From contig OX442315.1 in assembly GCA_949358305.1 (NCBI GenBank), positions 1,674,001-1,738,000 on the forward strand: 64,000 bases of DNA, given 5' to 3'. The position numbers and the translations under genes are program-made. Of this stretch, positions 1 through 64,000 are shown piece by piece. Each line of letters starts with the position of its first letter. Position 1 is the stretch's first letter. Source of the stretch: Strigamia acuminata. Lineage: Eukaryota; Arthropoda; Chilopoda; Geophilomorpha; Linotaeniidae. The notes below the pieces were generated by a model. That model worked only from the letters and a program-made list of their open reading frames with translations. It ran no database searches and was not told where the DNA came from.

Positions 1-66
1 CACAGGGGTCGATAGCTCGCGGCTCCGCACAGCAGTTTTATCTCTCGCGGTACTAATAATAGACCG

Positions 67-214
67 ACTGCTTTGGCATCGAATACCATGAGAATCAGCT
101 TGCCAAACACTTGGTGCTACTCGTGGTTACTGTAAAACAGACTGCTTTGGCACCATCAGGTGAAGGAACCGATTCTCAACAATACCGATGCTACTCGTGG
201 TAACGGAATACGTT
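67..214. repeat. 74-bp imperfect direct repeat
   Basis: Two blocks recur at exactly 74-base spacing: actgctttggca at 67 and 141, and tgctactcgtgg at 115 and 189. The bases between them have diverged. This is probably an old tandem duplication. Confidence 0.5.
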
Positions 215-1147
215 CATACCGAAAAAGACAACTTGGTCCTGTCCGGAGGATACTGAATTGCACAACGGCGGGTTCTCCTTCGGCGTCGCAACCGTAGACT
301 GTAACATTTATGCAACATAATAATCCCAGCACTTCGACTTCAATTGCCGGCGGTGGCATGATTCTGTAGAATCATGCAACGGTTCTTTGCGAATAAATCA
401 ACAAAGAACCAAAAGGTTTTTTTACGTGAACAACGAATCATATTTCTTAAGTAACAATACCAAACAGAAAATAATCAAACAGAGCTGCAGAATGGCCGGT
501 TGTTTGGGTTTATATAACCTGACTGGATTAAGGATTAATCCAGTTATCCAATTGGAACATGGGTTCCACGAATCCCTCCAATCCCGTATCACCGGAAGTG
601 GATACGGAGGAACAATGTGCTAATTCTCACCACAACCGGAACTGGATACCCAGGACCGGAAATGGATCCACCAATCAGATCTATTGGTTGATCGATTGAT
701 CACCAAATGTCCTGTCCCGCAGAAAATGGAAGTTACATTGTATTTAACATCACAAGACATTAATATATCTTTATATTAATGTTCACAAAGCTTCGTTTCA
801 TTCTAGTAAATATAGTTTTATATTTATTTACATGTTTTATATTCATATCTTGAATTTGCCGCTAAATCGTAATCGCGCCATCTTGTGGCAACATTGCGCA
901 TTGACAAATGCGGTTTTAGCAGACGACTCTTCGTGATTCGGCCGGAATCCTTTGATATCAAGTAGGAATGAGTGTTTATTCTTAATAAACGAACATCTTT
1001 GTATTTGAAACATCATAAATAACTTTATTCCAGACATTTATCAGTTTTACACAGAATATCTTCGAGATATCATGATAATGGCGCAACAGCGCTTCTTTCT
1101 AAGAAAATAGGCATTTATAGCCATTGTAAACCGTCACAACATTAGAT
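215..1147. other. Stretch with no recognisable gene
   Basis: Only short open frames without recognisable motifs occur here. The part from about 730 is AT-rich. No 5' LTR or gag of the following copia-type element is visible, so that element is truncated on its left side. Confidence 0.5.
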
Positions 1148-2758
1148 GTGCCCATTACACAATGCGACGTGTGTGATTTAGCGAAGAAAAGGTCAATCTC
1201 ACACAAGTCTTTGCCTGGAATCAGATCCAAACAACCACTAGAACTACTCCATATGGACGTGTGCGGGGCATTTAACACGCAAACACTTTCTGGAAATAGA
1301 TACTTTCTGACGATAACAGATGACTATTCTCGTTACTCAACAGTGTATTTAATGAAGAAAAAGGATGAAGTATTCGAAATATTCCAGAAACACGTGAAAC
1401 GAATAGAACGATTATTGGGAAAATCGGTTCTAGCTATTCGGACTGATAACGGGATGGAGTTTTGCTCCAACAAGTTTGGAGAATACCTCGAGGGACTAGG
1501 CATTATTCACGAGAGGACAAACGCGTACACGCCACCCCAGAATGGAGTTTCCGAAAGACTAAACCAGACCTTGGCAAATGGGATGCGTGCACTCATCTAC
1601 GATGCGAAACTGGAGCATCGTTTTTGGGGCGAAGCAATCCTCACATTCAACTATCTTAGGAATAGGATTGCCAAATTGAACTCAGACAAAACACCGATGG
1701 AGATGTATTATGGACGTAAGCCGTCGCTTCGACACTTAAGGAAATTTGGGAGTTTGTGTTTCGTGCAGAAGAAAATTCGAAATGGCAAAATCGACAACAA
1801 AGGTCTGCACGGAATAATGCTCGGCTATTCCCGGATAACCAAAGGATATAGGATCTGGCTACCGGAATTTTCCAAAGTGATCGAGACCGGCAATGTCAAG
1901 TTCGTAGAAAGCAGGCGCGGAATTGAAGGCGTGCTGGGCTTACCAGAGAAATATACAACGTATATTGACAACTTAGAAGATAATTTGGACGAAAACGATC
2001 GCCAATATTATTCAGATGAAGACGTTAGGCCGCCACTACCGCCGCCGATCCCAATCCAGAAGAAAGAGGTTCAACAAGAGGAATTACCTCAAGTCAAACT
2101 CAAGTTTAGACAACCGGAAGAGAAATTGCGAGCCAATTTGCCTATACCACAAGCGAAGGCAAAAGTCCCAGATCCTGTACGCACTATTCCTCCACTTGTT
2201 TGGAAGAAAACGGAGAAAGTTAGACCAACGGGACAAAAGGACTTTGAATATACGATTGTCGGATACGATAAGCCGAGATTGCGCTCGATACCGGAAGTAA
2301 AACGATACTGTGCGGATCACAATCTTTGTGTCCCCGAACATCTCTTCGAGGACAAGAGAAAGAAGAAGCCATCCGAATCGAATACAACAGCAGACTATTC
2401 CGACATAGACATAGACGAATTAACTCTTGACTTTGAAGCTAATCATCTCGAAGTCTACATTCCAACGCGCTTCGAGCAGATTGCAAACCTACCAGAAAAG
2501 GAAGAGTGGAATCAAGCGATGTGTGATGAGATCGACACGATGCACGAACGAGAAGTTTGGGAATTGGTCCCACCACCGCCTGATACCAAGATAATCGGAT
2601 GTAAATGGATTTACACCACTAAGCAGAATGAGGAAGAAGAAGTCGCACGCTACAAAGCGAGACTCGTCGCACAGGGTTTTTCCCAGGTGTATGGCGAATC
2701 TTACGAGGAATTTTGTAATCGCTTCCTCATTGATTTAAATGTTTTGAATACTTGTTAA
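1148..2758 (+). pseudogene. Truncated Ty1/copia pol (copia-1): integrase plus start of RT
   Basis: The frame opens with a CxxC pre-integrase remnant (QCDVCDLAKK). It continues into a copia-type integrase core with its three acidic positions: HMDVCG, IRTDNGMEF and PQNGVSERLN. After a Pro/Lys-rich spacer comes the beginning of the copia reverse transcriptase (WNQAMCDEID, then CKWIYTTK and YKARLVAQGFSQ). The RT stops about 60 residues in: after GESYEEF the frame runs into a 14-residue tail and a stop close to the polypurine tract. Gag, protease, the RT catalytic YxDD block and RNase H are missing. An internal deletion joining early RT to the end of pol explains this best. The first residue is a GTG codon and the frame is closed by TAA about 20 bases upstream, so the 5' side is broken too. 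It is non-functional. Confidence 0.85.
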
Positions 2759-2773
2759 TACGAGGGGGCCGAT

Positions 2774-3093
2774 TGTTAAGTTGTGAGATGTAATAGCCAT
2801 GTATTGTCTATATGTGTTTAGATCGTATTAGCAAGTAATAATGCGCTCTGTAACTGATATTTCTATTTATGTTTGCTATTGTAAACAAACATGATGTTTG
2901 TTTACACATTGTTTATGTATGTTGCCTAAAGGTGGCGCTTTTTGAAAACGTGTCACATGACAAAGTATTAAAGCTTCACTTCATGTTTTGTTTCTCACCT
3001 GCAAAGATGGCGTCTCTTTATTTCACCTTATGACTTTTTCCAATCCACTGCAGAAATAAACTCATTGCATGAGTTTACAACTAGAATACAACA
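2774..3093 (+). repeat. 3' LTR of copia-1
   Basis: A purine-rich tract (gagggggccga, 2762-2772) is followed by TGTTAAGTTGTGAG and a stretch ending in aatacaaca, giving TG...CA ends and about 320 bp. The matching 5' LTR is not in the window, so the boundaries rest on this one copy and the adjoining satellite. Confidence 0.6.
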
Positions 3094-3925
3094 ACGGTCC
3101 CGTTAACGGGCCGCCGACGGGACCGTCACGATCCCGTAACGGCCCGTACAAGCCGTTGACGGGATTGTGACGGTCCCGTCACGACCCCGTAACGGCCCGC
3201 ACGGGCCGTTAACGGGCCGCCGACGGTCCCGTCACGACCCCGTAACGGCCCGTACAAGCCGTTGACGGGATCGTGACGGGCCCGTCACGACCCCGTAACG
3301 GCCCGTACAAGCCGTTGACGGGATCGTGCGGGCCCGTCACGACCCCGTAACGGCCCGTACAAGCCGTTGACGGGATCGTGACGGTCCCGTCACGATCCCG
3401 TCACGGCCCGTGCGGGCCGTTAACGGGCCGCCGACGGTCCCGTCACGATCCCGTAACGGCCTTCGTTCCCAGACTTCGGCTCGCCGACGGCCCGTACGAC
3501 CTCATGCGGGCCGTTAACGGCGTAAAACCAAAAACAGGATTCGAAATTAATGTCTATGAATGTTGTACGCGTTTTCACGTACGTGTTGTCGGTTGTTGAT
3601 TTTTTCGATTTACGCCGTAACGGCCCGTTAACGGCCCGTTAACGGCCCGTCAACGGCCCGTCAACGGCCCGCATGGGCCCGCACGGGCCGTTAACGGGCC
3701 GCCGACGGTCTCGTCACGATCCCGTAACGGCTCGCACGGGCCGTTAACGGGCCGCCGACGGTCCCGTCACAATCCCGTCACGGCCCGTGCGAGCCGTTAA
3801 CGGGCCGCCGACGGTCCCGTCACGATCCCGTAACGGCCCGTCACGGCCCGTATTCGGCCCGTGCGAGCCGTTACGGGATCGTGACGAGACCGTCGGCGGC
3901 CCGTTAACGGCCCTTGGCAGTAACG
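3094..3925. repeat. GC-rich satellite, about 53-bp unit, palindromic
   Basis: Variants of cggtcccgtcacgaccccg, taacggcccgtacaagccg and ttgacgggatcgtga repeat head to tail. The marker agccgttgac occurs at 3151, 3257, 3310 and 3362 (spacing 106, 53, 52). Many units contain the near-palindrome acgggccgttaacgggccg. Non-repeat DNA at about 3520-3610 splits the array. Open frames here are repeat artefacts. Confidence 0.8.
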
Positions 3926-3959
3926 GGATAAAAACGGGAAAACTGAGAGAGTCGGGCGC

Positions 3960-4690
3960 GAGACCACGTGACCCGGAGTGTGGTTTTTGGGGACGAGGGC
4001 CGTCCTCCGACCGCGCCGTGACGCGCCCCGGGTCGGATCAAGAGGCGACCCGGTCGGAAACCGAACCTCGGGGTTTCTCGAGGCGTGGTTTTTTGGGGAC
4101 GGGGGGGGGGGAAGGGGAAAGGGCCGCCCCCCGATCGCGCCGCAACGCGATGTGGGTCGGTCACCAACTTTTGTCAATTTTTGACAAATTTCCACGGAAT
4201 TTCAGCAACATTTTACGAGACGTTTCTGCCCGACTAGACACGTTTCCGCAGGTTTTAGCAAAACAACGTTAAATTCTGTGGAAATTTATCAAATGTTGAC
4301 AAAATTCTGTGCAAGTTTTGTCAGATACTTACTTACTTACGATATAAACTCAAACGTCGTCCATCGACACTCTTAACATTCCACCGGACATTTTCTGGAA
4401 GAGTTTGGCTCGATCGGGACCACGCCTCGACGAAGCCCGGGACCCGGTTTCCGACCGGGTCGTTTTTGGCTCAAGTCACGGCGCGTCGCGGCGCGTTCGG
4501 AGCACGCGACTCGATCCCCCCCTCCCCCCGTTCTCAAAAACCACGCCTCGACGAAGCCCGGGACCCGGTTTCCAACCGGGTCGTTTTTGGCCCAAGTCAC
4601 GGCGCGTCGCGGCGCGTTCGGAGCACATGAACCGATCCCCCCTCCCTCCCGTCACAAAAACCACGTTTTAGCGAAACCCTTGACCGGTCA
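3960..4690. repeat. Foldback element with about 121-bp tandem units in each arm
   Basis: The right arm (about 4405-4690) has two copies of a GC-rich unit; cacgcctcgacgaagcccgg starts at 4421 and 4542. The left arm (about 3960-4160) carries the same unit type twice in inverted orientation (for example gtggttttttggggacg). The 240-bp centre contains a second, shorter inverted repeat: tttgacaaatttccac near 4175 against gtggaaatttatcaaatg near 4280. Confidence 0.65.
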
Positions 4691-4944
4691 CAAAACCCAC
4701 CGAACACCGAAAAGCAACGAACAAAACCCGCTCGGTCGCACGAACTACTCGGCCAAAACAACATCCGCAAATTCCGCATCACAGTCGCGATCAACGAAAC
4801 AACGTATAGGCCGCCGTAATGTTAAAAAGCGGGACCCTTTCGCCCCCGACAAAATCCGCACACATACCCCAAGGTTAAAGAGTTACAGTGAAAAAAAAAA
4901 AAAAGTGCTTTGAATTAAAGGATTGTGTCTTCTAGTTTAATTAA

Positions 4945-6442
4945 TTAATCATTGCGGATTTCAAGCGTTACAAATTACCACAATCAGTAACGGATTATCT
5001 GTTTTCAAAAAAGGATCCAGGTGAACTTGATTCACCAAATAAACCACTGGACGATAAAGTGACTGATCGGAGGACAAGATCAAAATCCAAAGGTGAAATA
5101 AAAAGACAAAAAAGGGAAGATCCTGAAACCCCCGACCAGCGCAATCAAAGATTAATAGATCCAGGTGTGTATAATTGGTTATTGCCTGAAGAACAATTGG
5201 AATTAGGTGATCTTTTGGAAAGTGTACAGATAAATTTGAGGATGCAGCCCAAGAGATTGAGGATTCAGAAGAACTTATTCAACCAGAAGTGACAATTAAA
5301 AGCGAACAATTTCCAGGTAATATGGCAAGTGCTTCACCAGAATTAGCAGCAATACAAGCGGTATTACAAAACTTAGTAGTCAATAGAAGAAATCCAGTTG
5401 ACTTTGATCCGGCGACAGGGAATATTGACACATGGTTAATCGGATATGAAGATACAATAGCCGATGACACCGAAAGGATTAAACACCTGTCAATTGTGCT
5501 GAAATCTTCCGCATCATCGTGGTATTTAGATCAACTTCCACTACATCCGACTAGAACTTGGATTCAATGGAAAGATGCGTTGAAAGCGAAATTCAGACGA
5601 CAAATAACAACAATTTTGTCGAAATTACAGGCAATGCAGCACAAGGATGGAACAGCTTTGGAACATATGCAGAAGATATTGAAAGAATGTTCTTATGCAA
5701 GACCAGCATTCACTGAGGAACAAAAGATATTTCATGTGTTTCAAGGACTTAAAAAGGTGACTAGAGATAAACTGGTAGTCAATTTTCCAAAGACATTGGA
5801 TCAATTAACATCTCAACTTGGATTACTGGAAGCTCATGCATTCAGTGAGGACCCTGCAGAAGTTTTACTAACCCTACTGCAAAAAGCTGTTGATACAACA
5901 GGCGAGGTGAAACCAAGCTTGTTAGTTGAACCGAGCGACGTCAATAAAACCAAAGACGAGTTGTTAGCAGAGGTCAAAGTGCTAAGACAACAGCAGCAGT
6001 TTGGGGAAGTTCAATATGCAGAGGTTACTCCTATCTTCTACCAAAACCAATGGTACACACCACATCCAAACCAGGGCCAGTTCTACAATAGAGGTAACTT
6101 TAGAGGACGACCCGGACAACAACAAGGATGGTGGAACAATACCAACAACAATTGGGGAAATCAAGGTAGAGGATGGAATAATAGAGGTCAAAACAGAGGT
6201 AATTGGAACAATCAGTGGAATAATTCAGGTAAGGATTCCAACAGCAAAATCCACAACGGCAATGGAATCCACCACAACAGCAATGGAATCCACCACAAGG
6301 TCAAAGACAACAGGGGAACCCAAATAACCAAGGCCATCCATTAAATCCAAATTATAAAGGTAAAAATTTTATTGAAAATTACCAAGGCCGAGGAAATCGA
6401 GGAGCCCCACGTGGTGGACCACCTAATGCACCGGGAAACTAG
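4945..6442 (+). pseudogene. Gypsy-1 gag, broken by two frameshifts
   Basis: Structural capsid protein of the element. The frame is open from 4945 with no upstream ATG seen. A basic/acidic N-terminal part is read to about 5226, where the frame shifts. The capsid-like region (about 5322-5960, with a local ATG at 5322) has a retrotransposon-gag pattern (SSASSWYLDQL, WIQWKDALKAKF). The tail is Asn/Gln/Gly/Trp-rich and lacks a CCHC knuckle. A second shift near 6230 moves the Gln/Pro/Asn-rich tail to another frame, which ends at TAG 6440-6442. Each shift fits a one-base indel. An undamaged relative would be needed to confirm the exact bases lost. Confidence 0.75.
6433..6442 (+). promoter_or_regulatory. 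Probable -1 ribosomal frameshift site, gag/pol of gypsy-1
   Basis: The heptamer GGGAAAC (6433-6439) lies in register as CCG GGA AAC and abuts the gag stop TAG (6440-6442). This fits the canonical X_XXY_YYZ rule. A -1 shift enters the frame beginning at 6439, which runs without a stop into the protease. No strong downstream stem was evident by eye. Confidence 0.65.
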
Positions 6443-9400
6443 AATGGCCACAAAGACGGAAAAACAAGAAGAAATTCAAAAAGAGGAAATTAGAAATCAT
6501 CGAGTTGCACGCCATGGACGAACTTTTGCAGATTCCAGTAGTATTAAATGGTATGGAAATCACTGGTGTCTTGGATTCTGGAGGTTTTCGCAACATCATT
6601 AGTGAAGATTTGGTGAGAACTCTGCAGCTCAAATATCAGCCCTGTCCAGGTGTTCGATTGAGAGTTGTGGATGGCTCATTGATAACCCCAGAAAGAAAAA
6701 CCAGGATAACCATTGATGTTGGACAACAACAACACACCATCGACGTATTAATCGTTAATGGATTTGGACGCCATTTACTGCTAGGAGACAATTTCTTAAG
6801 ATCTGCAAGGTGTAAACTCGATTATGACCAACAGAAGATCTTTGTAGGCCCAAAAGATGAACAACAAGAAGTTTTCCCAATGTCTAAGAATCATACTGAT
6901 TTAAATTACATAGCCCGAGTTTTAAAACCAATAACAATTCCAGCATTACATGAATGTGTAGTTCCAATAAAAATTGCAAAGAAAGTAGATGATGAATTAT
7001 TTATTGAACCACTTAGCGGAGTAGTAGATTGATTTGGAGTGATTTGCTGTAAAACATTGACTAAATTCAGAAAAGGTGAAGGAGTTCTGCGTGTTGCGAA
7101 TCCAACTAAAAAGACAATTTATTTAGGAAAAAACTCAGCAATTGCAAAAGCATTTTATGTAATTGAGTCTGGCGTGCTTGATGAAAAAAGAGATAATCAT
7201 TTTGACTTTAGCACGGCCATGGCAAACGATAATATGACAGCATCGCAACAAGTCTTAATGCGACAATTGCTAGAGAAAAATTCTGATAGATTTGCAAAAA
7301 CTGACAATGATTTAGGCAGAGCTCACACGATTAGACATCGAATCGATACTGGAGATTCTCCTCCAATCCATTTACAACCTTATAGACGATCAATTAAGGA
7401 AAAAGAAATCGAGGATGCTGAAACAAAGAAGTTACTTGACCAGGGAGTCATTAGAGAATCCGAGAGCCCGTGGAGTGCACCAGTACTACTCATCAAGAAA
7501 AGAGACGGCAAATGGAGATTTTGCGTTGATTGGAGACGTTTAAACGCAGTAACAAAGAAAATGGTTTATCCCTTACCGCGTATTGACGACACCCTAGATC
7601 AATTAGCGGGTGCGAAGTATTTTTCGATGATGGATCTCATTCAGGGATACCACCAAGTCGAAATAGACGAACAAGATCGTGAAAAGACAGCATTCACCAC
7701 GTCTAGCGGACATTATGAGTTTAATGTCCTCGGAATGGGATTATGTAACAGTCCAGCCGCCTTTCAAAAATTGATGAATAAAGTACTTGGTAATCTCTTG
7801 GGAAAAGTATGTATTGCATACCTTGACGATTTGATAGTGTTTTCAAAGACTTTCGACCAGCATCTCGTCGATTTGGAGGCAGTTTTCCAAAAGATAAGAG
7901 TAGCGAATCTCAAAGTCAAGCTGAGCAAATGTACGTTTGCGACACACACCATACGATATCTCGGACATGTGGTTGATGCTGAAGGTATTTCACCGGATCC
8001 CAGGAATCTGGATTCAGTCGCGAAGTTTCCAATTCCTGTGAACGTTAAACAACTACGTGGTTTTCTTGGATTATGCTCGTATTACCGGAAGTTCATCGCT
8101 GGTTTTGCGGACATTTCCAAACCTCTGGTGAATTTAACCAAAAAGGACGAAAAGTTTGACTGGGGGCCACCCCACGACAAAGCATTCCACACGCTCCGAA
8201 CAGCATTAATAACAGTGCCGGTGTTAGCGCATCCAAACTTCGCTCAGCCCTTCATGATTTCAACTGATGCAAGCGCCTACGGCTTAGGAGCAATTCTAAA
8301 ACAAAAAGTCAACAATCAAGAGCGTGTCATCGCTTATGCAAGTCGTTTAATGAGCACAGCTGAACAGAATTACACTGCAACTGATAGGGAAATGTTAGCC
8401 ATCATTTTTGCAATAGAGAAATTTAGACCGTACTTGTATGGACAGAAATTCCAGATCATCACCGACCATTCTGCCCTCCAATGGCTGAGAGGAGTCCGAA
8501 ATCCAAATGGACGTCTAGCCAGGTGAGCGCTGCAACTAGCTGAGTATGATTTTGAAATATTTCATAAAAGCGGCAAGAAACATACAGATGCTGATGCTTT
8601 AAGTAGGATCCAGGAAGAATTAAGTGAAGAAGAAATAGAAAAATTACCTTCGCTTTTCTTAGAAAACTTGGACCTCCCTGTAGAACAGAGGAAGGATCCC
8701 AAACTACTGGACCTAATAACAGCGCTAGAAAACCAAGAGCAACTTCCAAGAAAAAGAAGACGACCACTAAAGCAGTTCGTTCTTCAAAACAAAACGTTGT
8801 TCAGGAAGAAAAAACTTAATAGTTCCCTGAACATGGAAGATTTACTACTAGTAGTTCCGAAACAACTTCAAAAGGATGTATTGCATGAAATGCATGACGG
8901 ATTAGTAGGAGCTCATTTGGGATTGGCAAAAACGTGGAAACAAATAAGAACACGATTCTTCTGGACAAGAATTTACAAAGATGTTAGAAATTATGTCTTG
9001 TCCTGCCAACACTGCGCAAAAGCAAAAACAATGACAACACCAGCGAAAGGACTAATGCAGCCATGGTCAACAGTTTCAAAGCCTTTTGAGCGAATTGGAA
9101 TAGATACACTTAGACCTTTTCCATTGTCACGTCTTGGAAATAAACATGTTTTTGTTGTAACTGATTATCTTTCGAGATCTGCGATAGCTAGACCAGCAGC
9201 AGCAGCTACGGCATTAGAAGCAGCGAAAACATTGCTTTATGAAGTTATTCTGAAAGAAGGCAGTCCAAGAGAAATCCTAAGCGACCGTGGAACCGAATAC
9301 AGGAATAAAATGGTTGAGGAAGTCTCAAATATGTTTAAAAGTTTGCATAAAACTACGTCAGGATACCATCCAAGAACAAACGGATTGACTGAGAGATTTA

Positions 9401-10239
9401 ATGCGACATTCGCAAAAATGTTGCAAAGTTACGTCAACGATGAACACACTGACTGGGACGAATTTCTTCCATTTCTTCTGTTTTCTTACAACACGGGCGT
9501 TCATGAAACAACAGGATATACACCACACTATTTACTTCGTGGATATGATGTGGATTTGACAGTAGATGTAAATCTGGATTTGCCACAGAAAGAATTTACA
9601 TTAAGGACAGCAAAATTCATTCGAGCAGCCAGGAAAATTGCAAATGAGAGACTTGAAAAACAATCTGCAAAAAGCAAGAAAAGGTTTGATGAAGATAGAG
9701 TGAACAAAGAATTTGAACCAGGTGAATTGGTTTATTTGAAAACCATCAATAGAAAAGTTGGCTTGTCAGAGAAACTTTTACCGCAATTTTCCGGCCCTTA
9801 TGAAATTGTGCGAAGAACTGCACCTAATGACTATGAAATCATCAATTCTACAAGAAAGAAAAGTGATATAGTGAATGTAGAACGATTAAAACCATATAAA
9901 GAACGGGTTGAACCAGAAATAGATAAAGTTTTGAAAGAATTGCCAGAAAAGAAAGTGAAATTTGCTGAAAGGGTAGAAAAAATCAGTAAAAAAGGTGAAA
10001 TTGTAGTTGAAAACACAGAAACACCAGTGAAAACAACCAAAATTAAGCCAAAAGAACGTTATATAGATGACACAGAACAAATCTCATTGAAATCGCTATT
10101 TGAATCACAGCCTACGATAAAAACAAACGAAAATCAACTCAAAAATCCGCCACGAGATGGCGCAAGCACACAAACGAACGATTTCCGGTCGCGCAAACTC
10201 AGACCGCAAAAGAGGAAAGATTATCGCCATTGCTATTGA
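6439..10239 (+). pseudogene. Gypsy-1 pol: protease, RT, RNase H, integrase, with two UGA codons
   Basis: One frame carries the whole polyprotein. The protease has VLDSGGF (DSGG where DTG/SA is usual) and LLLGDNFL. RT has SPWSAPVLLIKKRDG, FSMMDLIQGYHQ and the catalytic YLDD (YLDDLIVFS). RNase H has STDASAYGLGAIL and ITDHSALQWL. Integrase has an HHCC finger (ending SCQHCAKAK), catalytic acids in GIDTLRP, LSDRGTEY and NGLTERFN, and a GPY/F-type C-terminal module (FSGPYEIV). The frame is broken by TGA at 7030-7032 and at 8524-8526; the second falls where gypsy RNase H normally has Trp (after GRLAR). Both could be TGG-to-TGA point changes. Translation of a complete Pol is not expected. Confidence 0.85.
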
Positions 10240-11225
10240 TTTTGATCAAGGTGAACGCGTGTTATAAGCGTGACCCGAGACAAAATTTCGACTATTCATT
10301 GCTAATTTTGTATGAAAGTGTGTTTCCAAAGGTTTGTGAGAAAATGTTGAATAATTTTATGTGATTTTTGGAGATGAATTTGTTAATCGTTTAACGTTTT
10401 TACAAGTGAATTTTGCCAACTGAAACCAATCGCCATGTTGGTTCATTTGTGTTAAAATTTGAATAAAAAGGAAAATTTTAGATTAAATTGTGATAATTAG
10501 AGGTTAAATTGAATAAAATATTGTTATGAAATGAAGAAGTTTAAAGAAACTAAAAGAAATTAAATAAATGGTGGTGCAAATGACAGGGGACGTGAAAGGA
10601 CCCATCGCGACCTTCGTCAGCTGCACTAAATCTTATTAGGCTTATTAAATTGGATTGAATTTTGAAATAATTAAAAGTTGGAATTGATAAATCAACAGTT
10701 TGAATTAAAAATGAATTGTGATAGCACGAATGACCAAGGAAGCGAAAGGAATCTATCGCGAATTTCATTTTAAAATTTAATAAATGAAGAATTTTGAGGA
10801 AATTTGATTGTAAATTTTGTAGTTTTGGTTTTGGAATGATTTTTTTTGATTATTATTATTATTATTTTGTATAATTTTCATTTATTATTGGAGATGTTTT
10901 CTTCTGTGTTTATCAAATATGAAATTGAAATATTATTAAGATTGCATTAATGTAACAGATAAATGAAAATAGTTTGTTTTGATTTTGAAATTGTATTCAT
11001 TGAGAGTAATAATTTTCTTTTTTTCTCTCCCCAAACATTAAACTAAAAGGGAGTGAGTTTAATTATAATGTTCTTGAAATTGAATTAAAAATTGTACAAC
11101 ACTGAGCAATAGTTTATAGAGACAAAGGTGAAACCGAACATTCCTTAGGAATGTCCGATTGTAAAAGAGATCTGTCTAGACCGAAATTTGTATTTTGGGG
11201 TCCAAAACACAGCAAAAAAGGGAGT
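10240..11225 (+). other. Gypsy-1 3' non-coding region and polypurine tract
   Basis: AT-rich DNA with no supported gene. It contains gcgtgttataagcgtgac (10256-10273) and tttaaagaaactaaaagaa (from about 10540), both of which recur in the equivalent region of gypsy-2. It ends in the purine tract caaaaaagggag directly before the LTR. Confidence 0.5.
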
Positions 11226-11309
11226 TGTCACGCGTACGGACCGCCCAGAATGACAGGCGATCCGTAACGCGTAATTAGGAATAAGATTTGATTAATGTTG
11301 CAAAATTTC

Positions 11310-11712
11310 TGTTGGGTTCTAGTGTTTGTTGGGTGAGTGTTGGACAGTAAGGAGACATCTTCTTAAGCTTGGCTTAAAGTCCATATCCAATATGGCTGCC
11401 ACTTTATTCACAGTTTGGCAAGGAGTGAGTGACTTCACTCATGACAGAACGAATCTCATACAGTAAAACAGGACAAATCATATATGGTACAGAAAGAATC
11501 CCTTAGGATTTGCAAACACAAGCTATATAATGCTAAAAGAACAAATCATAACTAAGAAACCGTATTCGGGCCAGCATAGAAATTTCCTCCGATGCACACA
11601 GTCACCGTAGGCACTCCAAATGCCGTTAACAATACCCTGCAACGCAACAACGGTATGCTGCGCACAATTGCACATTGTTATAACCGATCCACAGTTATGG
11701 AATAACCCAACA
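11310..11712 (-). repeat. 3' LTR of copia-2
   Basis: Read on the plus strand it begins tgttgggttctagtg and ends ataacccaaca, so ends are TG...CA in either direction. It matches 16636-17038 apart from three bases that I could see. Confidence 0.9.
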
Positions 11713-11770
11713 TACCCCCTCTGATCGATTATAACCTCCAAGCAAAGACACTTCCAATTAAACACAACAA

Positions 11771-14700
11771 TCAACAACAATCGTCCTCCCATGTAATAGT
11801 TATGTCGTTAATCACGAGCCGATCATTCTGCTTTCTTAATTCCAATAATGGGGGGTCGGACTCCCTATTATGGATAAGAGACCCATTAAAAATTATTTCT
11901 CTGTCTCCCCCCCCATAGTTCAAATCTTTTTCAAACGTAGTACTTGGAATGCCATTAAAAATCGACTCGCAAGTCGTTGATTGACCTTTGACGATCTTTG
12001 TCGTCGACTCTAAACCTTTGTTTGTTTCGTTTGTTTTGTTTTTCCTTTTCCTTTTGTTTCTCTTGGTCTTGTTAATTTCCCCCTCTGTTTCAACGAATTT
12101 GCACTCATTTGCACCAAGCAATAGCTGCACATGTGTTGAGAAAACTTCCCCCTCTGTCTCAACAGCTTCGGACCCGCTTACACCAACTAATGTAAAGTCC
12201 GGGAGAATTTCTTCGTATGTCTTCACTAAAGACAAAACCTCTGGGGATTTAAAAACAGGCTGTACGACAATGGTTGAGACCTCCTCTGTCTCATCTTCGG
12301 GAAGAGCATGCGAATCCGACAAACCGTTATCTTCCGCTTGAACAACTTCCATAGGGTTACCCATTTCCCCCTCGAACCAATAATCCTGTTCGTACACCTT
12401 TAACTTGACCAAAGAAACAACTTCGTCTTGTTTCGGATCCCAGATCCGATAACCTTTTCCAAATTCGGCATATCCGACTAACGCGCCTTCCCAGGTATGT
12501 TTGAGACCTTTCACATTCCTAATGTGAGTTAAAACTTTAACCCTCGACCCAATACATCGGAGGTGTCTCACTGATACCGGTCTAGAATACAATACATTAT
12601 AAGGAGCATCCATATTTAAACTAACTTTTGGAACACGATTCCGCAGGTATGCCATCGTATTGGCAAGTTCCATCCATAAAGTGTTTGGAAACCTATTTTC
12701 CCATAGTAAAATGTTTACTCCCGTTACAATGTCTTCGTTGGCGCTCTCAGAGATGGAATAAATGTCAGGGTTGGCAGATTCCATTCCAGCAATCTCGATT
12801 CCGATACATTCGGCAATTTCAACCCATTCCATTAATTCTTTTGGGGAATAATCTATCCCACGTCCCAAACTAATTCTTTTTACTTTCCTGCCAAGTATAT
12901 GTTCAGTTTCCTTTACCCAATCCTGAAACATATCAATTACACCTTTCCCATTCTTTGAATGTCTAATCCAGATATATTGCGAACAATCATCAACTAAAAC
13001 CATGTATTGTTCTCCCATTTTGTGTGGGACATCCCAAACACTTAGATTTATCAAATCTAAAACCCCCCCGAGGTTAACTCTCTGTGTTGGGGGCATATCT
13101 GGATTTGTAGCTTCTGTTACTACACAGGATGCATGAGGGGTAATTTCCCTGTCCTCTAATAGGACGCCAAATACTCTATTTGACTGATTCATGCCAAGAA
13201 CGCTCTCTTTATCTAGATGTCTCAAACGCATCTGCCACAAATAAAGAGGAAGGGCCCTGTCTTTCCTTTTCTTAGACCTCTTAGATTTTTCTAAAATTCC
13301 TTTACTGTCCTTGGTCTCAAAACAATTGCTAACAATCCTGGTCATACTGTATGACTTCTCCCCCTCATTGTTAGTAATTGGGACTCCACCCAATCCTGCA
13401 GAATCCGTAGACTTTTTAGTCTTCTTCAAAAAACATTTCTGATTTCCCATATCAGAATTAAGGGGATTGCTGCTGTCAATTTGAACCTTGTTCAAGCACT
13501 CAAAACTCCCGTGTCTATGTTGAGTTTCCCCGTGTTGTCCATTATTAATTGAGATCCCACTCAAATTATCTATGGCATTCGAAACCCTGTTCGAATCAAC
13601 CATCTCGAAATTCCGATTTCCATTGTTCGTGCTTAGCACGTCGCTATTCGCAGTTTTTCCCACATTACACATCTGTGTCTCACAAATTGCCCTAATCGAA
13701 TCTCCAATCGCTTTAGCCAAACTATTTGGTTTGTGAGTTAGTGCGCTCTTAATAATAAAATGTGTTAATAGCGATACATTTTTGTCAAAATCAGAATTTA
13801 AATCAGCTGTGTCAACCGCATGATTTGTTACAAAGGGTGCGGATGCACGTACAATTGAAACCATGGTGCAACAATTAACCGTGAATTCATTATTCCTATT
13901 CCTTTGTGCCACTAAAAATGGTTTGCTGATTTTATTTTTGTAAACAGCCAGTCTCCCATGTGCAATATTAGTGGTTAGGCCTATTTTATCCAATTGTCCC
14001 AAAGAAATCAAATTTCTCCCACTTTTGGGCACAAACCAAACATCCTTTAAGAATAAATTTGTCTTCTGTTTCCCATTCAAAGAGAACAGACGGATATCTC
14101 CAATCCCCATGATTTCTAAATCATTTTCAAATTTACTTAAAGGCCTAAAATTGCAAAACCACTTTTCACAAGATGCCACATGGTTGGAGACTTGGCTATC
14201 ACAATACCAAGTAATATTTCCAAAACTATTATCTTCCTTGGCTGTAGAATTTTTAAAATTCTCCTTTTCTTTATTGCTAAATGACTCCACATCCTTTTTA
14301 TCCGTGTGCACGTCGGAACAGTTCCTATTACTGCAAAATCTTTCACAAGCCTGTGTTAATTGCCGCATCCCAGATGAGGGGAGATTTCCTTGTTCCCAAA
14401 CCGAAGGACAATCCCTGGCGAGATGACCCACTCCGCCACAATTGAAACAACAGGTGACACACGTCTGTGCCGAAGATTCCAGTCTGTTCCCGCAATAAAG
14501 TCCACTTTTGGCATTTGATGCCGTGCAAAAATTCAAATTGCCATGTACATTCTTAGAATGCTGCGGAATCCTTTGGCGTTGCCAATCCCTTGCGTCATAA
14601 TCGTCCGTGTTGACATTACAACTATCGACTTCGCCGCCAAAAGTAGTCCCCTGGTTCTCCAGGTTATACACGTGGATTTTATCCACATTTCGATTCCAAA

Positions 14701-14833
14701 TAACTCGATTTCTTCGCAAATTTGTATCATTATGATGACACAATTGGTCAAGGAACTGTCCTTTGACCTCTTGGCGCGCCTGGCGCGCACACGCAACATG
14801 CCAATTGTCCAAATTGGCTTTAAAACCCGGCAA
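11771..14833 (-). CDS. Copia-2 Gag-Pol-like protein, catalytic motifs replaced
   Basis: An unbroken 1020-codon frame. About residue 130 is a CCHC knuckle (CFNCGGVGHLARDC). A protease-like block follows (WYCDSQVSNHVASC), with Gln where the DSG motif has Gly. The pre-integrase block (LWQMRLRHLDKES) has lost its usual first His. In the integrase-like core the middle acidic site, normally within SDNG, reads ISLGRGIDYS, and the final Glu region (normally NGVAERxN) reads ISESANEDIV. The core still has recognisable structure (YMVLVDDCSQYIW; LRNRVPKVSLN; GYAEFGKGYRIWDP). Downstream is a charged tail with KRKNK-type clusters, then the stop. No capsid domain of the usual copia kind and no RT are present. 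An intact long frame with all signatures altered suggests a non-enzymatic, trans-mobilised or repurposed protein rather than simple decay. Confidence 0.75.
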   Translation of the reverse strand: MPGFKANLDNWHVACARQARQEVKGQFLDQLCHHNDTNLRRNRVIWNRNVDKIHVYNLENQGTTFGGEVDSCNVNTDDYDARDWQRQRIPQHSKNVHGNLNFCTASNAKSGLYCGNRLESSAQTCVTCCFNCGGVGHLARDCPSVWEQGNLPSSGMRQLTQACERFCSNRNCSDVHTDKKDVESFSNKEKENFKNSTAKEDNSFGNITWYCDSQVSNHVASCEKWFCNFRPLSKFENDLEIMGIGDIRLFSLNGKQKTNLFLKDVWFVPKSGRNLISLGQLDKIGLTTNIAHGRLAVYKNKISKPFLVAQRNRNNEFTVNCCTMVSIVRASAPFVTNHAVDTADLNSDFDKNVSLLTHFIIKSALTHKPNSLAKAIGDSIRAICETQMCNVGKTANSDVLSTNNGNRNFEMVDSNRVSNAIDNLSGISINNGQHGETQHRHGSFECLNKVQIDSSNPLNSDMGNQKCFLKKTKKSTDSAGLGGVPITNNEGEKSYSMTRIVSNCFETKDSKGILEKSKRSKKRKDRALPLYLWQMRLRHLDKESVLGMNQSNRVFGVLLEDREITPHASCVVTEATNPDMPPTQRVNLGGVLDLINLSVWDVPHKMGEQYMVLVDDCSQYIWIRHSKNGKGVIDMFQDWVKETEHILGRKVKRISLGRGIDYSPKELMEWVEIAECIGIEIAGMESANPDIYSISESANEDIVTGVNILLWENRFPNTLWMELANTMAYLRNRVPKVSLNMDAPYNVLYSRPVSVRHLRCIGSRVKVLTHIRNVKGLKHTWEGALVGYAEFGKGYRIWDPKQDEVVSLVKLKVYEQDYWFEGEMGNPMEVVQAEDNGLSDSHALPEDETEEVSTIVVQPVFKSPEVLSLVKTYEEILPDFTLVGVSGSEAVETEGEVFSTHVQLLLGANECKFVETEGEINKTKRNKRKRKNKTNETNKGLESTTKIVKGQSTTCESIFNGIPSTTFEKDLNYGGGDREIIFNGSLIHNRESDPPLLELRKQNDRLVINDITITWEDDCC

Positions 14834-16616
14834 TCGTCCTCGGGCTCAGAACAATCTTCCACTGTCTTTTAAAGACATTGTTGCTGCACGTAACACAACT
14901 ATTCCACACAATAATTCACTTTTCGTTGCAAAATGTGGCTCTTTCCACAAAAATGCCGTAGCACAAATCGGTAGACACTTTGTCACTTTGAAAAAACTCT
15001 TTTCCCACAAAATATAAGGCGAAAAATGCGCTACTTCCCGGGGGAATCTCTTTAAGAGAGATTGAAACCCGAATCTGGTCGTCCTGATAGCTTCCGACCG
15101 CCAACCTGGTGGCGCGGGACGGCTACCTTGTACCACGGACAAGCCCAGACCGGAATAGGACTGTACGGGGGCGACTGCCCGAAGGGTACAGAACAAACTA
15201 AATTGCCCAGAACAAAAACTTAAAACTATACAGAGTTTCACGACAACCCAAGTAAATAAAACAATAATACGTTGGCACGTTGTCTGCTTTGCGGGACTTT
15301 TGCGTCGCAAAATCCCACGTCGGCGTCGTTGAACTTGTCGCAATTTACTTGTGCACCTGGCACAAGACTTAACCGGTCCCTGCGATGCGCAGATACACTC
15401 TACGTGCAAATCCGCGATGCGTTTGTGCCCGTCGCACCAAACGCGTCCAACAACTCGAAACAATCTCCAAAAATTCCGTGACGTCGTCCAGACGTCTATC
15501 GGTGATCTATCCAACGTCGCTCTACGTTGAAACGCTCTTCCGCCGATAAATTCGTCGATAACGTCGCTACGACGTCGCTCCAATCGATCGCGAACCGTAT
15601 CGCCGATCGTTCCAGTTGAAGAATCGACTTCCCGTCGAATCATCGGTTCCGAAACTGTTCGGAATGATCGTTGGTCCTCTCCAACAATGCTGTAGTGTTC
15701 CCACGTTGATTTAATCTACGATGGAACACTTCTTCACCGCTAAAACAGCCAATCTCGCTGCTCCTAGTGAAGAACGATGGGCACCGCCATCTTGGATTGT
15801 GACGTCATCGTTGCAAACATTTCGCTCGATTCGTGATCAAAATAGGCCTATATCTCCGCCAAACGAAACAAAAATAGAATGCAAACAGTTCTTACAGTCA
15901 CAATGTGAAATCCTTAGCCGATTCCACGTCGAATCCAATCGAATCTCGCTGCAAATCCGTGCCCGGCACTTTTGCGATTCGTTCCCGGCGCCGTCCGTCA
16001 AATCCGAATCGATTCGCCGAAATTCCGTGTTGCGACACTATTCCGCAACAAAAACCCTCCAAAATCGATCGTCGTCGTTGCCAAACGATCTCCAACGATC
16101 CCACGGTGTTTATTCTGCCGTTGCAGAACGTTTCCTGCATGAAACGGCTTGCTTCTGCTGCTAATCGTTGCTTTCGATGGGCGCCGCCATCTTGGATGGT
16201 GACGTCATCGCGATAAACATCGTGGCTTGAAATAGGCTTATAATTCCGCCAAATAAACACAAAACCGATTCGAAAATTGTTCTTACTGTCCACGCTAATA
16301 GTCCAAGCCGATTCCGTCGCAAAAACACTTTGTTTTCCGTCTTGAAACACCGTCCGCCGATCCACGCCGTCCGCTCGTTCGTTGCGGGCGATTGCCGTCG
16401 AATCCTCGGCCCGAACGTCTCCAAAACGTCGTCGCGATCGTCGCGAATGCGTATACGAACGCCCGATCCTTTCCTGCTTAGCAGGCACGCGAATCCTCGA
16501 TCGTTTCGGCGGCGCCTCGCTGCTCGATGTCCGCACGGCTGTGCGACGAAACCCGGACCCCGAAAAATGGCCGTAAAAGCGTGCAAACGTTTCCTAAACA
16601 CTCACCACAACCGAGG
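14834..16616 (-). other. Copia-2 5' leader with an internal direct repeat
   Basis: A long leader between primer site and ORF. Two related blocks about 400 bases apart each contain ccgccatcttggat followed by gtgacgtcatcg (15779-15925 and 16178-16320). Open frames of 212 and 265 codons on the minus strand here show no family I recognise and are probably incidental. Confidence 0.5.
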
Positions 16617-16634
16617 AACCACCCTCTGCTACCA
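16617..16634 (-). promoter_or_regulatory. Primer-binding site, initiator tRNA-Met type
   Basis: In minus sense this is TGGTAGCAGAGGGTGGTT. From memory it matches the complement of the 3' end of metazoan initiator tRNA-Met at all but one position. One base separates it from the 5' LTR, as in copia-group elements. Confidence 0.8.
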
Positions 16635-16635
16635 A

Positions 16636-17038
16636 TGTTGGGTTCTAGTGTTTGTTGGGTGAGTGTTGGACAGTAAGAAGACATCTTCTTAAGCTTGGCT
16701 TAAAGTCCATATCCAATATGGCTGCCACTTTATTCACAGTTTGGCAAGGAGTGAGTGACTTCACTCATGACAGAACGAATCTCATACAGTAAAACAGGAC
16801 AAATCATATATGGTACAGAAAGAATCCCTTAGGATTTGCAAACACAAGCTATATAATGCTAAAAGAACAAATCATAACTAAGAAACCGTATTCGGGCCAG
16901 CATAGAAATTTTCTCCGATGCACACAGTCACCGTAGGCACTCCAAATGCCGTTAACGATACCCTGCAACGCAACAACGGTATGCTGCGCACAATTGCACA
17001 TTGTTATAACCGATCCACAGTTATGGAATAACCCAACA
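16636..17038 (-). repeat. 5' LTR of copia-2
   Basis: Same 403-bp sequence as the left LTR, with differences such as aagaag for aaggag near the start, tttctcc for ttcctcc and aacgata for aacaata. It is followed on the right by the second TSD copy, atttc. Confidence 0.9.
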
Positions 17039-17553
17039 ATTTCGGCCACAGATGGCGCTGGCGTTCGGAAAAACGTCACCGCCATGTGACAGGACCGATC
17101 AATTCGACTCCGGGGGCGATAGGAGATTTCCTATAAAACTGCCGCCCATTCTCGACAGAGCTCTTCTCATTCTCTCTTTTGTTTCAGGTCATGACAACAC
17201 ACACTCTTATAACTCAGTAACTGAATGTCGCCCATTAAAGGGAACGGCTGAAGGTTGCTGGGATTGAATTTGAATTGGATAAACATTGCAAAGTGTTAAT
17301 TTGTTGTTTCCTATGTTAAAGTGTCAAGTGAATCCAATGATAACCAAATGCTAATTAGTGTCATGAGTAAATGTGTAAGAAGTTGTATAATTTAAAAGGA
17401 ATTGAACAGACTTTGTCTGTCCAGTTAATAAAGAAATTGAAGTTTGAATTTAAACCATTAAATTGACTCCACTCATTTCCCTCTTCCTCACTCTAAAATT
17501 CCATAAACAAATGTCACGTGGAAATCCATAAAAGACCAGGAATCCACGTAACA

Positions 17554-19072
17554 ATATTAATCCATTAAATCAGTGATGGTAAAACTTTTCGTAATTCAGC
17601 ACCCCTTAGGTTCTCCAAATACTTTCTCGCACTCCCATGTTCAGTTGGACACCAGAGGACAAATTAAAGATCTCCCTGCAGTACAGCTACTTATAGTTTG
17701 TCATCATTGCGGTTGTGGTAATCCCAAATTATCATAAATAAAAGGATTATCCCTAATGTTGTAATTTAGTAATAAAATATTTAGTAATCAAAGAGTTTCA
17801 ACAATATTTAGGGATCACAGGATGTAGCCCCTATGATTTCGGTGAGAACAGGAAAATCTGGGCTACAGGAAATGCTACGTCTTGTTAGCAAGAAGGAGAA
17901 TTGTTGGTGATATTGTTTGGTGCGTCACCGTCAGGTGGCGTACATGATCATTTGAATAATTATATGTACACTAAACACAGAATAAATCCACTTCCTGTTT
18001 AACATGTAAATGCTATACACGTGCCTTACTTTTGTCTCCTACTCCATCACATGCAAATAACGTAAATTATTCCGGGTCGGAATAATTTCCATCTTGTCAT
18101 AAAAATGTTTTCATTAAACTTAGAATTATTTCAGAGAACTTGGTCTTATTATTATTTATCATTTATGTATAAGTCTTAGATTAAGCATCCGCGATCTTAT
18201 CTGTATAGAAAATAAGAAACGCGACACAGTGTAAAAACCGTTGAGATCTAATGACATTAGCATTGGCCAGGTTTATTTTCTGGATGATGTGGCCATGGTA
18301 TGGTCTAGGTAAAACTGTTGACCATAAGCAATTTCCGTTGCAATTTTCAGATTTGGAAGCCAAATACGGATCAAAGGTTTGTTATGCCCATTAGTGTGGT
18401 GGACAAACTTGAAACAACTGCACTGCACCCAAGATGTGAAGGTGATTGTGTGACATCATTTAAATTTTAAATGTTAATTTGTCATAACTTATTAGTGAGT
18501 TTTTCCACTACCCAGTGGATACTGCCGAAAATGTTCATTCTGCAAGTGAGCTTCAAGCTTGAATGGTATGATTTTTATGTCCAAAGCTATACAGTACGAG
18601 GTCGCGTGGGACCAGGAGAACCAATCAGCGATGAGTGTTAAATAACCAGTGTAATTTGTTTAATAAAATCACTTGTAATCTAACAAGCGACAACGCTCTC
18701 CATTGTATCGTGTGACGTTTATTCCCACCACTAGTGTGAACACTAGTGTGAACCCACTGTAATGAAACCAATATAATCTATAAGTGTCACATCCTCAAAA
18801 TGGGCGTTTTACACTGTTGGTTAAGAATGAATAAATTACTGCTTCAATTACTAGCTTTCAAGTCACGGCATGCCCTTGGTTGTAGTTGCACGTATATTTT
18901 CTAAACGGAACCTCCCCAATTATGTACAAAACTTAATTTATTCATTCCAACAACTAGTCGTTCTGCTCGTCCCTTTACATGTTGCTTTCCAACAAGCAGT
19001 TATTACGTAATTACTTATTCGGCGCATTCATTATAATCTTTTCATATTTCTTGTGGACAAGCACAGTCCGCC
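17554..19072. other. Intergenic DNA and 5' region of DEG/ENaC gene A
   Basis: No coding region is supported. The last 200 bases resemble the DNA before gene B: gaacctcccca then aaaacttaatttat near 18910 (compare 47750), and ttcttgtgg...cacagtc directly before the ATG (compare 48650-48670). This is presumably promoter or 5' UTR. Confidence 0.45.
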
Positions 19073-19686
19073 ATGGCCCTCAGACTCAAGTCACGTTTCC
19101 GAATGAAGATCCGTCGATTGGTAAGAAATCATAATGCAGCCAAAGACACCAATTACGCTTTCTTAAGCATTGTGCGAAAGATAAACGATGGTAAACTCAA
19201 TTGGCTTTTCCGCTTCTTCTGGAGCTTCATTCTTATGCTGAGCATACTTCTCTGCATTGCATTGGTCTACGACCGATTTGCTTACTACTGGTCCGAACCG
19301 TCAATTGTCAATATTTACAGCCGAGAGGTCAACACCATTAACTTTCCAAGTCTCTTCATGTGTACGACCACTACCCCTGAGTTTACGGAGTTTGCTTTGA
19401 AGGTTGATAACGGCAAGATTCCTGAAACTCTGTCGATGTCATGCATGGCACCGTTAAATAACTACAATGGATTCGCGAGTGCATCAAAACTGTGGTCCCT
19501 GTTGAACAGTAGTCGTGTTATTGACAGCATTCACTTTCTCCAAGTAATGACAAAAATCTTTCTCTCCATCTTTGTTCAATTTCATAATTTTGACAAATTT
19601 CTTTTTTGAGAATCCATTCGAAAATCTGAAAGAAAATTTAAAGTATCTGTCCACTCCTTTAGGGTTGTGTGTATCGATCAGGATTG
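19073..19686 (+). CDS. Gene A exons 1-2: N-terminus, TM1, start of ectodomain 1
   Basis: Exon 1 (19073-19543, 157 codons, phase 0) starts at an ATG in gccATGG context. It ends caa|gtaatg, followed by a 67-base intron ending ttttttgag. Exon 2 (19611-19686) holds the motif TPLGLCVSI, matching the DEG/ENaC G-x-C block, and ends in phase 1 at attg|gtaag. Its frame continues exactly into exon 3 at 35945. Confidence 0.85.
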
Positions 19687-22600
19687 GTAAGAAAATCTCA
19701 TTTTAGTTTATTTATGTAAATTTCTCAATTTTCATTCCCGAGTGATCTAACTTTAAATTTTTTATTTAAGTCTATTGTCGTTGTGATAGGAACCTTCTCA
19801 GCTGAAAAAAGGACTCGCCTTATTGCTACAGTCAGGGGCAGATCTACATAAGGACAAAATAGGGCTTGAGCGCAGGGCCCCCAAACTCTAGGGAACCCCT
19901 AAATTCTAGGGGACCGCCAACACAATGCAATGTACTAAAAAAAACAAAAAAACATAATGCTTCATATAGAAAGTATAATTGTTTTATTTTATTGTTAAAA
20001 ATTTTGATAAAGTGCCCCCAAAAAGCTAGATCAGCCCCTGACTACAGTATGAATACAGCGTAACAGTCAAGAACCTCGAGTCAAATCATGTTTTGATTTT
20101 GTATCCTCCGGCATTTGCATAATGAAAGTGGACGGTTGAACTGGGTTCGAATCTGGCTGCCATTTTCGACGCGGACGAGTGCGGGCCTGTCGCGAGCTGA
20201 TTCACACGAAATAAATAAGCTAGGCTTAATTATAAAAGATCGGGAGCAAAAAACCTGAGCTCCATTTTAATGAAATAACATGAAAAGACTGGCTCAAAGC
20301 CAAAACAACAACGATACAGCTTGTGCTCACGTAATTATGAATTGTTAACAAAATATGCGGCGACCTCTTGCGAGCGAGGCGCGTACTACGAATAGATCAC
20401 AAGTGGGCCAAAATTGCCCCAAAACCCCCAAAAAGCACAGGAAAATACATGAATAAATACAGTTTAATCCCTCAAAGCCCTTATGATAAAAAAACAGCGT
20501 TAAAACCTCCGAAAACTTCCAAACGAACACATTTCTACGATTAGGCTTAATATCTCGACACTAAACACAAACGACGGTTGCCCGGGCAACCCTCCGAATT
20601 GATACGAGTACAGGGAAAATAAAACCACGAACTGCACTAGCAACTTAACGCTAAAATAACACGAAGAGAGATAAAAAACTCGAAGAACCGTTGCGAATAA
20701 CTTCTAAAACCCAAATACTTCGAATACTGATAAACGAACTTTGAAGATACTAAACCGAAACCGAAACTCCTCCGAACTCTGGCAAAGCAGGTAAACCGAC
20801 TGTCCGCTTCCCGCATTCTTACCAACGAACCGGAACTACGACCACAACAATTCTCAATTTACTCGAAAAGAATCTTAAACGTCAACCAATCATACAAAAC
20901 AAACTCTTGAGATTCGCGTAAGACAAAACCGCTAAAAACTCCCACTGTTGCGCTCGCAACACCATGTGAGCTGAGAGGGAGAAGGATTCCGTTGTTTATA
21001 AGCTTATTTGTATTTCGGTGCCTTTCTTTTCTTTTCGATTGCATTTACGCACCTGTGTTTAAGTTTCTGTTTTGCCGCTCCCAAGTTGCATAACTGGAAG
21101 CGGCGGCCATGTGGATAATTGTATAATGTTGAGTTTGAAGCTAGGTTCACACTAGTGTTCACACTATATGGAACACCTGTAGGGCAGGTGTGAACAGAGC
21201 TGTGTGATGATTACAAATCGATAGTTATCAATGTTCACCATAGATGGCGCTGTTTAACCAACGCGCGTATTTCAAACTCGGTTAAAACTAAAAAGTGTGA
21301 TAAATAATTATTTAGACACGGTGAATAAAATATAACTATTTTATTCGACATAAACTAAGTATTAATTACTTGATGATGTTGATTCTATCGAATCAATATC
21401 CACATTACTTACCTGTCGAAGGGAACCAATCGGACCCTTCTGGACCCCAACTGGGCCCATCTGGACATAGTCATATATTAGGTCCGGACTAGTGACCCAC
21501 GAATCCATCGATTCGTACGCTGATTGGCTGTCGCCAATCTAGTAGTTCTACAGAACTATATAAGCTCCAGTTTCTCACCCACCCACTGGCTTGATTTTTG
21601 ATAACTGAACTTGTATATTGTCTGTAGTTGAATTGTTATCGTTTGATTTCATTATTCTCTATCGACACATCAGGCCACCTCAGTTCTCCACAATTAGTAT
21701 TCATTACTATTTTGTTATTGCTGTTGTAGGGCCTTTTCGGGAAGGCTAACTCCGGTAATAGACATGCATTCGCATGAAATGGCCCCGTAACGTTAGCCAG
21801 CTGTTCTACGGGACAGTAGGACTTCGTACGGTGGCTTAATATAACGGTCGTATACAGTACGACCTTGCTAAATGAAAGTAGGTCCCTCAGCTAACTGGCC
21901 ACAGTCCGCTGCAGGATGGTTGTTGTAAACAGCCCACGCAGGTTCCCGTCTTTCTACGATTGGTCCTTCCGCTCGTTAAAAGTCGGTAAAGGCCTAATGC
22001 ACAGGTAACACGCCGGGTTGGTAGCCCGTGAGTAATATCTAAAGATGTTGCGATAAAACAACTACCTGGATAATGGTAATCCAACGGCAGTGGCCGATTA
22101 ATATTTTACCCGGTGCTTGATCTGCTGATCCCGTCATCGTAAGGCATGCTGGCGGATGGGGGAGTCAAATCCTCCCGCGATGGTTCTCTCGACCGTCGTG
22201 ACGGTCCCCGCCCCATCATACCCTCCGGGTTAGTAACCCGTGAATGATATAAAATATATCATGTTAAACAAATTACTCGGGCATTGGTAATCCTGTATTG
22301 GCAATATCTTTTAGACCCGGTAAGTCCATAGAAATGTTTACCTGGTGGTTGGTACCACCGATAGCGAGTTAAAGCACACAATTAAATACTCGGCGCCTGA
22401 TCACGAGATCTTGTCGTCGTAAGGCATGCTGGCGGATGGAGTCTCAACAACTCCCGCGACGTTCTCTCAATTGTCGTGACGGTCCCCGCCCAATTAATAT
22501 TTATACAACAATTCATTTGTTGTATTCCACTAATTACTTTACTATTATTCATTTGGAACAATGGAATATTCTGCCGAATATTCCTGTTTATGCGAAGGAC

Positions 22601-25600
22601 TCTTCGCATATTTAGATAATCGATGCTGCGGACCAAATACGTCTCCGTAGCGATATTTGTGACGATGCCGCAAGTCAGCCGTATCCCTCTGGCTTCGCCC
22701 GGATCCTCAACCAGTTGATGCCGCCCGTTTACACGCGTGAAGAACCCATTTTTTGTTATCATTAATATTTAGTAATAAATATGTTAAGTCACACTAAAAC
22801 TGTAAGTTACTTCTACTTGATTACATATTCATGTTTGTAAAGGCTTCCGTAGCTTATCTCGGTTAGGTTGTTGTTAAACTTAGCAACGTTTTGTTTAAAC
22901 CGATTATTTATCTATCTTAAAAGGACTAATAAATTAGCCCAAAAGTAGAATCGTCACAAGTGGAGGTTCTACCGAGATAGGCTGCCAAATTTTAAATAAA
23001 ATTTGAATTTTTGCATGTCTATGATGGATTCGAGTAGTGTAACGTTTATGGTGATTTTTGTGTGTAAAATAAATTTCGTTTGAGATTTATAAGTGTTTAA
23101 TATATTTTATTCTGTTGTAGAACTTCTCGCAAGATAATAAGTGTCACTCACTTTATTCTGTTTTCTTCCGCAGTGGAAATTATTTGTTTTAACAAAATAA
23201 TAATTTCTACCGCGTGGTCAGGCCTAAAGGCCCAGCCCGAGAACGGAAAAATCTTGCCCGAACTTGTTGAAGTTGGTTCCGCCCGGGTACCGTCATTTCG
23301 TCGTCGACAATCTGACAAAACCACGCGGTCGGGCCTAATTTTGAAAAGTTGACTTTTGTTGGAATTCTTAAAGAATTCTATCAATTTAACAGTTGTTTTA
23401 ATTTTAGAAATATTTTTCACATGTATTTTGCTTGAGACTTCAAGTTAAACCTAAATTTATTTGCCTAAATAAATTAGAAAGAAAATTGACGCTTTTCGAA
23501 GGAATTAAAATTTATATTTTATTTCAAAGTGGGTTTACCTTATTTTACAGACTTGATCTACATTAAAATGTTGGTTAAAAATTGTGATCTCAAGCCATTG
23601 AAATCGAATTATACGAATGGAATACCATTCGAATTTTAGCGAAGAAGAATTCTCGCTGTTGTGTTGCCTAGCAACCAGTGTTGTGCAGAAAAGCCGTCGA
23701 TTCAAACGAATTGGCGCGTCTTTTGAAATTACGAGTTTTAAAAAAAACTGTAAAAAATTCCATAAAGGTGATCATTCATTTATTAATAAATGCGGTGATA
23801 TTTTAAAATATTTTGAAAAGTATCCATTTTGTTTGGTGACTACGTCATAACACTGGAATCTGTCAAGATTACGGTTCCACGAACTTGATGATTTCCACCA
23901 ATCTCGGACGAGATTGGACTCTCGCGAGACTAGCGTTGATATTTGACCAATCAGAGAGGTGTATCGAAGTACCCTTACTTCCTTTCGAACTAGTGTGACC
24001 ACTGCTTCGTTTGCGATCCTCCTGAACGTTTGCAACTTCATCGTTATCTCTCAGACTTAGGAAATTTTCTTAGTTTTAAGTTTAGTTATGACTAATAACC
24101 AGCATCACATGAACACCCGTGGTAAGGAAAGAACTTGTTTGACCGGTGGAATGAATCTATCCGGGTTTATGCCTGTTCCTAATGGAACTGAAGAAGTGGA
24201 AAACCACGCGGTCCATAATGGCGTTTCAAATGAAACAACCGGACCATCTGGAGAGAATAGAGCTCCACGTGAACCTACTCCGCCTGGAGAAGAGGAATGC
24301 CTTCCTGAAGGTTCTCATTTAGGCCGAGGCGGTCTATTATTTTGTCAGGATCACGGTTTGAACCCAAACCAATTTAGATCTTTGACCGAAGTGTTAGATT
24401 TTATACACGCGCCTCGTGCTACGTCGGAGCAACCCCATTCCCCAGCCAGCCAAAGATTAAATAATTTTAGTCCCACTCCTTCAACGCCTATTTCTAGATA
24501 TAGAAATAAAAATGCACAACCTCCTCGTCAAGATCAGTCGAATTTGACTCCAGGAGATTTTAATCGTGCGTTCCAACAACGATTACGAGCGAATAATTTC
24601 GCTCGCAACCAACAAAGAGGATTTACAAATCCAGAGAACTTTGAGAATACGTTCAACAGAGCGAATTTGGGTCCGCCTAATATGGCCAACCCTAATCCAA
24701 GTTTTCTAAACGGATCAAATAGTTGTCCGAATCTCGCTGGAAATTTGAACCCAAATTCAGGTGCGACAAGAGGTCCAAACCGTCGTTTTGACCCAAATTC
24801 TAGATTTGCAAACAATTCTAGTCCAGCACCTAACATACAAAGGGGTCACCCAGTTCCTCCGAACTCGAATAACCCGAATAATCCTTCTACTGGAACTCCA
24901 GGAAATTCAAATAACTATTTGAATCGTCCGAATTTTGGTAATCAAGAAAGTTCGAACAACCGTCCGAATTTTGACAATCAGGGTAATTCTAATAATCATT
25001 CGAATTTTGGGAACCAAGGCAATTCGAATAACCATTCGAACTTTGGTAACCACAGTAGGTCAAATCAAGGAGGGTCGAATAATTTCAACCCCAATAATGG
25101 TGGCTCAAGTCAAAATAACTCGAGTCAACCTAATAATGGCGGATCGTCAAATGACAATTCGCGCCCCCCCAGTAGCTTTGGAATGACGGCTGATGACCTC
25201 GCGTCAATTGCCACGACCATGCATAAATTAATGCAAGCTGGAAAAAGTTCCGCCACTGTCCCTCAAACTAACTGTTTGAAACCACCAGATATCCCTGTAT
25301 TCTCCGGAAAAGCAGAAGAAAGCGAACGCTTTCTCAATATTGTAAAAAATGTCGCTTTCCTGCGAAACATGTCACTCGATGACATGCTTGTTAAAGGCGT
25401 GGCCGGTTATTTAACCGAGCAAGCGCATGGTTGGTTTCATGAAAGGAGAGAAGATTTCATATCTTGGGAAGTATTTGAACAGGCGTTCAAAGAACGGTTT
25501 GTAGCCACTCGACAAGAGCGGACGAACCAACTAACTAAGTTGAAACAACTGGAAACAGAAAGTCTTTACGACTTTATGCACAAATATTACCAGTTATGGA

Positions 25601-28600
25601 TATTGCAAGACAGTCTTGATGCAAAAGGGGCTGGTTGTCTTTTTATCGGGAGTGTAACTCCTGCTAATGATTTGCTCTTGCATACGCAAGGCATAGCGGA
25701 TTTACCTCTGACAGAGATTTATACCGTTATAACAAAAAATAAAGGCTTGTACAGTCGTACAGCTAATGGAGCAAGGGAAAATATTTCCAATCCAGTTGTT
25801 TTCCCACCTCGGAAAACTGACACACGTCCTCAGTCGAAGACAAATGCTAAATCTTTAACTTTGGATTCACAAGAACAACTTAATATTTGTGAGGAAGAGT
25901 TACCTGAGGAGTGCGAGACTGTTTATTTAATAAATGGAGTATTAGATCAGACCAGACGTGGTCAATTAGTTTGTTACCACTGTAAGAAACCAGGACACAT
26001 GCGTCGAGAATGTCCAGATTTAAAACCACGTGCAAATCTCAACTCTGAAGAGTTGCAAAAACGAAGTATGCCGGATTCCCCGACTGTGGATCCTACTTCT
26101 AAACGTCCCAATAATAGGTGGATAACTCAAGAAGTGTTGGATGCAACACTAGATGCTAAACTTGATGCGAAATTAAATACTTTTGAAAATAAGTTACAAA
26201 CTTCGCTGACTAATTCGTTGGCAGAAATGGTCAAGACTTTGATCAAGCCCGAATCGACAGATTCAAGTGCTACTAGTTCAAAAAACTAGATCCGGGGGAC
26301 GAAGGTTTATTCCATCCCCCAGAAGTGGCTAATGCTACGTCGGAATCTTTATTTATGGATGTAGACACAACTTGTCTTGAAGTAGCCACTAGTCATAGTG
26401 GCGGAGTAGAGGAAAATTTGCAAGAAATGACAGAACAATTAAAAAATCTGACATTATTTCCTCACAAGTGTTACACGAAGAAATTCTGTAGACTTCGCCG
26501 ACTCAACAGAGTCATAGGCGGCAATAATTTGCACAATATTACTTTAGGTAATAATAAAGATGATCCTCGAATGAAGATCACAATTGGTGGGCTCACCTAT
26601 AACGCGCTCATGGATACAGGAGCATCTCAATGTTACATTGGAGAACAACTTTTGTCTGAAACTCAGGCTCTGCCGGAATTTTTGCAAGAGGCTCCCAGAA
26701 ACATGATGGTGAATGCTGTAGGCGTAGCACACAAGCCTGTCGGACAAATAACTTTGTGCGTGCAATGGGCTGATGAATTTACACCAATGAATTTCATCGT
26801 TTTAGCAAAACGAGTTTGTGGCTTGATACTTGGTCACAATTTCATGCGCAGACAGAAAATTAGTCCGCATCCACATCTACAAGAGTTCTCTTGTGCAGAT
26901 AAACCTAATTGGTCCGCCCCTTATGAGTCGGAAGAAGCCAATTTGGCACTCGCCCCGTTAAATCGAATTACTTTCGATTATTTAGGACGGTCGTCCACTC
27001 TCAACTCAATTGAGTTAACAGACACTCCTGTGTTGACATGGGATGAAAAATTAGTTGAGGAGAGCGACTGCACTCCAGAACAACGACTAGCACTTCGCGA
27101 AGTGGTTAAATCGATACCGAATGTATTTCGTGATCAAGTTGGGTGCACTAACGTGACCCAACATCGTATTAAGTTCAAAGAAGGGCATTCATTGCCCAAA
27201 ATGCAGTATAGAATGTATAACCCGGCCAAGAGAGCCATTATGACCAAACTTGCTGCAGAACTTGAACAGGATGGACTTATTGAAAAGGCCAAAGGGCCCT
27301 TCATAAGTCATCCCGTCATTGTTGCGAAGTCTGACGGCTCGTATAGGATGTGCATTGACTATCGGTGGCTAAATGCCATCACTGAAGTCGAAGTAATACA
27401 AATGCCAAGTATTGACCTTTTGTTGCACAATACTGGTCCGGCAAAGTATTTTACGTCTATTGACCTTGTTAAAGGTTACTACCAAGTCGAAATGTGTAAG
27501 GAAGATCGTCCAAAAACGGCGTTCTATACGCCAAACGGCCCTTATCAATTTGTGCGAATGCCGTTCGGCCTTTGCAATGCGCCTTGTACTTTCCAGCGTC
27601 TGATGGAAGGCATTTTAGGCTCGGCTTTGCAAGACTACGCGTTAGTTTATTTGGATGACGTAATTGTGTATTCAGATAATTGGGATGATCATCTCAAACA
27701 TGTTCGAGATGTTTTGGAGAGGCTTAACCAAGCCAACATGACAATAAATAAAGCGAAATCTCGTTTTGGGCGTACAGAATTAAAATTCTTGGGCCACTGG
27801 ATTAAACCCGAAGGTCTCTTCGGTGATCCCGATAAAATATCGGCGATCATGAAATTTCCCACCCCCACGTGTGCTAAAGACATTCAGCGCTTTCACGGCA
27901 TGACTAACTTCTTCAGGAAGTTTGTTCCAAATCACGGAACTATTGCCGCACCATATACACGTATGATGAATGAGAAAACTCCATTTGAATGGGGAGATGA
28001 GCAGACAGAAGCTTTTAATAAAATTAAAGAGCTACTTTGTGGTGACAATTGTCTACACAAACCAGATATGACGTTACCATTTGTTGTCATGACTGACGCT
28101 TCACATGAAGGCTTAGGAGCTGTCCTTTGCCAAGACGTCGATATATTCGATGAAAAGAAGCAGAAAAACATTTCTGTACCCAAACCTGTAGCTTATGCAA
28201 GCAGAGTTTTACGTGGAGCAGAGAAGCGTTATACAACGCCGGAACTTGAATGTCTCGCAGTCGTGTGGGCTATTGATCGATTTAAACCATATCTCGAATA
28301 TGGTACGTTTACCTTAGAATCAGATGCTGAAGCACTGAAATGGTTGATGCGAACGCCTGAACCATCTGGGAAATTTGGCCGATGGGCCTTAAGAATCCAA
28401 TGTGGAAATTTTAAAATTGTTTTTCGAAAAGGTGCTGCTAATCAAGTTGCAGATGCACTTTCTAGAGCCCCACTAACAGAGGAAGACATTCCTCTTCGTG
28501 ATCATGTGGAACCTGTTGAAATTAAACAATATTGGCCTGAATGGGACGGAAATCCTTCTGTTTCATTAAATCGTGCCCCAGAAAAACGAGAATATTTGGC

Positions 28601-31600
28601 TAGTGTGCGTTCCTATTTTTCAGAAAATTCTAAAGAATGTTCTGAAGAAAAGGAGGGGGAGGAAGTACAAGAAACCTTGTACAGCGCGTTGACTGAAGTA
28701 CTTAAAGAAGTCCCTCCTACAAGGAGAGAAATAATAGATGCTCAGTTACTAGATACTGAATGCAAACGCATTCGAGAATATTTATTAAATGACAAGGTTG
28801 TTGGGATACCACAATCTGAAATAAAAGAATGGAAAAACAAAGTCAAAAACTATTGTTTGGACAAAAAAGAAGTTGATGGTGATCAAATGATCATCTATTT
28901 TAACCCTTCATTCGAAGAGGAATTAAACGATTCGGGAAACGGCTTTAAAGCCGTTGTACCCAGTTCACTCGTAAAACGAGTACTCTTCGCTTGTCATGGC
29001 CACCCCCTAAGCGGTCACGCTGGGATGAGTAAGACGCTTGAGAAAACGCGTTTAATATATTTCTGGCCTGGTATGAGTAGAAGTGTCAGGAACTACGTCA
29101 AAAGTTGCACGCACTGTGCTCAGTACAAGCCTATTCAACAGAAAAGGCACGCAGCTCCTTACACGCCACACAACATGACCAATCCTTGGGAATGTCCCAA
29201 AATCAGTATATTTTTGTCATTATTGACAATTGTACCAAGTTCGTTGAAATTAAGGCTTTGACCAAAGCCACGAGCGCTAACTGCGTTCAAGAATTAAGAT
29301 CTGTTACAAACAGATGGGGACACCCCAAAAAGATTGTGAGCGATAACGGAAAACAATTTGTTTCCGATATTTACAATGAGTATTGCGATATGTACAACAT
29401 TCGCCCGTCTCATACAAGCACGTATCATGCTCAGGCGAACCCGACAGAGCGAGCCAATAGAGATATAAAGACGATGCTGGCTTTGTACACAGATGTGCAC
29501 ACGCAATGGCCACGATATTTAGACGAATTCGCGTTTGCGATGAGAAATAATGTCTCAGCGGCAACGGGCTCAAGCCCGATGTTACTGAACACAGGACGAA
29601 TCGTAACATTACCTTTCGACCCAAGGATTATTAAACATGCCAATCCATTTGACAAAGAAAATCCAGAAAAATATGTCAGAGTACTATTGGATATATTGCG
29701 CAGATCGCATCAAGAGATGCATCGCAGAATTCAATTGAATTTTGAACGACATAGGAAAATACACGAACAAAAGTTCGTAATTACGGAGTTCGAAGTTGGA
29801 GATTTAGTTTGGAAACAAACTCACATCCTCTCGTGCGCAGATAAAAATATTTCTGCTGGTTTCGCAGAGAAGAGAGATGGTCCGTGGGAGATTACTAAAG
29901 TACTTCCTGGCGGAGCGTATAAATTACGCAAATTAGCTGATGGTTCGATTGAAAAATCAGTGAATATTAAAGCGTTGTATCCCTATACTCCGTCGTACCC
30001 GATTGAGACTTGGAAAGTAGGACAAAAGTCCGCCTCTTACTCGCCTCAAGAAAATCCTAGATGGATGGACGAAAGTAATCAACTTCCGGATGCTGAAGAA
30101 ATGGAATTAATCCCGGAAACTTCTTCAGAAATTCCAATGGAATTATCCGACTCAACTTCGGTGCAAATTGACAAATCTGCGCCCACTAAGTCTAAACATA
30201 GACATAGACAACGCTTAACTGCTATGGAAAGGAAAGCGGCGTTAAAAAGAGGCGAAGTTCCAAAGAAACCGCCTCGAAAACCCCGCAAACCCCAACCGAT
30301 AGTTCCACGAACTAGCACTCGTCCACGACGAGAACGAAAACCAAATCCTAAATATGCAGATGAAAATTTCGTACGAAACATCACTGCAGTATTTAAAAAA
30401 CCATACCAACAACGAGGAAAAGCCTCAAAGTTCTGTTGGAATTGATAAGTTTTATTCAAAACTTGAAGACTGTAATTATTTACATGTCTGACAGGTGTAG
30501 TGATTGATAATCTCAACACCGGGGGACAAGATATTACGATATTTATCGAAATTTATATTAAAATATGAATTTGTTGCGATGAATTAAATATTCAATAGAA
30601 TATTTTAATTTTTGGTCGTATTTACATGTATTTTAACTAAAATACAGAGAAATTACTTTGAAAAGTGATAATCTCGCGTAATTACGAAGGTACGAGACTT
30701 ACGAGGTGTGTTTAAACCTCGAACCCGACAATTAATAGGGAATAAAATTCCCAGGGTTCATTGCACACAAACACTTCGTAAAACACGTGGATACAAGTGA
30801 CTTCGTCCCTTCGTCCCTCTTCACTTTTCGACTCGAGATTTCAACGCTAATTCAATTAGCAACTTCAGCAAGGAAAACAAGCTTCAACAGTAAGTAGTTT
30901 TCAAATATATTCTTTGACCAAAGAATTTAAAAAAAAAAAAAAAATTGTTCGCAACAATTGAAAAATATCGGCGTCCCGATAAAAGTTAAAAATTCACGTG
31001 TATTATAAGCGTGAATCGGCATTAAATCACTCTGGAAGTTTAGCTATTCAGTCGAATAGTTGGGTTAAATATTAATAATGAATTATTAAGATTTAAGTAT
31101 GTAGGCACTAATTATTTAAATCAAGTCGCGGTCGAGGCTTGCATAAATTATTTAGCGGTGAATTTTCGATTTGAGATATGTATTAGACTAAGTGTTAATT
31201 AATTAATACGAAAGTTATCTTTGATATTCGAAAAGTTGGATTAAATAGTTTAAAGAAACTAAAAGAATTTTTTCTTTTGAAAAATCAACAAGTTGCGATT
31301 TTCGATGAAAATCGCTGTCAGGCGAGTCCATTCTCGTGTCATAAACACAAGGGGAATGTGACTCATTAGTGTCACATGTTAAGGGTTATAAATAACTCGA
31401 CTTGTGTATTCTTCGTTGCGAACAATACGTTTTAATTCTTTGGACTCAAGGAATGATTATTTAGAGTGGAATTATTTTTAATAAAATAATTTATTTGCGT
31501 CTGCAGATGGGAAGCGGTAAGCACCGTTCGAAACGGAGTCATCGACGACACCGTCATGAAAGCTCGTCCAGCTCGTCCACCTCGTCTAGTGACGAGCAAC

Positions 31601-34600
31601 GCCGTTCAGCGGAACGTGCTTACATGAGGGCCCAGCCGATACCGACGGCGCCCGCCTCGATGTACGCCCTGACGCCGCTGCAACTCGCGACGCTAAATTG
31701 GCTCAGTGTCCATCCGGACGGATTTCCGCTCGATTTGAATGCGATGATGCAGGCCCCGTCCACTTCGGCACAACCGACTGTTTATGAGTCGGCGCAAATG
31801 GCCCCGCTGGCCCAGGTGGCGTATCCGCCCGCGAACGTTATCAACGTCCCGTTGGCCCCGCATTCGCCAGAATTTCGGCAGCCAACTGCAAGCGTGGCGC
31901 CCACCGTCGCCAACCCGTCAAATGCAGCTGCACCGACTGTGGCAGGACAACCAACGTCTGTTGCACATCTTCCTGCCGGTGCTGAATCTTCGGCATCCGA
32001 ATACGGATGGAACGAGCTGCCGCCGGGCGCTTTGCATTATTCTGAGCCTGTTTCTCGCAACCGCGAGTACCGAGCGGCCAACAAGGCCAGAAAGAAGGAT
32101 GAGAAGGCCCGCCTGCGCAAAGAACAATGCGAGCGTGACATGGCAGCCGGAATACCTCACGATAACATCGTGACGGACCAAGCCACGGAGACGATCTGCC
32201 CATTTTGCGTCGGCTGTGGGTGGTGCTGCGGTGCATCCGCAGGTTCCTCATTAATGAGATGTCCCAACTGCCGTGGAAGGAAAACGCGTCCGCTTTCAGA
32301 GCCGTGGCGCAAGGAGGTTCAGCCCCACGTGGTAAAAGGCATTAAGCCTAACGAGAAGCGATGTTGGGCTCACTGCCCCAAGTGCCGATTGTTTCTGAAT
32401 AGTCGTGGCGAAGCGGTTTACATCGACCCGCGCTTCCTCACCTGGGCCCGCGCTGAAGCCAACGCCGGCGTAAGAGTCGAACTCCTTCGACAATCACCGC
32501 CGCCGTCCGAGGACTCCGAAGTTTCGACTGAAACTGTCCAAGCCGTCGAGAGCACCGGAAGCGAGGTCGTGGAAGAATTCGTTCGACCGAGAACGATGTC
32601 GCGTGGACGAGGCTGTCTGACGCTCGACCGAGCAAGAGAAATCGCCAAGGTTCAACGAACCAATATCTTGGCACGAGGGCGAGCTCGTAAGCTTCAACAG
32701 GCCGTAGAAGCATCGCCTAAACCTGTGGAGGATCCTCCAGCGGTCGTAACCGACGTATCGAGCGCTCCTATCGCGTCTAAGTCCGAGACTTCGGACGACG
32801 CTCAGTTTGAGGACGCTGAAGAGCTGCTTTCCGTCGTCGATTTCGTGGCGGAGTTGCTCGAGGACCTGCCGTTCCCACCTCCGAGCCCAGAGGAGATTGA
32901 AGCGCCGGAGGAAGCCGTGTTTTCCGCCGTCTCGACAGAGGCGACTGAAGAGTCGGATTTCCTGACTTCTGCCGAAGTCGAGAAACCAGAAGTGAAGGAT
33001 CCGACTGAAGTCGAAAAGAAGGATTAAAAGGGACAAATTAACATTCGTTATTTTTCCGAGTGGATATTTTTGACTAAAATAATCCAAGTGTTTTGTTGTG
33101 TTTTTTGCAATTACGAAATATTCTCATGAGTGTTGTGTTTGTTTGGTTTCAAGATTTTGAACTAATCATTAAATACTCGAACGAGTATAGTTTAATTTTA
33201 AAATTGGATTCAATTTAATTTGTTTTGTTTTTCGAATTCAATTTGGATATTTATTTGAATTAATCATATTAATATCTGTGTGATTGTTTAGTTTATTTTT
33301 CATAATTATTTGTGAAAATTGTGTTTGTTTTTGCTTTGATCGAAGCGTTGAAGAATTTCAAGTTGAAATTCGTTAATTTTTTTATGACAATCGTAATAAA
33401 AAATGAGTAGTTTAGATTTTCGATAAATAAAGTTTTGCATAAATTTATTTTATTGATTATCTTGTTGATTAATAAACTATGAAAAAGTTTATTTGACGGA
33501 GAAATAAAATTTCTATAGAAATTAGTTTCTCGAGCATGTATCCATGTTCGGACGAGTTCATTTCCGTCGCTTAGCAACCGGGAGTTGCGCAGTGCAGAGA
33601 AGCCGATTAGTCTAACCGGGTGACGAAGTTTCTGAAAGAAATAACATGATTAAGTTAATAAAATACTTACCAAGTGGATTAATTCGATAGAATTAGGTGA
33701 ACAATCTTATCCATTAAGAATGACAATCGAGAGTTAGTAAACTCTATGCTTGTCACCGGGGGATGTGTGATGATTACAAATCGATAGTTATCAATGTTCA
33801 CCATAGATGGCGCTGTTTAACCAACGCGCGTATTTCAAACTCGGTTAAAACTAAAAAGTGTGATAAATAATTATTTAGACACGGTGAATAAAATATAACT
33901 ATTTTATTCGACATAAACTAAGTATTAATTACTTGATGATGTTGATTCTATCGAATCAATATCCACATTACTTACCTGTCGAAGGGAACCAATCGGACCC
34001 TTCTGGACCCCAACTGGGCCCATCTGGACATAGTCATATATTAGGTCCGGACTAGTGACCCACGAATCCATCGATTCGTACGCTGATTGGCTGTCGCCAA
34101 TCTAGTAGTTCTACAGAACTATATAAGCTCCAGTTTCTCACCCACCCACTGGCTTGATTTTTGATAACTGAACTTGTATATTGTCTGTAGTTGAATTGTT
34201 ATCGTTTGATTTCATTATTCTCTATCGACACATCAGGCCACCTCAGTTCTCCACAATTAGTATTCATTACTATTTTGTTATTGCTGTTGTAGGGCCTTTT
34301 CGGGAAGGCTAACTCCGGTAATAGACATGCATTCGCATGAAATGGCCCCGTAACGTTAGCCAGCTGTTCTACGGGACAGTAGGACTTCGTACGGTGGCTT
34401 AATATAACGGTCGTATACAGTACGACCTTGCTAAATGAAAGTAGGTCCCTCAGCTAACTGGCCACAGTCCGCTGCAGGATGGTTGTTGTAAACAGCCCAC
34501 GCAGGTTCCCGTCTTTCTACGATTGGTCCTTCCGCTCGTTAAAAGTCGGTAAAGGCCTAATGCACAGGTAACACGCCGGGTTGGTAGCCCGTGAGTAATA

Positions 34601-37600
34601 TCTAAAGATGTTGCGATAAAACAACTACCTGGATAATGGTAATCCAACGGCAGTGGCCGATTAATATTTTACCCGGTGCTTGATCTGCTGATCCCGTCAT
34701 CGTAAGGCATGCTGGCGGATGGGGGAGTCAAATCCTCCCGCGATGGTTCTCTCGACCGTCGTGACGGTCCCCGCCCCATCATACCCTCCGGGTTAGTAAC
34801 CCGTGAATGATATAAAATATATCATGTTAAACAAATTACTCGGGCATTGGTAATCCTGTATTGGCAATATCTTTTAGACCCGGTAAGTCCATAGAAATGT
34901 TTACCTGGTGGTTGGTACCACCGATAGCGAGTTAAAGCACACAATTAAATACTCGGCGCCTGATCACGAGATCTTGTCGTCGTAAGGCATGCTGGCGGAT
35001 GGAGTCTCAACAACTCCCGCGACGTTCTCTCAATTGTCGTGACGGTCCCCGCCCAATTAATATTTATACAACAATTCATTTGTTGTATTCCACTAATTAC
35101 TTTACTATTATTCATTTGGAACAATGGAATATTCTGCCGAATATTCCTGTTTATGCGAAGGACTCTTCGCATATTTAGATAATCGATGCTGCGGACCAAA
35201 TACGTCTCCGTAGCGATATTTGTGACGATGCCGCAAGTCAGCCGTATCCCTCTGGCTTCGCCCGGATCCTCAACCAGTTGATGCCGCCCGTTTACACGCG
35301 TGAAGAACCCATTTTTTGTTATCATTAATATTTAGTAATAAATATGTTAAGTCACACTAAAACTGTAAGTTACTTCTACTTGATTACATATTCATGTTTG
35401 TAAAGGCTTCCGTAGCTTATCTCGGTTAGGTTGTTGTTAAACTTAGCAACGTCTTGTTTAAACCGATTATTTATCTATCTTAAAAGGACTAATAAATTAG
35501 CCCAAAAGTAGAATCGTCACAGCTGAAACAATTGATGTTGCATCTGGCCAATCAGATAGTTTCAATGAAACCTGGAGTTGGTTATAGAACTAGTTCCAGA
35601 ATCCGAAAATAGCGGCCTGTTTGCATGTGGCAAAGTCTCGCCAACCAGACGTGAATCGACGAGAGTTGGAGTCGATCGTGATTGGTTGGCCGTAAGACGT
35701 TTTCTTGTGTTGCGTTGCTTAATTCAACTTGGAGTTGATGCAGGAATTGGCATCAACGTCAAGAATTTTTTGACACAAGCAGCTTGTGTTGCATCAGTTT
35801 TCTTGCGTTGGGTCGAGTGTGAACACAAGTGTGAACCTAGCTTAAGGACGGTAGAGCAATTTCCTTTAAGCGTTGGTGACATGGGCAAGAGCAACTGTCA
35901 CTAATTCTAAGCAATATTCTTACATTTGAATTTGTTTTGTTTAGATCAACAAGTTCATTTATCAAATCCAAAATTGCAATTGGTTTTTAAATTTGACGAA
36001 AAGAATCTGGGGAACAGATGTGCAATTCCACAGCTGAAGGTAAATTTATAGTAAAGGCGGAGCTGTCATTAGACCGACAAACACTGAAGTTTCATTAAGT
36101 ACACTACAGTCGTTTCTTGTTTATTCTGCAATTTTGAATTCACAAATAATTTAGCTTATTGTGAGCTATTTGAGATGACTGCTGTGGAAGTATTCCTGTA
36201 CATTTAGGTTAGGCCAGGGGTCGTCCAGGGGTTGTCCAGGGGTCGTCCAGGGGTCGTCCAAGGGTCGTCCAGGGGTCGTCCAGGGGTCGTCCAGGAGTCG
36301 TCCAGGGGTCGTCCAGGGGTTGTCCAGGGGTCGTCCAGGGGTTGTCCAGGGGTCGTCCAGGGGTCGTCCAGGAGTCGTCCAGGGGTCGTCCAGGGGTCGT
36401 CCAGGGGTTGTCCAGGGGTTGTCCAGGGGTCGTCCAGGGGTCGTCCAAGGGTCGTCCAGGGGTCGTCCAGGGGTTGTCCAGGGGTTGTCCAGGGGTCGTC
36501 CAGGGGTCGTCCAGGGGTCGTCCAGGGGTTGTCCAGAGGTCGTCCAGGTCCAAATTGACAAAAAAGATCAAATTGACAAAAAAGACTTTTTTGACCAAAA
36601 AGACCTTTTTGACCAAAAAGACCTTTTTGACCAAAAAGACCTTTTTGACCAAAAAGACCTTTTTGACCAAAAAGACCTTTTTGACCAAAAAGACCTTTTT
36701 GACCAAAAAGACCTTTTTGACCAAAAAGACCTTTTTGACCAAAAAGACCTTTTTGACCAAAAAGACCTTTTTGACCAAAAAGACCTTTTTGACCAAAAAG
36801 ACCTTTTTGACCAAAAAGACCTTTTTGACCAAAAAGACCTTTTTGACCAAAAAGACCTTTTTGACCAAAAAGACCTTTTTGACCAAAAAGACCTTTTTGA
36901 CCAAAAAGACCTTCTTGACCAAAAAGACCTTCTTGACCAAAAAGACCTTCTTGACCAAAAAGACCTTTTTGACCAAAAAGACCTTTTTGACCAAAAAGAC
37001 CTTCTTGACCAAAAAGACCTTCTTGACCAAAAAGACCTTCTTGACCAAAAAGACCTTTTTGACCAAAAAGACCTTTTTGACCAAAAAGACCTTTTTGACC
37101 AAAAAGACCTTTTTGACCAAAAAGACCTTTTTGACAAAAAAGACCTTTTTGACCAAAAAGACCAAATTGACCAAAAAGACCAAATTGACCAAAAAGACCA
37201 AATTGACCAAAAAGACCAAATTGACCAAAAAGACCAAATTGACCAAAAAGACCAAATTGACCAAAGAGACCAAATTGACCAAAAAGACCAAATTGACCAA
37301 AAAGACCAAATTGACCAAAAAGACCAAATTGATCAAAAAGACCAAATTGACCAAAAAGACCAAATTGACCAAAAAGACCAAATTGACCAAAAAGACCAAA
37401 AAGACCAAAAAGACCAAAAAGACCAAAAAGACCAAATTAACCAAAAAGACCAAAAAGACCAAATTGACCAAATTGACCAAAAAGACCAAATTGACCAAAA
37501 AGACCAAAAAGACCAAAAAGACCAAAAAGACCAAAAAGACCAAAAAGACCAAAAAGACTAAATTGACCAAAAAGACCAAATTGACCAAAAAGACCAAATT

Positions 37601-40600
37601 GACCAAAAAGACCAAATTGACCAAAAAGACCAAATTGACCAAAAAGACCAAAAAGACCAAATTGACCAAAAAGACCAAAAAGACCAAATTAACCAAAAAG
37701 ACCAAATTGACCAAAAAGACCAAATTGACCAAAAAGACCAAATTGACCAAAAAGACCAAATTGATCAAATTGATCAAAAAGACCAAATTGATGAAATTGA
37801 TCAAAAAGATCAAAAATTAATTCTTAATTCTTTTTACATTAGTTGATACCATCAAAAGAAGATCGCTTGGATTTCACAGCAGCAAATGATTATTCATTAC
37901 CATCTAAATATTCAGTACTAAGCCTTGCATCTATTCAAAAAGTATTTTTTCAAAACATTTGTCAGGAGAGATGCTAATTTTCTTTTGTACAGTATGTATT
38001 TATGAACAAAACCAACCGACAGTGCTCGTCAAAAGAGAAATTTGCTTTGTGTAAAGCAGATTGCATACAAAAGGAATTGAAAAAATTGAATTTGAAGTGC
38101 AGGTTAGTTAGCGACATCCTTTTAGCGACGGGGTTGTTTCGGAGACTTCTTGTAACAAAACAAAATGCAAGGATAAACGAGAAAAACGATGCACAGCTTA
38201 TGTGAATACAACCCTGGGACCAGGGGACAATAATCTATAGAATTAAATTTAATCACTTAATAGAGTATAGTTCAAGCATGGTGCTTGAACCACAGTGTAC
38301 TCTGATCAACTACAAAAGTGGCCTATTACCCATTGTCCGAGCCATTTCACTTGTGTGGTGACACAAAAAAATAGATCCAAACACCGGAATTGCATTAGAT
38401 GTACAAACATTGTAGTCGATTACCTATAAAATTCAAAAATTGTTTGCTTTCCTGACAAAGCAACCAGTAAACTAAAGAAACATCTATTTTAAAGTAAAAA
38501 TGGCATAAAACTGTATTTCATGAATGGAAAAAAACATTTTATTATAAAATGCAATTAAAATTAAATCATTTTAATCATTATAATACTGTCAAAAATTTAA
38601 AAAAAATATGTAACTACTTTTTCTGATGATAGTACACAGTCTACAGTTAAGAGTGAAAAGACTCGCCCAATGGGTAATAGGACACTTTTGTAGTGTATCA
38701 GAGTATAAGACATACGGTTCAAGACTGAATGCTTCAAAATTTGAGAAAATCTGACTAAAATTTAGCGCTATAAACGTCTTAAAGTACCGATCAAACAATG
38801 CTTTGTAAACGTGCAGAAGTACAAAACGATTAACCAATCCGCAGTGTATGCGGTTAAATTTGGAAAAAAATTGATTGTCTTGTATTTTCTCGCAGTACCG
38901 TACCTCTGGGCCAGCACTAAAGCAGTGCAGTAGCAAAAATTAAAAATTAAAAATTAATAATGTCGCTTTTCCAAAATTGCGGTTACCGGGTTGCCCCAAA
39001 AGCGTATAAGTTTAGTGCTTTTAGCGATTGCTATCATAATGCTAACTATACAATAATCATTTTTTGACACAGAATGCCGTTCATGTCGGACTTTGATGAA
39101 TTGCCGGAATGCGTAACAAAATATGATGAAGTGTATATAAAAAGTATGCATACCGTGTTTGAACTTTGGAAAGGCAATGCTTCAACCGACACTTGTAAAT
39201 GTATCGCTCCTTGTAAGAAAGAAATAATCGCCAATCGTATGATAGTAGAAGAGCAATCTGGATCAACCGTGCGAATCAAAGTGATCGATTCGATAAGAAC
39301 CGCCAAAGAAGTTCCGGCGTACGGTCTCATTGCGTTTTTCTGCGATTTAGGAGGAAACATCGGACTCACTCTTGGAGTGTCTTGTCTCATGATTGCTGAA
39401 ATGACCATCATGTTAATCACTTTGACTCGTAGACATATAAAGAGCTATAAGAAGAAACAGTTGTCTCGCTCCACCTTCTTTGAAGACAAAGTAGAGAAAT
39501 GTCTTAAGAAATGTGTAGACACGAGCAAAGATGATTTTGCCACCAGTTTTCAACTATCGGGTCTGCAGTACATCTTGACCCGACAAAACAAAAGTCATGC
39601 CAAAAAGTACTTGTGGCTTTTCCTCATTATTTCATCAAGTTTTGTATGCGGCTTTCAAATTTATGATCGCATTGCGTATTTCTTCTCCTATCCAACTTCT
39701 GTGTCTGTAAAGTTGAATGCAGTTGAAAACATCGAACTTCCAAGTGTTGTTCTATGCTTGGACAGTGGTAAAGTGGTCATGAAAAAGAAGCAATACATGA
39801 AAGCGAATGGAATCCCTGGTTGTCCTGATGATTTTGATATGTTAAACATGGTGAATGTCAATGTATCTCTTGACCAATTGTGGATTTGGTCTAGTAGGGG
39901 TTCCAACTTTATGCCTGCAGCAAAAAATGTATGTAATTCAAACAGTTATAAGTTACTTAAAAGCTGTTTTATTCGCCATTGGATTGTACTAACCGAAAAG
40001 GTCTATAACCGGAATCTAATCCTCTGCACATTTTTATGAAGTGTATTCAACACATCCTAAAAATATGCAGAGGATTCATAAATCTTGAATCCAATAATCT
40101 TGAATCCTGAATTCATAAATCAAGCCTATGATCACAGCCTCGACACAAAAAACGAGCAAAATCAACTGAAGGCCAGTGGCGTAGCTAGGAGGGGGCGGGG
40201 GGGGGGGGTGGGTAGCCCCGGGTGTCACCCAGAAAGGGGTGACACCAATGTAGGGATGACACAGTATAGGCCTTTTTGGATGAAAAACGGCCATTTTTAC
40301 TCTAAAAAACGGCTAAAAATGACGATTTTTACTCTGAAAAGCGGCTAAAAATGACATTTTTTACTATGAAAAACGCTGTAAAAACAGCTGTAGAGATAAT
40401 TTTAGTAGGTTATTTCAAAAATTTTGTAGAAAAATATTTTTAGTAAATTATGTTTTTAGACTAATTAGGCCATGCTCTACCACTTTCTAATTGGAAATTT
40501 TGCTCTAACCTGATTGGTTTAGAAGTTTAGAAGTTAGCAAGTGAATGACCTTGAAAATGACCTTTGAAATCAAATTTGAGAATGCCATCAGATTTGCAGT

Positions 40601-42621
40601 GAATGATTTCCTATATGAGTTTTTTTTCAGTTTTCTGATATCTCAAGTATTTTGGAAATTACTTGGGCAACCAAGTTAATCCTCAATTAGCACACTTTAT
40701 TTGGTCATACTTGTAAGTGGAAAAGAGGAAACACAAAAGAAAGAAATAATTTATTTTGGAAATACATACAACATGATAAGTTTTAGGTTACAAAGTAGAG
40801 TAGACTAATGTTTCAGACCTTTTTTCTCAAAACTTTTCAGTAAAAAATAATTTTTTTAATAACAGTTCTAGACTAATTAGATGTTGCTCTACAACTTTCT
40901 AATTTACCTTTTTGCTCTATCTGTCACGGTTCTCGAGTTACAATATGGATGACCTTGAAGATTACCTCAGAGGTCAAATTGGATTGAATTGAATTTGAAT
41001 TTGAATTTGAATTGAATTTCCCTCGACATACTACCCTTACAATCATTTTTCTAAATCAACATCCAAAACGGTTTGGGAATTATTAACTGTGAACCAGACT
41101 TTCTGTATACTGTATACAATTTAGCGGAGTGACACCCGGCCGAGATTGAAAAAAAAGTTGATTTTAACTGATTTCGAGGGTGACACCATTGATATCCGCC
41201 CCGGGTGTCACCCATGCTAGCTACGCCTTGATATGATGGTGTAACAAATTCTAGAATTTTCCTCTTTTGAATTATGTTGCTATCTGGTGATAAACCCATA
41301 CATTTCCATACATTTCACAAGCTAGAAATATAGGATCTTTAGTCATTAATTTCTAGGCTTGTGAAATGAATGGAAATACAAATTTCCAAATCTAGTTTAC
41401 ATTAGCTCTCCATACATTTAACAAAAACTTACAACATCATCTTTCAGTGTTGAAAATTTAGAGAAATTCAACTTTGTAGAAAATGTTTCCCATTTCCTTC
41501 CCATTATATTTCCAAACTGAAATTTATCTTATTTCACCTTAAAACAGCTTTTAACGTAGAATAATTTTACTTAGTACCTCACTGTATTCGGTCGTTATTT
41601 AGGACATCGCTCAAACTACACCAGTTCCAATAAAGCTTGAACAATTTTCTACCGTTTTTGGCGTTTGTACAAAATTGAATCCAGGCAAGAAGGAAAAGGT
41701 TAGCCCATTAAAGATATGAATTTAAATATTTATTTGCACTCACTTTTAGAAATTACAAGATATTTTCCTGTATTTTCTGGCTATTCTGTCCACTTCATGA
41801 AAGCTTCTGGGAACTGCACGACTACAACAAAAGTTAGTGGGGAAGGAAGATCAGTATTTCTGTATACTTAATGCTTAATGCTTAATACAATTTCTTTTCT
41901 CCTCGTTTTTACATTTCCTCATCAAGATGTTTCCAATATCTCCTGCTAATGAATTTAGTTTGAAGACATACCTCCACATGCAAGACCCAGGAGTTTATCA
42001 AATTGTGTACACAATGCAAAAAGTATGAAATTACAAGTAATTTCCGAGGTATACGGAGATATACAGATATGCATTTTTTCAGTTAATCAGAAAAAACACA
42101 CCAAAGAATGTTTGTGTGGGCAAAAAGGAATACGCAGAATGTTTAAAAGCGTGTCAGGATGAAAGAATGCTGGCACCGCATCTTAGTTGCAAGTACAGAA
42201 TAACAGAACGCTAGTACAGTACCGGTAGTTAAACATATTGACCTTACGGAAATGTCTTTTCAGATTGCCCTTTATGAATTCAACGCTTGAGACTTGCAAA
42301 GACGCAAAATCAGCAAAATTGGTCAAACGGCAATATCTTTCGGTGATGCTTAAAACCGATCCGATCGTCGATTGCAACTGCACCAAATCGTGCATCGATT
42401 CAATTTATTATCCTGAAATGAAGCTGCTCATTGACTACGACTCGCCGGCCAATATGCTAATCATCACTGTTTTTCATAACTTTGAAGAAGTCATTGAAGA
42501 AATTTTGTTCTTTCCCTTTGTTAAACTTCTGTGTGACGTGGGCTCCAACCTGGGTGTTGTTGTTGGCATGTCAGTCATGTCATTTTTACACGACATCTTG
42601 CACGTTCTCAATTTAGGATGA
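19073..42621 (+). CDS. DEG/ENaC gene A: two channel subunits fused in one protein (811 aa)
   Basis: Predicted amiloride-sensitive-type sodium channel, plasma membrane. Eleven exons: 19073-19543, 19611-19686, 35945-36039, 37843-37941, 37993-38102, 39073-39928, 41603-41684, 41750-41832, 41927-42022, 42083-42192, 42264-42621. They sum to 2436 bases with no internal stop. Subunit 1 has TM1 at about residues 44-66, the post-TM1 motif FPSLFMC, a Cys-rich ectodomain ending CKCIAPC, and TM2 with DLGGNIGLTLGVS (selectivity-filter type G-V-S, about 385-387). A linker of about 60 residues leads to subunit 2: TM1 about 464-483, LPSVVLC, ectodomain, and TM2 with GMS (about 794-796), ending 15 residues later with almost no tail. 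The N-terminal His-Gly gating motif is altered in both halves (LSG in subunit 2). Intron 2 is 16.3 kb through transposon insertion. Intron 7 appears to be GC-AG. Splicing is inferred, not observed. Confidence 0.82.
19833..20040. mobile_element. hAT-type MITE
   Basis: The terminal inverted repeats are CAGGGGCAGATCTA and TAGATCAGCCCCTG. The flanking 8-bp duplications are gctacagt (19825-19832) and actacagt (20041-20048), which match at seven positions. It is 208 bp with no coding capacity, inside intron 2 of gene A. Confidence 0.8.
20041..21137. other. Intron 2 DNA of gene A, no gene seen
   Basis: Moderately AT-rich with short open frames of no recognisable family. A sequence near 20050-20130 is weakly similar to intron 2 of gene B near 49430-49500, so some is ancestral intron. 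Confidence 0.4.
21203..22958 (+). repeat. 5' LTR of gypsy-2
   Basis: 1756 bp, with the TATA-like box actatataagctcc at about 21551. Internal subrepeats: gtaaggcatgctggcggatgg recurs 280 bases apart (22138 and 22418), each followed by a cgtcgtgacggtcccc hairpin-like block. The 126-codon minus-strand frame inside it is present in both LTRs only because the LTR is duplicated. Confidence 0.93.
22961..22978 (+). promoter_or_regulatory. Primer-binding site, tRNA-Gln type
   Basis: TGGAGGTTCTACCGAGAT lies two bases after the 5' LTR. From memory it matches the complement of the 3' end of eukaryotic tRNA-Gln with one mismatch. Confidence 0.65.
22979..24087 (+). other. Gypsy-2 5' leader
   Basis: No convincing gene. 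This AT-rich leader precedes the gag ATG. It may hold the packaging signal and a donor for a spliced RNA, but no single donor stands out. Confidence 0.5.
24088..26289 (+). CDS. Gypsy-2 Gag (733 aa)
   Basis: Structural protein that would assemble the element's particles. It starts at the ATG 24088. Residues about 100-370 are low complexity, rich in Asn, Pro, Ser and Gly, with NRPNFGNQ- and NHSNFGNQ-type repeats. The capsid-like retrotransposon-gag domain lies around 400-540 (GWFHERREDFISWEVFEQAF, then KERFVATRQER). A CCHC zinc knuckle, CYHCKKPGHMRREC, lies near residue 630. The C-terminus has a short charged coiled-coil-like stretch. The frame is intact and ends at TAG 26287-26289, immediately after a slippery heptamer. 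The long Asn-rich N-terminal half is unusual for the family. Confidence 0.9.
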   Translation: MTNNQHHMNTRGKERTCLTGGMNLSGFMPVPNGTEEVENHAVHNGVSNETTGPSGENRAPREPTPPGEEECLPEGSHLGRGGLLFCQDHGLNPNQFRSLTEVLDFIHAPRATSEQPHSPASQRLNNFSPTPSTPISRYRNKNAQPPRQDQSNLTPGDFNRAFQQRLRANNFARNQQRGFTNPENFENTFNRANLGPPNMANPNPSFLNGSNSCPNLAGNLNPNSGATRGPNRRFDPNSRFANNSSPAPNIQRGHPVPPNSNNPNNPSTGTPGNSNNYLNRPNFGNQESSNNRPNFDNQGNSNNHSNFGNQGNSNNHSNFGNHSRSNQGGSNNFNPNNGGSSQNNSSQPNNGGSSNDNSRPPSSFGMTADDLASIATTMHKLMQAGKSSATVPQTNCLKPPDIPVFSGKAEESERFLNIVKNVAFLRNMSLDDMLVKGVAGYLTEQAHGWFHERREDFISWEVFEQAFKERFVATRQERTNQLTKLKQLETESLYDFMHKYYQLWILQDSLDAKGAGCLFIGSVTPANDLLLHTQGIADLPLTEIYTVITKNKGLYSRTANGARENISNPVVFPPRKTDTRPQSKTNAKSLTLDSQEQLNICEEELPEECETVYLINGVLDQTRRGQLVCYHCKKPGHMRRECPDLKPRANLNSEELQKRSMPDSPTVDPTSKRPNNRWITQEVLDATLDAKLDAKLNTFENKLQTSLTNSLAEMVKTLIKPESTDSSATSSKN
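26280..26320 (+). promoter_or_regulatory. -1 ribosomal frameshift signal, gag/pol of gypsy-2
   Basis: The heptamer AAAAAAC (26280-26286) is in register as TCA AAA AAC and abuts the gag stop TAG. Seven bases later GGGGGA (26294-26299) can pair with TCCCCC (26315-26320), a suitable stimulatory stem. Shifting -1 enters the pol frame at 26286, which is open from that point. Confidence 0.8.
26286..30445 (+). pseudogene. Gypsy-2 Pol, integrase broken near 29205
   Basis: The pol frame opens at 26286. Protease: ALMDTGASQCYIG and LILGHNFM. RT: GPFISHPVIVAKSDGSYRM, FTSIDLVKGYYQ, catalytic YLDD (YLDDVIVYS). RNase H: VMTDASHEGLGAVL and LESDAEALKWLM. The integrase HHCC finger is complete (CHGHPLSGHAG then SCTHCAQYK). 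Shortly after NPWEC the frame changes: the first frame ends at 29261 and the rest continues in another frame (readable from 29105, ending 30445) with IFVIIDNCTKFVEI, VSDNGKQF, NPTERAN and a GPW-type end. The block that should carry the first catalytic Asp, between NPWE and YIFV, is missing, so a deletion plus frameshift is inferred. RT and RNase H look intact; integrase should be dead. Confidence 0.88.
30446..31506 (+). other. Gypsy-2 spacer between pol and accessory ORF
   Basis: AT-rich with no gene. It contains a purine tract ccgggggacaag (30519-30530) resembling the one at the 3' LTR, plus two motifs shared with gypsy-1: gtgtattataagcgtga (from 30998) and tttaaagaaactaaaagaa (from about 31249). 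It ends in an acceptor-like tract tttatttgcgtctgcag immediately before the ATG at 31507. Confidence 0.5.
31507..33027 (+). CDS. Gypsy-2 accessory 3' ORF: SR-rich, Cys-cluster protein (506 aa)
   Basis: I do not recognise a family. The ATG at 31507 directly follows ctgcag, a good 3' splice site, so a spliced subgenomic RNA is likely. The N-terminus is basic and Ser-rich (KHRSKRSHRRHRHES, then Ser runs). The middle is Pro/Ala-rich. Residues about 230-300 hold a Cys cluster (CPFCVGCGWCC, CPNCRGRK, CWAHCPKC), probably zinc binding. The C-terminal third is acidic. There is no signal peptide or membrane segment, so it is not an envelope although it sits in the env position. It is much richer in G+C than the neighbouring gag and pol, which suggests a separate origin or codon constraint. 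Confidence 0.75.
   Translation: MGSGKHRSKRSHRRHRHESSSSSSTSSSDEQRRSAERAYMRAQPIPTAPASMYALTPLQLATLNWLSVHPDGFPLDLNAMMQAPSTSAQPTVYESAQMAPLAQVAYPPANVINVPLAPHSPEFRQPTASVAPTVANPSNAAAPTVAGQPTSVAHLPAGAESSASEYGWNELPPGALHYSEPVSRNREYRAANKARKKDEKARLRKEQCERDMAAGIPHDNIVTDQATETICPFCVGCGWCCGASAGSSLMRCPNCRGRKTRPLSEPWRKEVQPHVVKGIKPNEKRCWAHCPKCRLFLNSRGEAVYIDPRFLTWARAEANAGVRVELLRQSPPPSEDSEVSTETVQAVESTGSEVVEEFVRPRTMSRGRGCLTLDRAREIAKVQRTNILARGRARKLQQAVEASPKPVEDPPAVVTDVSSAPIASKSETSDDAQFEDAEELLSVVDFVAELLEDLPFPPPSPEEIEAPEEAVFSAVSTEATEESDFLTSAEVEKPEVKDPTEVEKKD
33028..33765 (+). other. Gypsy-2 3' region with polypurine tract
   Basis: AT-rich, no gene supported. It ends in the purine tract accgggggatg (33755-33765), which abuts the LTR start TGTGATGA. 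Confidence 0.6.
33766..35521 (+). repeat. 3' LTR of gypsy-2
   Basis: 1756 bp, matching 21203-22958 with one difference noticed. It is followed by the second copy of gctg. Confidence 0.93.
35945..38102 (+). CDS. Gene A exons 3-5: ectodomain 1
   Basis: Exon 3 (35945-36039; enters phase 1, leaves phase 0) follows tttgttttgtttag and encodes LSNPKLQLVFKFDEKNLG. Exon 4 (37843-37941, 33 codons) follows tttacattag and ends caaaaa|gtattt. Exon 5 (37993-38102, 110 bases) follows tcttttgtacag and encodes a four-Cys block (RQCSSKEKFALCKADC, then LKCR). Each exon has an equal-length, equal-phase partner in gene B (51031, 51717 and 51868). Confidence 0.82.
36214..36550. repeat. 11-bp minisatellite
   Basis: Tandem ggggtcgtcca with a few variants (gggttgtcca, ggagtcgtcca). 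It lies in intron 3 of gene A. Because 11 is not a multiple of 3 and the unit lacks stops, open frames run through it on both strands; these are artefacts. Confidence 0.95.
36551..37815. repeat. 18-bp/9-bp minisatellite in intron 3 of gene A
   Basis: About 1.26 kb of gaccaaaaagaccttttt units to about 37155, then gaccaaattgaccaaaaa units with 9-bp gaccaaaaa half-units. The 18-bp period is stop-free in several frames, which creates open frames of more than 400 codons on both strands. The array ends about 27 bases before the acceptor of exon 4. The corresponding intron of gene B (51126-51716) lacks it. Confidence 0.95.
38290..38715. repeat. Inverted repeat in intron 5 of gene A
   Basis: The left arm has tactctgatcaactacaaaa then cctattacccattg. 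The right arm (about 38650-38710) carries its complement, caatgggtaatagg then ttttgtagtgtatcagagta. Arms are about 60 bases with a 300-base AT-rich loop; this is a MITE or foldback remnant. Confidence 0.55.
39073..39928 (+). CDS. Gene A exon 6: end of subunit 1 fused to start of subunit 2
   Basis: A single 856-base exon bounded by ttgacacag and a gtatgt donor. It encodes, without a stop or intron, the C-terminal Cys block (DTCKCIAPCKKE), TM2 with GLTLGVS, a basic/charged linker (TRRHIKSYKKK, then FFEDKVEKCLKKC), the N-terminal FATSFQLSGLQYI block, TM1 and the post-TM1 LPSVVLC motif of the next subunit. In 38 linker codons (39488-39601), gene B differs at five synonymous and two non-synonymous codons, so the junction is under protein-level constraint. 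Confidence 0.88.
40174..41230. mobile_element. Non-autonomous DNA element in intron 6 of gene A
   Basis: The ends are inverted: CAGTGGCGTAGCTAGGAGGG on the left and CCATGCTAGCTACGCCTTG on the right. Just inside both ends lies ccccgggtgtcaccc. A short tandem array (acggctaaaaatgac-type) lies near 40280-40370. There is no coding region. The superfamily is uncertain. Confidence 0.55.
41603..42192 (+). CDS. Gene A exons 7-10: ectodomain 2
   Basis: Exon 7 (41603-41684) encodes the FGVCTK block and ends ccag|gcaaga, a GC donor. Exon 8 (41750-41832) follows cacttttag. Exon 9 (41927-42022) follows cctcatcaag and encodes DPGVYQIVYTMQK. Exon 10 (42083-42192, 110 bases) holds the Cys block ECLKACQDERM. 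The GC donor is the only choice found that joins the phases, and the same site exists in gene B. Confidence 0.78.
42264..42621 (+). CDS. Gene A exon 11: final Cys block and TM2 of subunit 2
   Basis: It follows gtcttttcag. It encodes LETCKDAKSAKLV, the CNCTKSC block, and TM2 with CDVGSNLGVVVGMS, then stops at TGA 42619-42621 with no cytoplasmic tail. The acidic residue normally found after the filter serine block is not at its usual place. Confidence 0.85.
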
Positions 42622-43149
42622 AAACATTTTAAATTTTTATCCTAAACTTTTAATATTACTTAGTCAAGCTATTTTTTCTATTGTTTTGGTTTTAGTTCTA
42701 GCTCTAGTCTAGTTCTATTCTAGAAGTTTTAATTCAAGTATTATATCACAAATCTTAATGTAGTAATACTACTAATAGATCGTGTATTGGCTGCTGAATG
42801 CAAATGTAAATGTAAATTAAAGTAAATACAAGAAATAGTAGAATAGTGGCCCCCAAAGGGCATGTTGATACAGTAATCTTATTGGAACTTGTCCACTGTT
42901 GTTTATTTTGTGTCACCTCGATTTATGGCAATCCCGTCTGAGGGTCTCCACCATCAGGGGGAGTCGCCTGTAGTCGGTTAAGGCAAATTTAATAGTCTCA
43001 CTGAATATATCTATCACCCAATAAATTGTAATGTGTTTTGATCTCCAGTTTGATATTTGTCTAGCTTTATTCAGTCAGTAATTCACTTTAGCTCGCACAA
43101 TGAAGGCAATGCTTTAATTTGAGGCACAACATCGCAGAAGAGTGAGATG
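42622..43149 (+). other. 3' UTR of gene A, shared with gene B
   Basis: This flank is repeated almost unchanged at 56770-57275, including gtggcccccaaagggcatgt. An AATAAA (43020-43025) matches AATAAA at 57147-57152 in the copy and is the likely polyadenylation signal. The two copies part near 43149. Confidence 0.6.
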
Positions 43150-43735
43150 TGTGGTGATTCCGAATCACCTGAAGTAATTTAGCACTATTAACCATGTTGC
43201 GTGAATGTGCCACCAGGGCTAATAACTGAAGAGACTAGATTGGCTAGTCCTCATTTACTGCGATACTGCATAATCAGTCCAGATTTGCATATTGCGTCAC
43301 TTCGGGTTAGTATATAAGTCCGCGTTTTGACCGGAAGCAACACTACATTTAAAGTTTACTTTTCAGCAAGAGCATCATTTTTCTCACCTTTCAGGCCGTT
43401 TTTCTGGGTTGATCGAGGACCGATGCCCGCTGATTTTCAACTGTACAACCCAGAGAATTCGTTTAACGTAGTCAATCTACGTTCCGACGAATAATTCACA
43501 CAAAGTGATTTTCGCCCTGGTTTGATCGAAACGCGTGTTTACCCTAGACTAAAACAGAAGCCACGTGTAAGGCTGAATAATCAACGGCGATTATTCAGCA
43601 ACAAATCATATTCGCAGGAAGAATCCAAGACCAGATTATTAATTCAAGTGTATTATTTTTAGAAAGTTAGAAATAAAGTTAGAGCAGAAAAAACTGCATT
43701 AGAGACGTTACCGTAATTAAACATCACTGCCCACA
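43150..43735 (+). repeat. Probable solo LTR
   Basis: It begins TGTGGTGATTCC exactly where similarity to the gene B flank stops. It has a TATA-like agtatataagtccg at 43311 and ends about cactgcccaca. No target duplication was found, so limits are tentative. The start resembles the LTR start at 59251 (minus strand). Confidence 0.45.
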
Positions 43736-43834
43736 GCTAATGATTAATGTATGTTTAATTGTGTGAGTGTATGCATTTTTTTGAGTCACCCTTTGTAACC
43801 CTCCTTGTATTGTCAGGCGGGTTTTATGTGGGCC

Positions 43835-44252
43835 ACCCGGTATTATCCCATTTTAAGCAGCTGTACATGGAATTACTTACTTTTGAAAATTCCAGTAATC
43901 AAACTTATGCCGGCATGCCGGTATGAACTGAAAAGGCTGTTCTTTTGGTTATTTTATATTAAAAGAGCCTGGATGAATAATTGTATTGGAATTTAGGTCA
44001 GAATTTGAGATTTTTGTTATTATAAAGGTTATTATTAAAATTTGGATAGAGTTATAGGAATTTATGGCCAATTTCTTACATTTTGCGCATCTAAAAACAC
44101 TTTTAAAGCATGTTTCGGTTCAATTGTCATTGAAAAAAAATTCGTACTCACTTAAAACTTAAAACGGGATGCAATTTAAAACAGGGTTTCCGGGCATGCT
44201 GGTAAAACTCGAACTATACTGGCATGCGGCTTAAAGCGGTATAATACGGTAA
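43835..44252. repeat. Possible MITE with inverted ends
   Basis: acccggtattatcccatttt at the left corresponds imperfectly to aaagcggtataatacggta at the right in inverted orientation; gcatgccgg-type sequence lies inside both arms. There is no coding region. Confidence 0.4.
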
Positions 44253-44313
44253 TTAAGCCATCTGACACAAATGCATACGTTGTGACACTCACAAATAAGC
44301 TCAGACCCTCATC

Positions 44314-44468
44314 CAGGGCTGGACTGGGAACAAATTTATTGCCAAAAAATCTGGATGTCCGGGCCACAATTAATGAAGTCGGGACAGGCCACAGCGGGCC
44401 GGAACAGGCCACAGCGGCCACGGGCCACCGGGAAACTCCCGGTATCCCGCCGGGCCAGTCCAGCACTG
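44314..44468. mobile_element. hAT-type MITE, 155 bp
   Basis: The ends are CAGGGCTGGACTGG and CCAGTCCAGCACTG. The flanking 8-bp duplications are ccctcatc (44306-44313) and cccccatc (44469-44476), which match at seven positions. Confidence 0.75.
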
Positions 44469-44870
44469 CCCCCATCTTTATGGTAACAGCGGAGTGATTC
44501 AGATTATTTAGAAGTGATTCTATCATTTCATCACTGCATCACTGACAAAGAATACGTAGTTTACTACCTCCAAGTAAAAAGTAAGTCCACAAATAGAATA
44601 TGATATGATTAAGGTGGTGTTACATTTTATCGTCTTAAGTGAATTAATTCTGTACAAAATTAATAATGTACTATTGGTGGTTCATAAGTCAGTTTCAGCA
44701 GCATTTCCTTGAAAAAAGGGTTATTATTTAAAAAGTCTAAAACGACTCGTTTTTGTCGTTTCGTATTGATACGTGTGACGTCATTCCCAATGGGAATGTT
44801 ATTATCCCGAATTACTCCAATTTCAATTTACAGCCTAGAGGGAGGGTCCAGTTGTTTTGAACATGACTGT

Positions 44871-45080
44871 ACTTCTAATGCACTAATGCACTTCTAATGT
44901 ACTAATGCACTTCTAATGTACTAATGCACTTCTAATGTACTAATGCACTTCTAATGTACTAATGCACTTCTAATGTACTAATGTACTTCTTCAGACTTGA
45001 AAGAGGAGGAATTGTTAGTCTTGTCATGTCTTGTCATGTCTTGTCATGTCTTGTCATGTCTTGTCATGTCTTGTCATGTC
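44871..45080. repeat. Two short tandem arrays
   Basis: A 19-bp unit, actaatgcacttctaatgt, repeats from about 44871 to 44995. A 10-bp unit, cttgtcatgt, repeats from about 45020 to 45080. Confidence 0.85.
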
Positions 45081-45626
45081 CTGACATGTTGTGTCTAGGG
45101 AACTGTATCAATAATCTGGAAGACAATTTTCTGAATTAAAATAAAACTTTATACTTTAATGAAATTACTTTTCAATTTTACCTTCAGTTTGTTTTTTCAA
45201 AATTTTTTTTTGTTATTTTGTTTTGCAGTGTCAGTTTGTGTAAGACATAATTGATCGCTTTGGTTCTCATATAAGATATCAAGAGTTAAGTGTTCCAGGT
45301 AATACATATTTGGATTGCGTATCACACAGTTCAAGGTGTACCAATTGCTTCTTCTACAAGTATCATGTCAACAGAGTAGGAGATATTAACTAAACTGTAA
45401 CAGGTAAAGTGATGTTTATATATGGGTTCCATTTATTTGTACATTATTTTCCTTTATTTTTACACTAAGCAAAATTAATTTTACTCAACCCTGTCAACTT
45501 TTTTCTACCTAACCTAAGCTACACCAGTCCTCGATGTTTATGAATTTATATTGTGTAGAAATATTTCTACACAATATAAATATGAATTAAATATAAATAT
45601 AATAATAATAAAAAATATGAATTAAA
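45081..45626. other. AT-rich non-coding stretch
   Basis: No gene seen. The last 55 bases are part of the AT-rich minisatellite that continues after the Mutator-like element at 46953. Confidence 0.4.
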
Positions 45627-46952
45627 GGTGCACGGCATTGCCAGCCTTATAACTTTCAGCCTTTTTTTGTTTTAATTCCCAACTTCTAATTCAGCCTCTT
45701 TATGTTTTGGCCTTCTTTATTATTAATTAATTCAAGAAAATATTGAGAAGTTGCAAGCCCATTTGTTTGCCAGCCTTACACTTACTGGCCCCTTAATTAG
45801 CCAGCCTTACATTTGCCGGCCCTTTAATTTGCCAGCCCTATGTTTGCCGGCCCTTTATTTTCTAGCCTCTTTTCTATACGCCATGAACGTCGCACGAACG
45901 TCCACGAACGCTGCATTAACGTCGCAATAACGTAACATACGATTGGGTACGATGAAAACTTCTATCAATATCGCGAAGGCACTGCACCTCGAAACCCGTT
46001 AAATACGCATAAGTTCTTGCGCTGTCTGCAGCTTAACTGTGGCGCAAGAGGCTTTGTTTTAGATAGGGAGTTGATTCTCCACGTCACGAAAGACCACGAG
46101 TGTATCGGTGGTTCGCAATTGGAAGTCTTGAAGGAAAAATTCCGGGAACGTTTGATCGAACGATATATCAAGCCAATGAGAACGTTTGGATGATTATCCA
46201 CATGGTGATGGCGTTGCCGTTATTGAAGGCTGATCTGATTACGGAGGGTTTTGCCATCGTCAAAGCGGAGTGGGCTTCAGTTAAGGACCGATTTCCAGAA
46301 GCCAGTGCGATTGACAAGTTCCTTGAGTATACAGATAGGTATTGGCTGCAATGAGCGGATCTGGCCGAAAAGAGAGCTGCCCTGGAAACACCAGACTGAG
46401 GAGCAGGTGCAGCATCGTTTTAACTTGCGGGAAGTTGTAAGAGGTGTTGAAGCAGAGGAATCGGAACACGAATCAAACCAATGTTCCATTTGCCTTACTA
46501 ACAAGCGGAACATTTTGTTGGTGCCATGTTCACACACTTTCTGCTCCGCATGTGTAGACAACTTCCTAAAAGATAAGGTGGAGCCCTACTGCTTGTCTTG
46601 CAGGCAAGTCATTAATACTATGTATAAAATGTTTTAGCTAGTGGAAAAAGGGCTGGAAATGTAAGGGCTGGCAAATTACAATTAATTAGTTCATTTAATG
46701 TTATCAGGGAATAAAGGGCTAAAACTTAAAGTCTTGGCAAATATTAATTAATCACTTTATTTATTTATTATTTCAATTTATTATTTCATTTTAAAATATT
46801 AAAAGAGGCTGAAATATAAAAGGCTGGCAAATGGAAGGCTGGCACTGCCCGAGGCTGGCACAATATAATTCGACAAACTAAAAATAAAAAGTAGAAAATG
46901 AGGCTAAAACAGAAAAGGCTAAACAATTAAAAGGCTGGCAACACCACGACCC
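45627..46952 (+). mobile_element. Mutator-like element with long terminal inverted repeats
   Basis: The left end starts GGTGCACGGCATTGCCAGCC and the right end is GGCTGGCAACACCACGACC. Both flanks are about 250-300 bases long and full of gccagcctt (left) or aaggctggc (right) subrepeats, so they form long inverted repeats. gaattaaa occurs at both borders, but it is also a unit of the surrounding AT minisatellite and so is weak as a target duplication. Contents are a broken FLYWCH-like and RING coding region. Confidence 0.7.
45936..46637 (+). pseudogene. FLYWCH-like plus RING-finger gene inside the Mutator-like element
   Basis: Three pieces in two frames. The first (45936-46190) has a FLYWCH-like finger: Tyr-rich lead, FLRCLQLNCGARGF, then ILHVTKDHEC giving Cys-Cys-His-His. 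The second (to about 46354, another frame) has IHMVMALPLLKADLI and FLEYTDRYWL, like the C-terminal part of FLYWCH/MULE-associated proteins. The third (to 46637, first frame again) has a complete C3HC4 RING: CSICLTNKRN, VPCSHTFCSAC, then CLSCRQ. RING fingers usually act in ubiquitin ligases. No start codon is visible in the first piece. Two offsetting frameshifts, or unrecognised short introns, separate the parts. Confidence 0.65.
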
Positions 46953-47100
46953 GAATTAAATATGAATATAATAATAATAAAAACTATGAATTAAATATGA
47001 ATATAATAATAATAAAAAATATGAATTAAATATGAATATAATAATAATAAAAAATATGAATTAAATATGGATATAATAATAATAAAAAATATGAATTTAA
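46953..47100. repeat. 35-bp AT-rich minisatellite
   Basis: Units of gaattaaatatgaatataa plus taataataaaaaatat; the marker gaattaaa occurs at 46953, 46988 and 47023. The same unit occurs before the Mutator-like element (about 45575-45626), showing that the element inserted in the array. Confidence 0.85.
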
Positions 47101-48082
47101 ATTAAATTTTTGTATAAATTAAATTTACTATAAGTAAAAATGAATTAAATTTAACTTTCGCGTTCATATTTAACATACATTTAACATTATATTTACTTAA
47201 TGCGTTAAATATAAATTTACACTTCATATTTACTTATATTTAAATTTTGTAAATATGAAATTTTAAGCAGTGAATAAGGGAAAAAAGTGGTGATATTCAG
47301 AAATTTAGCATAAAAGCCAGGGATTTTTAGTGTAAAAAATAAGGAAAATAGTGTACAAATAATTTAATCCCTTAATAAATGCCGTACCATACACAACACT
47401 GTTAGTTTCTAAAAATTTTCGTTTTACGGTGCAATTAATGTTTCAAAATGTTTCAAAATGTTTCCATGACGCCCCAAGAATACAACACAACACCTGAAAA
47501 TTACGTTATGCAAAATTTTGGATTTTTAGACCCTCTCCTCCTCCCTCTGTAACATGGTCGTAACAAATTCCCGAACCCCACCCCATAATTAGGTAACAAA
47601 ACTGAAATTTCCCCCTCAAATTTTCAAAAAGTCATATTTTGATTATTTAAAATTAAATTTTTTTTACATATGAAACATAACAAAATTTGAAACTCCCCTC
47701 CCCCCCCCCTTGGTGCGTTACATAATTTATGGACGGCCTCTTAGCAGAACCTCCCCATTCAAGTATAAAACTTAATTTATAGATTTCAAAAACTAAACTC
47801 TTGTTCGACTCAAAAGGGTGGCCTTCTTTCATTAGCCGAGCCGCATTACTCCTAACTCCAATCTGTATTACTACCACTATGAGAAGTTTTTATTTCTATT
47901 ATGTTTTGTGATTGCTAATACCATTTAAGTTGATATAATTTTGATTATTTTTATTAAAAAATGTTACTTCATTTTATGAAATTAAGTTCTATGCAAATAT
48001 AAATGAAAAACTCATGTTTGTTCTGTTGATTGGTTGCTTTGTCTGAAAAGCACATAATATTGAAATTTTGACCGTTACTTAG
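47101..48082. other. AT-rich DNA upstream of gene B
   Basis: No gene seen. The segment around 47745-47870 relates to the gene B promoter region (see the inverted repeat). Confidence 0.4.
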
Positions 48083-48605
48083 CAGAGAATAAAATTGGCG
48101 TAAAAAGTGTACCCGTTACCCGTCTCCGAAAAAACTTCGCCCGAAAAAACTTCGCAGGGGGTATCCCCCTGCCCTACCCTACCCGTACCCATACCCGATT
48201 GCGATCGCGTGTGCTTACTGATCGATTTTGACTTTGATTAAATCATCAATCACAAAAACATTAAATCGTTTAACTTGGACGGGTGGTGCTAACATTGTAA
48301 ACATACCGTACAAGCGTACGTATTTACGATGTTAGCACCACGTGACCACGACCAGGATTCAAAATAACGTAATCGACACGTACCCGGGAGACCAAAGACC
48401 TTGCCCGCCCATACGGGCGGGTAGCGGGCGGGTACCGGGTACGGGTACAAAATGTTATTCTCTGTTACCTAGGCAATCGATTACAATGTCTGTACATTGT
48501 AATGCATTTCTGGTGTTTGGGTCTATATTTTTGGATCACTGCACCAGTGATACGGCTCGGCCAATGGGAGAAGGCCACCCCTTTGAGTCGAACAAGAGTA
48601 TAGTC
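47745..48605. repeat. Inverted duplication in the gene B upstream region
   Basis: ttgttcgactcaaaagggtg then gccttc and agccgagccgc (about 47802-47850) is the inverse of gcggctcggccaatggga-like and gccacccctttgagtcgaac (about 48552-48590). The gene A upstream DNA keeps only a single direct version of the outer part, so gene B has gained an inverted copy with about 700 bases in between. Confidence 0.55.
48083..48463. mobile_element. MITE with 9-bp target duplication
   Basis: The ends are AGAGAATAAAATT and inverted AATGTTATTCTCT. Both ends carry gtacccgt-rich sequence inside. Target duplications are gttacttag (48074-48082) and gttacctag (48464-48472), with one mismatch. The short gggcgggtaccgggta repeats inside are element sequence. 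Confidence 0.65.
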
Positions 48606-48672
48606 ACTCCATTAATCCCTTTTAGTGCATTTATCATCATAGCAAATTTCTTGCGGTCAACCACAGTCTGAA

Positions 48673-49286
48673 ATGGCCTTTAAGCTCAACTCGCGTTCTC
48701 GAATGAAAATCCGTCGATTGGTAGACAAGTATAATGCACCCACAGATACCAACTACGCTTTCTTAAGTATCGTGCAAAAGATAAACGACGGTAAACTTAA
48801 TTTGCTTTTCCGCTTCTTTTGGAGCTCCATTCTCCTGCTGAGCATACTTCTCTGCATTGCATTGATCTACGACCGGTTTGCCTACTACCAGTCCGAGCCA
48901 TCAATTGTCAACATTTACAGCCGAGAGGTCAACACCATTGACTTTCCCAGGGTCAACGTGTGTACGACCACTACCCCCGAGTTTACAGAGTTTGCTTTGA
49001 AGGTTGATAATGGCAAGATTCCTCACACCCTGTCGATATCATGCATGGCACCGTTGATTAAGTACAATGCACACATGAGTTCATCAAAACTGTGGTCTCT
49101 GTTGAACAGTAGTCGTGTTATTGACAGCATTCACTTTCTCCAAGTAATGACTAAAATGTTTCTCTCTATTTTTGTTCAATTTCATAATACTGACAAATTT
49201 CTTTTTTGAGAATCCATCTGAAAACCTGAAAGAAAATTTAACTTATCTGTCCACTCCTGTAGGGCTGTGTGTAGCGATCAGCATTG
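48673..49286 (+). CDS. Gene B exons 1-2
   Basis: Exon 1 (48673-49143, 157 codons) starts at the ATG in gaaATGG and ends caa|gtaatg. Exon 2 (49211-49286) follows ttttttgag and encodes TPVGLCVAISI, leaving phase 1 at attg|gtaag. The intron of 67 bases has the same length as in gene A. Confidence 0.85.
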
Positions 49287-52200
49287 GTAAGAATATCTCA
49301 TTTCAGTTTATTTATGCAAATTTCTCAATTTTACATTCTCTAGTGATCTAAGTTAAAATTTGTGATTTAAGTCTACTGTCATTGTGATTTGTGATAGGAA
49401 CCTTCTCAGCTGATACATGCGTTCAATAAAGCATAACACGGTTGAGAAGCTGGATGTAAATTTTGTTTTGACTCCGTTTGCAACGACAAAAATAGCAAAA
49501 TCTTTAGAGCAGGGGTCGGCAAGTAATTTTAAGTGGGGTCCGGATACTATTGAAAATTTTTATTGAGGTCCAGAAAAAAACATTTAAAAACCTTATAAAA
49601 CGAAAAAACACTTAAAAACCAAATAAACCCCCAATAAACACACACAATCCAAAAAATACCAATAAAACCTAAAAAAATATTGTTAGTTTTAAGTTACTAT
49701 GTTTGTTTAACATGTTTGGAAATCGTATGTGTTACGCGCGTGCTTAAGTATTGTTTAACGTTTCGAACGTTCAGTTTCCTTTGTACTTTCGAGTAGTAAA
49801 GTTCACCTTGTTTATTTGTTCACTGTTCAACACCGAGTTTCACCATTCATTTCACCGAGCGAATCGCTTTGGCAAACATTACGAATATGAAAAAACAGGA
49901 AAAACAAAAAAAAAACACCGAAAAACCAAAGAAACCGGAAAAAAAAACGCATTTAGCATAAATCACACCAAGAACATGAATTGCCGTTACAGCCACTTTG
50001 AATTCTCCTGTTGTGTTAATTCTCAATTGAATGTGTGAATTGTTTTTCTTCGAAGTGTTTTTCTTGCTCGTTGCAAGTGAGTTGTGGGCTTAACGGGAAT
50101 GTGTGATAAGTCCACTGATGTAAAAATATTCGGAGTGGTTAAACCCACAGAAATTCTGTGGAAATAACCACGTGTTATTTCCACAGAATTTCTGTGGAAT
50201 TAACACGTGGTTATTTCCACAGAAATTCTATAGAGATGATGTAAAAATTAAAAAAAAACTTTTATTTAATGAATTTAATACATTAAGAAATATATCATTG
50301 ACAAATGCCGTAGCTTTGTTGCATAGCACCTAAACGATCTGCGCAGATTATCATTGTTTAAAATAATTAAAATAAAAGTTTCTAAAAATGTAACTCTTAA
50401 TAAACAGATAAAAGTAATTATATTTATTTGGAATTTACATAGGCTTTCTGTGGAAATTACAGATATTTCCACAGAAATACCCATGTAAATTTCACAGAAA
50501 ATCTGCACGTATGCAGATCGTGTAGGTGCTATGTATTAACTTCGTTAAATAAAATTTTTTTTTATTTTTTAATTTTTACATAATCTCTCTAGAATTTCTG
50601 TGGAAATAACACACAGATATTTCCACAGAAATTCTGTGGAAATAACACACAGCTATTTCCACAGAAATTCTGTAGAAATAACACACAGAAATTCTGTGGA
50701 AATAACACACAGATATTTCCACAGAAATTCTGTAGAAATAACACACAGAAATTCTGTGGAAATAACATACAGATATTTCCACAGAAATTCTGTGGAAATT
50801 ACACGTGGTTAATTCCACAGAAATTCTGTGGAAATAACACGTGGTTAATTCCACAGAATTTCTGTGGAATTAACGCTTGCCAAAAATATTTGACTAAGTT
50901 TTGCATTTACTGGTGGATAAAGGAATAAGCACTCACTCTGTCTGTATAAGTTAAATTTAAGTGTTGGTAGACAACCTATAACATTTACAAGCATTTACAA
51001 TATTCTTATGTTTGAATTTGTTTTCTTTAGATCAACCAGTTGATTTATCGAATCCAAAAATGCAATTGGTTTTTAAATTTGATGAAATGAATTTTGGCAA
51101 CAGATGTTCAAATCCGCAAATTAAGGTGAATTTTTAGTAAAGGGGGAGCTGTCATTAGGCTGACAAACATAAGTATTAATGGGTGAACAAACACTAACGT
51201 TTTTGTTTACACTACTCTTATGAATTCAAATAATTCAGCTTTTTTTGAGTGCTGTGATCCAGGTTATTTCAAAGTTAAAATGCTAATTTAATAGACTTAG
51301 ATTTGGAAATAATAATTAATTAACGTTGTCTAGAGATAAAATAAATACAAAATGAATAAGATAAAATAACACAATAAATTGTTCGGATTAAATAACAATG
51401 GATTAATAATGACACAAAATAACAAATATTTCTTAAGTATTTCTTAACTTTATTCAAATGTAGAATGAGATCACCACATGAGTTATTGAAAATGATTACT
51501 TTTAAAATTCCAAATCCTAAGGAAATTAATTTTACACCAATTGCTCTACTATTGTAGTAGTCTAGTGTACGGGATTTAGGATTACTTGGTTTTTGAGATT
51601 GAGAAACATATACGGGAGATCTCTTAATTTTCTTACGTGGTTTTAAAGCTGTTGGCTCATGGGAAATTTTAATTTCTGTTCTTGCAAACTAATTATTCTT
51701 TTTACATTTTCATTAGTTTCTGCTGTTAAACAAGGCAAATCCCACTTTTTCACTAACAAATGATGGTACTTTGTCTTTGAAATATACAACACAAAGCTTT
51801 GCATCTATTCAAAAAGTATGTTTCCTTGAAAGTATGTCAGGGTTGATGCTCATTTTCTTGTCTATAGTATGAATTTTTGAACAAAACCAAGCGACAGTGC
51901 ACTTCAGATGAGAATTTTGGTTCGTGTGAATCAGACTGTACACGACAGCAATTGAAGAAATCGAGCTTACGTTGCAGGTTGGTTGACTAATGTTTGGTTG
52001 CAGTTTAAAGATTTACGTATTCACAATTTTGTTCGCATTACATTTGGAAATGATGTGATGGGGATACGGTCTGACCCGCCATGGTATGGGGATTTACCAC
52101 GGTGGGTGGGACGCATACATCAAGTAATAACAAGACAGGGACTCAGATTGTTGGGTTTTGGCCTTTAATCGCTGTCTAGGGGTTGGGTCACCTATCTTAC

Positions 52201-55200
52201 TGTGTGGCTGTGCTGTTAGGCACGCTACATCCGGGTCTGACTTGTCACACACAGGGTGTGAGCCCCATGGGTGACGTGGTCGGTCGCATTGGATGAACAT
52301 TCTGCCGTACTTACCTGTACGACCCATGTAGCCGCTCATGGTGGCTGCAGCAGGCACATCTTCCTGCTACTGAGCGTCACAGTGGTGAATGGTGAGAGCA
52401 GCAGAGTCAGCAGTTGTCTCTGCTGTGGTTGGGATCGTGGCAGCTCACCCTGGCACGTCTTCACCCTCGGCTCTCTCTCAGCAACATCTCTCTCTCACCA
52501 CACCACTCAACTCCCTCCTCCCCTGCTAGGCCGGTCCACTCCCCCAAGAGGAAAACAGCTTGGGGCCACCAGGCGATGTGTGGAGTGATGTAGGCCACTA
52601 GGGTGGCAAAACGGTCACAACGATTGAAACCTTTTACAGAGCATTTAGTTGGGGATTTTCAGTAACTGATGAGTCAAAGATGAGAAGTGAATAATTTGTC
52701 GCCTTTTCTTACACATAGGTTGCCATTCATGTCTGGCTTTGATGAATTGCCGGAATGCAAAAAAAAATATGATAAAGTGTATGAAAAAGCTGCGAGCGAT
52801 TTCTTGGGACTTTGGAAAGCAAATGCCTCAACTGACACTTGCAAATGTATCGCTCCTTGTAAGAAAGAAATAATCTCCAATCGTATGATAGTAGAAGAGC
52901 AATCTGGATCGACTGTGAGAGTAAAAGTGATCGATTCAATAAGAATCGCCAAAGAAGTGTCTTCTTACGACATCATTGCGTTTTTCTGCGATTTGGGAGG
53001 AAACGTCGGACTCACTCTCGGAGTGTCTTGTCTCATGATTGCTGAAATGACCATCATGTTAATCACTTTGATTCGTAGAAACATAAAGAGATATAAGATG
53101 GAACGGTCGTCTCATTCCACCTTTTTTGAAGACAAAGTGGAAAGATGTCTTAAGAAATGTGTAGACACGAGCAAGGATGATTTTGCCACCAGTTTTCAAC
53201 TATCGGGTCTACAGTACATCTTGACCAGACAAAACAAAGGTCATGCCAAAAAATACTTTTGGCTTTTTCTCATTATTTTATCAAGTTCTGTATGCGGCTT
53301 TCAAGTATACGATCGCATCGTGTATTACTTGTCCTATCCGAAAGCTGTGACTGTAAGGATGAATCCACTTGAAGACATCGAACTTCCAAGTGTTGTTCTA
53401 TGCTTGGACAGGGGAAAACTGGCCTTGAAAAAGCAGAACTACATGAAAGACAATGGAATTACTGGTTGTCCTGATGATTTTGATATGCTAAACATGAATG
53501 ACAAAGTATCGCTTGACCAATTGTGGAGTTGGTCTAGAAAGGGGTCCAACTTTATGGCTGTAACAAAAAATGTACAAAATTCAAGCAGTTCAAGCTGTTT
53601 TATCCTGCGTTGGAGCAACCGAAACCTCTATTAACCGCAATCTGATGTGCACAACTCTTGGTTGTGACTATAAGACGGTTAAATATTTAATTGTCCTAGA
53701 TCAGGGGTCGGCAACCTTTTGAGACGGAAGAGCCAAAAGTTACAATTTACAAAATTTCCCAGTTTTTAAAGAGCCACAACATTTTTGTGTCAATATTATG
53801 GTATATGATTAGGATTAGGTATATAAATTTGATTTTTTTGCAGTATAATATTTTTTATGAGTTTTGAAAATAAAATAATATAATTATTAATATTTGCGCA
53901 TGGAACTGGAGAGTCGCATCTTGACATCGAAAGAGCCGCAGGTTGCCGGCCCCTGTCTTAGATTGTGGGAACTGGCCACCATCGACTTCTAATCTTGTGA
54001 CCAACTGTCACCAGTTTGCACTGGCAACATTAAGCTGAGGCCCTCAGCCGCTCCTAATCAATAAGCATACTTACATATTTCTCAGATTCTAAGATGGTGA
54101 GATGTTTTTATGAGGGGGGGGGAGTGCGTCTTAGAATCAAAGAAATGTGGTATAGTTTAGACTTTGACCGATATCGATATTTTGCAATATCGCCGACACC
54201 GATAATCGGCAACCGAATATCGGCCGATACCGATACCTGCGCCGATATTAAAATTAAAATTTAAATGTAACCTTCTATACAGTATACTGCTTCAAAAACG
54301 TTAATAAAATGTATCGTTTTAGTCTTAAATGATACGTTTTAGAAACGTGTCAATATCGGTATCGGCCACGCCAAAAAATATCGGAGCCGATATCGGTTAA
54401 TACCGAAATATCGGTTAATACCGAAATATCGGTTAATACCGAAATATCGGTTAATACCGAAATATCGGCCGATAGCCGATACGGATACCGGTATCGGTCA
54501 AAGTCTAGTATAGTTGTAAGTTGTGGTAAACTTGCAGGCTGATCTGTTGGATAAAACAACTTTTAATGTGCAAAATCTGTACTTTGTACCTACTTTACTG
54601 TATTTGGATGTTATTTAGGATATATCTCCAGTTCAATCAGTTCCAATAACGCTTTCAGACTTCTCAACCATTTTTGGTGTTTGTACTAAAGTGACCCCAG
54701 GCAAGAAACGAAATAGGACCAAATTTAAGTACTTAAATACTTACTTGCATTGACTTTCAGAAATTACAAGATATTTTCCTATGTTTTCTGGCTATTCTGT
54801 GACTTTCATGAAACCTTCTGGGGACTGCCCAATTACAACAAAAGTTTGTGCTTCCTCGTATTCTTAAAACAAATTTGTATTCATTTTTATATTTTCTCTT
54901 AAAGATCTTTCCGATTTCTCCTGGCAATGACTTCAGTTTGAAGACATACTTCTACATGCAAGACCCAGGAGTTCATCAAATTGTGTTCACAATGCAAAAT
55001 GTATGAAATTACAAGTAAATTCAGAGTTTACAGAGATATACAGATATCCATCTTCTCAGTTAATCAGAAAAAACACACCAAAGAGTCCGTGCGTGGCCAA
55101 AAATGAATATTCGGAATGTTTAAAAGCGTGTCACGTTAAAAGAATGCTGGCACAACAGCTTAGTTGCAAGTACAGAACGCTAGTAGTGTGCAACTGGGCA

Positions 55201-55588
55201 TATTTGACTTTTACTGAAATGTCTTTTCAGGTTTCCCTCTATGAATGCAACGCTGGAGACGTGCAAAGACGCCAAATCAGCAAAATTGGTCAAACGGCAA
55301 TATCTTTCAGTGATGCTTAAAACCGATCCGATCGTCGATTGCAACTGCACCAAATCGTGCATCGATTCAATATATTATCCTGAAATGAGGCTGCTCATGG
55401 ATTACGGCTCGCCGGTCAATATGCTAATCATCAATGTTTTGAGTAACCTAAAAGAAATTATAGAAGAAGTTTTGTGTTTTCACTTCGTTAAACTTCTTTG
55501 CGACATCGGTTCCAACATGGGTGTTGTTGTCGGCATTTCGGTCATGTCATTTTTACACGACATCTTGCATGTTCTCAATTTAGGATGA
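48673..55588 (+). CDS. DEG/ENaC gene B: two channel subunits fused in one protein (810 aa)
   Basis: Paralogue of gene A in the same orientation, 6 kb downstream, and compact. Exons: 48673-49143, 49211-49286, 51031-51125, 51717-51815, 51868-51977, 52719-53571, 54619-54700, 54761-54843, 54905-55000, 55060-55169, 55231-55588. They sum to 2433 bases with no stop; exon lengths equal those of gene A except exon 6, which is one codon shorter. Architecture is as in A: TM1, ectodomain, TM2 with GLTLGVS, linker, TM1, ectodomain, TM2 with GVVVGIS, stop. Differences from A concentrate in ectodomains, while TM2 and linker are close to identical. Intron 7 again needs a GC donor (ccag|gcaaga), and the GT used near that point in A is not conserved. 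It is expected to be a trimer-forming sodium channel; fused pairs would restrict subunit stoichiometry. Confidence 0.83.
49510..49620. mobile_element. hAT-type terminal end without a visible partner
   Basis: It starts CAGGGGTCGGCAAG, a typical hAT terminus, within intron 2 of gene B. I did not find the matching right end, so the element is truncated or its limit lies unseen before 50136. Confidence 0.45.
50136..50875. repeat. Foldback element with 36-bp near-palindromic repeats
   Basis: The arms are ccacagaaattctgtgg units separated by aataacacacagatatt; in the right arm the period is 36 bases (ttccacagaa at 50621 and 50657). The inner arm parts are also inverted: gcatagcacctaaacgatct (left) against agatcgtgtaggtgctatgt (right). 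The whole can form a long hairpin. It lies in intron 2 of gene B. Confidence 0.8.
51031..51977 (+). CDS. Gene B exons 3-5: ectodomain 1
   Basis: Exon 3 (51031-51125) follows tttgttttctttag and encodes LSNPKMQLVFKFDEMNFG. Exon 4 (51717-51815) follows ttttcattag. Exon 5 (51868-51977) follows ttcttgtctatag and holds the Cys block RQCTSDENFGSCESDC then LRCR. Phases and lengths (95, 99 and 110) are the same as in gene A. Confidence 0.83.
51978..52718 (+). other. Intron 5 of gene B
   Basis: No gene or mobile element recognised. It ends ttcttacacatag before exon 6. Moderate-length open frames here have no homologues in the matching intron of gene A. Confidence 0.5.
52719..53571 (+). CDS. Gene B exon 6: subunit 1 to subunit 2 fusion exon
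   Basis: An 853-base exon encoding the end of subunit 1 (DTCKCIAPCKKE, TM2 with DLGGNVGLTLGVS), the linker (FFEDKVERCLKKC), and the beginning of subunit 2 (FATSFQLSGLQYI, TM1, LPSVVLC). The frame is continuous. It is one codon shorter than in gene A near its end. The donor is gtacaa, weaker than the gtatgt of gene A. Confidence 0.86.
53702..53955. mobile_element. hAT-type MITE, 254 bp
   Basis: The termini are CAGGGGTCGGCAACC and GGTTGCCGGCCCCTG. Target duplications are tcctagat (53694-53701) and tcttagat (53956-53963), seven of eight matching. It lies in intron 6 of gene B. Confidence 0.85.
54158..54507. mobile_element. MITE, 350 bp, perfect 8-bp target duplication
   Basis: The ends are TAGACTTTGACCGATATCG and CCGGTATCGGTCAAAGTCTA. 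gtatagtt flanks both sides (54150-54157 and 54508-54515). The inside has a tandem aatatcggttaataccg unit of 17 bases (about 54390-54460). It is hAT-like by its 8-bp duplication and lies in intron 6 of gene B. Confidence 0.85.
54619..55169 (+). CDS. Gene B exons 7-10: ectodomain 2
   Basis: Exon 7 (54619-54700) encodes the FGVCTK block and ends ccag|gcaaga (GC donor). Exon 8 (54761-54843) follows tgactttcag. Exon 9 (54905-55000) follows ttctcttaaag. Exon 10 (55060-55169) follows tcttctcag with the Cys block ECLKACHVKRM. Lengths 82, 83, 96 and 110 are identical to gene A. Confidence 0.78.
55231..55588 (+). CDS. Gene B exon 11
   Basis: It follows gtcttttcag. It has LETCKDAKSAKLV, CNCTKSC, and TM2 with CDIGSNMGVVVGIS, ending at TGA 55586-55588, the same terminus as gene A. 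Confidence 0.85.
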
Positions 55589-55602
55589 AAACATTGTAAA
55601 TT

Positions 55603-56764
55603 TAGACCCCGGATAAATGCATAAATGCATACAATATATTTATATTCAATAAAAAGCCGAAATTGGCTTTTATTGCATATTTCCCAAAAATTGGTTTTTT
55701 TGCATATATCGGTTTTTTTTATGATACGAACATGATACGTAACCTGTATTGAGTTATGGTAGAAATATTGTGTGTTTGATTGTTTGTCGCCATATTGTGT
55801 TGTTTGCGAATATTTACATTACACACTTTCCGAATATGTGTAATGAATGTGCTGCTATTTAATGTCTCGATGTCGTGTTCAATCGATCTCGATTTTTATT
55901 AATGCTGGTTCTGTACCGCGATTGAACGTCTCTATTTAGTGGCATGCGCTGATAACATCGTCTGCTCGAAAGAGCGAGTCCTGTATTGTTGTTATTGCTT
56001 AGTTATCGATTATAAATGTCATTGCTTTTATTTTGTAATGTAAAGGACAAATCATTGAAATCCGACAATGATTTATCCTATTATTCTCGAGTGCTATTGT
56101 TAGCCTCGAAACGATGTATATTTTACTCTCGTTCGCTGATTAAAAGATGGCGCACGCTTGTCGGTGTCGCGCACCTGTTTAAGCATTTGTCAACTCCTTT
56201 CTCACCGATGTTTTGGCCAGGAAATCCCTTTAACCTGTCTATGTTACGTTTTGTTTACGAATCACTTAACGAAAGGCCTTTTCTGTATTTAAATACATGC
56301 ATTGTTTATCAACATATCATTTTCATTGCATTTCTTTTACAACAATGCCGAAAGTTGCCAATTCGAGATCGACAATTAAAAGCTTACGTGAATGAAATTG
56401 ATAAAATCACATTACTAGTTGAATGTGATTTCATTTTCTGTGTTGTCTGTTCCGCCCCAATTGGTGCAAGTGGTAAACCACCACAGAAGTCTTCTGAAAT
56501 TTCAAAATTTACATCTGCCCCTATCACCAGTTGCGATGTTGAACGGTTTTTTCCCCAATTTAAATCTGTGCTTACTGACAAGCGACACGGTCTTACCACA
56601 CAGCACTTAGAAATGGCACTGATTTGTTATTGCAACAAATGATTTAACTGAAATAAATTTTTTTATTTTGCATATTTCAATTTTTTATTTCGCATAAAAT
56701 GGGATTTTTAGTGTATATTTTATGTGCATAAAACGAAATCTTTTTCACATATATATCCGGGGTC
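55603..56764 (+). mobile_element. hAT-like DNA element just after gene B
   Basis: Inverted ends GACCCCGGATA and TATCCGGGGTC. The flanks tgtaaatt (55595-55602) and tataaatt (56765-56772) match at seven of eight positions. The same place behind gene A (about 42635) has no insertion, so it is an empty site. The element therefore entered after the A/B duplication, and it sits in the 3' UTR of gene B. Confidence 0.75.
56016..56642 (+). pseudogene. hAT transposase C-terminal remnant
   Basis: A 208-codon frame. Only the last 45 residues are recognisable: APITSCDVERFFPQFK followed by LTDKRHGL and a short helix, which fits the hAT dimerisation region (normally xxSxxxERxFS). The amino-terminal part shows no catalytic DDE pattern that I could identify, so this is likely an internally deleted copy. 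Confidence 0.6.
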
Positions 56765-56769
56765 TATAA

Positions 56770-57275
56770 ATTATCATCCTAAACTTTTAATATATTAATA
56801 TTCTATTGTTATGGTTTTAGTTCTAGTTCTAGTCTAGTTCTATTCTAGAAGTTTTAATTCTAGTATTATATCACAGATCTTAATGTAGTAATCCTAGTAA
56901 TAGATCGTATATTGGCTTAATGTAAATGTAAATTAAAGTAATTACAACAAATAGTAGAATAGTGGCCCCCAAAGGGCATGTTGATACAGTAATCTTATTG
57001 GAATTGTTCACTGTTGTTTATTTTGTGTCACCTTGATTTATGGCAATCCCGTCTGAGGGTCTCCACCATCAGGGGGAGTCGTCTGTAATCTAATAAGTGG
57101 TCGGTTAAGGCAAATTTAATTCTCTCACTGAATATATCTATTACCCAATAAATTGTAATGTGTTTTGATCTCCAGTTTAATATTTGTCTAGCTTTATTCA
57201 GTAATTCACTTTAGTTCGCACAATGAAAGCAATGACCTAATTTGAGGCACAACATCGCAGAAGAGTGAGATGTCA
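56770..57275 (+). other. 3' UTR and flank of gene B, shared with gene A
   Basis: Collinear with 42640-43149, including cctaaacttttaatat and gtggcccccaaagggcatgt. AATAAA at 57147-57152 corresponds to that of gene A. Similarity ends near gagtgagatg at 57275, marking the end of the duplicated block. Confidence 0.6.
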
Positions 57276-57610
57276 ATTGAAAATTGTAAATTACAAACAG
57301 TAAAATTGCAAATATAAATCATTTTATTTCTGAATGGATTTTATGCAGCAACATCTGACAATCAATAACAAACAACGTAAGAAAGGATATAAAAGATATA
57401 GAAACTCCCAACTCAGGACAGTTCTTCCTTCGGTCGTAACAAATGAAGCCGACAGTTGAACGTTAGGTGGCGCAACTTGATTCATTTCACATTCAAAGGA
57501 TCGAAAATTTGAACAATTTCCGTTTATTTAGTTAAATACTTTTTAAATTTGCCGCTTCACAACTGCGCCTGCGCATCACTAATCCTTTTCTCCAGTTTTT
57601 AGCAACGTCC

Positions 57611-57698
57611 ATGAAAAGCAAGATGGCAGCCCGAGTTGCCGTTGTTCCCGCGTGTTTAAGGAGACTGAACAATCCATTCATCAGTTGTGTGTGTGACT
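57611..57698 (+). CDS. Candidate first coding exon with presequence-like N-terminus
   Basis: ATG at 57611 (second ATG 57623, in agATGG context) opens MAARVAVVPACLRRLNNPF, an Ala/Arg-rich amphipathic start as in mitochondrial presequences, and meets a good donor ct|gtaagt at 57699. No following exon was identified before the next mobile element, so this could be chance or a gene interrupted or continuing unseen. Confidence 0.25.
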
Positions 57699-57699
57699 G

Positions 57700-58718
57700 T
57701 AAGTTGCTGCGATCCGGGTTTTTCCACACTTAATTCTATTAACTAAGCGTGAGATACCGCAGGTGAATGCTTTAAAAGACTTATATCGCGGCCGAAAATT
57801 ATCTAGGGTTAATTTGAAGTATGAGAAATGAAAAGACAGTTTTATCAATAAAATATACAATTTTTATTCGTTTAATTACAATGACTAGTATGAAATATGT
57901 ATTTATTAAAAGCGACAAGTCGCGAAATAATGAGCGGGAAAAAGAGAACAATGGAAGAGCTTGCAACGACTGTTGCAAGCTACAAAGCGCGGCGATTGCG
58001 CTTGACAACACTTCGTTGTTAGGAAAATGGCTTCCGCTATTTTCTTCGTAACTCACGAACGATGGTCCTTGGACGATGGGTCTCGTGGGCTCTTCTGTGG
58101 CTCGTGCGACGGCTCGGCGGCGGTGGTTGACGGCGACAGGCGTCTGGTCCAGGTACGATGGCGATGGTTGCCGTTCGCGCGGCAACGATGGCGATGGTGA
58201 ACATTAGTAGCAGAGGCAAGCGGCGCAAATTCGGCGTAGCCGAGTGTGGAAGCGAATTGGAAAGGCGCCGTGTCGCCGACACGGACGTAGCAACGACGTT
58301 GTCGATTGCCGAGTGACGTGCGCGCGGAACAAGCCGCTTATATGCGCTAAACTAATGTTAAATAGCACTGAGAGTGCTCTAAATAACAATAAAAGATTTA
58401 ATAACATAAAAGTTTACTTAAATAAAGGGAAATCTTACATAAAAGCTCCTTTTCTAGGATGAAAGAAACAGGTAAGCACAAAACCGTGTGTGCGGCCATC
58501 TTGGGTGGTGAAAACATACATGAGTGACACCTTGTGTCAGAATGAATCATTATACCAAGTAAAAGTTTGAGAAAACATAAGATTAGACTGGAAAATGCAT
58601 GATACCTCATGCTTAAATACGTAAATATAAGATAAATATCGAAATAATGTCAAATAAGACCAGAAAAAGGATAATAACCATAAATACATCGAGATAGCAA
58701 GAAAAGAAATAATCAAAT
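57700..58718. other. No gene seen; GC-rich middle part
   Basis: 58030-58350 is GC-rich with cgatggcgatggt-type repeats. Open frames here lack recognisable motifs. It may be part of a long LTR belonging to the minus-strand element to its right. Confidence 0.35.
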
Positions 58719-59262
58719 GTGATCCTATATCACATCGACACACTATTTGGGTTTCTTAAAACCAACAGATGGTTCACTTGGATCAGGAACTTCTTCTTCG
58801 CGAAAGCTGGAATTAGCTGCGGCTAATTCAAGCAGGATCGCTGGCTTTGTGCTTTGGATGCACAAAGATAGCAGGTGAAACTAATCGTATCACGGTCCAC
58901 TGTCAATACGTATTGTCGGAGCAAATATCGCAGTGATGTTGTGGGTTGTGATGTTGAGATTAGAGTCCCGATTGAAGCGGGGGCGCGAGCCCGGCACGCT
59001 CCAATATTGCGCAGATAACCTGCGCAATTAGCTCAAATCGGTGCAACTAGTGGTTATTGCACCATATTGCACCGAATTTCACCATAACGGTTAATAACCG
59101 TCTTCACTCCGGACAACCTGGGGTGATATGTGCCTAGAGAGGATTTCTCCCCTCGGTCACATGATCTGACTTGGCGTGTGCCACAGTCAAATTAATTAGA
59201 AGACAATTAATTTTATCTTCTAAGTTGGTGAAATATTTCGAGATCACCACACATCCCCCCAT
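58719..59262 (-). repeat. Tentative 3' LTR and polypurine tract of a minus-strand LTR element
   Basis: In minus sense, aaatggggggatg (purine tract, 59252-59264) abuts TGTGGTGATCTCG, closely like the gypsy-2 junction ggggga-tg/TGTGATGATT. A possible far end is 58719, where the plus strand reads tgtgatcc, giving inverted ends and about 530 bp. The right border is well supported, the left is not. Confidence 0.45.
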
Positions 59263-59303
59263 TTAAGACGAATCTTACATGGAGAGAAATGAACGAATCC
59301 AAT

Positions 59304-60839
59304 TTACGATTCGTCCATGCTCTGAGTTCGCTCAGGCGTCAACAAGCGCATCATATCCGTGGCGTCGTCCCTTGGATTGGACTTCTCATTGACAATACAC
59401 AGGTCGCGACCTGCGTTTGGTCCGGAGACCATTCCAGGATTGACGTGGAGCCAAACCTGAATGATCCTTGCCGAGTTGGCTCGGTTGAAGAATCCTAACG
59501 CCGCAAACTCTATTGGATCCTCTGGCGCTAATCGTGCCCTCAGGAGTCGGTCGTGGAGCACTGATGGTGGGCTTAACACCCGAATGTGGTCTTCGAGCCA
59601 CATAAACACCTGCCTTGACAACTTATGATTGTTGCTCAGCAGTGTTCGTGTATCCGGCGTCAAATAGAAGTGCGGATACAGGCGCATCAATGTTTTGAAA
59701 GCCGATTCTTTCTTCATTGGCTTAACCGTCTTCGCCGGCTTGGCTGGTGGCGGTGGAGGCGGTGGACGCGCATCTTCCGTCCTGGCCTCTTCGAACTGCT
59801 CAGGCGAGCTAGAAAAAACCAGCGCGGGTGCGGAGGTTGACGAGGGTGTGACTCCTCGTTCTTGTGCTCGACCAACACCAGGGAGCTTACGGGGTTCGAC
59901 CGTCCGTTGAACTCCGGCTGGAGTTTGAGAACTACTCGGGTTCTCTGACCAAAATGAGCATCCAGGAGCTTCTTGAGCCAACTGGAAAGCTGCCAGCGAC
60001 GCGGCAACTGTGGTGCAGGTAACAGGAAGCGGGGTGCTTCGAGCCTGCTGCGCCGTGGTCTTCGCGATCGACCATTCGGTTCTCAACCGAACTGCGGCCT
60101 CTTCCTCGATCTCGCAGTGGGCGACCAACTGTTTAATCAGTTCCGCCAGGATCGTGGGCGGGTGTGGTCGGATAGAGTACCACAATTCGACTTTCTTCTC
60201 GGAAAGTCCCATTGGGGCCGTCCACAAATAAGTGAGCGCCGCCAACGCTTGCCCAACCGTTGGCATAACACCAGGGTACAACACCCTGATCATCTCCGGA
60301 ATTAACAGACGTTGGAGTTCTATTAACCGGGGATCGTCGACATTCTCAATGTCCGAATTCTCCAGTCGGTCGGCTAATCGTTGCCAACCCTTTTGCGATT
60401 CGCAAATCTGGGCGCTTTGGTAGGCATCCAGCTTTCCAAGCACGTCTTGCTGTGCTTTGATGGGTTGGTGCTCGTAGTACACCCATTGAGGCCCGAAGGA
60501 CTCGTCGAAGTACGGCTTCAGCTGCATCATGCGAGCTCCCGCTGGTGGGCGGCTAGCGTGGCCAAGGACTGGCACGCTATAGTCGGTGGATAAATCACCG
60601 ACGACACGTCGCATGGCGTATGGAGTAGCCGGATTGTCCACTTTAAAGGTGGAAGCGGTTCGGCTACTTCGTTCGGACTTCATCGTGGAATCCGACTCGA
60701 AGCTTTGCGAAGACGACGAGCAAAATGATTCGGGCGTCCGTCCTCTTCGCGACTGCGGGCGTGGCGGCGGTGCGTCAGTCGTGTAGGGGCGCGATCGCCT
60801 TTGACGTTCCCCTCGATCGCGGCTGGACTCGCGGAACAT
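59304..60839 (-). CDS. Accessory 3' ORF of an LTR element, unknown family (511 aa)
   Basis: Starts at an ATG (60837-60839) 14 bases behind an acceptor-like tract ending atctacag, and ends about 40 bases before the purine tract, so it occupies the same place as the gypsy-2 accessory ORF. The N-terminus is Arg/Ser-rich (RDRGERQRRSRP). A central helical region follows (about residues 100-280). Then a Pro-rich hinge (PPPPPPPAKPAKTVK) and a C-terminal domain of about 110 residues: RLYPHFYLTPDTRTLL, VFMWLEDHIRVLS, LLRARLAPEDP, VWLHVNPG, CIVNEKSNPRDD. That domain recurs in the ORF at 62569. No membrane segment, protease or zinc knuckle is seen. It may be a nucleic-acid or capsid-associated protein, but that is a guess. 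Confidence 0.7.
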   Translation of the reverse strand: MFRESSRDRGERQRRSRPYTTDAPPPRPQSRRGRTPESFCSSSSQSFESDSTMKSERSSRTASTFKVDNPATPYAMRRVVGDLSTDYSVPVLGHASRPPAGARMMQLKPYFDESFGPQWVYYEHQPIKAQQDVLGKLDAYQSAQICESQKGWQRLADRLENSDIENVDDPRLIELQRLLIPEMIRVLYPGVMPTVGQALAALTYLWTAPMGLSEKKVELWYSIRPHPPTILAELIKQLVAHCEIEEEAAVRLRTEWSIAKTTAQQARSTPLPVTCTTVAASLAAFQLAQEAPGCSFWSENPSSSQTPAGVQRTVEPRKLPGVGRAQERGVTPSSTSAPALVFSSSPEQFEEARTEDARPPPPPPPAKPAKTVKPMKKESAFKTLMRLYPHFYLTPDTRTLLSNNHKLSRQVFMWLEDHIRVLSPPSVLHDRLLRARLAPEDPIEFAALGFFNRANSARIIQVWLHVNPGMVSGPNAGRDLCIVNEKSNPRDDATDMMRLLTPERTQSMDES

Positions 60840-61227
60840 TGGTCGGATTGGAACCTGTAGATTTTAGGGAAATAAAGAGGCAAAATGTTGCAAAACCATA
60901 GGAGCTTTATTAAGCACACTCATCATGGGAAAACAGGAAAACGTAAGTAATAATAAAAGCAATGATAAAACGAGATACATAATCGGGCAGAACTAAAACC
61001 CGATAAACGAAATCTAAACAAAGCAAAATATAGGATCTCATAGAATCCAATCAATAAACGATGTCTACAAATTAAATAACTGATAAATATCGAACATTAG
61101 AGTAAACATCGAGTATAAGCAATCATAATTCAATCTCGGGGAACAAAAAGGCCAACAATAGCCCCCCATTCTCCGAGATAATAAACAAATCTCAGAAAAC
61201 AAAAACAAAAACCCAAAAACAATATAT
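60840..61227. other. AT-rich DNA between LTR-element remnants
   Basis: No gene. At about 61165-61185 the minus strand reads cggagaatggggggcta, another purine tract like those next to the neighbouring LTRs, which hints at a further truncated 3' end. Confidence 0.4.
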
Positions 61228-61610
61228 TGCTACGCGTACAGGCCGTCCCGATCAACGGGCGACCCGTAGCGCGTAATTCGGCTATAATTCGGATAAAAGT
61301 TGCTAAATTTCGTCCATAGATGGCGTTGGCAATCGATTACATCATTGCCTCGTCACTGGACTTATCAATTAGTTAAAGGGGGTAACAGGAGCTTTCCTGT
61401 GAAGTGAATCCGCCCAAGTTTGACAGTTCTCTTCCAGCTCTCACTTGAGAGTGAACTCAAATCCCTCCTACCTAATGTCAGCCTGTTCTTGGCTGGCTGT
61501 GGAAATTGCTATTAATTTAATCACTATTTAATAGTTTGTCGCGCTCAACTCTAACTGTCGCTAACTCGTGGTATGAGTCACTCTCTAATCTCGCAATACC
61601 GCTTTACTCA
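61228..61610 (+). repeat. LTR-like segment related to the gypsy-1 3' LTR
   Basis: tgctacgcgtacaggccgtc then cgacccgtagcgcgtaatt and ccatagatggcgttgg parallel tgtcacgcgtacggaccgcc, cgatccgtaacgcgtaatt and ccacagatggcgctgg of gypsy-1 (11226 and 17044). It is a diverged family member in plus orientation; the end is not fixed. Confidence 0.5.
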
Positions 61611-62545
61611 AGCGGTTACCCAAATAATGTGAAACGGCAAACAATGTAAAATGGTAAATATAATAAATGTATTTATTATATGGGAATTTACAGGTAAAAG
61701 GAATAAAATATGTAAGGGAATAAAGGTAAAAGGTTGGGGATGTGTGAAGTTGTCGGGAAACTGGTCGAGGTCGTCCTTTGTTGACGCTCTGGATCCAAGA
61801 TGGCGTCCGCGTGGTAACGTGGTGTCGTCTTGGGCCGGCGTGGCAATGAATGGCGTCCTCGTCTCACGTTTCTTGTTCGGTCCTTCGGGCTCACGCTGGT
61901 CGGGCGCGAGTGAATGCCTAAAAGGTCTTACTTCTGGTCTGTTGTCTAGGTTTAGGGTTTTTTGTAGGTGTCCGGCGATCACACAGCGGCGGACTCTTCT
62001 GGCTCCCGGCGATCACACAGCGGCGGGAACGCTCGTCGTGGTTTTACTGCAGTTTAGGCTTGTGCGACCGTTTGTCTGCACAACTCGCTAAACTGGAGTG
62101 GTGTTTGCTGTTTCTAGCGGGTGTGCTAAAACAGCGCGGTAATCTTATCACGCAGGTTACTCTGCGGAGGTTAACACGAATCAAATGTACTCACGAAGAA
62201 TATATCCTTTGTCCCTGGTCACTCCTAGTGCTTGACTTAGGCCTGATCGGTAGGACGGTAGATTTCTCGTGTGTTTCTTGTTTGATGGTTGTGTTGGTTC
62301 TGCCCGCTCAGTGCAAGGCACATTCCTTTGCACAAAGCGGGGTTGACAGGTGACCAGAATCACCCAATGGTGGGGTGGACGAGCCATCCCCACTCCCTCA
62401 GGGCAGACGCCTGTCCATTGACTAGATGTCAATGCACTGAGGGAAGGGAGACGCGCTTGCGGCTCCCCTTACACCCGAAACGAGGTCACGAGAGAAACTC
62501 TTCGTTGACCCCGGTCCAGTCGGGTCACAACACTTCCCCCTCCGA
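61611..62545 (-). repeat. Probable 3' LTR and polypurine tract of a second minus-strand element
   Basis: In minus sense the tract cggagggggaag (62533-62545) abuts TGTTGTGACCCGAC (from 62532 downward). The left border is unknown. A direct repeat, ggcgatcacacagcggcgg, occurs at about 61975 and 62008. Confidence 0.45.
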
Positions 62546-62568
62546 GCTCAGACCGTGGGGCTGAGCGA

Positions 62569-64000
62569 TCACTTCTTTCCTGAGGGACCCGACACTGAGT
62601 CCGTCACCTGGGCGTAACTCACTCCAGGGACGGGCGGTTGAGTGCCGGGTGGCGCGGGTAGATCGCCTACTAGCGCCGAGGACCGATCTCGGGGGTCCTC
62701 ATGCTCCGTAATGAAGCATAATGCATGGCCGTCAACTGGCTCATGCGGGGCACGCGTCCTCTCGTGTAACCAAACGCTCGGGATGTAGGCGGAGAAGCCG
62801 GTGTTCGTATGCCGGATGGCATTGGCTTCCGCTGGCGTCACTGGCGCACGGTGGGCTCTCAGCAACCTCTGGTGGAAGATGAGGTCTTTAGTCTTCCGGA
62901 TCTGGTTGTGAAGCCAGATGAAGACCGATTTGCCTTTGTCCCGCTGCGCGAGGATAAACCTCCTGGTCGCCGTCGTCATCGAAAGATGGGGAAATTCTTC
63001 GATGATTCGCCCGTAATAATCTGGTGGAGGCGGTGCCGGCTGCGGCTTCTGGGTGGCCGCGGGAATCACGGCTTGTGTCGTTGTCGCCGCTTGGGCCGGT
63101 GGAGTCACGGGCGGGGTCGGCTTCGTTCGCTCGACGGACTTGACGGGTGGTGTTCGGCACAGCAAGCGCTTTGGTCTACCCGCCACTTCGAACAGGGCGG
63201 GTCCTTGCGGGGATATCTCCGCAGGCATCGGTGGCGGAATCGGAACTCCGCTCGTCGGCGAGATCATCATCTCCACATCCTCTGCCGATTCTTCCGTCTG
63301 GATGGTCATGGCGCGTAGTTGTTGGGTAGGCGCCGCCGTCCAGGTGGCGGAGGTGTAACGAAACGCCGTGCTTCGCAACTTGTACCCCTCAAATTCGGGG
63401 TTTACCACATCCCTGGTTAGCTCGTACCGAGTCAACACAGGGTCGGGCAGAATGGAGCTCCACTCTGCGAGGAGTGCACGGGGAACCTGTACACCCTCTC
63501 TGTCCACGACAGACCATGCGGCCATCGCCTGACGCCCTTCTCCGAAGAGTGCTGGGGTTAGCAGCTGCATCATGACCTTGGTCAATGATAGCTGTAGGCT
63601 GCGACGATTCACTGGATTCGATCGCTCTGAATCCGCAGTGAAGGCACGCGAGAGCTTACTCATCATCGCCGTTGCCCATTCGATGAAATATCGCTGGGCC
63701 TGATCCACACCTCGCAAGGCGGGTGCGGAGACTCTTGGGTCTTCCATCACGAAGCGAAACGCTGAGAGCTCGGAGATAGTCGGGTTGGCGGCTTCTCTCG
63801 CGAGTCGCGCTTCTTCGTCTCGCCTCTCGAAGAACAGGGCCGAGGAACCGGGTCGGGGTCGGCTCGGCCTGTAAATGTCGGTCAAATTGGCTCGACATTC
63901 CTGCATAATGCTCTGTCCAACGGGGAGAGGGACTGAGCGGTCGGTGTGTAAATTCGGCGGATCGCTCGAATTCAACAACGACGGCGGTCGCAGGTTACGG
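62569..64000 (-). CDS. Second accessory 3' ORF of the unknown family, partial
   Basis: The frame ends about 25 bases before a purine tract, in the same position as the ORF at 59304. It stays open to the right edge of the window, so the beginning is missing; the nearest Met is around MQECRANL. A helical part is followed by a Pro-rich hinge (PPVTPPAQAA, PAPPPP) and the C-terminal domain shared with 59304: EFPHLSMTTATRRFIL, VFIWLHNQIRKTKD, LLRAHRAPVTP, VWLHERTR, CFITEHEDPRD. It then has a short Pro/Ser tail. GC-rich compared with the LTR sequence nearby. No function is assigned. Confidence 0.65.
   Translation of the reverse strand, partial: RNLRPPSLLNSSDPPNLHTDRSVPLPVGQSIMQECRANLTDIYRPSRPRPGSSALFFERRDEEARLAREAANPTISELSAFRFVMEDPRVSAPALRGVDQAQRYFIEWATAMMSKLSRAFTADSERSNPVNRRSLQLSLTKVMMQLLTPALFGEGRQAMAAWSVVDREGVQVPRALLAEWSSILPDPVLTRYELTRDVVNPEFEGYKLRSTAFRYTSATWTAAPTQQLRAMTIQTEESAEDVEMMISPTSGVPIPPPMPAEISPQGPALFEVAGRPKRLLCRTPPVKSVERTKPTPPVTPPAQAATTTQAVIPAATQKPQPAPPPPDYYGRIIEEFPHLSMTTATRRFILAQRDKGKSVFIWLHNQIRKTKDLIFHQRLLRAHRAPVTPAEANAIRHTNTGFSAYIPSVWLHERTRAPHEPVDGHALCFITEHEDPRDRSSALVGDLPAPPGTQPPVPGVSYAQVTDSVSGPSGKK

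What the first reader, a model, noticed from the sequence alone, without database searches (positions are those of the whole stretch)
19073..42621. Concatenated DEG/ENaC channel: two full subunits encoded as one protein
Gene A (and its paralogue B) encodes TM1-ectodomain-TM2-linker-TM1-ectodomain-TM2. Exon 6 joins the GVS-containing TM2 of subunit 1 to TM1 of subunit 2 with no stop and no intron. DEG/ENaC channels are normally single-subunit proteins that form trimers. A natural tandem dimer would force fixed pairing and pose a stoichiometry puzzle (a trimer cannot be built from whole dimers without a spare half). I know of no described natural case, though I cannot search.
Basis: partly seen in the sequence, partly recalled or inferred. 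Interest (0 to 1): 0.93.

Follow-up and report, generated by a model that had tools for sequence, protein, structure and literature searches.

The report
Natural two-in-one ion channel gene
Two neighbouring genes in what looks like a centipede genome each encode two complete subunits of a sodium-channel family joined end to end in one protein, which is puzzling because channels of this family are built from three subunits.

Summary
Genes A (19073-42621) and B (48673-55588) each assemble into one 11-exon frame (811 and 810 aa); A's protein holds two near-complete PF00858 (DEG/ENaC) domains. Exon 6 carries TM2 of subunit 1, a linker of about 60 residues and TM1 of subunit 2 without a stop, in both genes. 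Two incomplete Strigamia maritima (centipede) proteins, 51-57% identical, cross the same junction, so an assembly error is very unlikely. The halves of gene A are 24% identical yet share five introns with identical phases, three at the same alignment column: an old internal duplication. The 39-residue linker core is 38/39 identical between A and B, dN/dS 0.03 against 0.42 overall at average dS. No conserved start codon precedes subunit 2. Nearest solved relatives are the single-subunit centipede channels BRTNaC1 and PDPNaC1. Subunit 2 has His where subunit 1 has the pore glutamate E18'. Most likely the tandem supplies two of three pore subunits and a separate protein the third; this assembly is inferred. 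There is no RNA evidence. Ten open-access library searches listed no such natural protein.

The parts
19073..19543 (+). Gene A exon 1: N-terminus and TM1 of subunit 1, start of ectodomain 1 (aa 1-157)
19611..19686 (+). Gene A exon 2 (phase 0 to 1)
35945..36039 (+). Gene A exon 3 (phase 1 to 0)
37843..37941 (+). Gene A exon 4 (phase 0 to 0)
37993..38102 (+). Gene A exon 5, 110 bp (phase 0 to 2)
39073..39928 (+). Gene A exon 6: end of ectodomain 1, TM2 of subunit 1 (GVS), linker, TM1 of subunit 2, start of ectodomain 2: the fusion exon
41603..41684 (+). Gene A exon 7 (phase 0 to 1), followed by a GC-AG intron
41750..41832 (+). Gene A exon 8 (phase 1 to 0)
   Evidence: tblastn only
41927..42022 (+). 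Gene A exon 9 (phase 0 to 0)
42083..42192 (+). Gene A exon 10, 110 bp (phase 0 to 2)
42264..42621 (+). Gene A exon 11: end of ectodomain 2, TM2 of subunit 2 (GMS), stop
48673..49143 (+). Gene B exon 1
49211..49286 (+). Gene B exon 2
51031..51125 (+). Gene B exon 3
51717..51815 (+). Gene B exon 4
51868..51977 (+). Gene B exon 5
52719..53571 (+). Gene B exon 6: fusion exon
54619..54700 (+). Gene B exon 7, followed by a GC-AG intron
54761..54843 (+). Gene B exon 8
54905..55000 (+). Gene B exon 9
55060..55169 (+). Gene B exon 10
55231..55588 (+). Gene B exon 11: TM2 of subunit 2 (GIS), stop

Best explanation
Genes A and B encode natural tandem-dimer DEG/ENaC subunits: one polypeptide with two complete two-TM subunits joined by a linker of about 60 residues, cytosolic by the usual topology of the family (a short tail of subunit 1 running into an N-terminus of subunit 2). 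They arose by tandem duplication of a six-exon single-subunit gene, after which the last exon of copy 1 and the first exon of copy 2 became one exon (exon 6); the fused gene then duplicated again into A and B. Shown here: gene structure, intact frames, the same junction in two centipede proteins, selection on the linker core, common descent of the halves. Inferred: the protein is made as one chain and works in a trimeric cation channel in which the linked pair fills two positions and a separate single-subunit DEG/ENaC fills the third, giving a set composition at the pore (half 1 with E18', half 2 with His there, third subunit variable).
For: One frame over 11 exons in both genes; two ASC domains in A; S. 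maritima P0001 and P0002 cross the same junction, with two ASC stretches each; linker core 38/39 identical, dN/dS 0.03, dS 0.33 against 0.31 overall; overall dN/dS 0.42 and no disabling change in either gene; 5 of 5 intron phases shared by the halves, column shifts 1, 9, 0, 0, 0 in gene A, while 9 of 200000 random placements had all five within 12 columns and 0 of these also matched all phases. BRTNaC1 aligns to half-profile positions 47-395 of 407 and PDPNaC1 is a homotrimer (PMC12714832 abstract). An artificial cASIC1 dimer assembles with monomers (PMC8341984 section 6); a dimeric ASIC1a construct has measured pH50 and amiloride values (PMC4529235 passages).
Against: No transcript, protein or recording. 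The 2+1 assembly is not tested and no partner subunit is identified; the window's own assembly could not be searched. The S. maritima sequences are incomplete models of unknown support (P0002 lacks the stretch of exon 3 and stops after exon 6; P0001 lacks the N-terminal part and most of what exons 7-10 encode), so the fusion there is seen at the junction, not end to end. The bounds of the linker core were chosen after seeing the alignment: Fisher p = 0.01 for it, p = 0.22 for the full 61-residue linker. Exon 6 holds potential cryptic splice sites, one acceptor-like AG of them in the linker of both genes.
Confidence: 0.6

Rival explanations
1. Self-contained twin channel: three tandem proteins carry six subunits and close exactly two trimers side by side, for example one of three half-1 subunits and one of three half-2 subunits, tied by three linkers.
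For: Stoichiometry closes without a partner. The halves diverged strongly (24% identity) and consistently: Glu at the 18' position in 4 of 4 half-1 sequences and His in 3 of 3 half-2 sequences that reach TM2. The linker is long, about 60 residues.
Against: I recall no precedent for DEG/ENaC. A His ring in place of E18' would predict poor Na+ selectivity of an all-half-2 pore (from PMC5449180, passages). Nothing here measures assembly.
Confidence: 0.15
2. One of the halves is a spectator: tandem proteins give a trimer from one type of half, and the other half hangs beside it as a regulatory, trafficking or tethering domain.
For: Half 2 lacks E18' in A, B and P0001 and ends 9 residues after that position in A and B.
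Against: The TM2-to-end segment of half 2 is under purifying selection (dN/dS 0.15) and keeps GxS; the region of residues 697-748 in half 2 is the other most conserved 39-residue place of the protein.
Confidence: 0.12
3. The locus yields separate subunits after all: alternative transcripts or splicing (exon 5 to 11, or exon 1 to 7, are phase-compatible and would give chimaeric single subunits), or cleavage of the linker.
For: Matching phases in both halves make such exon skipping frame-neutral. Exon 6 contains AG and GT sites scoring within the range of the real ones, up to 9.0 for acceptors (real ones 1.6-12.9) and 6.9 for donors (real ones 3.7-9.1); one acceptor-like AG lies in the linker of both genes (A 39546, 5.5; B 53192, 3.4).
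Against: Such sites are frequent by chance: 11.5% of all AG and 9.0% of all GT in the window reach the cut-offs used. Intron 5, a likely place for an alternative first exon of half 2, shows no A-B match by blastn at E 1e-5. No conserved Met in the linker. The linker core is among the two most conserved places of the protein. The linker should be cytosolic, away from furin-type proteases (recalled topology).
Confidence: 0.12
4. Assembly or gene-model artefact, or pseudogene.
For: None found; no RNA evidence is at hand.
Against: Same junction in two loci of the window and in two S. maritima proteins; intact frames although 614 of 811 aligned residues are identical, dN/dS 0.42.
Confidence: 0.02

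Closest known systems
BRTNaC1 (broad-range thermal receptor 1, centipede; PDB 8ymr-8ymx)
   Same: Best profile match in the PDB (E 1.7e-22), half-profile positions 47-395 of 407; similar size per half (431 aa against 398-412); same class of animal, by inference.
   Different: One subunit per protein; GIC at the selectivity filter, and Glu at the 18' position.
PDPNaC1 (Scolopendra subspinipes mutilans; PDB 9jf7)
   Same: Second best group (E 1.2e-19); 421 aa; no His-Gly in the aligned N-terminus, as here.
   Different: Single subunit, homotrimer (abstract of PMC12714832); nine exons according to the paper (section 7); GAS filter.
Strigamia maritima T1JF12 and T1IT41 (P0001, P0002)
   Same: Same TM2-linker-TM1 fusion; 51-57% identity to gene A or its half 1 by BLASTP.
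   Different: Incomplete models, named only 'Uncharacterized protein'; neither holds the whole tandem.
Engineered ASIC concatemers
   Same: Several subunits in one chain that form working or assembling channels (PMC4899722, abstract and methods passages; PMC5449180 passages; PMC8341984 section 6; PMC4529235 passages).
   Different: Made in the laboratory from ASIC subunits; here natural, with halves 24% identical and a conserved linker.
Two-repeat channels of tetrameric families (two-pore-domain K+ channels, two-pore channels); recalled
   Same: Natural fusion of duplicated subunits.
   Different: Two repeats divide evenly into a fourfold pore; they do not divide evenly into a threefold one.

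Membership tests
DEG/ENaC (PF00858) | ASC domain above Pfam's gathering score | tested here: met
   Whole protein A 122.9 bits, half 1 65.2, half 2 70.4, cut-off 23.6
DEG/ENaC (PF00858) | TM1 - cysteine-rich ectodomain - TM2 per subunit | tested here: met
   Hydrophobic segments at the four expected places in A and B (hydropathy windows); both halves of A cover nearly the whole Pfam profile. AlphaFold2 models failed (mean pLDDT 33), so the fold was not checked by structure.
DEG/ENaC (PF00858) | GxS motif in TM2 | tested here: met
   GVS in half 1 of A, B, P0001, P0002; GMS, GIS, GMS in half 2 of A, B, P0001; P0002 ends before it
DEG/ENaC (PF00858) | Pore glutamate E18' (numbering of PMC5449180) | tested here: inconclusive
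   Glu in 4 of 4 half-1 sequences, His in 3 of 3 half-2 sequences that reach TM2; position counted from the GxS motif
DEG/ENaC (PF00858) | N-terminal His-Gly motif (recalled) | tested here: not met
   Half 1 has NYAFLSI (A, B) or NYAFISI (P0002); half 2 has LSGL (A, B), LPGL (P0002), FPGL (P0001) near the aligned place. PDPNaC1 has none either, so it does not define this group
DEG/ENaC (PF00858) | One subunit per polypeptide | tested here: not met
   Two in one frame; membership by domain stands, the architecture differs
DEG/ENaC (PF00858) | Trimeric, amiloride-sensitive cation channel | not testable with these tools
   Needs expression, recording and structure
Centipede BRTNaC1/PDPNaC1 group | Closer to these than to other solved DEG/ENaC channels | tested here: met
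   E 1.7e-22 and 1.2e-19 against 7.4e-11 for the next (ASIC5) (profile of both halves together); no tree was built

The most novel reading that the evidence does not exclude
Three tandem proteins assemble into a closed double channel, two linked trimers with different pores (half-1 pore with a Glu ring, half-2 pore with a His ring), so that one gene encodes a two-pore complex with a built-in, possibly pH-dependent, partner pore.
Probability: 0.12. Interest if true: 0.95.

Novelty: new variant of a known kind. Interest (0 to 1): 0.74.

Why it matters
DEG/ENaC channels are threefold, so a natural twofold tandem is a concatemer that does not divide into the channel. If it is made as one chain, evolution has built what channel laboratories build to fix stoichiometry, and it gives a natural test of how a threefold channel uses linked subunits, which positions the halves take, and whether a pore with His and Glu mixed at E18' is favoured. 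It also shows a route, duplication plus in-frame exon fusion, by which a trimeric channel could start along the path that tetrameric channels took to two- and four-repeat forms.

Tried and rejected
Assembly error or pseudogene: rejected. Translation of half 2 from an internal Met: not supported, no conserved Met. A GT donor at the end of exon 7 of gene A, 14 bases downstream of the GC donor: breaks the frame, and gene B has no GT at the matching place; the GC donor keeps the frame in both. Structure prediction: P0002 alone and P0002 with P0001 and the two exon-6 translations gave mean pLDDT 32.8 and 33.0, so no fold search was made and nothing is drawn from them. Search of the window's own assembly for further DEG/ENaC genes and a possible third subunit: six attempts unanswered. 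Three protein database searches returned only the two S. maritima proteins (2 of 4766, 2 of 7997 and 2 of 4364 scored candidates); that tool needs shared 5-residue words and one search was capped, so this does not show that the family is limited to centipedes. Homotetramer: one report argues that ASIC1a is a tetramer at the surface (PMC4529235, passages), which would suit a tandem dimer; I set it aside because the nearest solved relatives have three chains per entry or are called homotrimers, but it is not excluded. Literature: ten searches of the open-access library showed no natural tandem DEG/ENaC protein in the listings seen; three listings were cut (20 of 467 papers, 15 of 123, 15 of 18), several searches were for relatives rather than for novelty, most subscription papers are not held, and the papers that first described BRTNaC1 were not read.

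Full report
What is there. The window holds two genes of the DEG/ENaC family in tandem on the + strand. I built each from stop-to-stop frames and from DNA conserved between the two loci, then read the sequence at the junctions and spliced them. Gene A has 11 exons from 19073 to 42621 and gives 811 residues; gene B has 11 exons from 48673 to 55588 and gives 810. Exon lengths agree in 10 of 11; exon 6 differs by one codon. All 20 acceptors are AG; 18 of 20 donors are GT, and the donor of intron 7 is GC in both genes. A six-frame search of the window with a profile of the halves gave 23 matched stretches at E up to 10, all on exons of A or B, covering 21 of the 22 exons; the remaining one, exon 8 of A, was matched by tblastn, which also matched nothing at E up to 1 outside the two genes.

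Two subunits in one frame. Pfam's ASC model matches in two stretches in the protein of gene A, and each half on its own covers nearly the whole model. Exon 6 runs from the end of ectodomain 1 through TM2 (GVS), about 60 linker residues, and TM1 of subunit 2, into ectodomain 2; it has no stop in frame and 20-23 stops in each other frame.

The fusion is shared by other genes. The three protein searches returned the same two proteins, both of the centipede Strigamia maritima, T1JF12 (P0001) and T1IT41 (P0002). Both are incomplete, but both run through TM2 - linker - TM1 in the same way, and Pfam finds two ASC stretches in each. P0001 also reaches the TM2 of subunit 2. Half 1 of A and B is 56-57% identical to half 1 of P0002, and half 2 of A and B 60% to half 2 of P0001, whereas half 1 and half 2 of one gene are about 24% identical: the duplication that made the halves precedes the split of these four genes. 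That the window comes from a centipede or near relative is inferred from these matches; it is not shown.

How it arose. The five introns of half 1 and the five of half 2 have the same phases in the same order (0, 1, 0, 0, 2). On the alignment of the halves of gene A the shifts are 1, 9, 0, 0 and 0 columns; in 200000 random placements 9 had all five within 12 columns and none of them also had the phases. So a six-exon gene duplicated in tandem, and the last exon of copy 1 and first exon of copy 2 became one exon. On the alignment of the halves as I cut them, the N-terminus of half 2 runs parallel to nearly the whole N-terminus of half 1, so little seems to have been lost at the join; the place of the cut was my choice.

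The linker is selected. Between A and B dN/dS is 0.42 overall. In the 61-codon linker it is 0.21; in its 39-codon core 38 residues are identical, with 6 synonymous and 1 non-synonymous change (dN/dS 0.03), and dS (0.33) is that of the whole gene (0.31), which argues against recent gene conversion there. Of 773 windows of 39 residues, 17 are as conserved, in two places: the linker core and the region 697-748. The core was delimited after seeing the alignment; Fisher's test gives p = 0.01 for it and p = 0.22 for the whole linker.

Could it still be two proteins? There is no Met between TM2 of half 1 and TM1 of half 2 in gene A or P0001; gene B and P0002 each have one, at different places. Intron 5, a likely place for another first exon, shows no match between the genes by blastn. 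Exon 6 contains AG and GT sites scoring within the range of the real splice sites, and one acceptor-like AG lies in the linker of both genes (A 39546, B 53192); but about one AG in nine and one GT in eleven of the window scores as high as the cut-offs used. Exon skipping from 5 to 11 or from 1 to 7 would keep the frame and give single chimaeric subunits; only RNA can settle this.

Relatives. Among solved structures the closest are BRTNaC1 (E 1.7e-22, half-profile positions 47-395 of 407) and PDPNaC1 (1.2e-19), both from centipede and single-subunit; the next is ASIC5 at 7.4e-11. PDPNaC1 is a homotrimer of 421 residues (PMC12714832: abstract and sections 7 and 13 read). Passages of PMC12804983 speak of three H352 residues interacting between subunits of BRTNaC1.

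Pore. Half 1 keeps the Glu that PMC5449180 calls E18' (passages read; position counted from the GxS motif) in 4 of 4 sequences; half 2 has His in 3 of 3. In A and B half 2 ends 9 residues later; the model P0001 runs on for some 20. In that paper, engineered trimers with one E18'Q in three had lower Na+ selectivity but kept the order Na+ > K+ > Cs+, and only two or three in three lost it. A pore with one half 2 and two Glu-bearing subunits would thus be expected to stay sodium-selective to a degree, which fits tandem plus a Glu-bearing single subunit. This is inference.

Assembly. A laboratory dimer of cASIC1 does assemble with separate monomers (PMC8341984, section 6 read), which is why I rank 2+1 first (0.6 for the whole statement, most of the doubt lying in the assembly). 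The twin trimer, the spectator half and hidden single-subunit products follow. Structure prediction failed and says nothing either way.

Novelty. Ten searches of the open-access library listed nothing on a natural tandem DEG/ENaC protein, with three listings cut. The domain is known, the architecture is a new variant as far as these searches and my recall go.

Noticed in passing
21201-35521: Intron 2 of gene A holds an LTR element, Ty3/Gypsy-like by its domains (LTRs 21201-22958 and 33764-35521, 1 mismatch in 1758), with gag, pol and integrase frames and a further 520-aa frame without Pfam match; a recent insertion in the sense direction that could affect expression of gene A.
   Followed up: partly
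36137-37842: Intron 3 of gene A contains 11-bp and 18-bp tandem arrays that leave several frames open on both strands.
   Followed up: no
41684 and 54700: Conserved GC-AG intron (donor CAG|GCAAGA) in both genes.
   Followed up: yes
42630-43150 and 56767-57273: Sequence downstream of both genes is 88% identical, as much as the exons, directly after gene A but about 1.2 kb after gene B; repeat or conserved non-coding stretch, not identified.
   Followed up: no
50138-50874: Intron 2 of gene B has clustered inverted repeats (arms of 100-121 nt, 84-87% complementary).
   Followed up: no
11771-14845 (-): A 1024-aa open frame on the minus strand, probably a Copia-type element by inspection only; further retroelement-like frames at 1130-2758 and 5211-10239 (no family search).
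   Followed up: no
46239-46634: A frame with a RING finger between the two genes.
   Followed up: no
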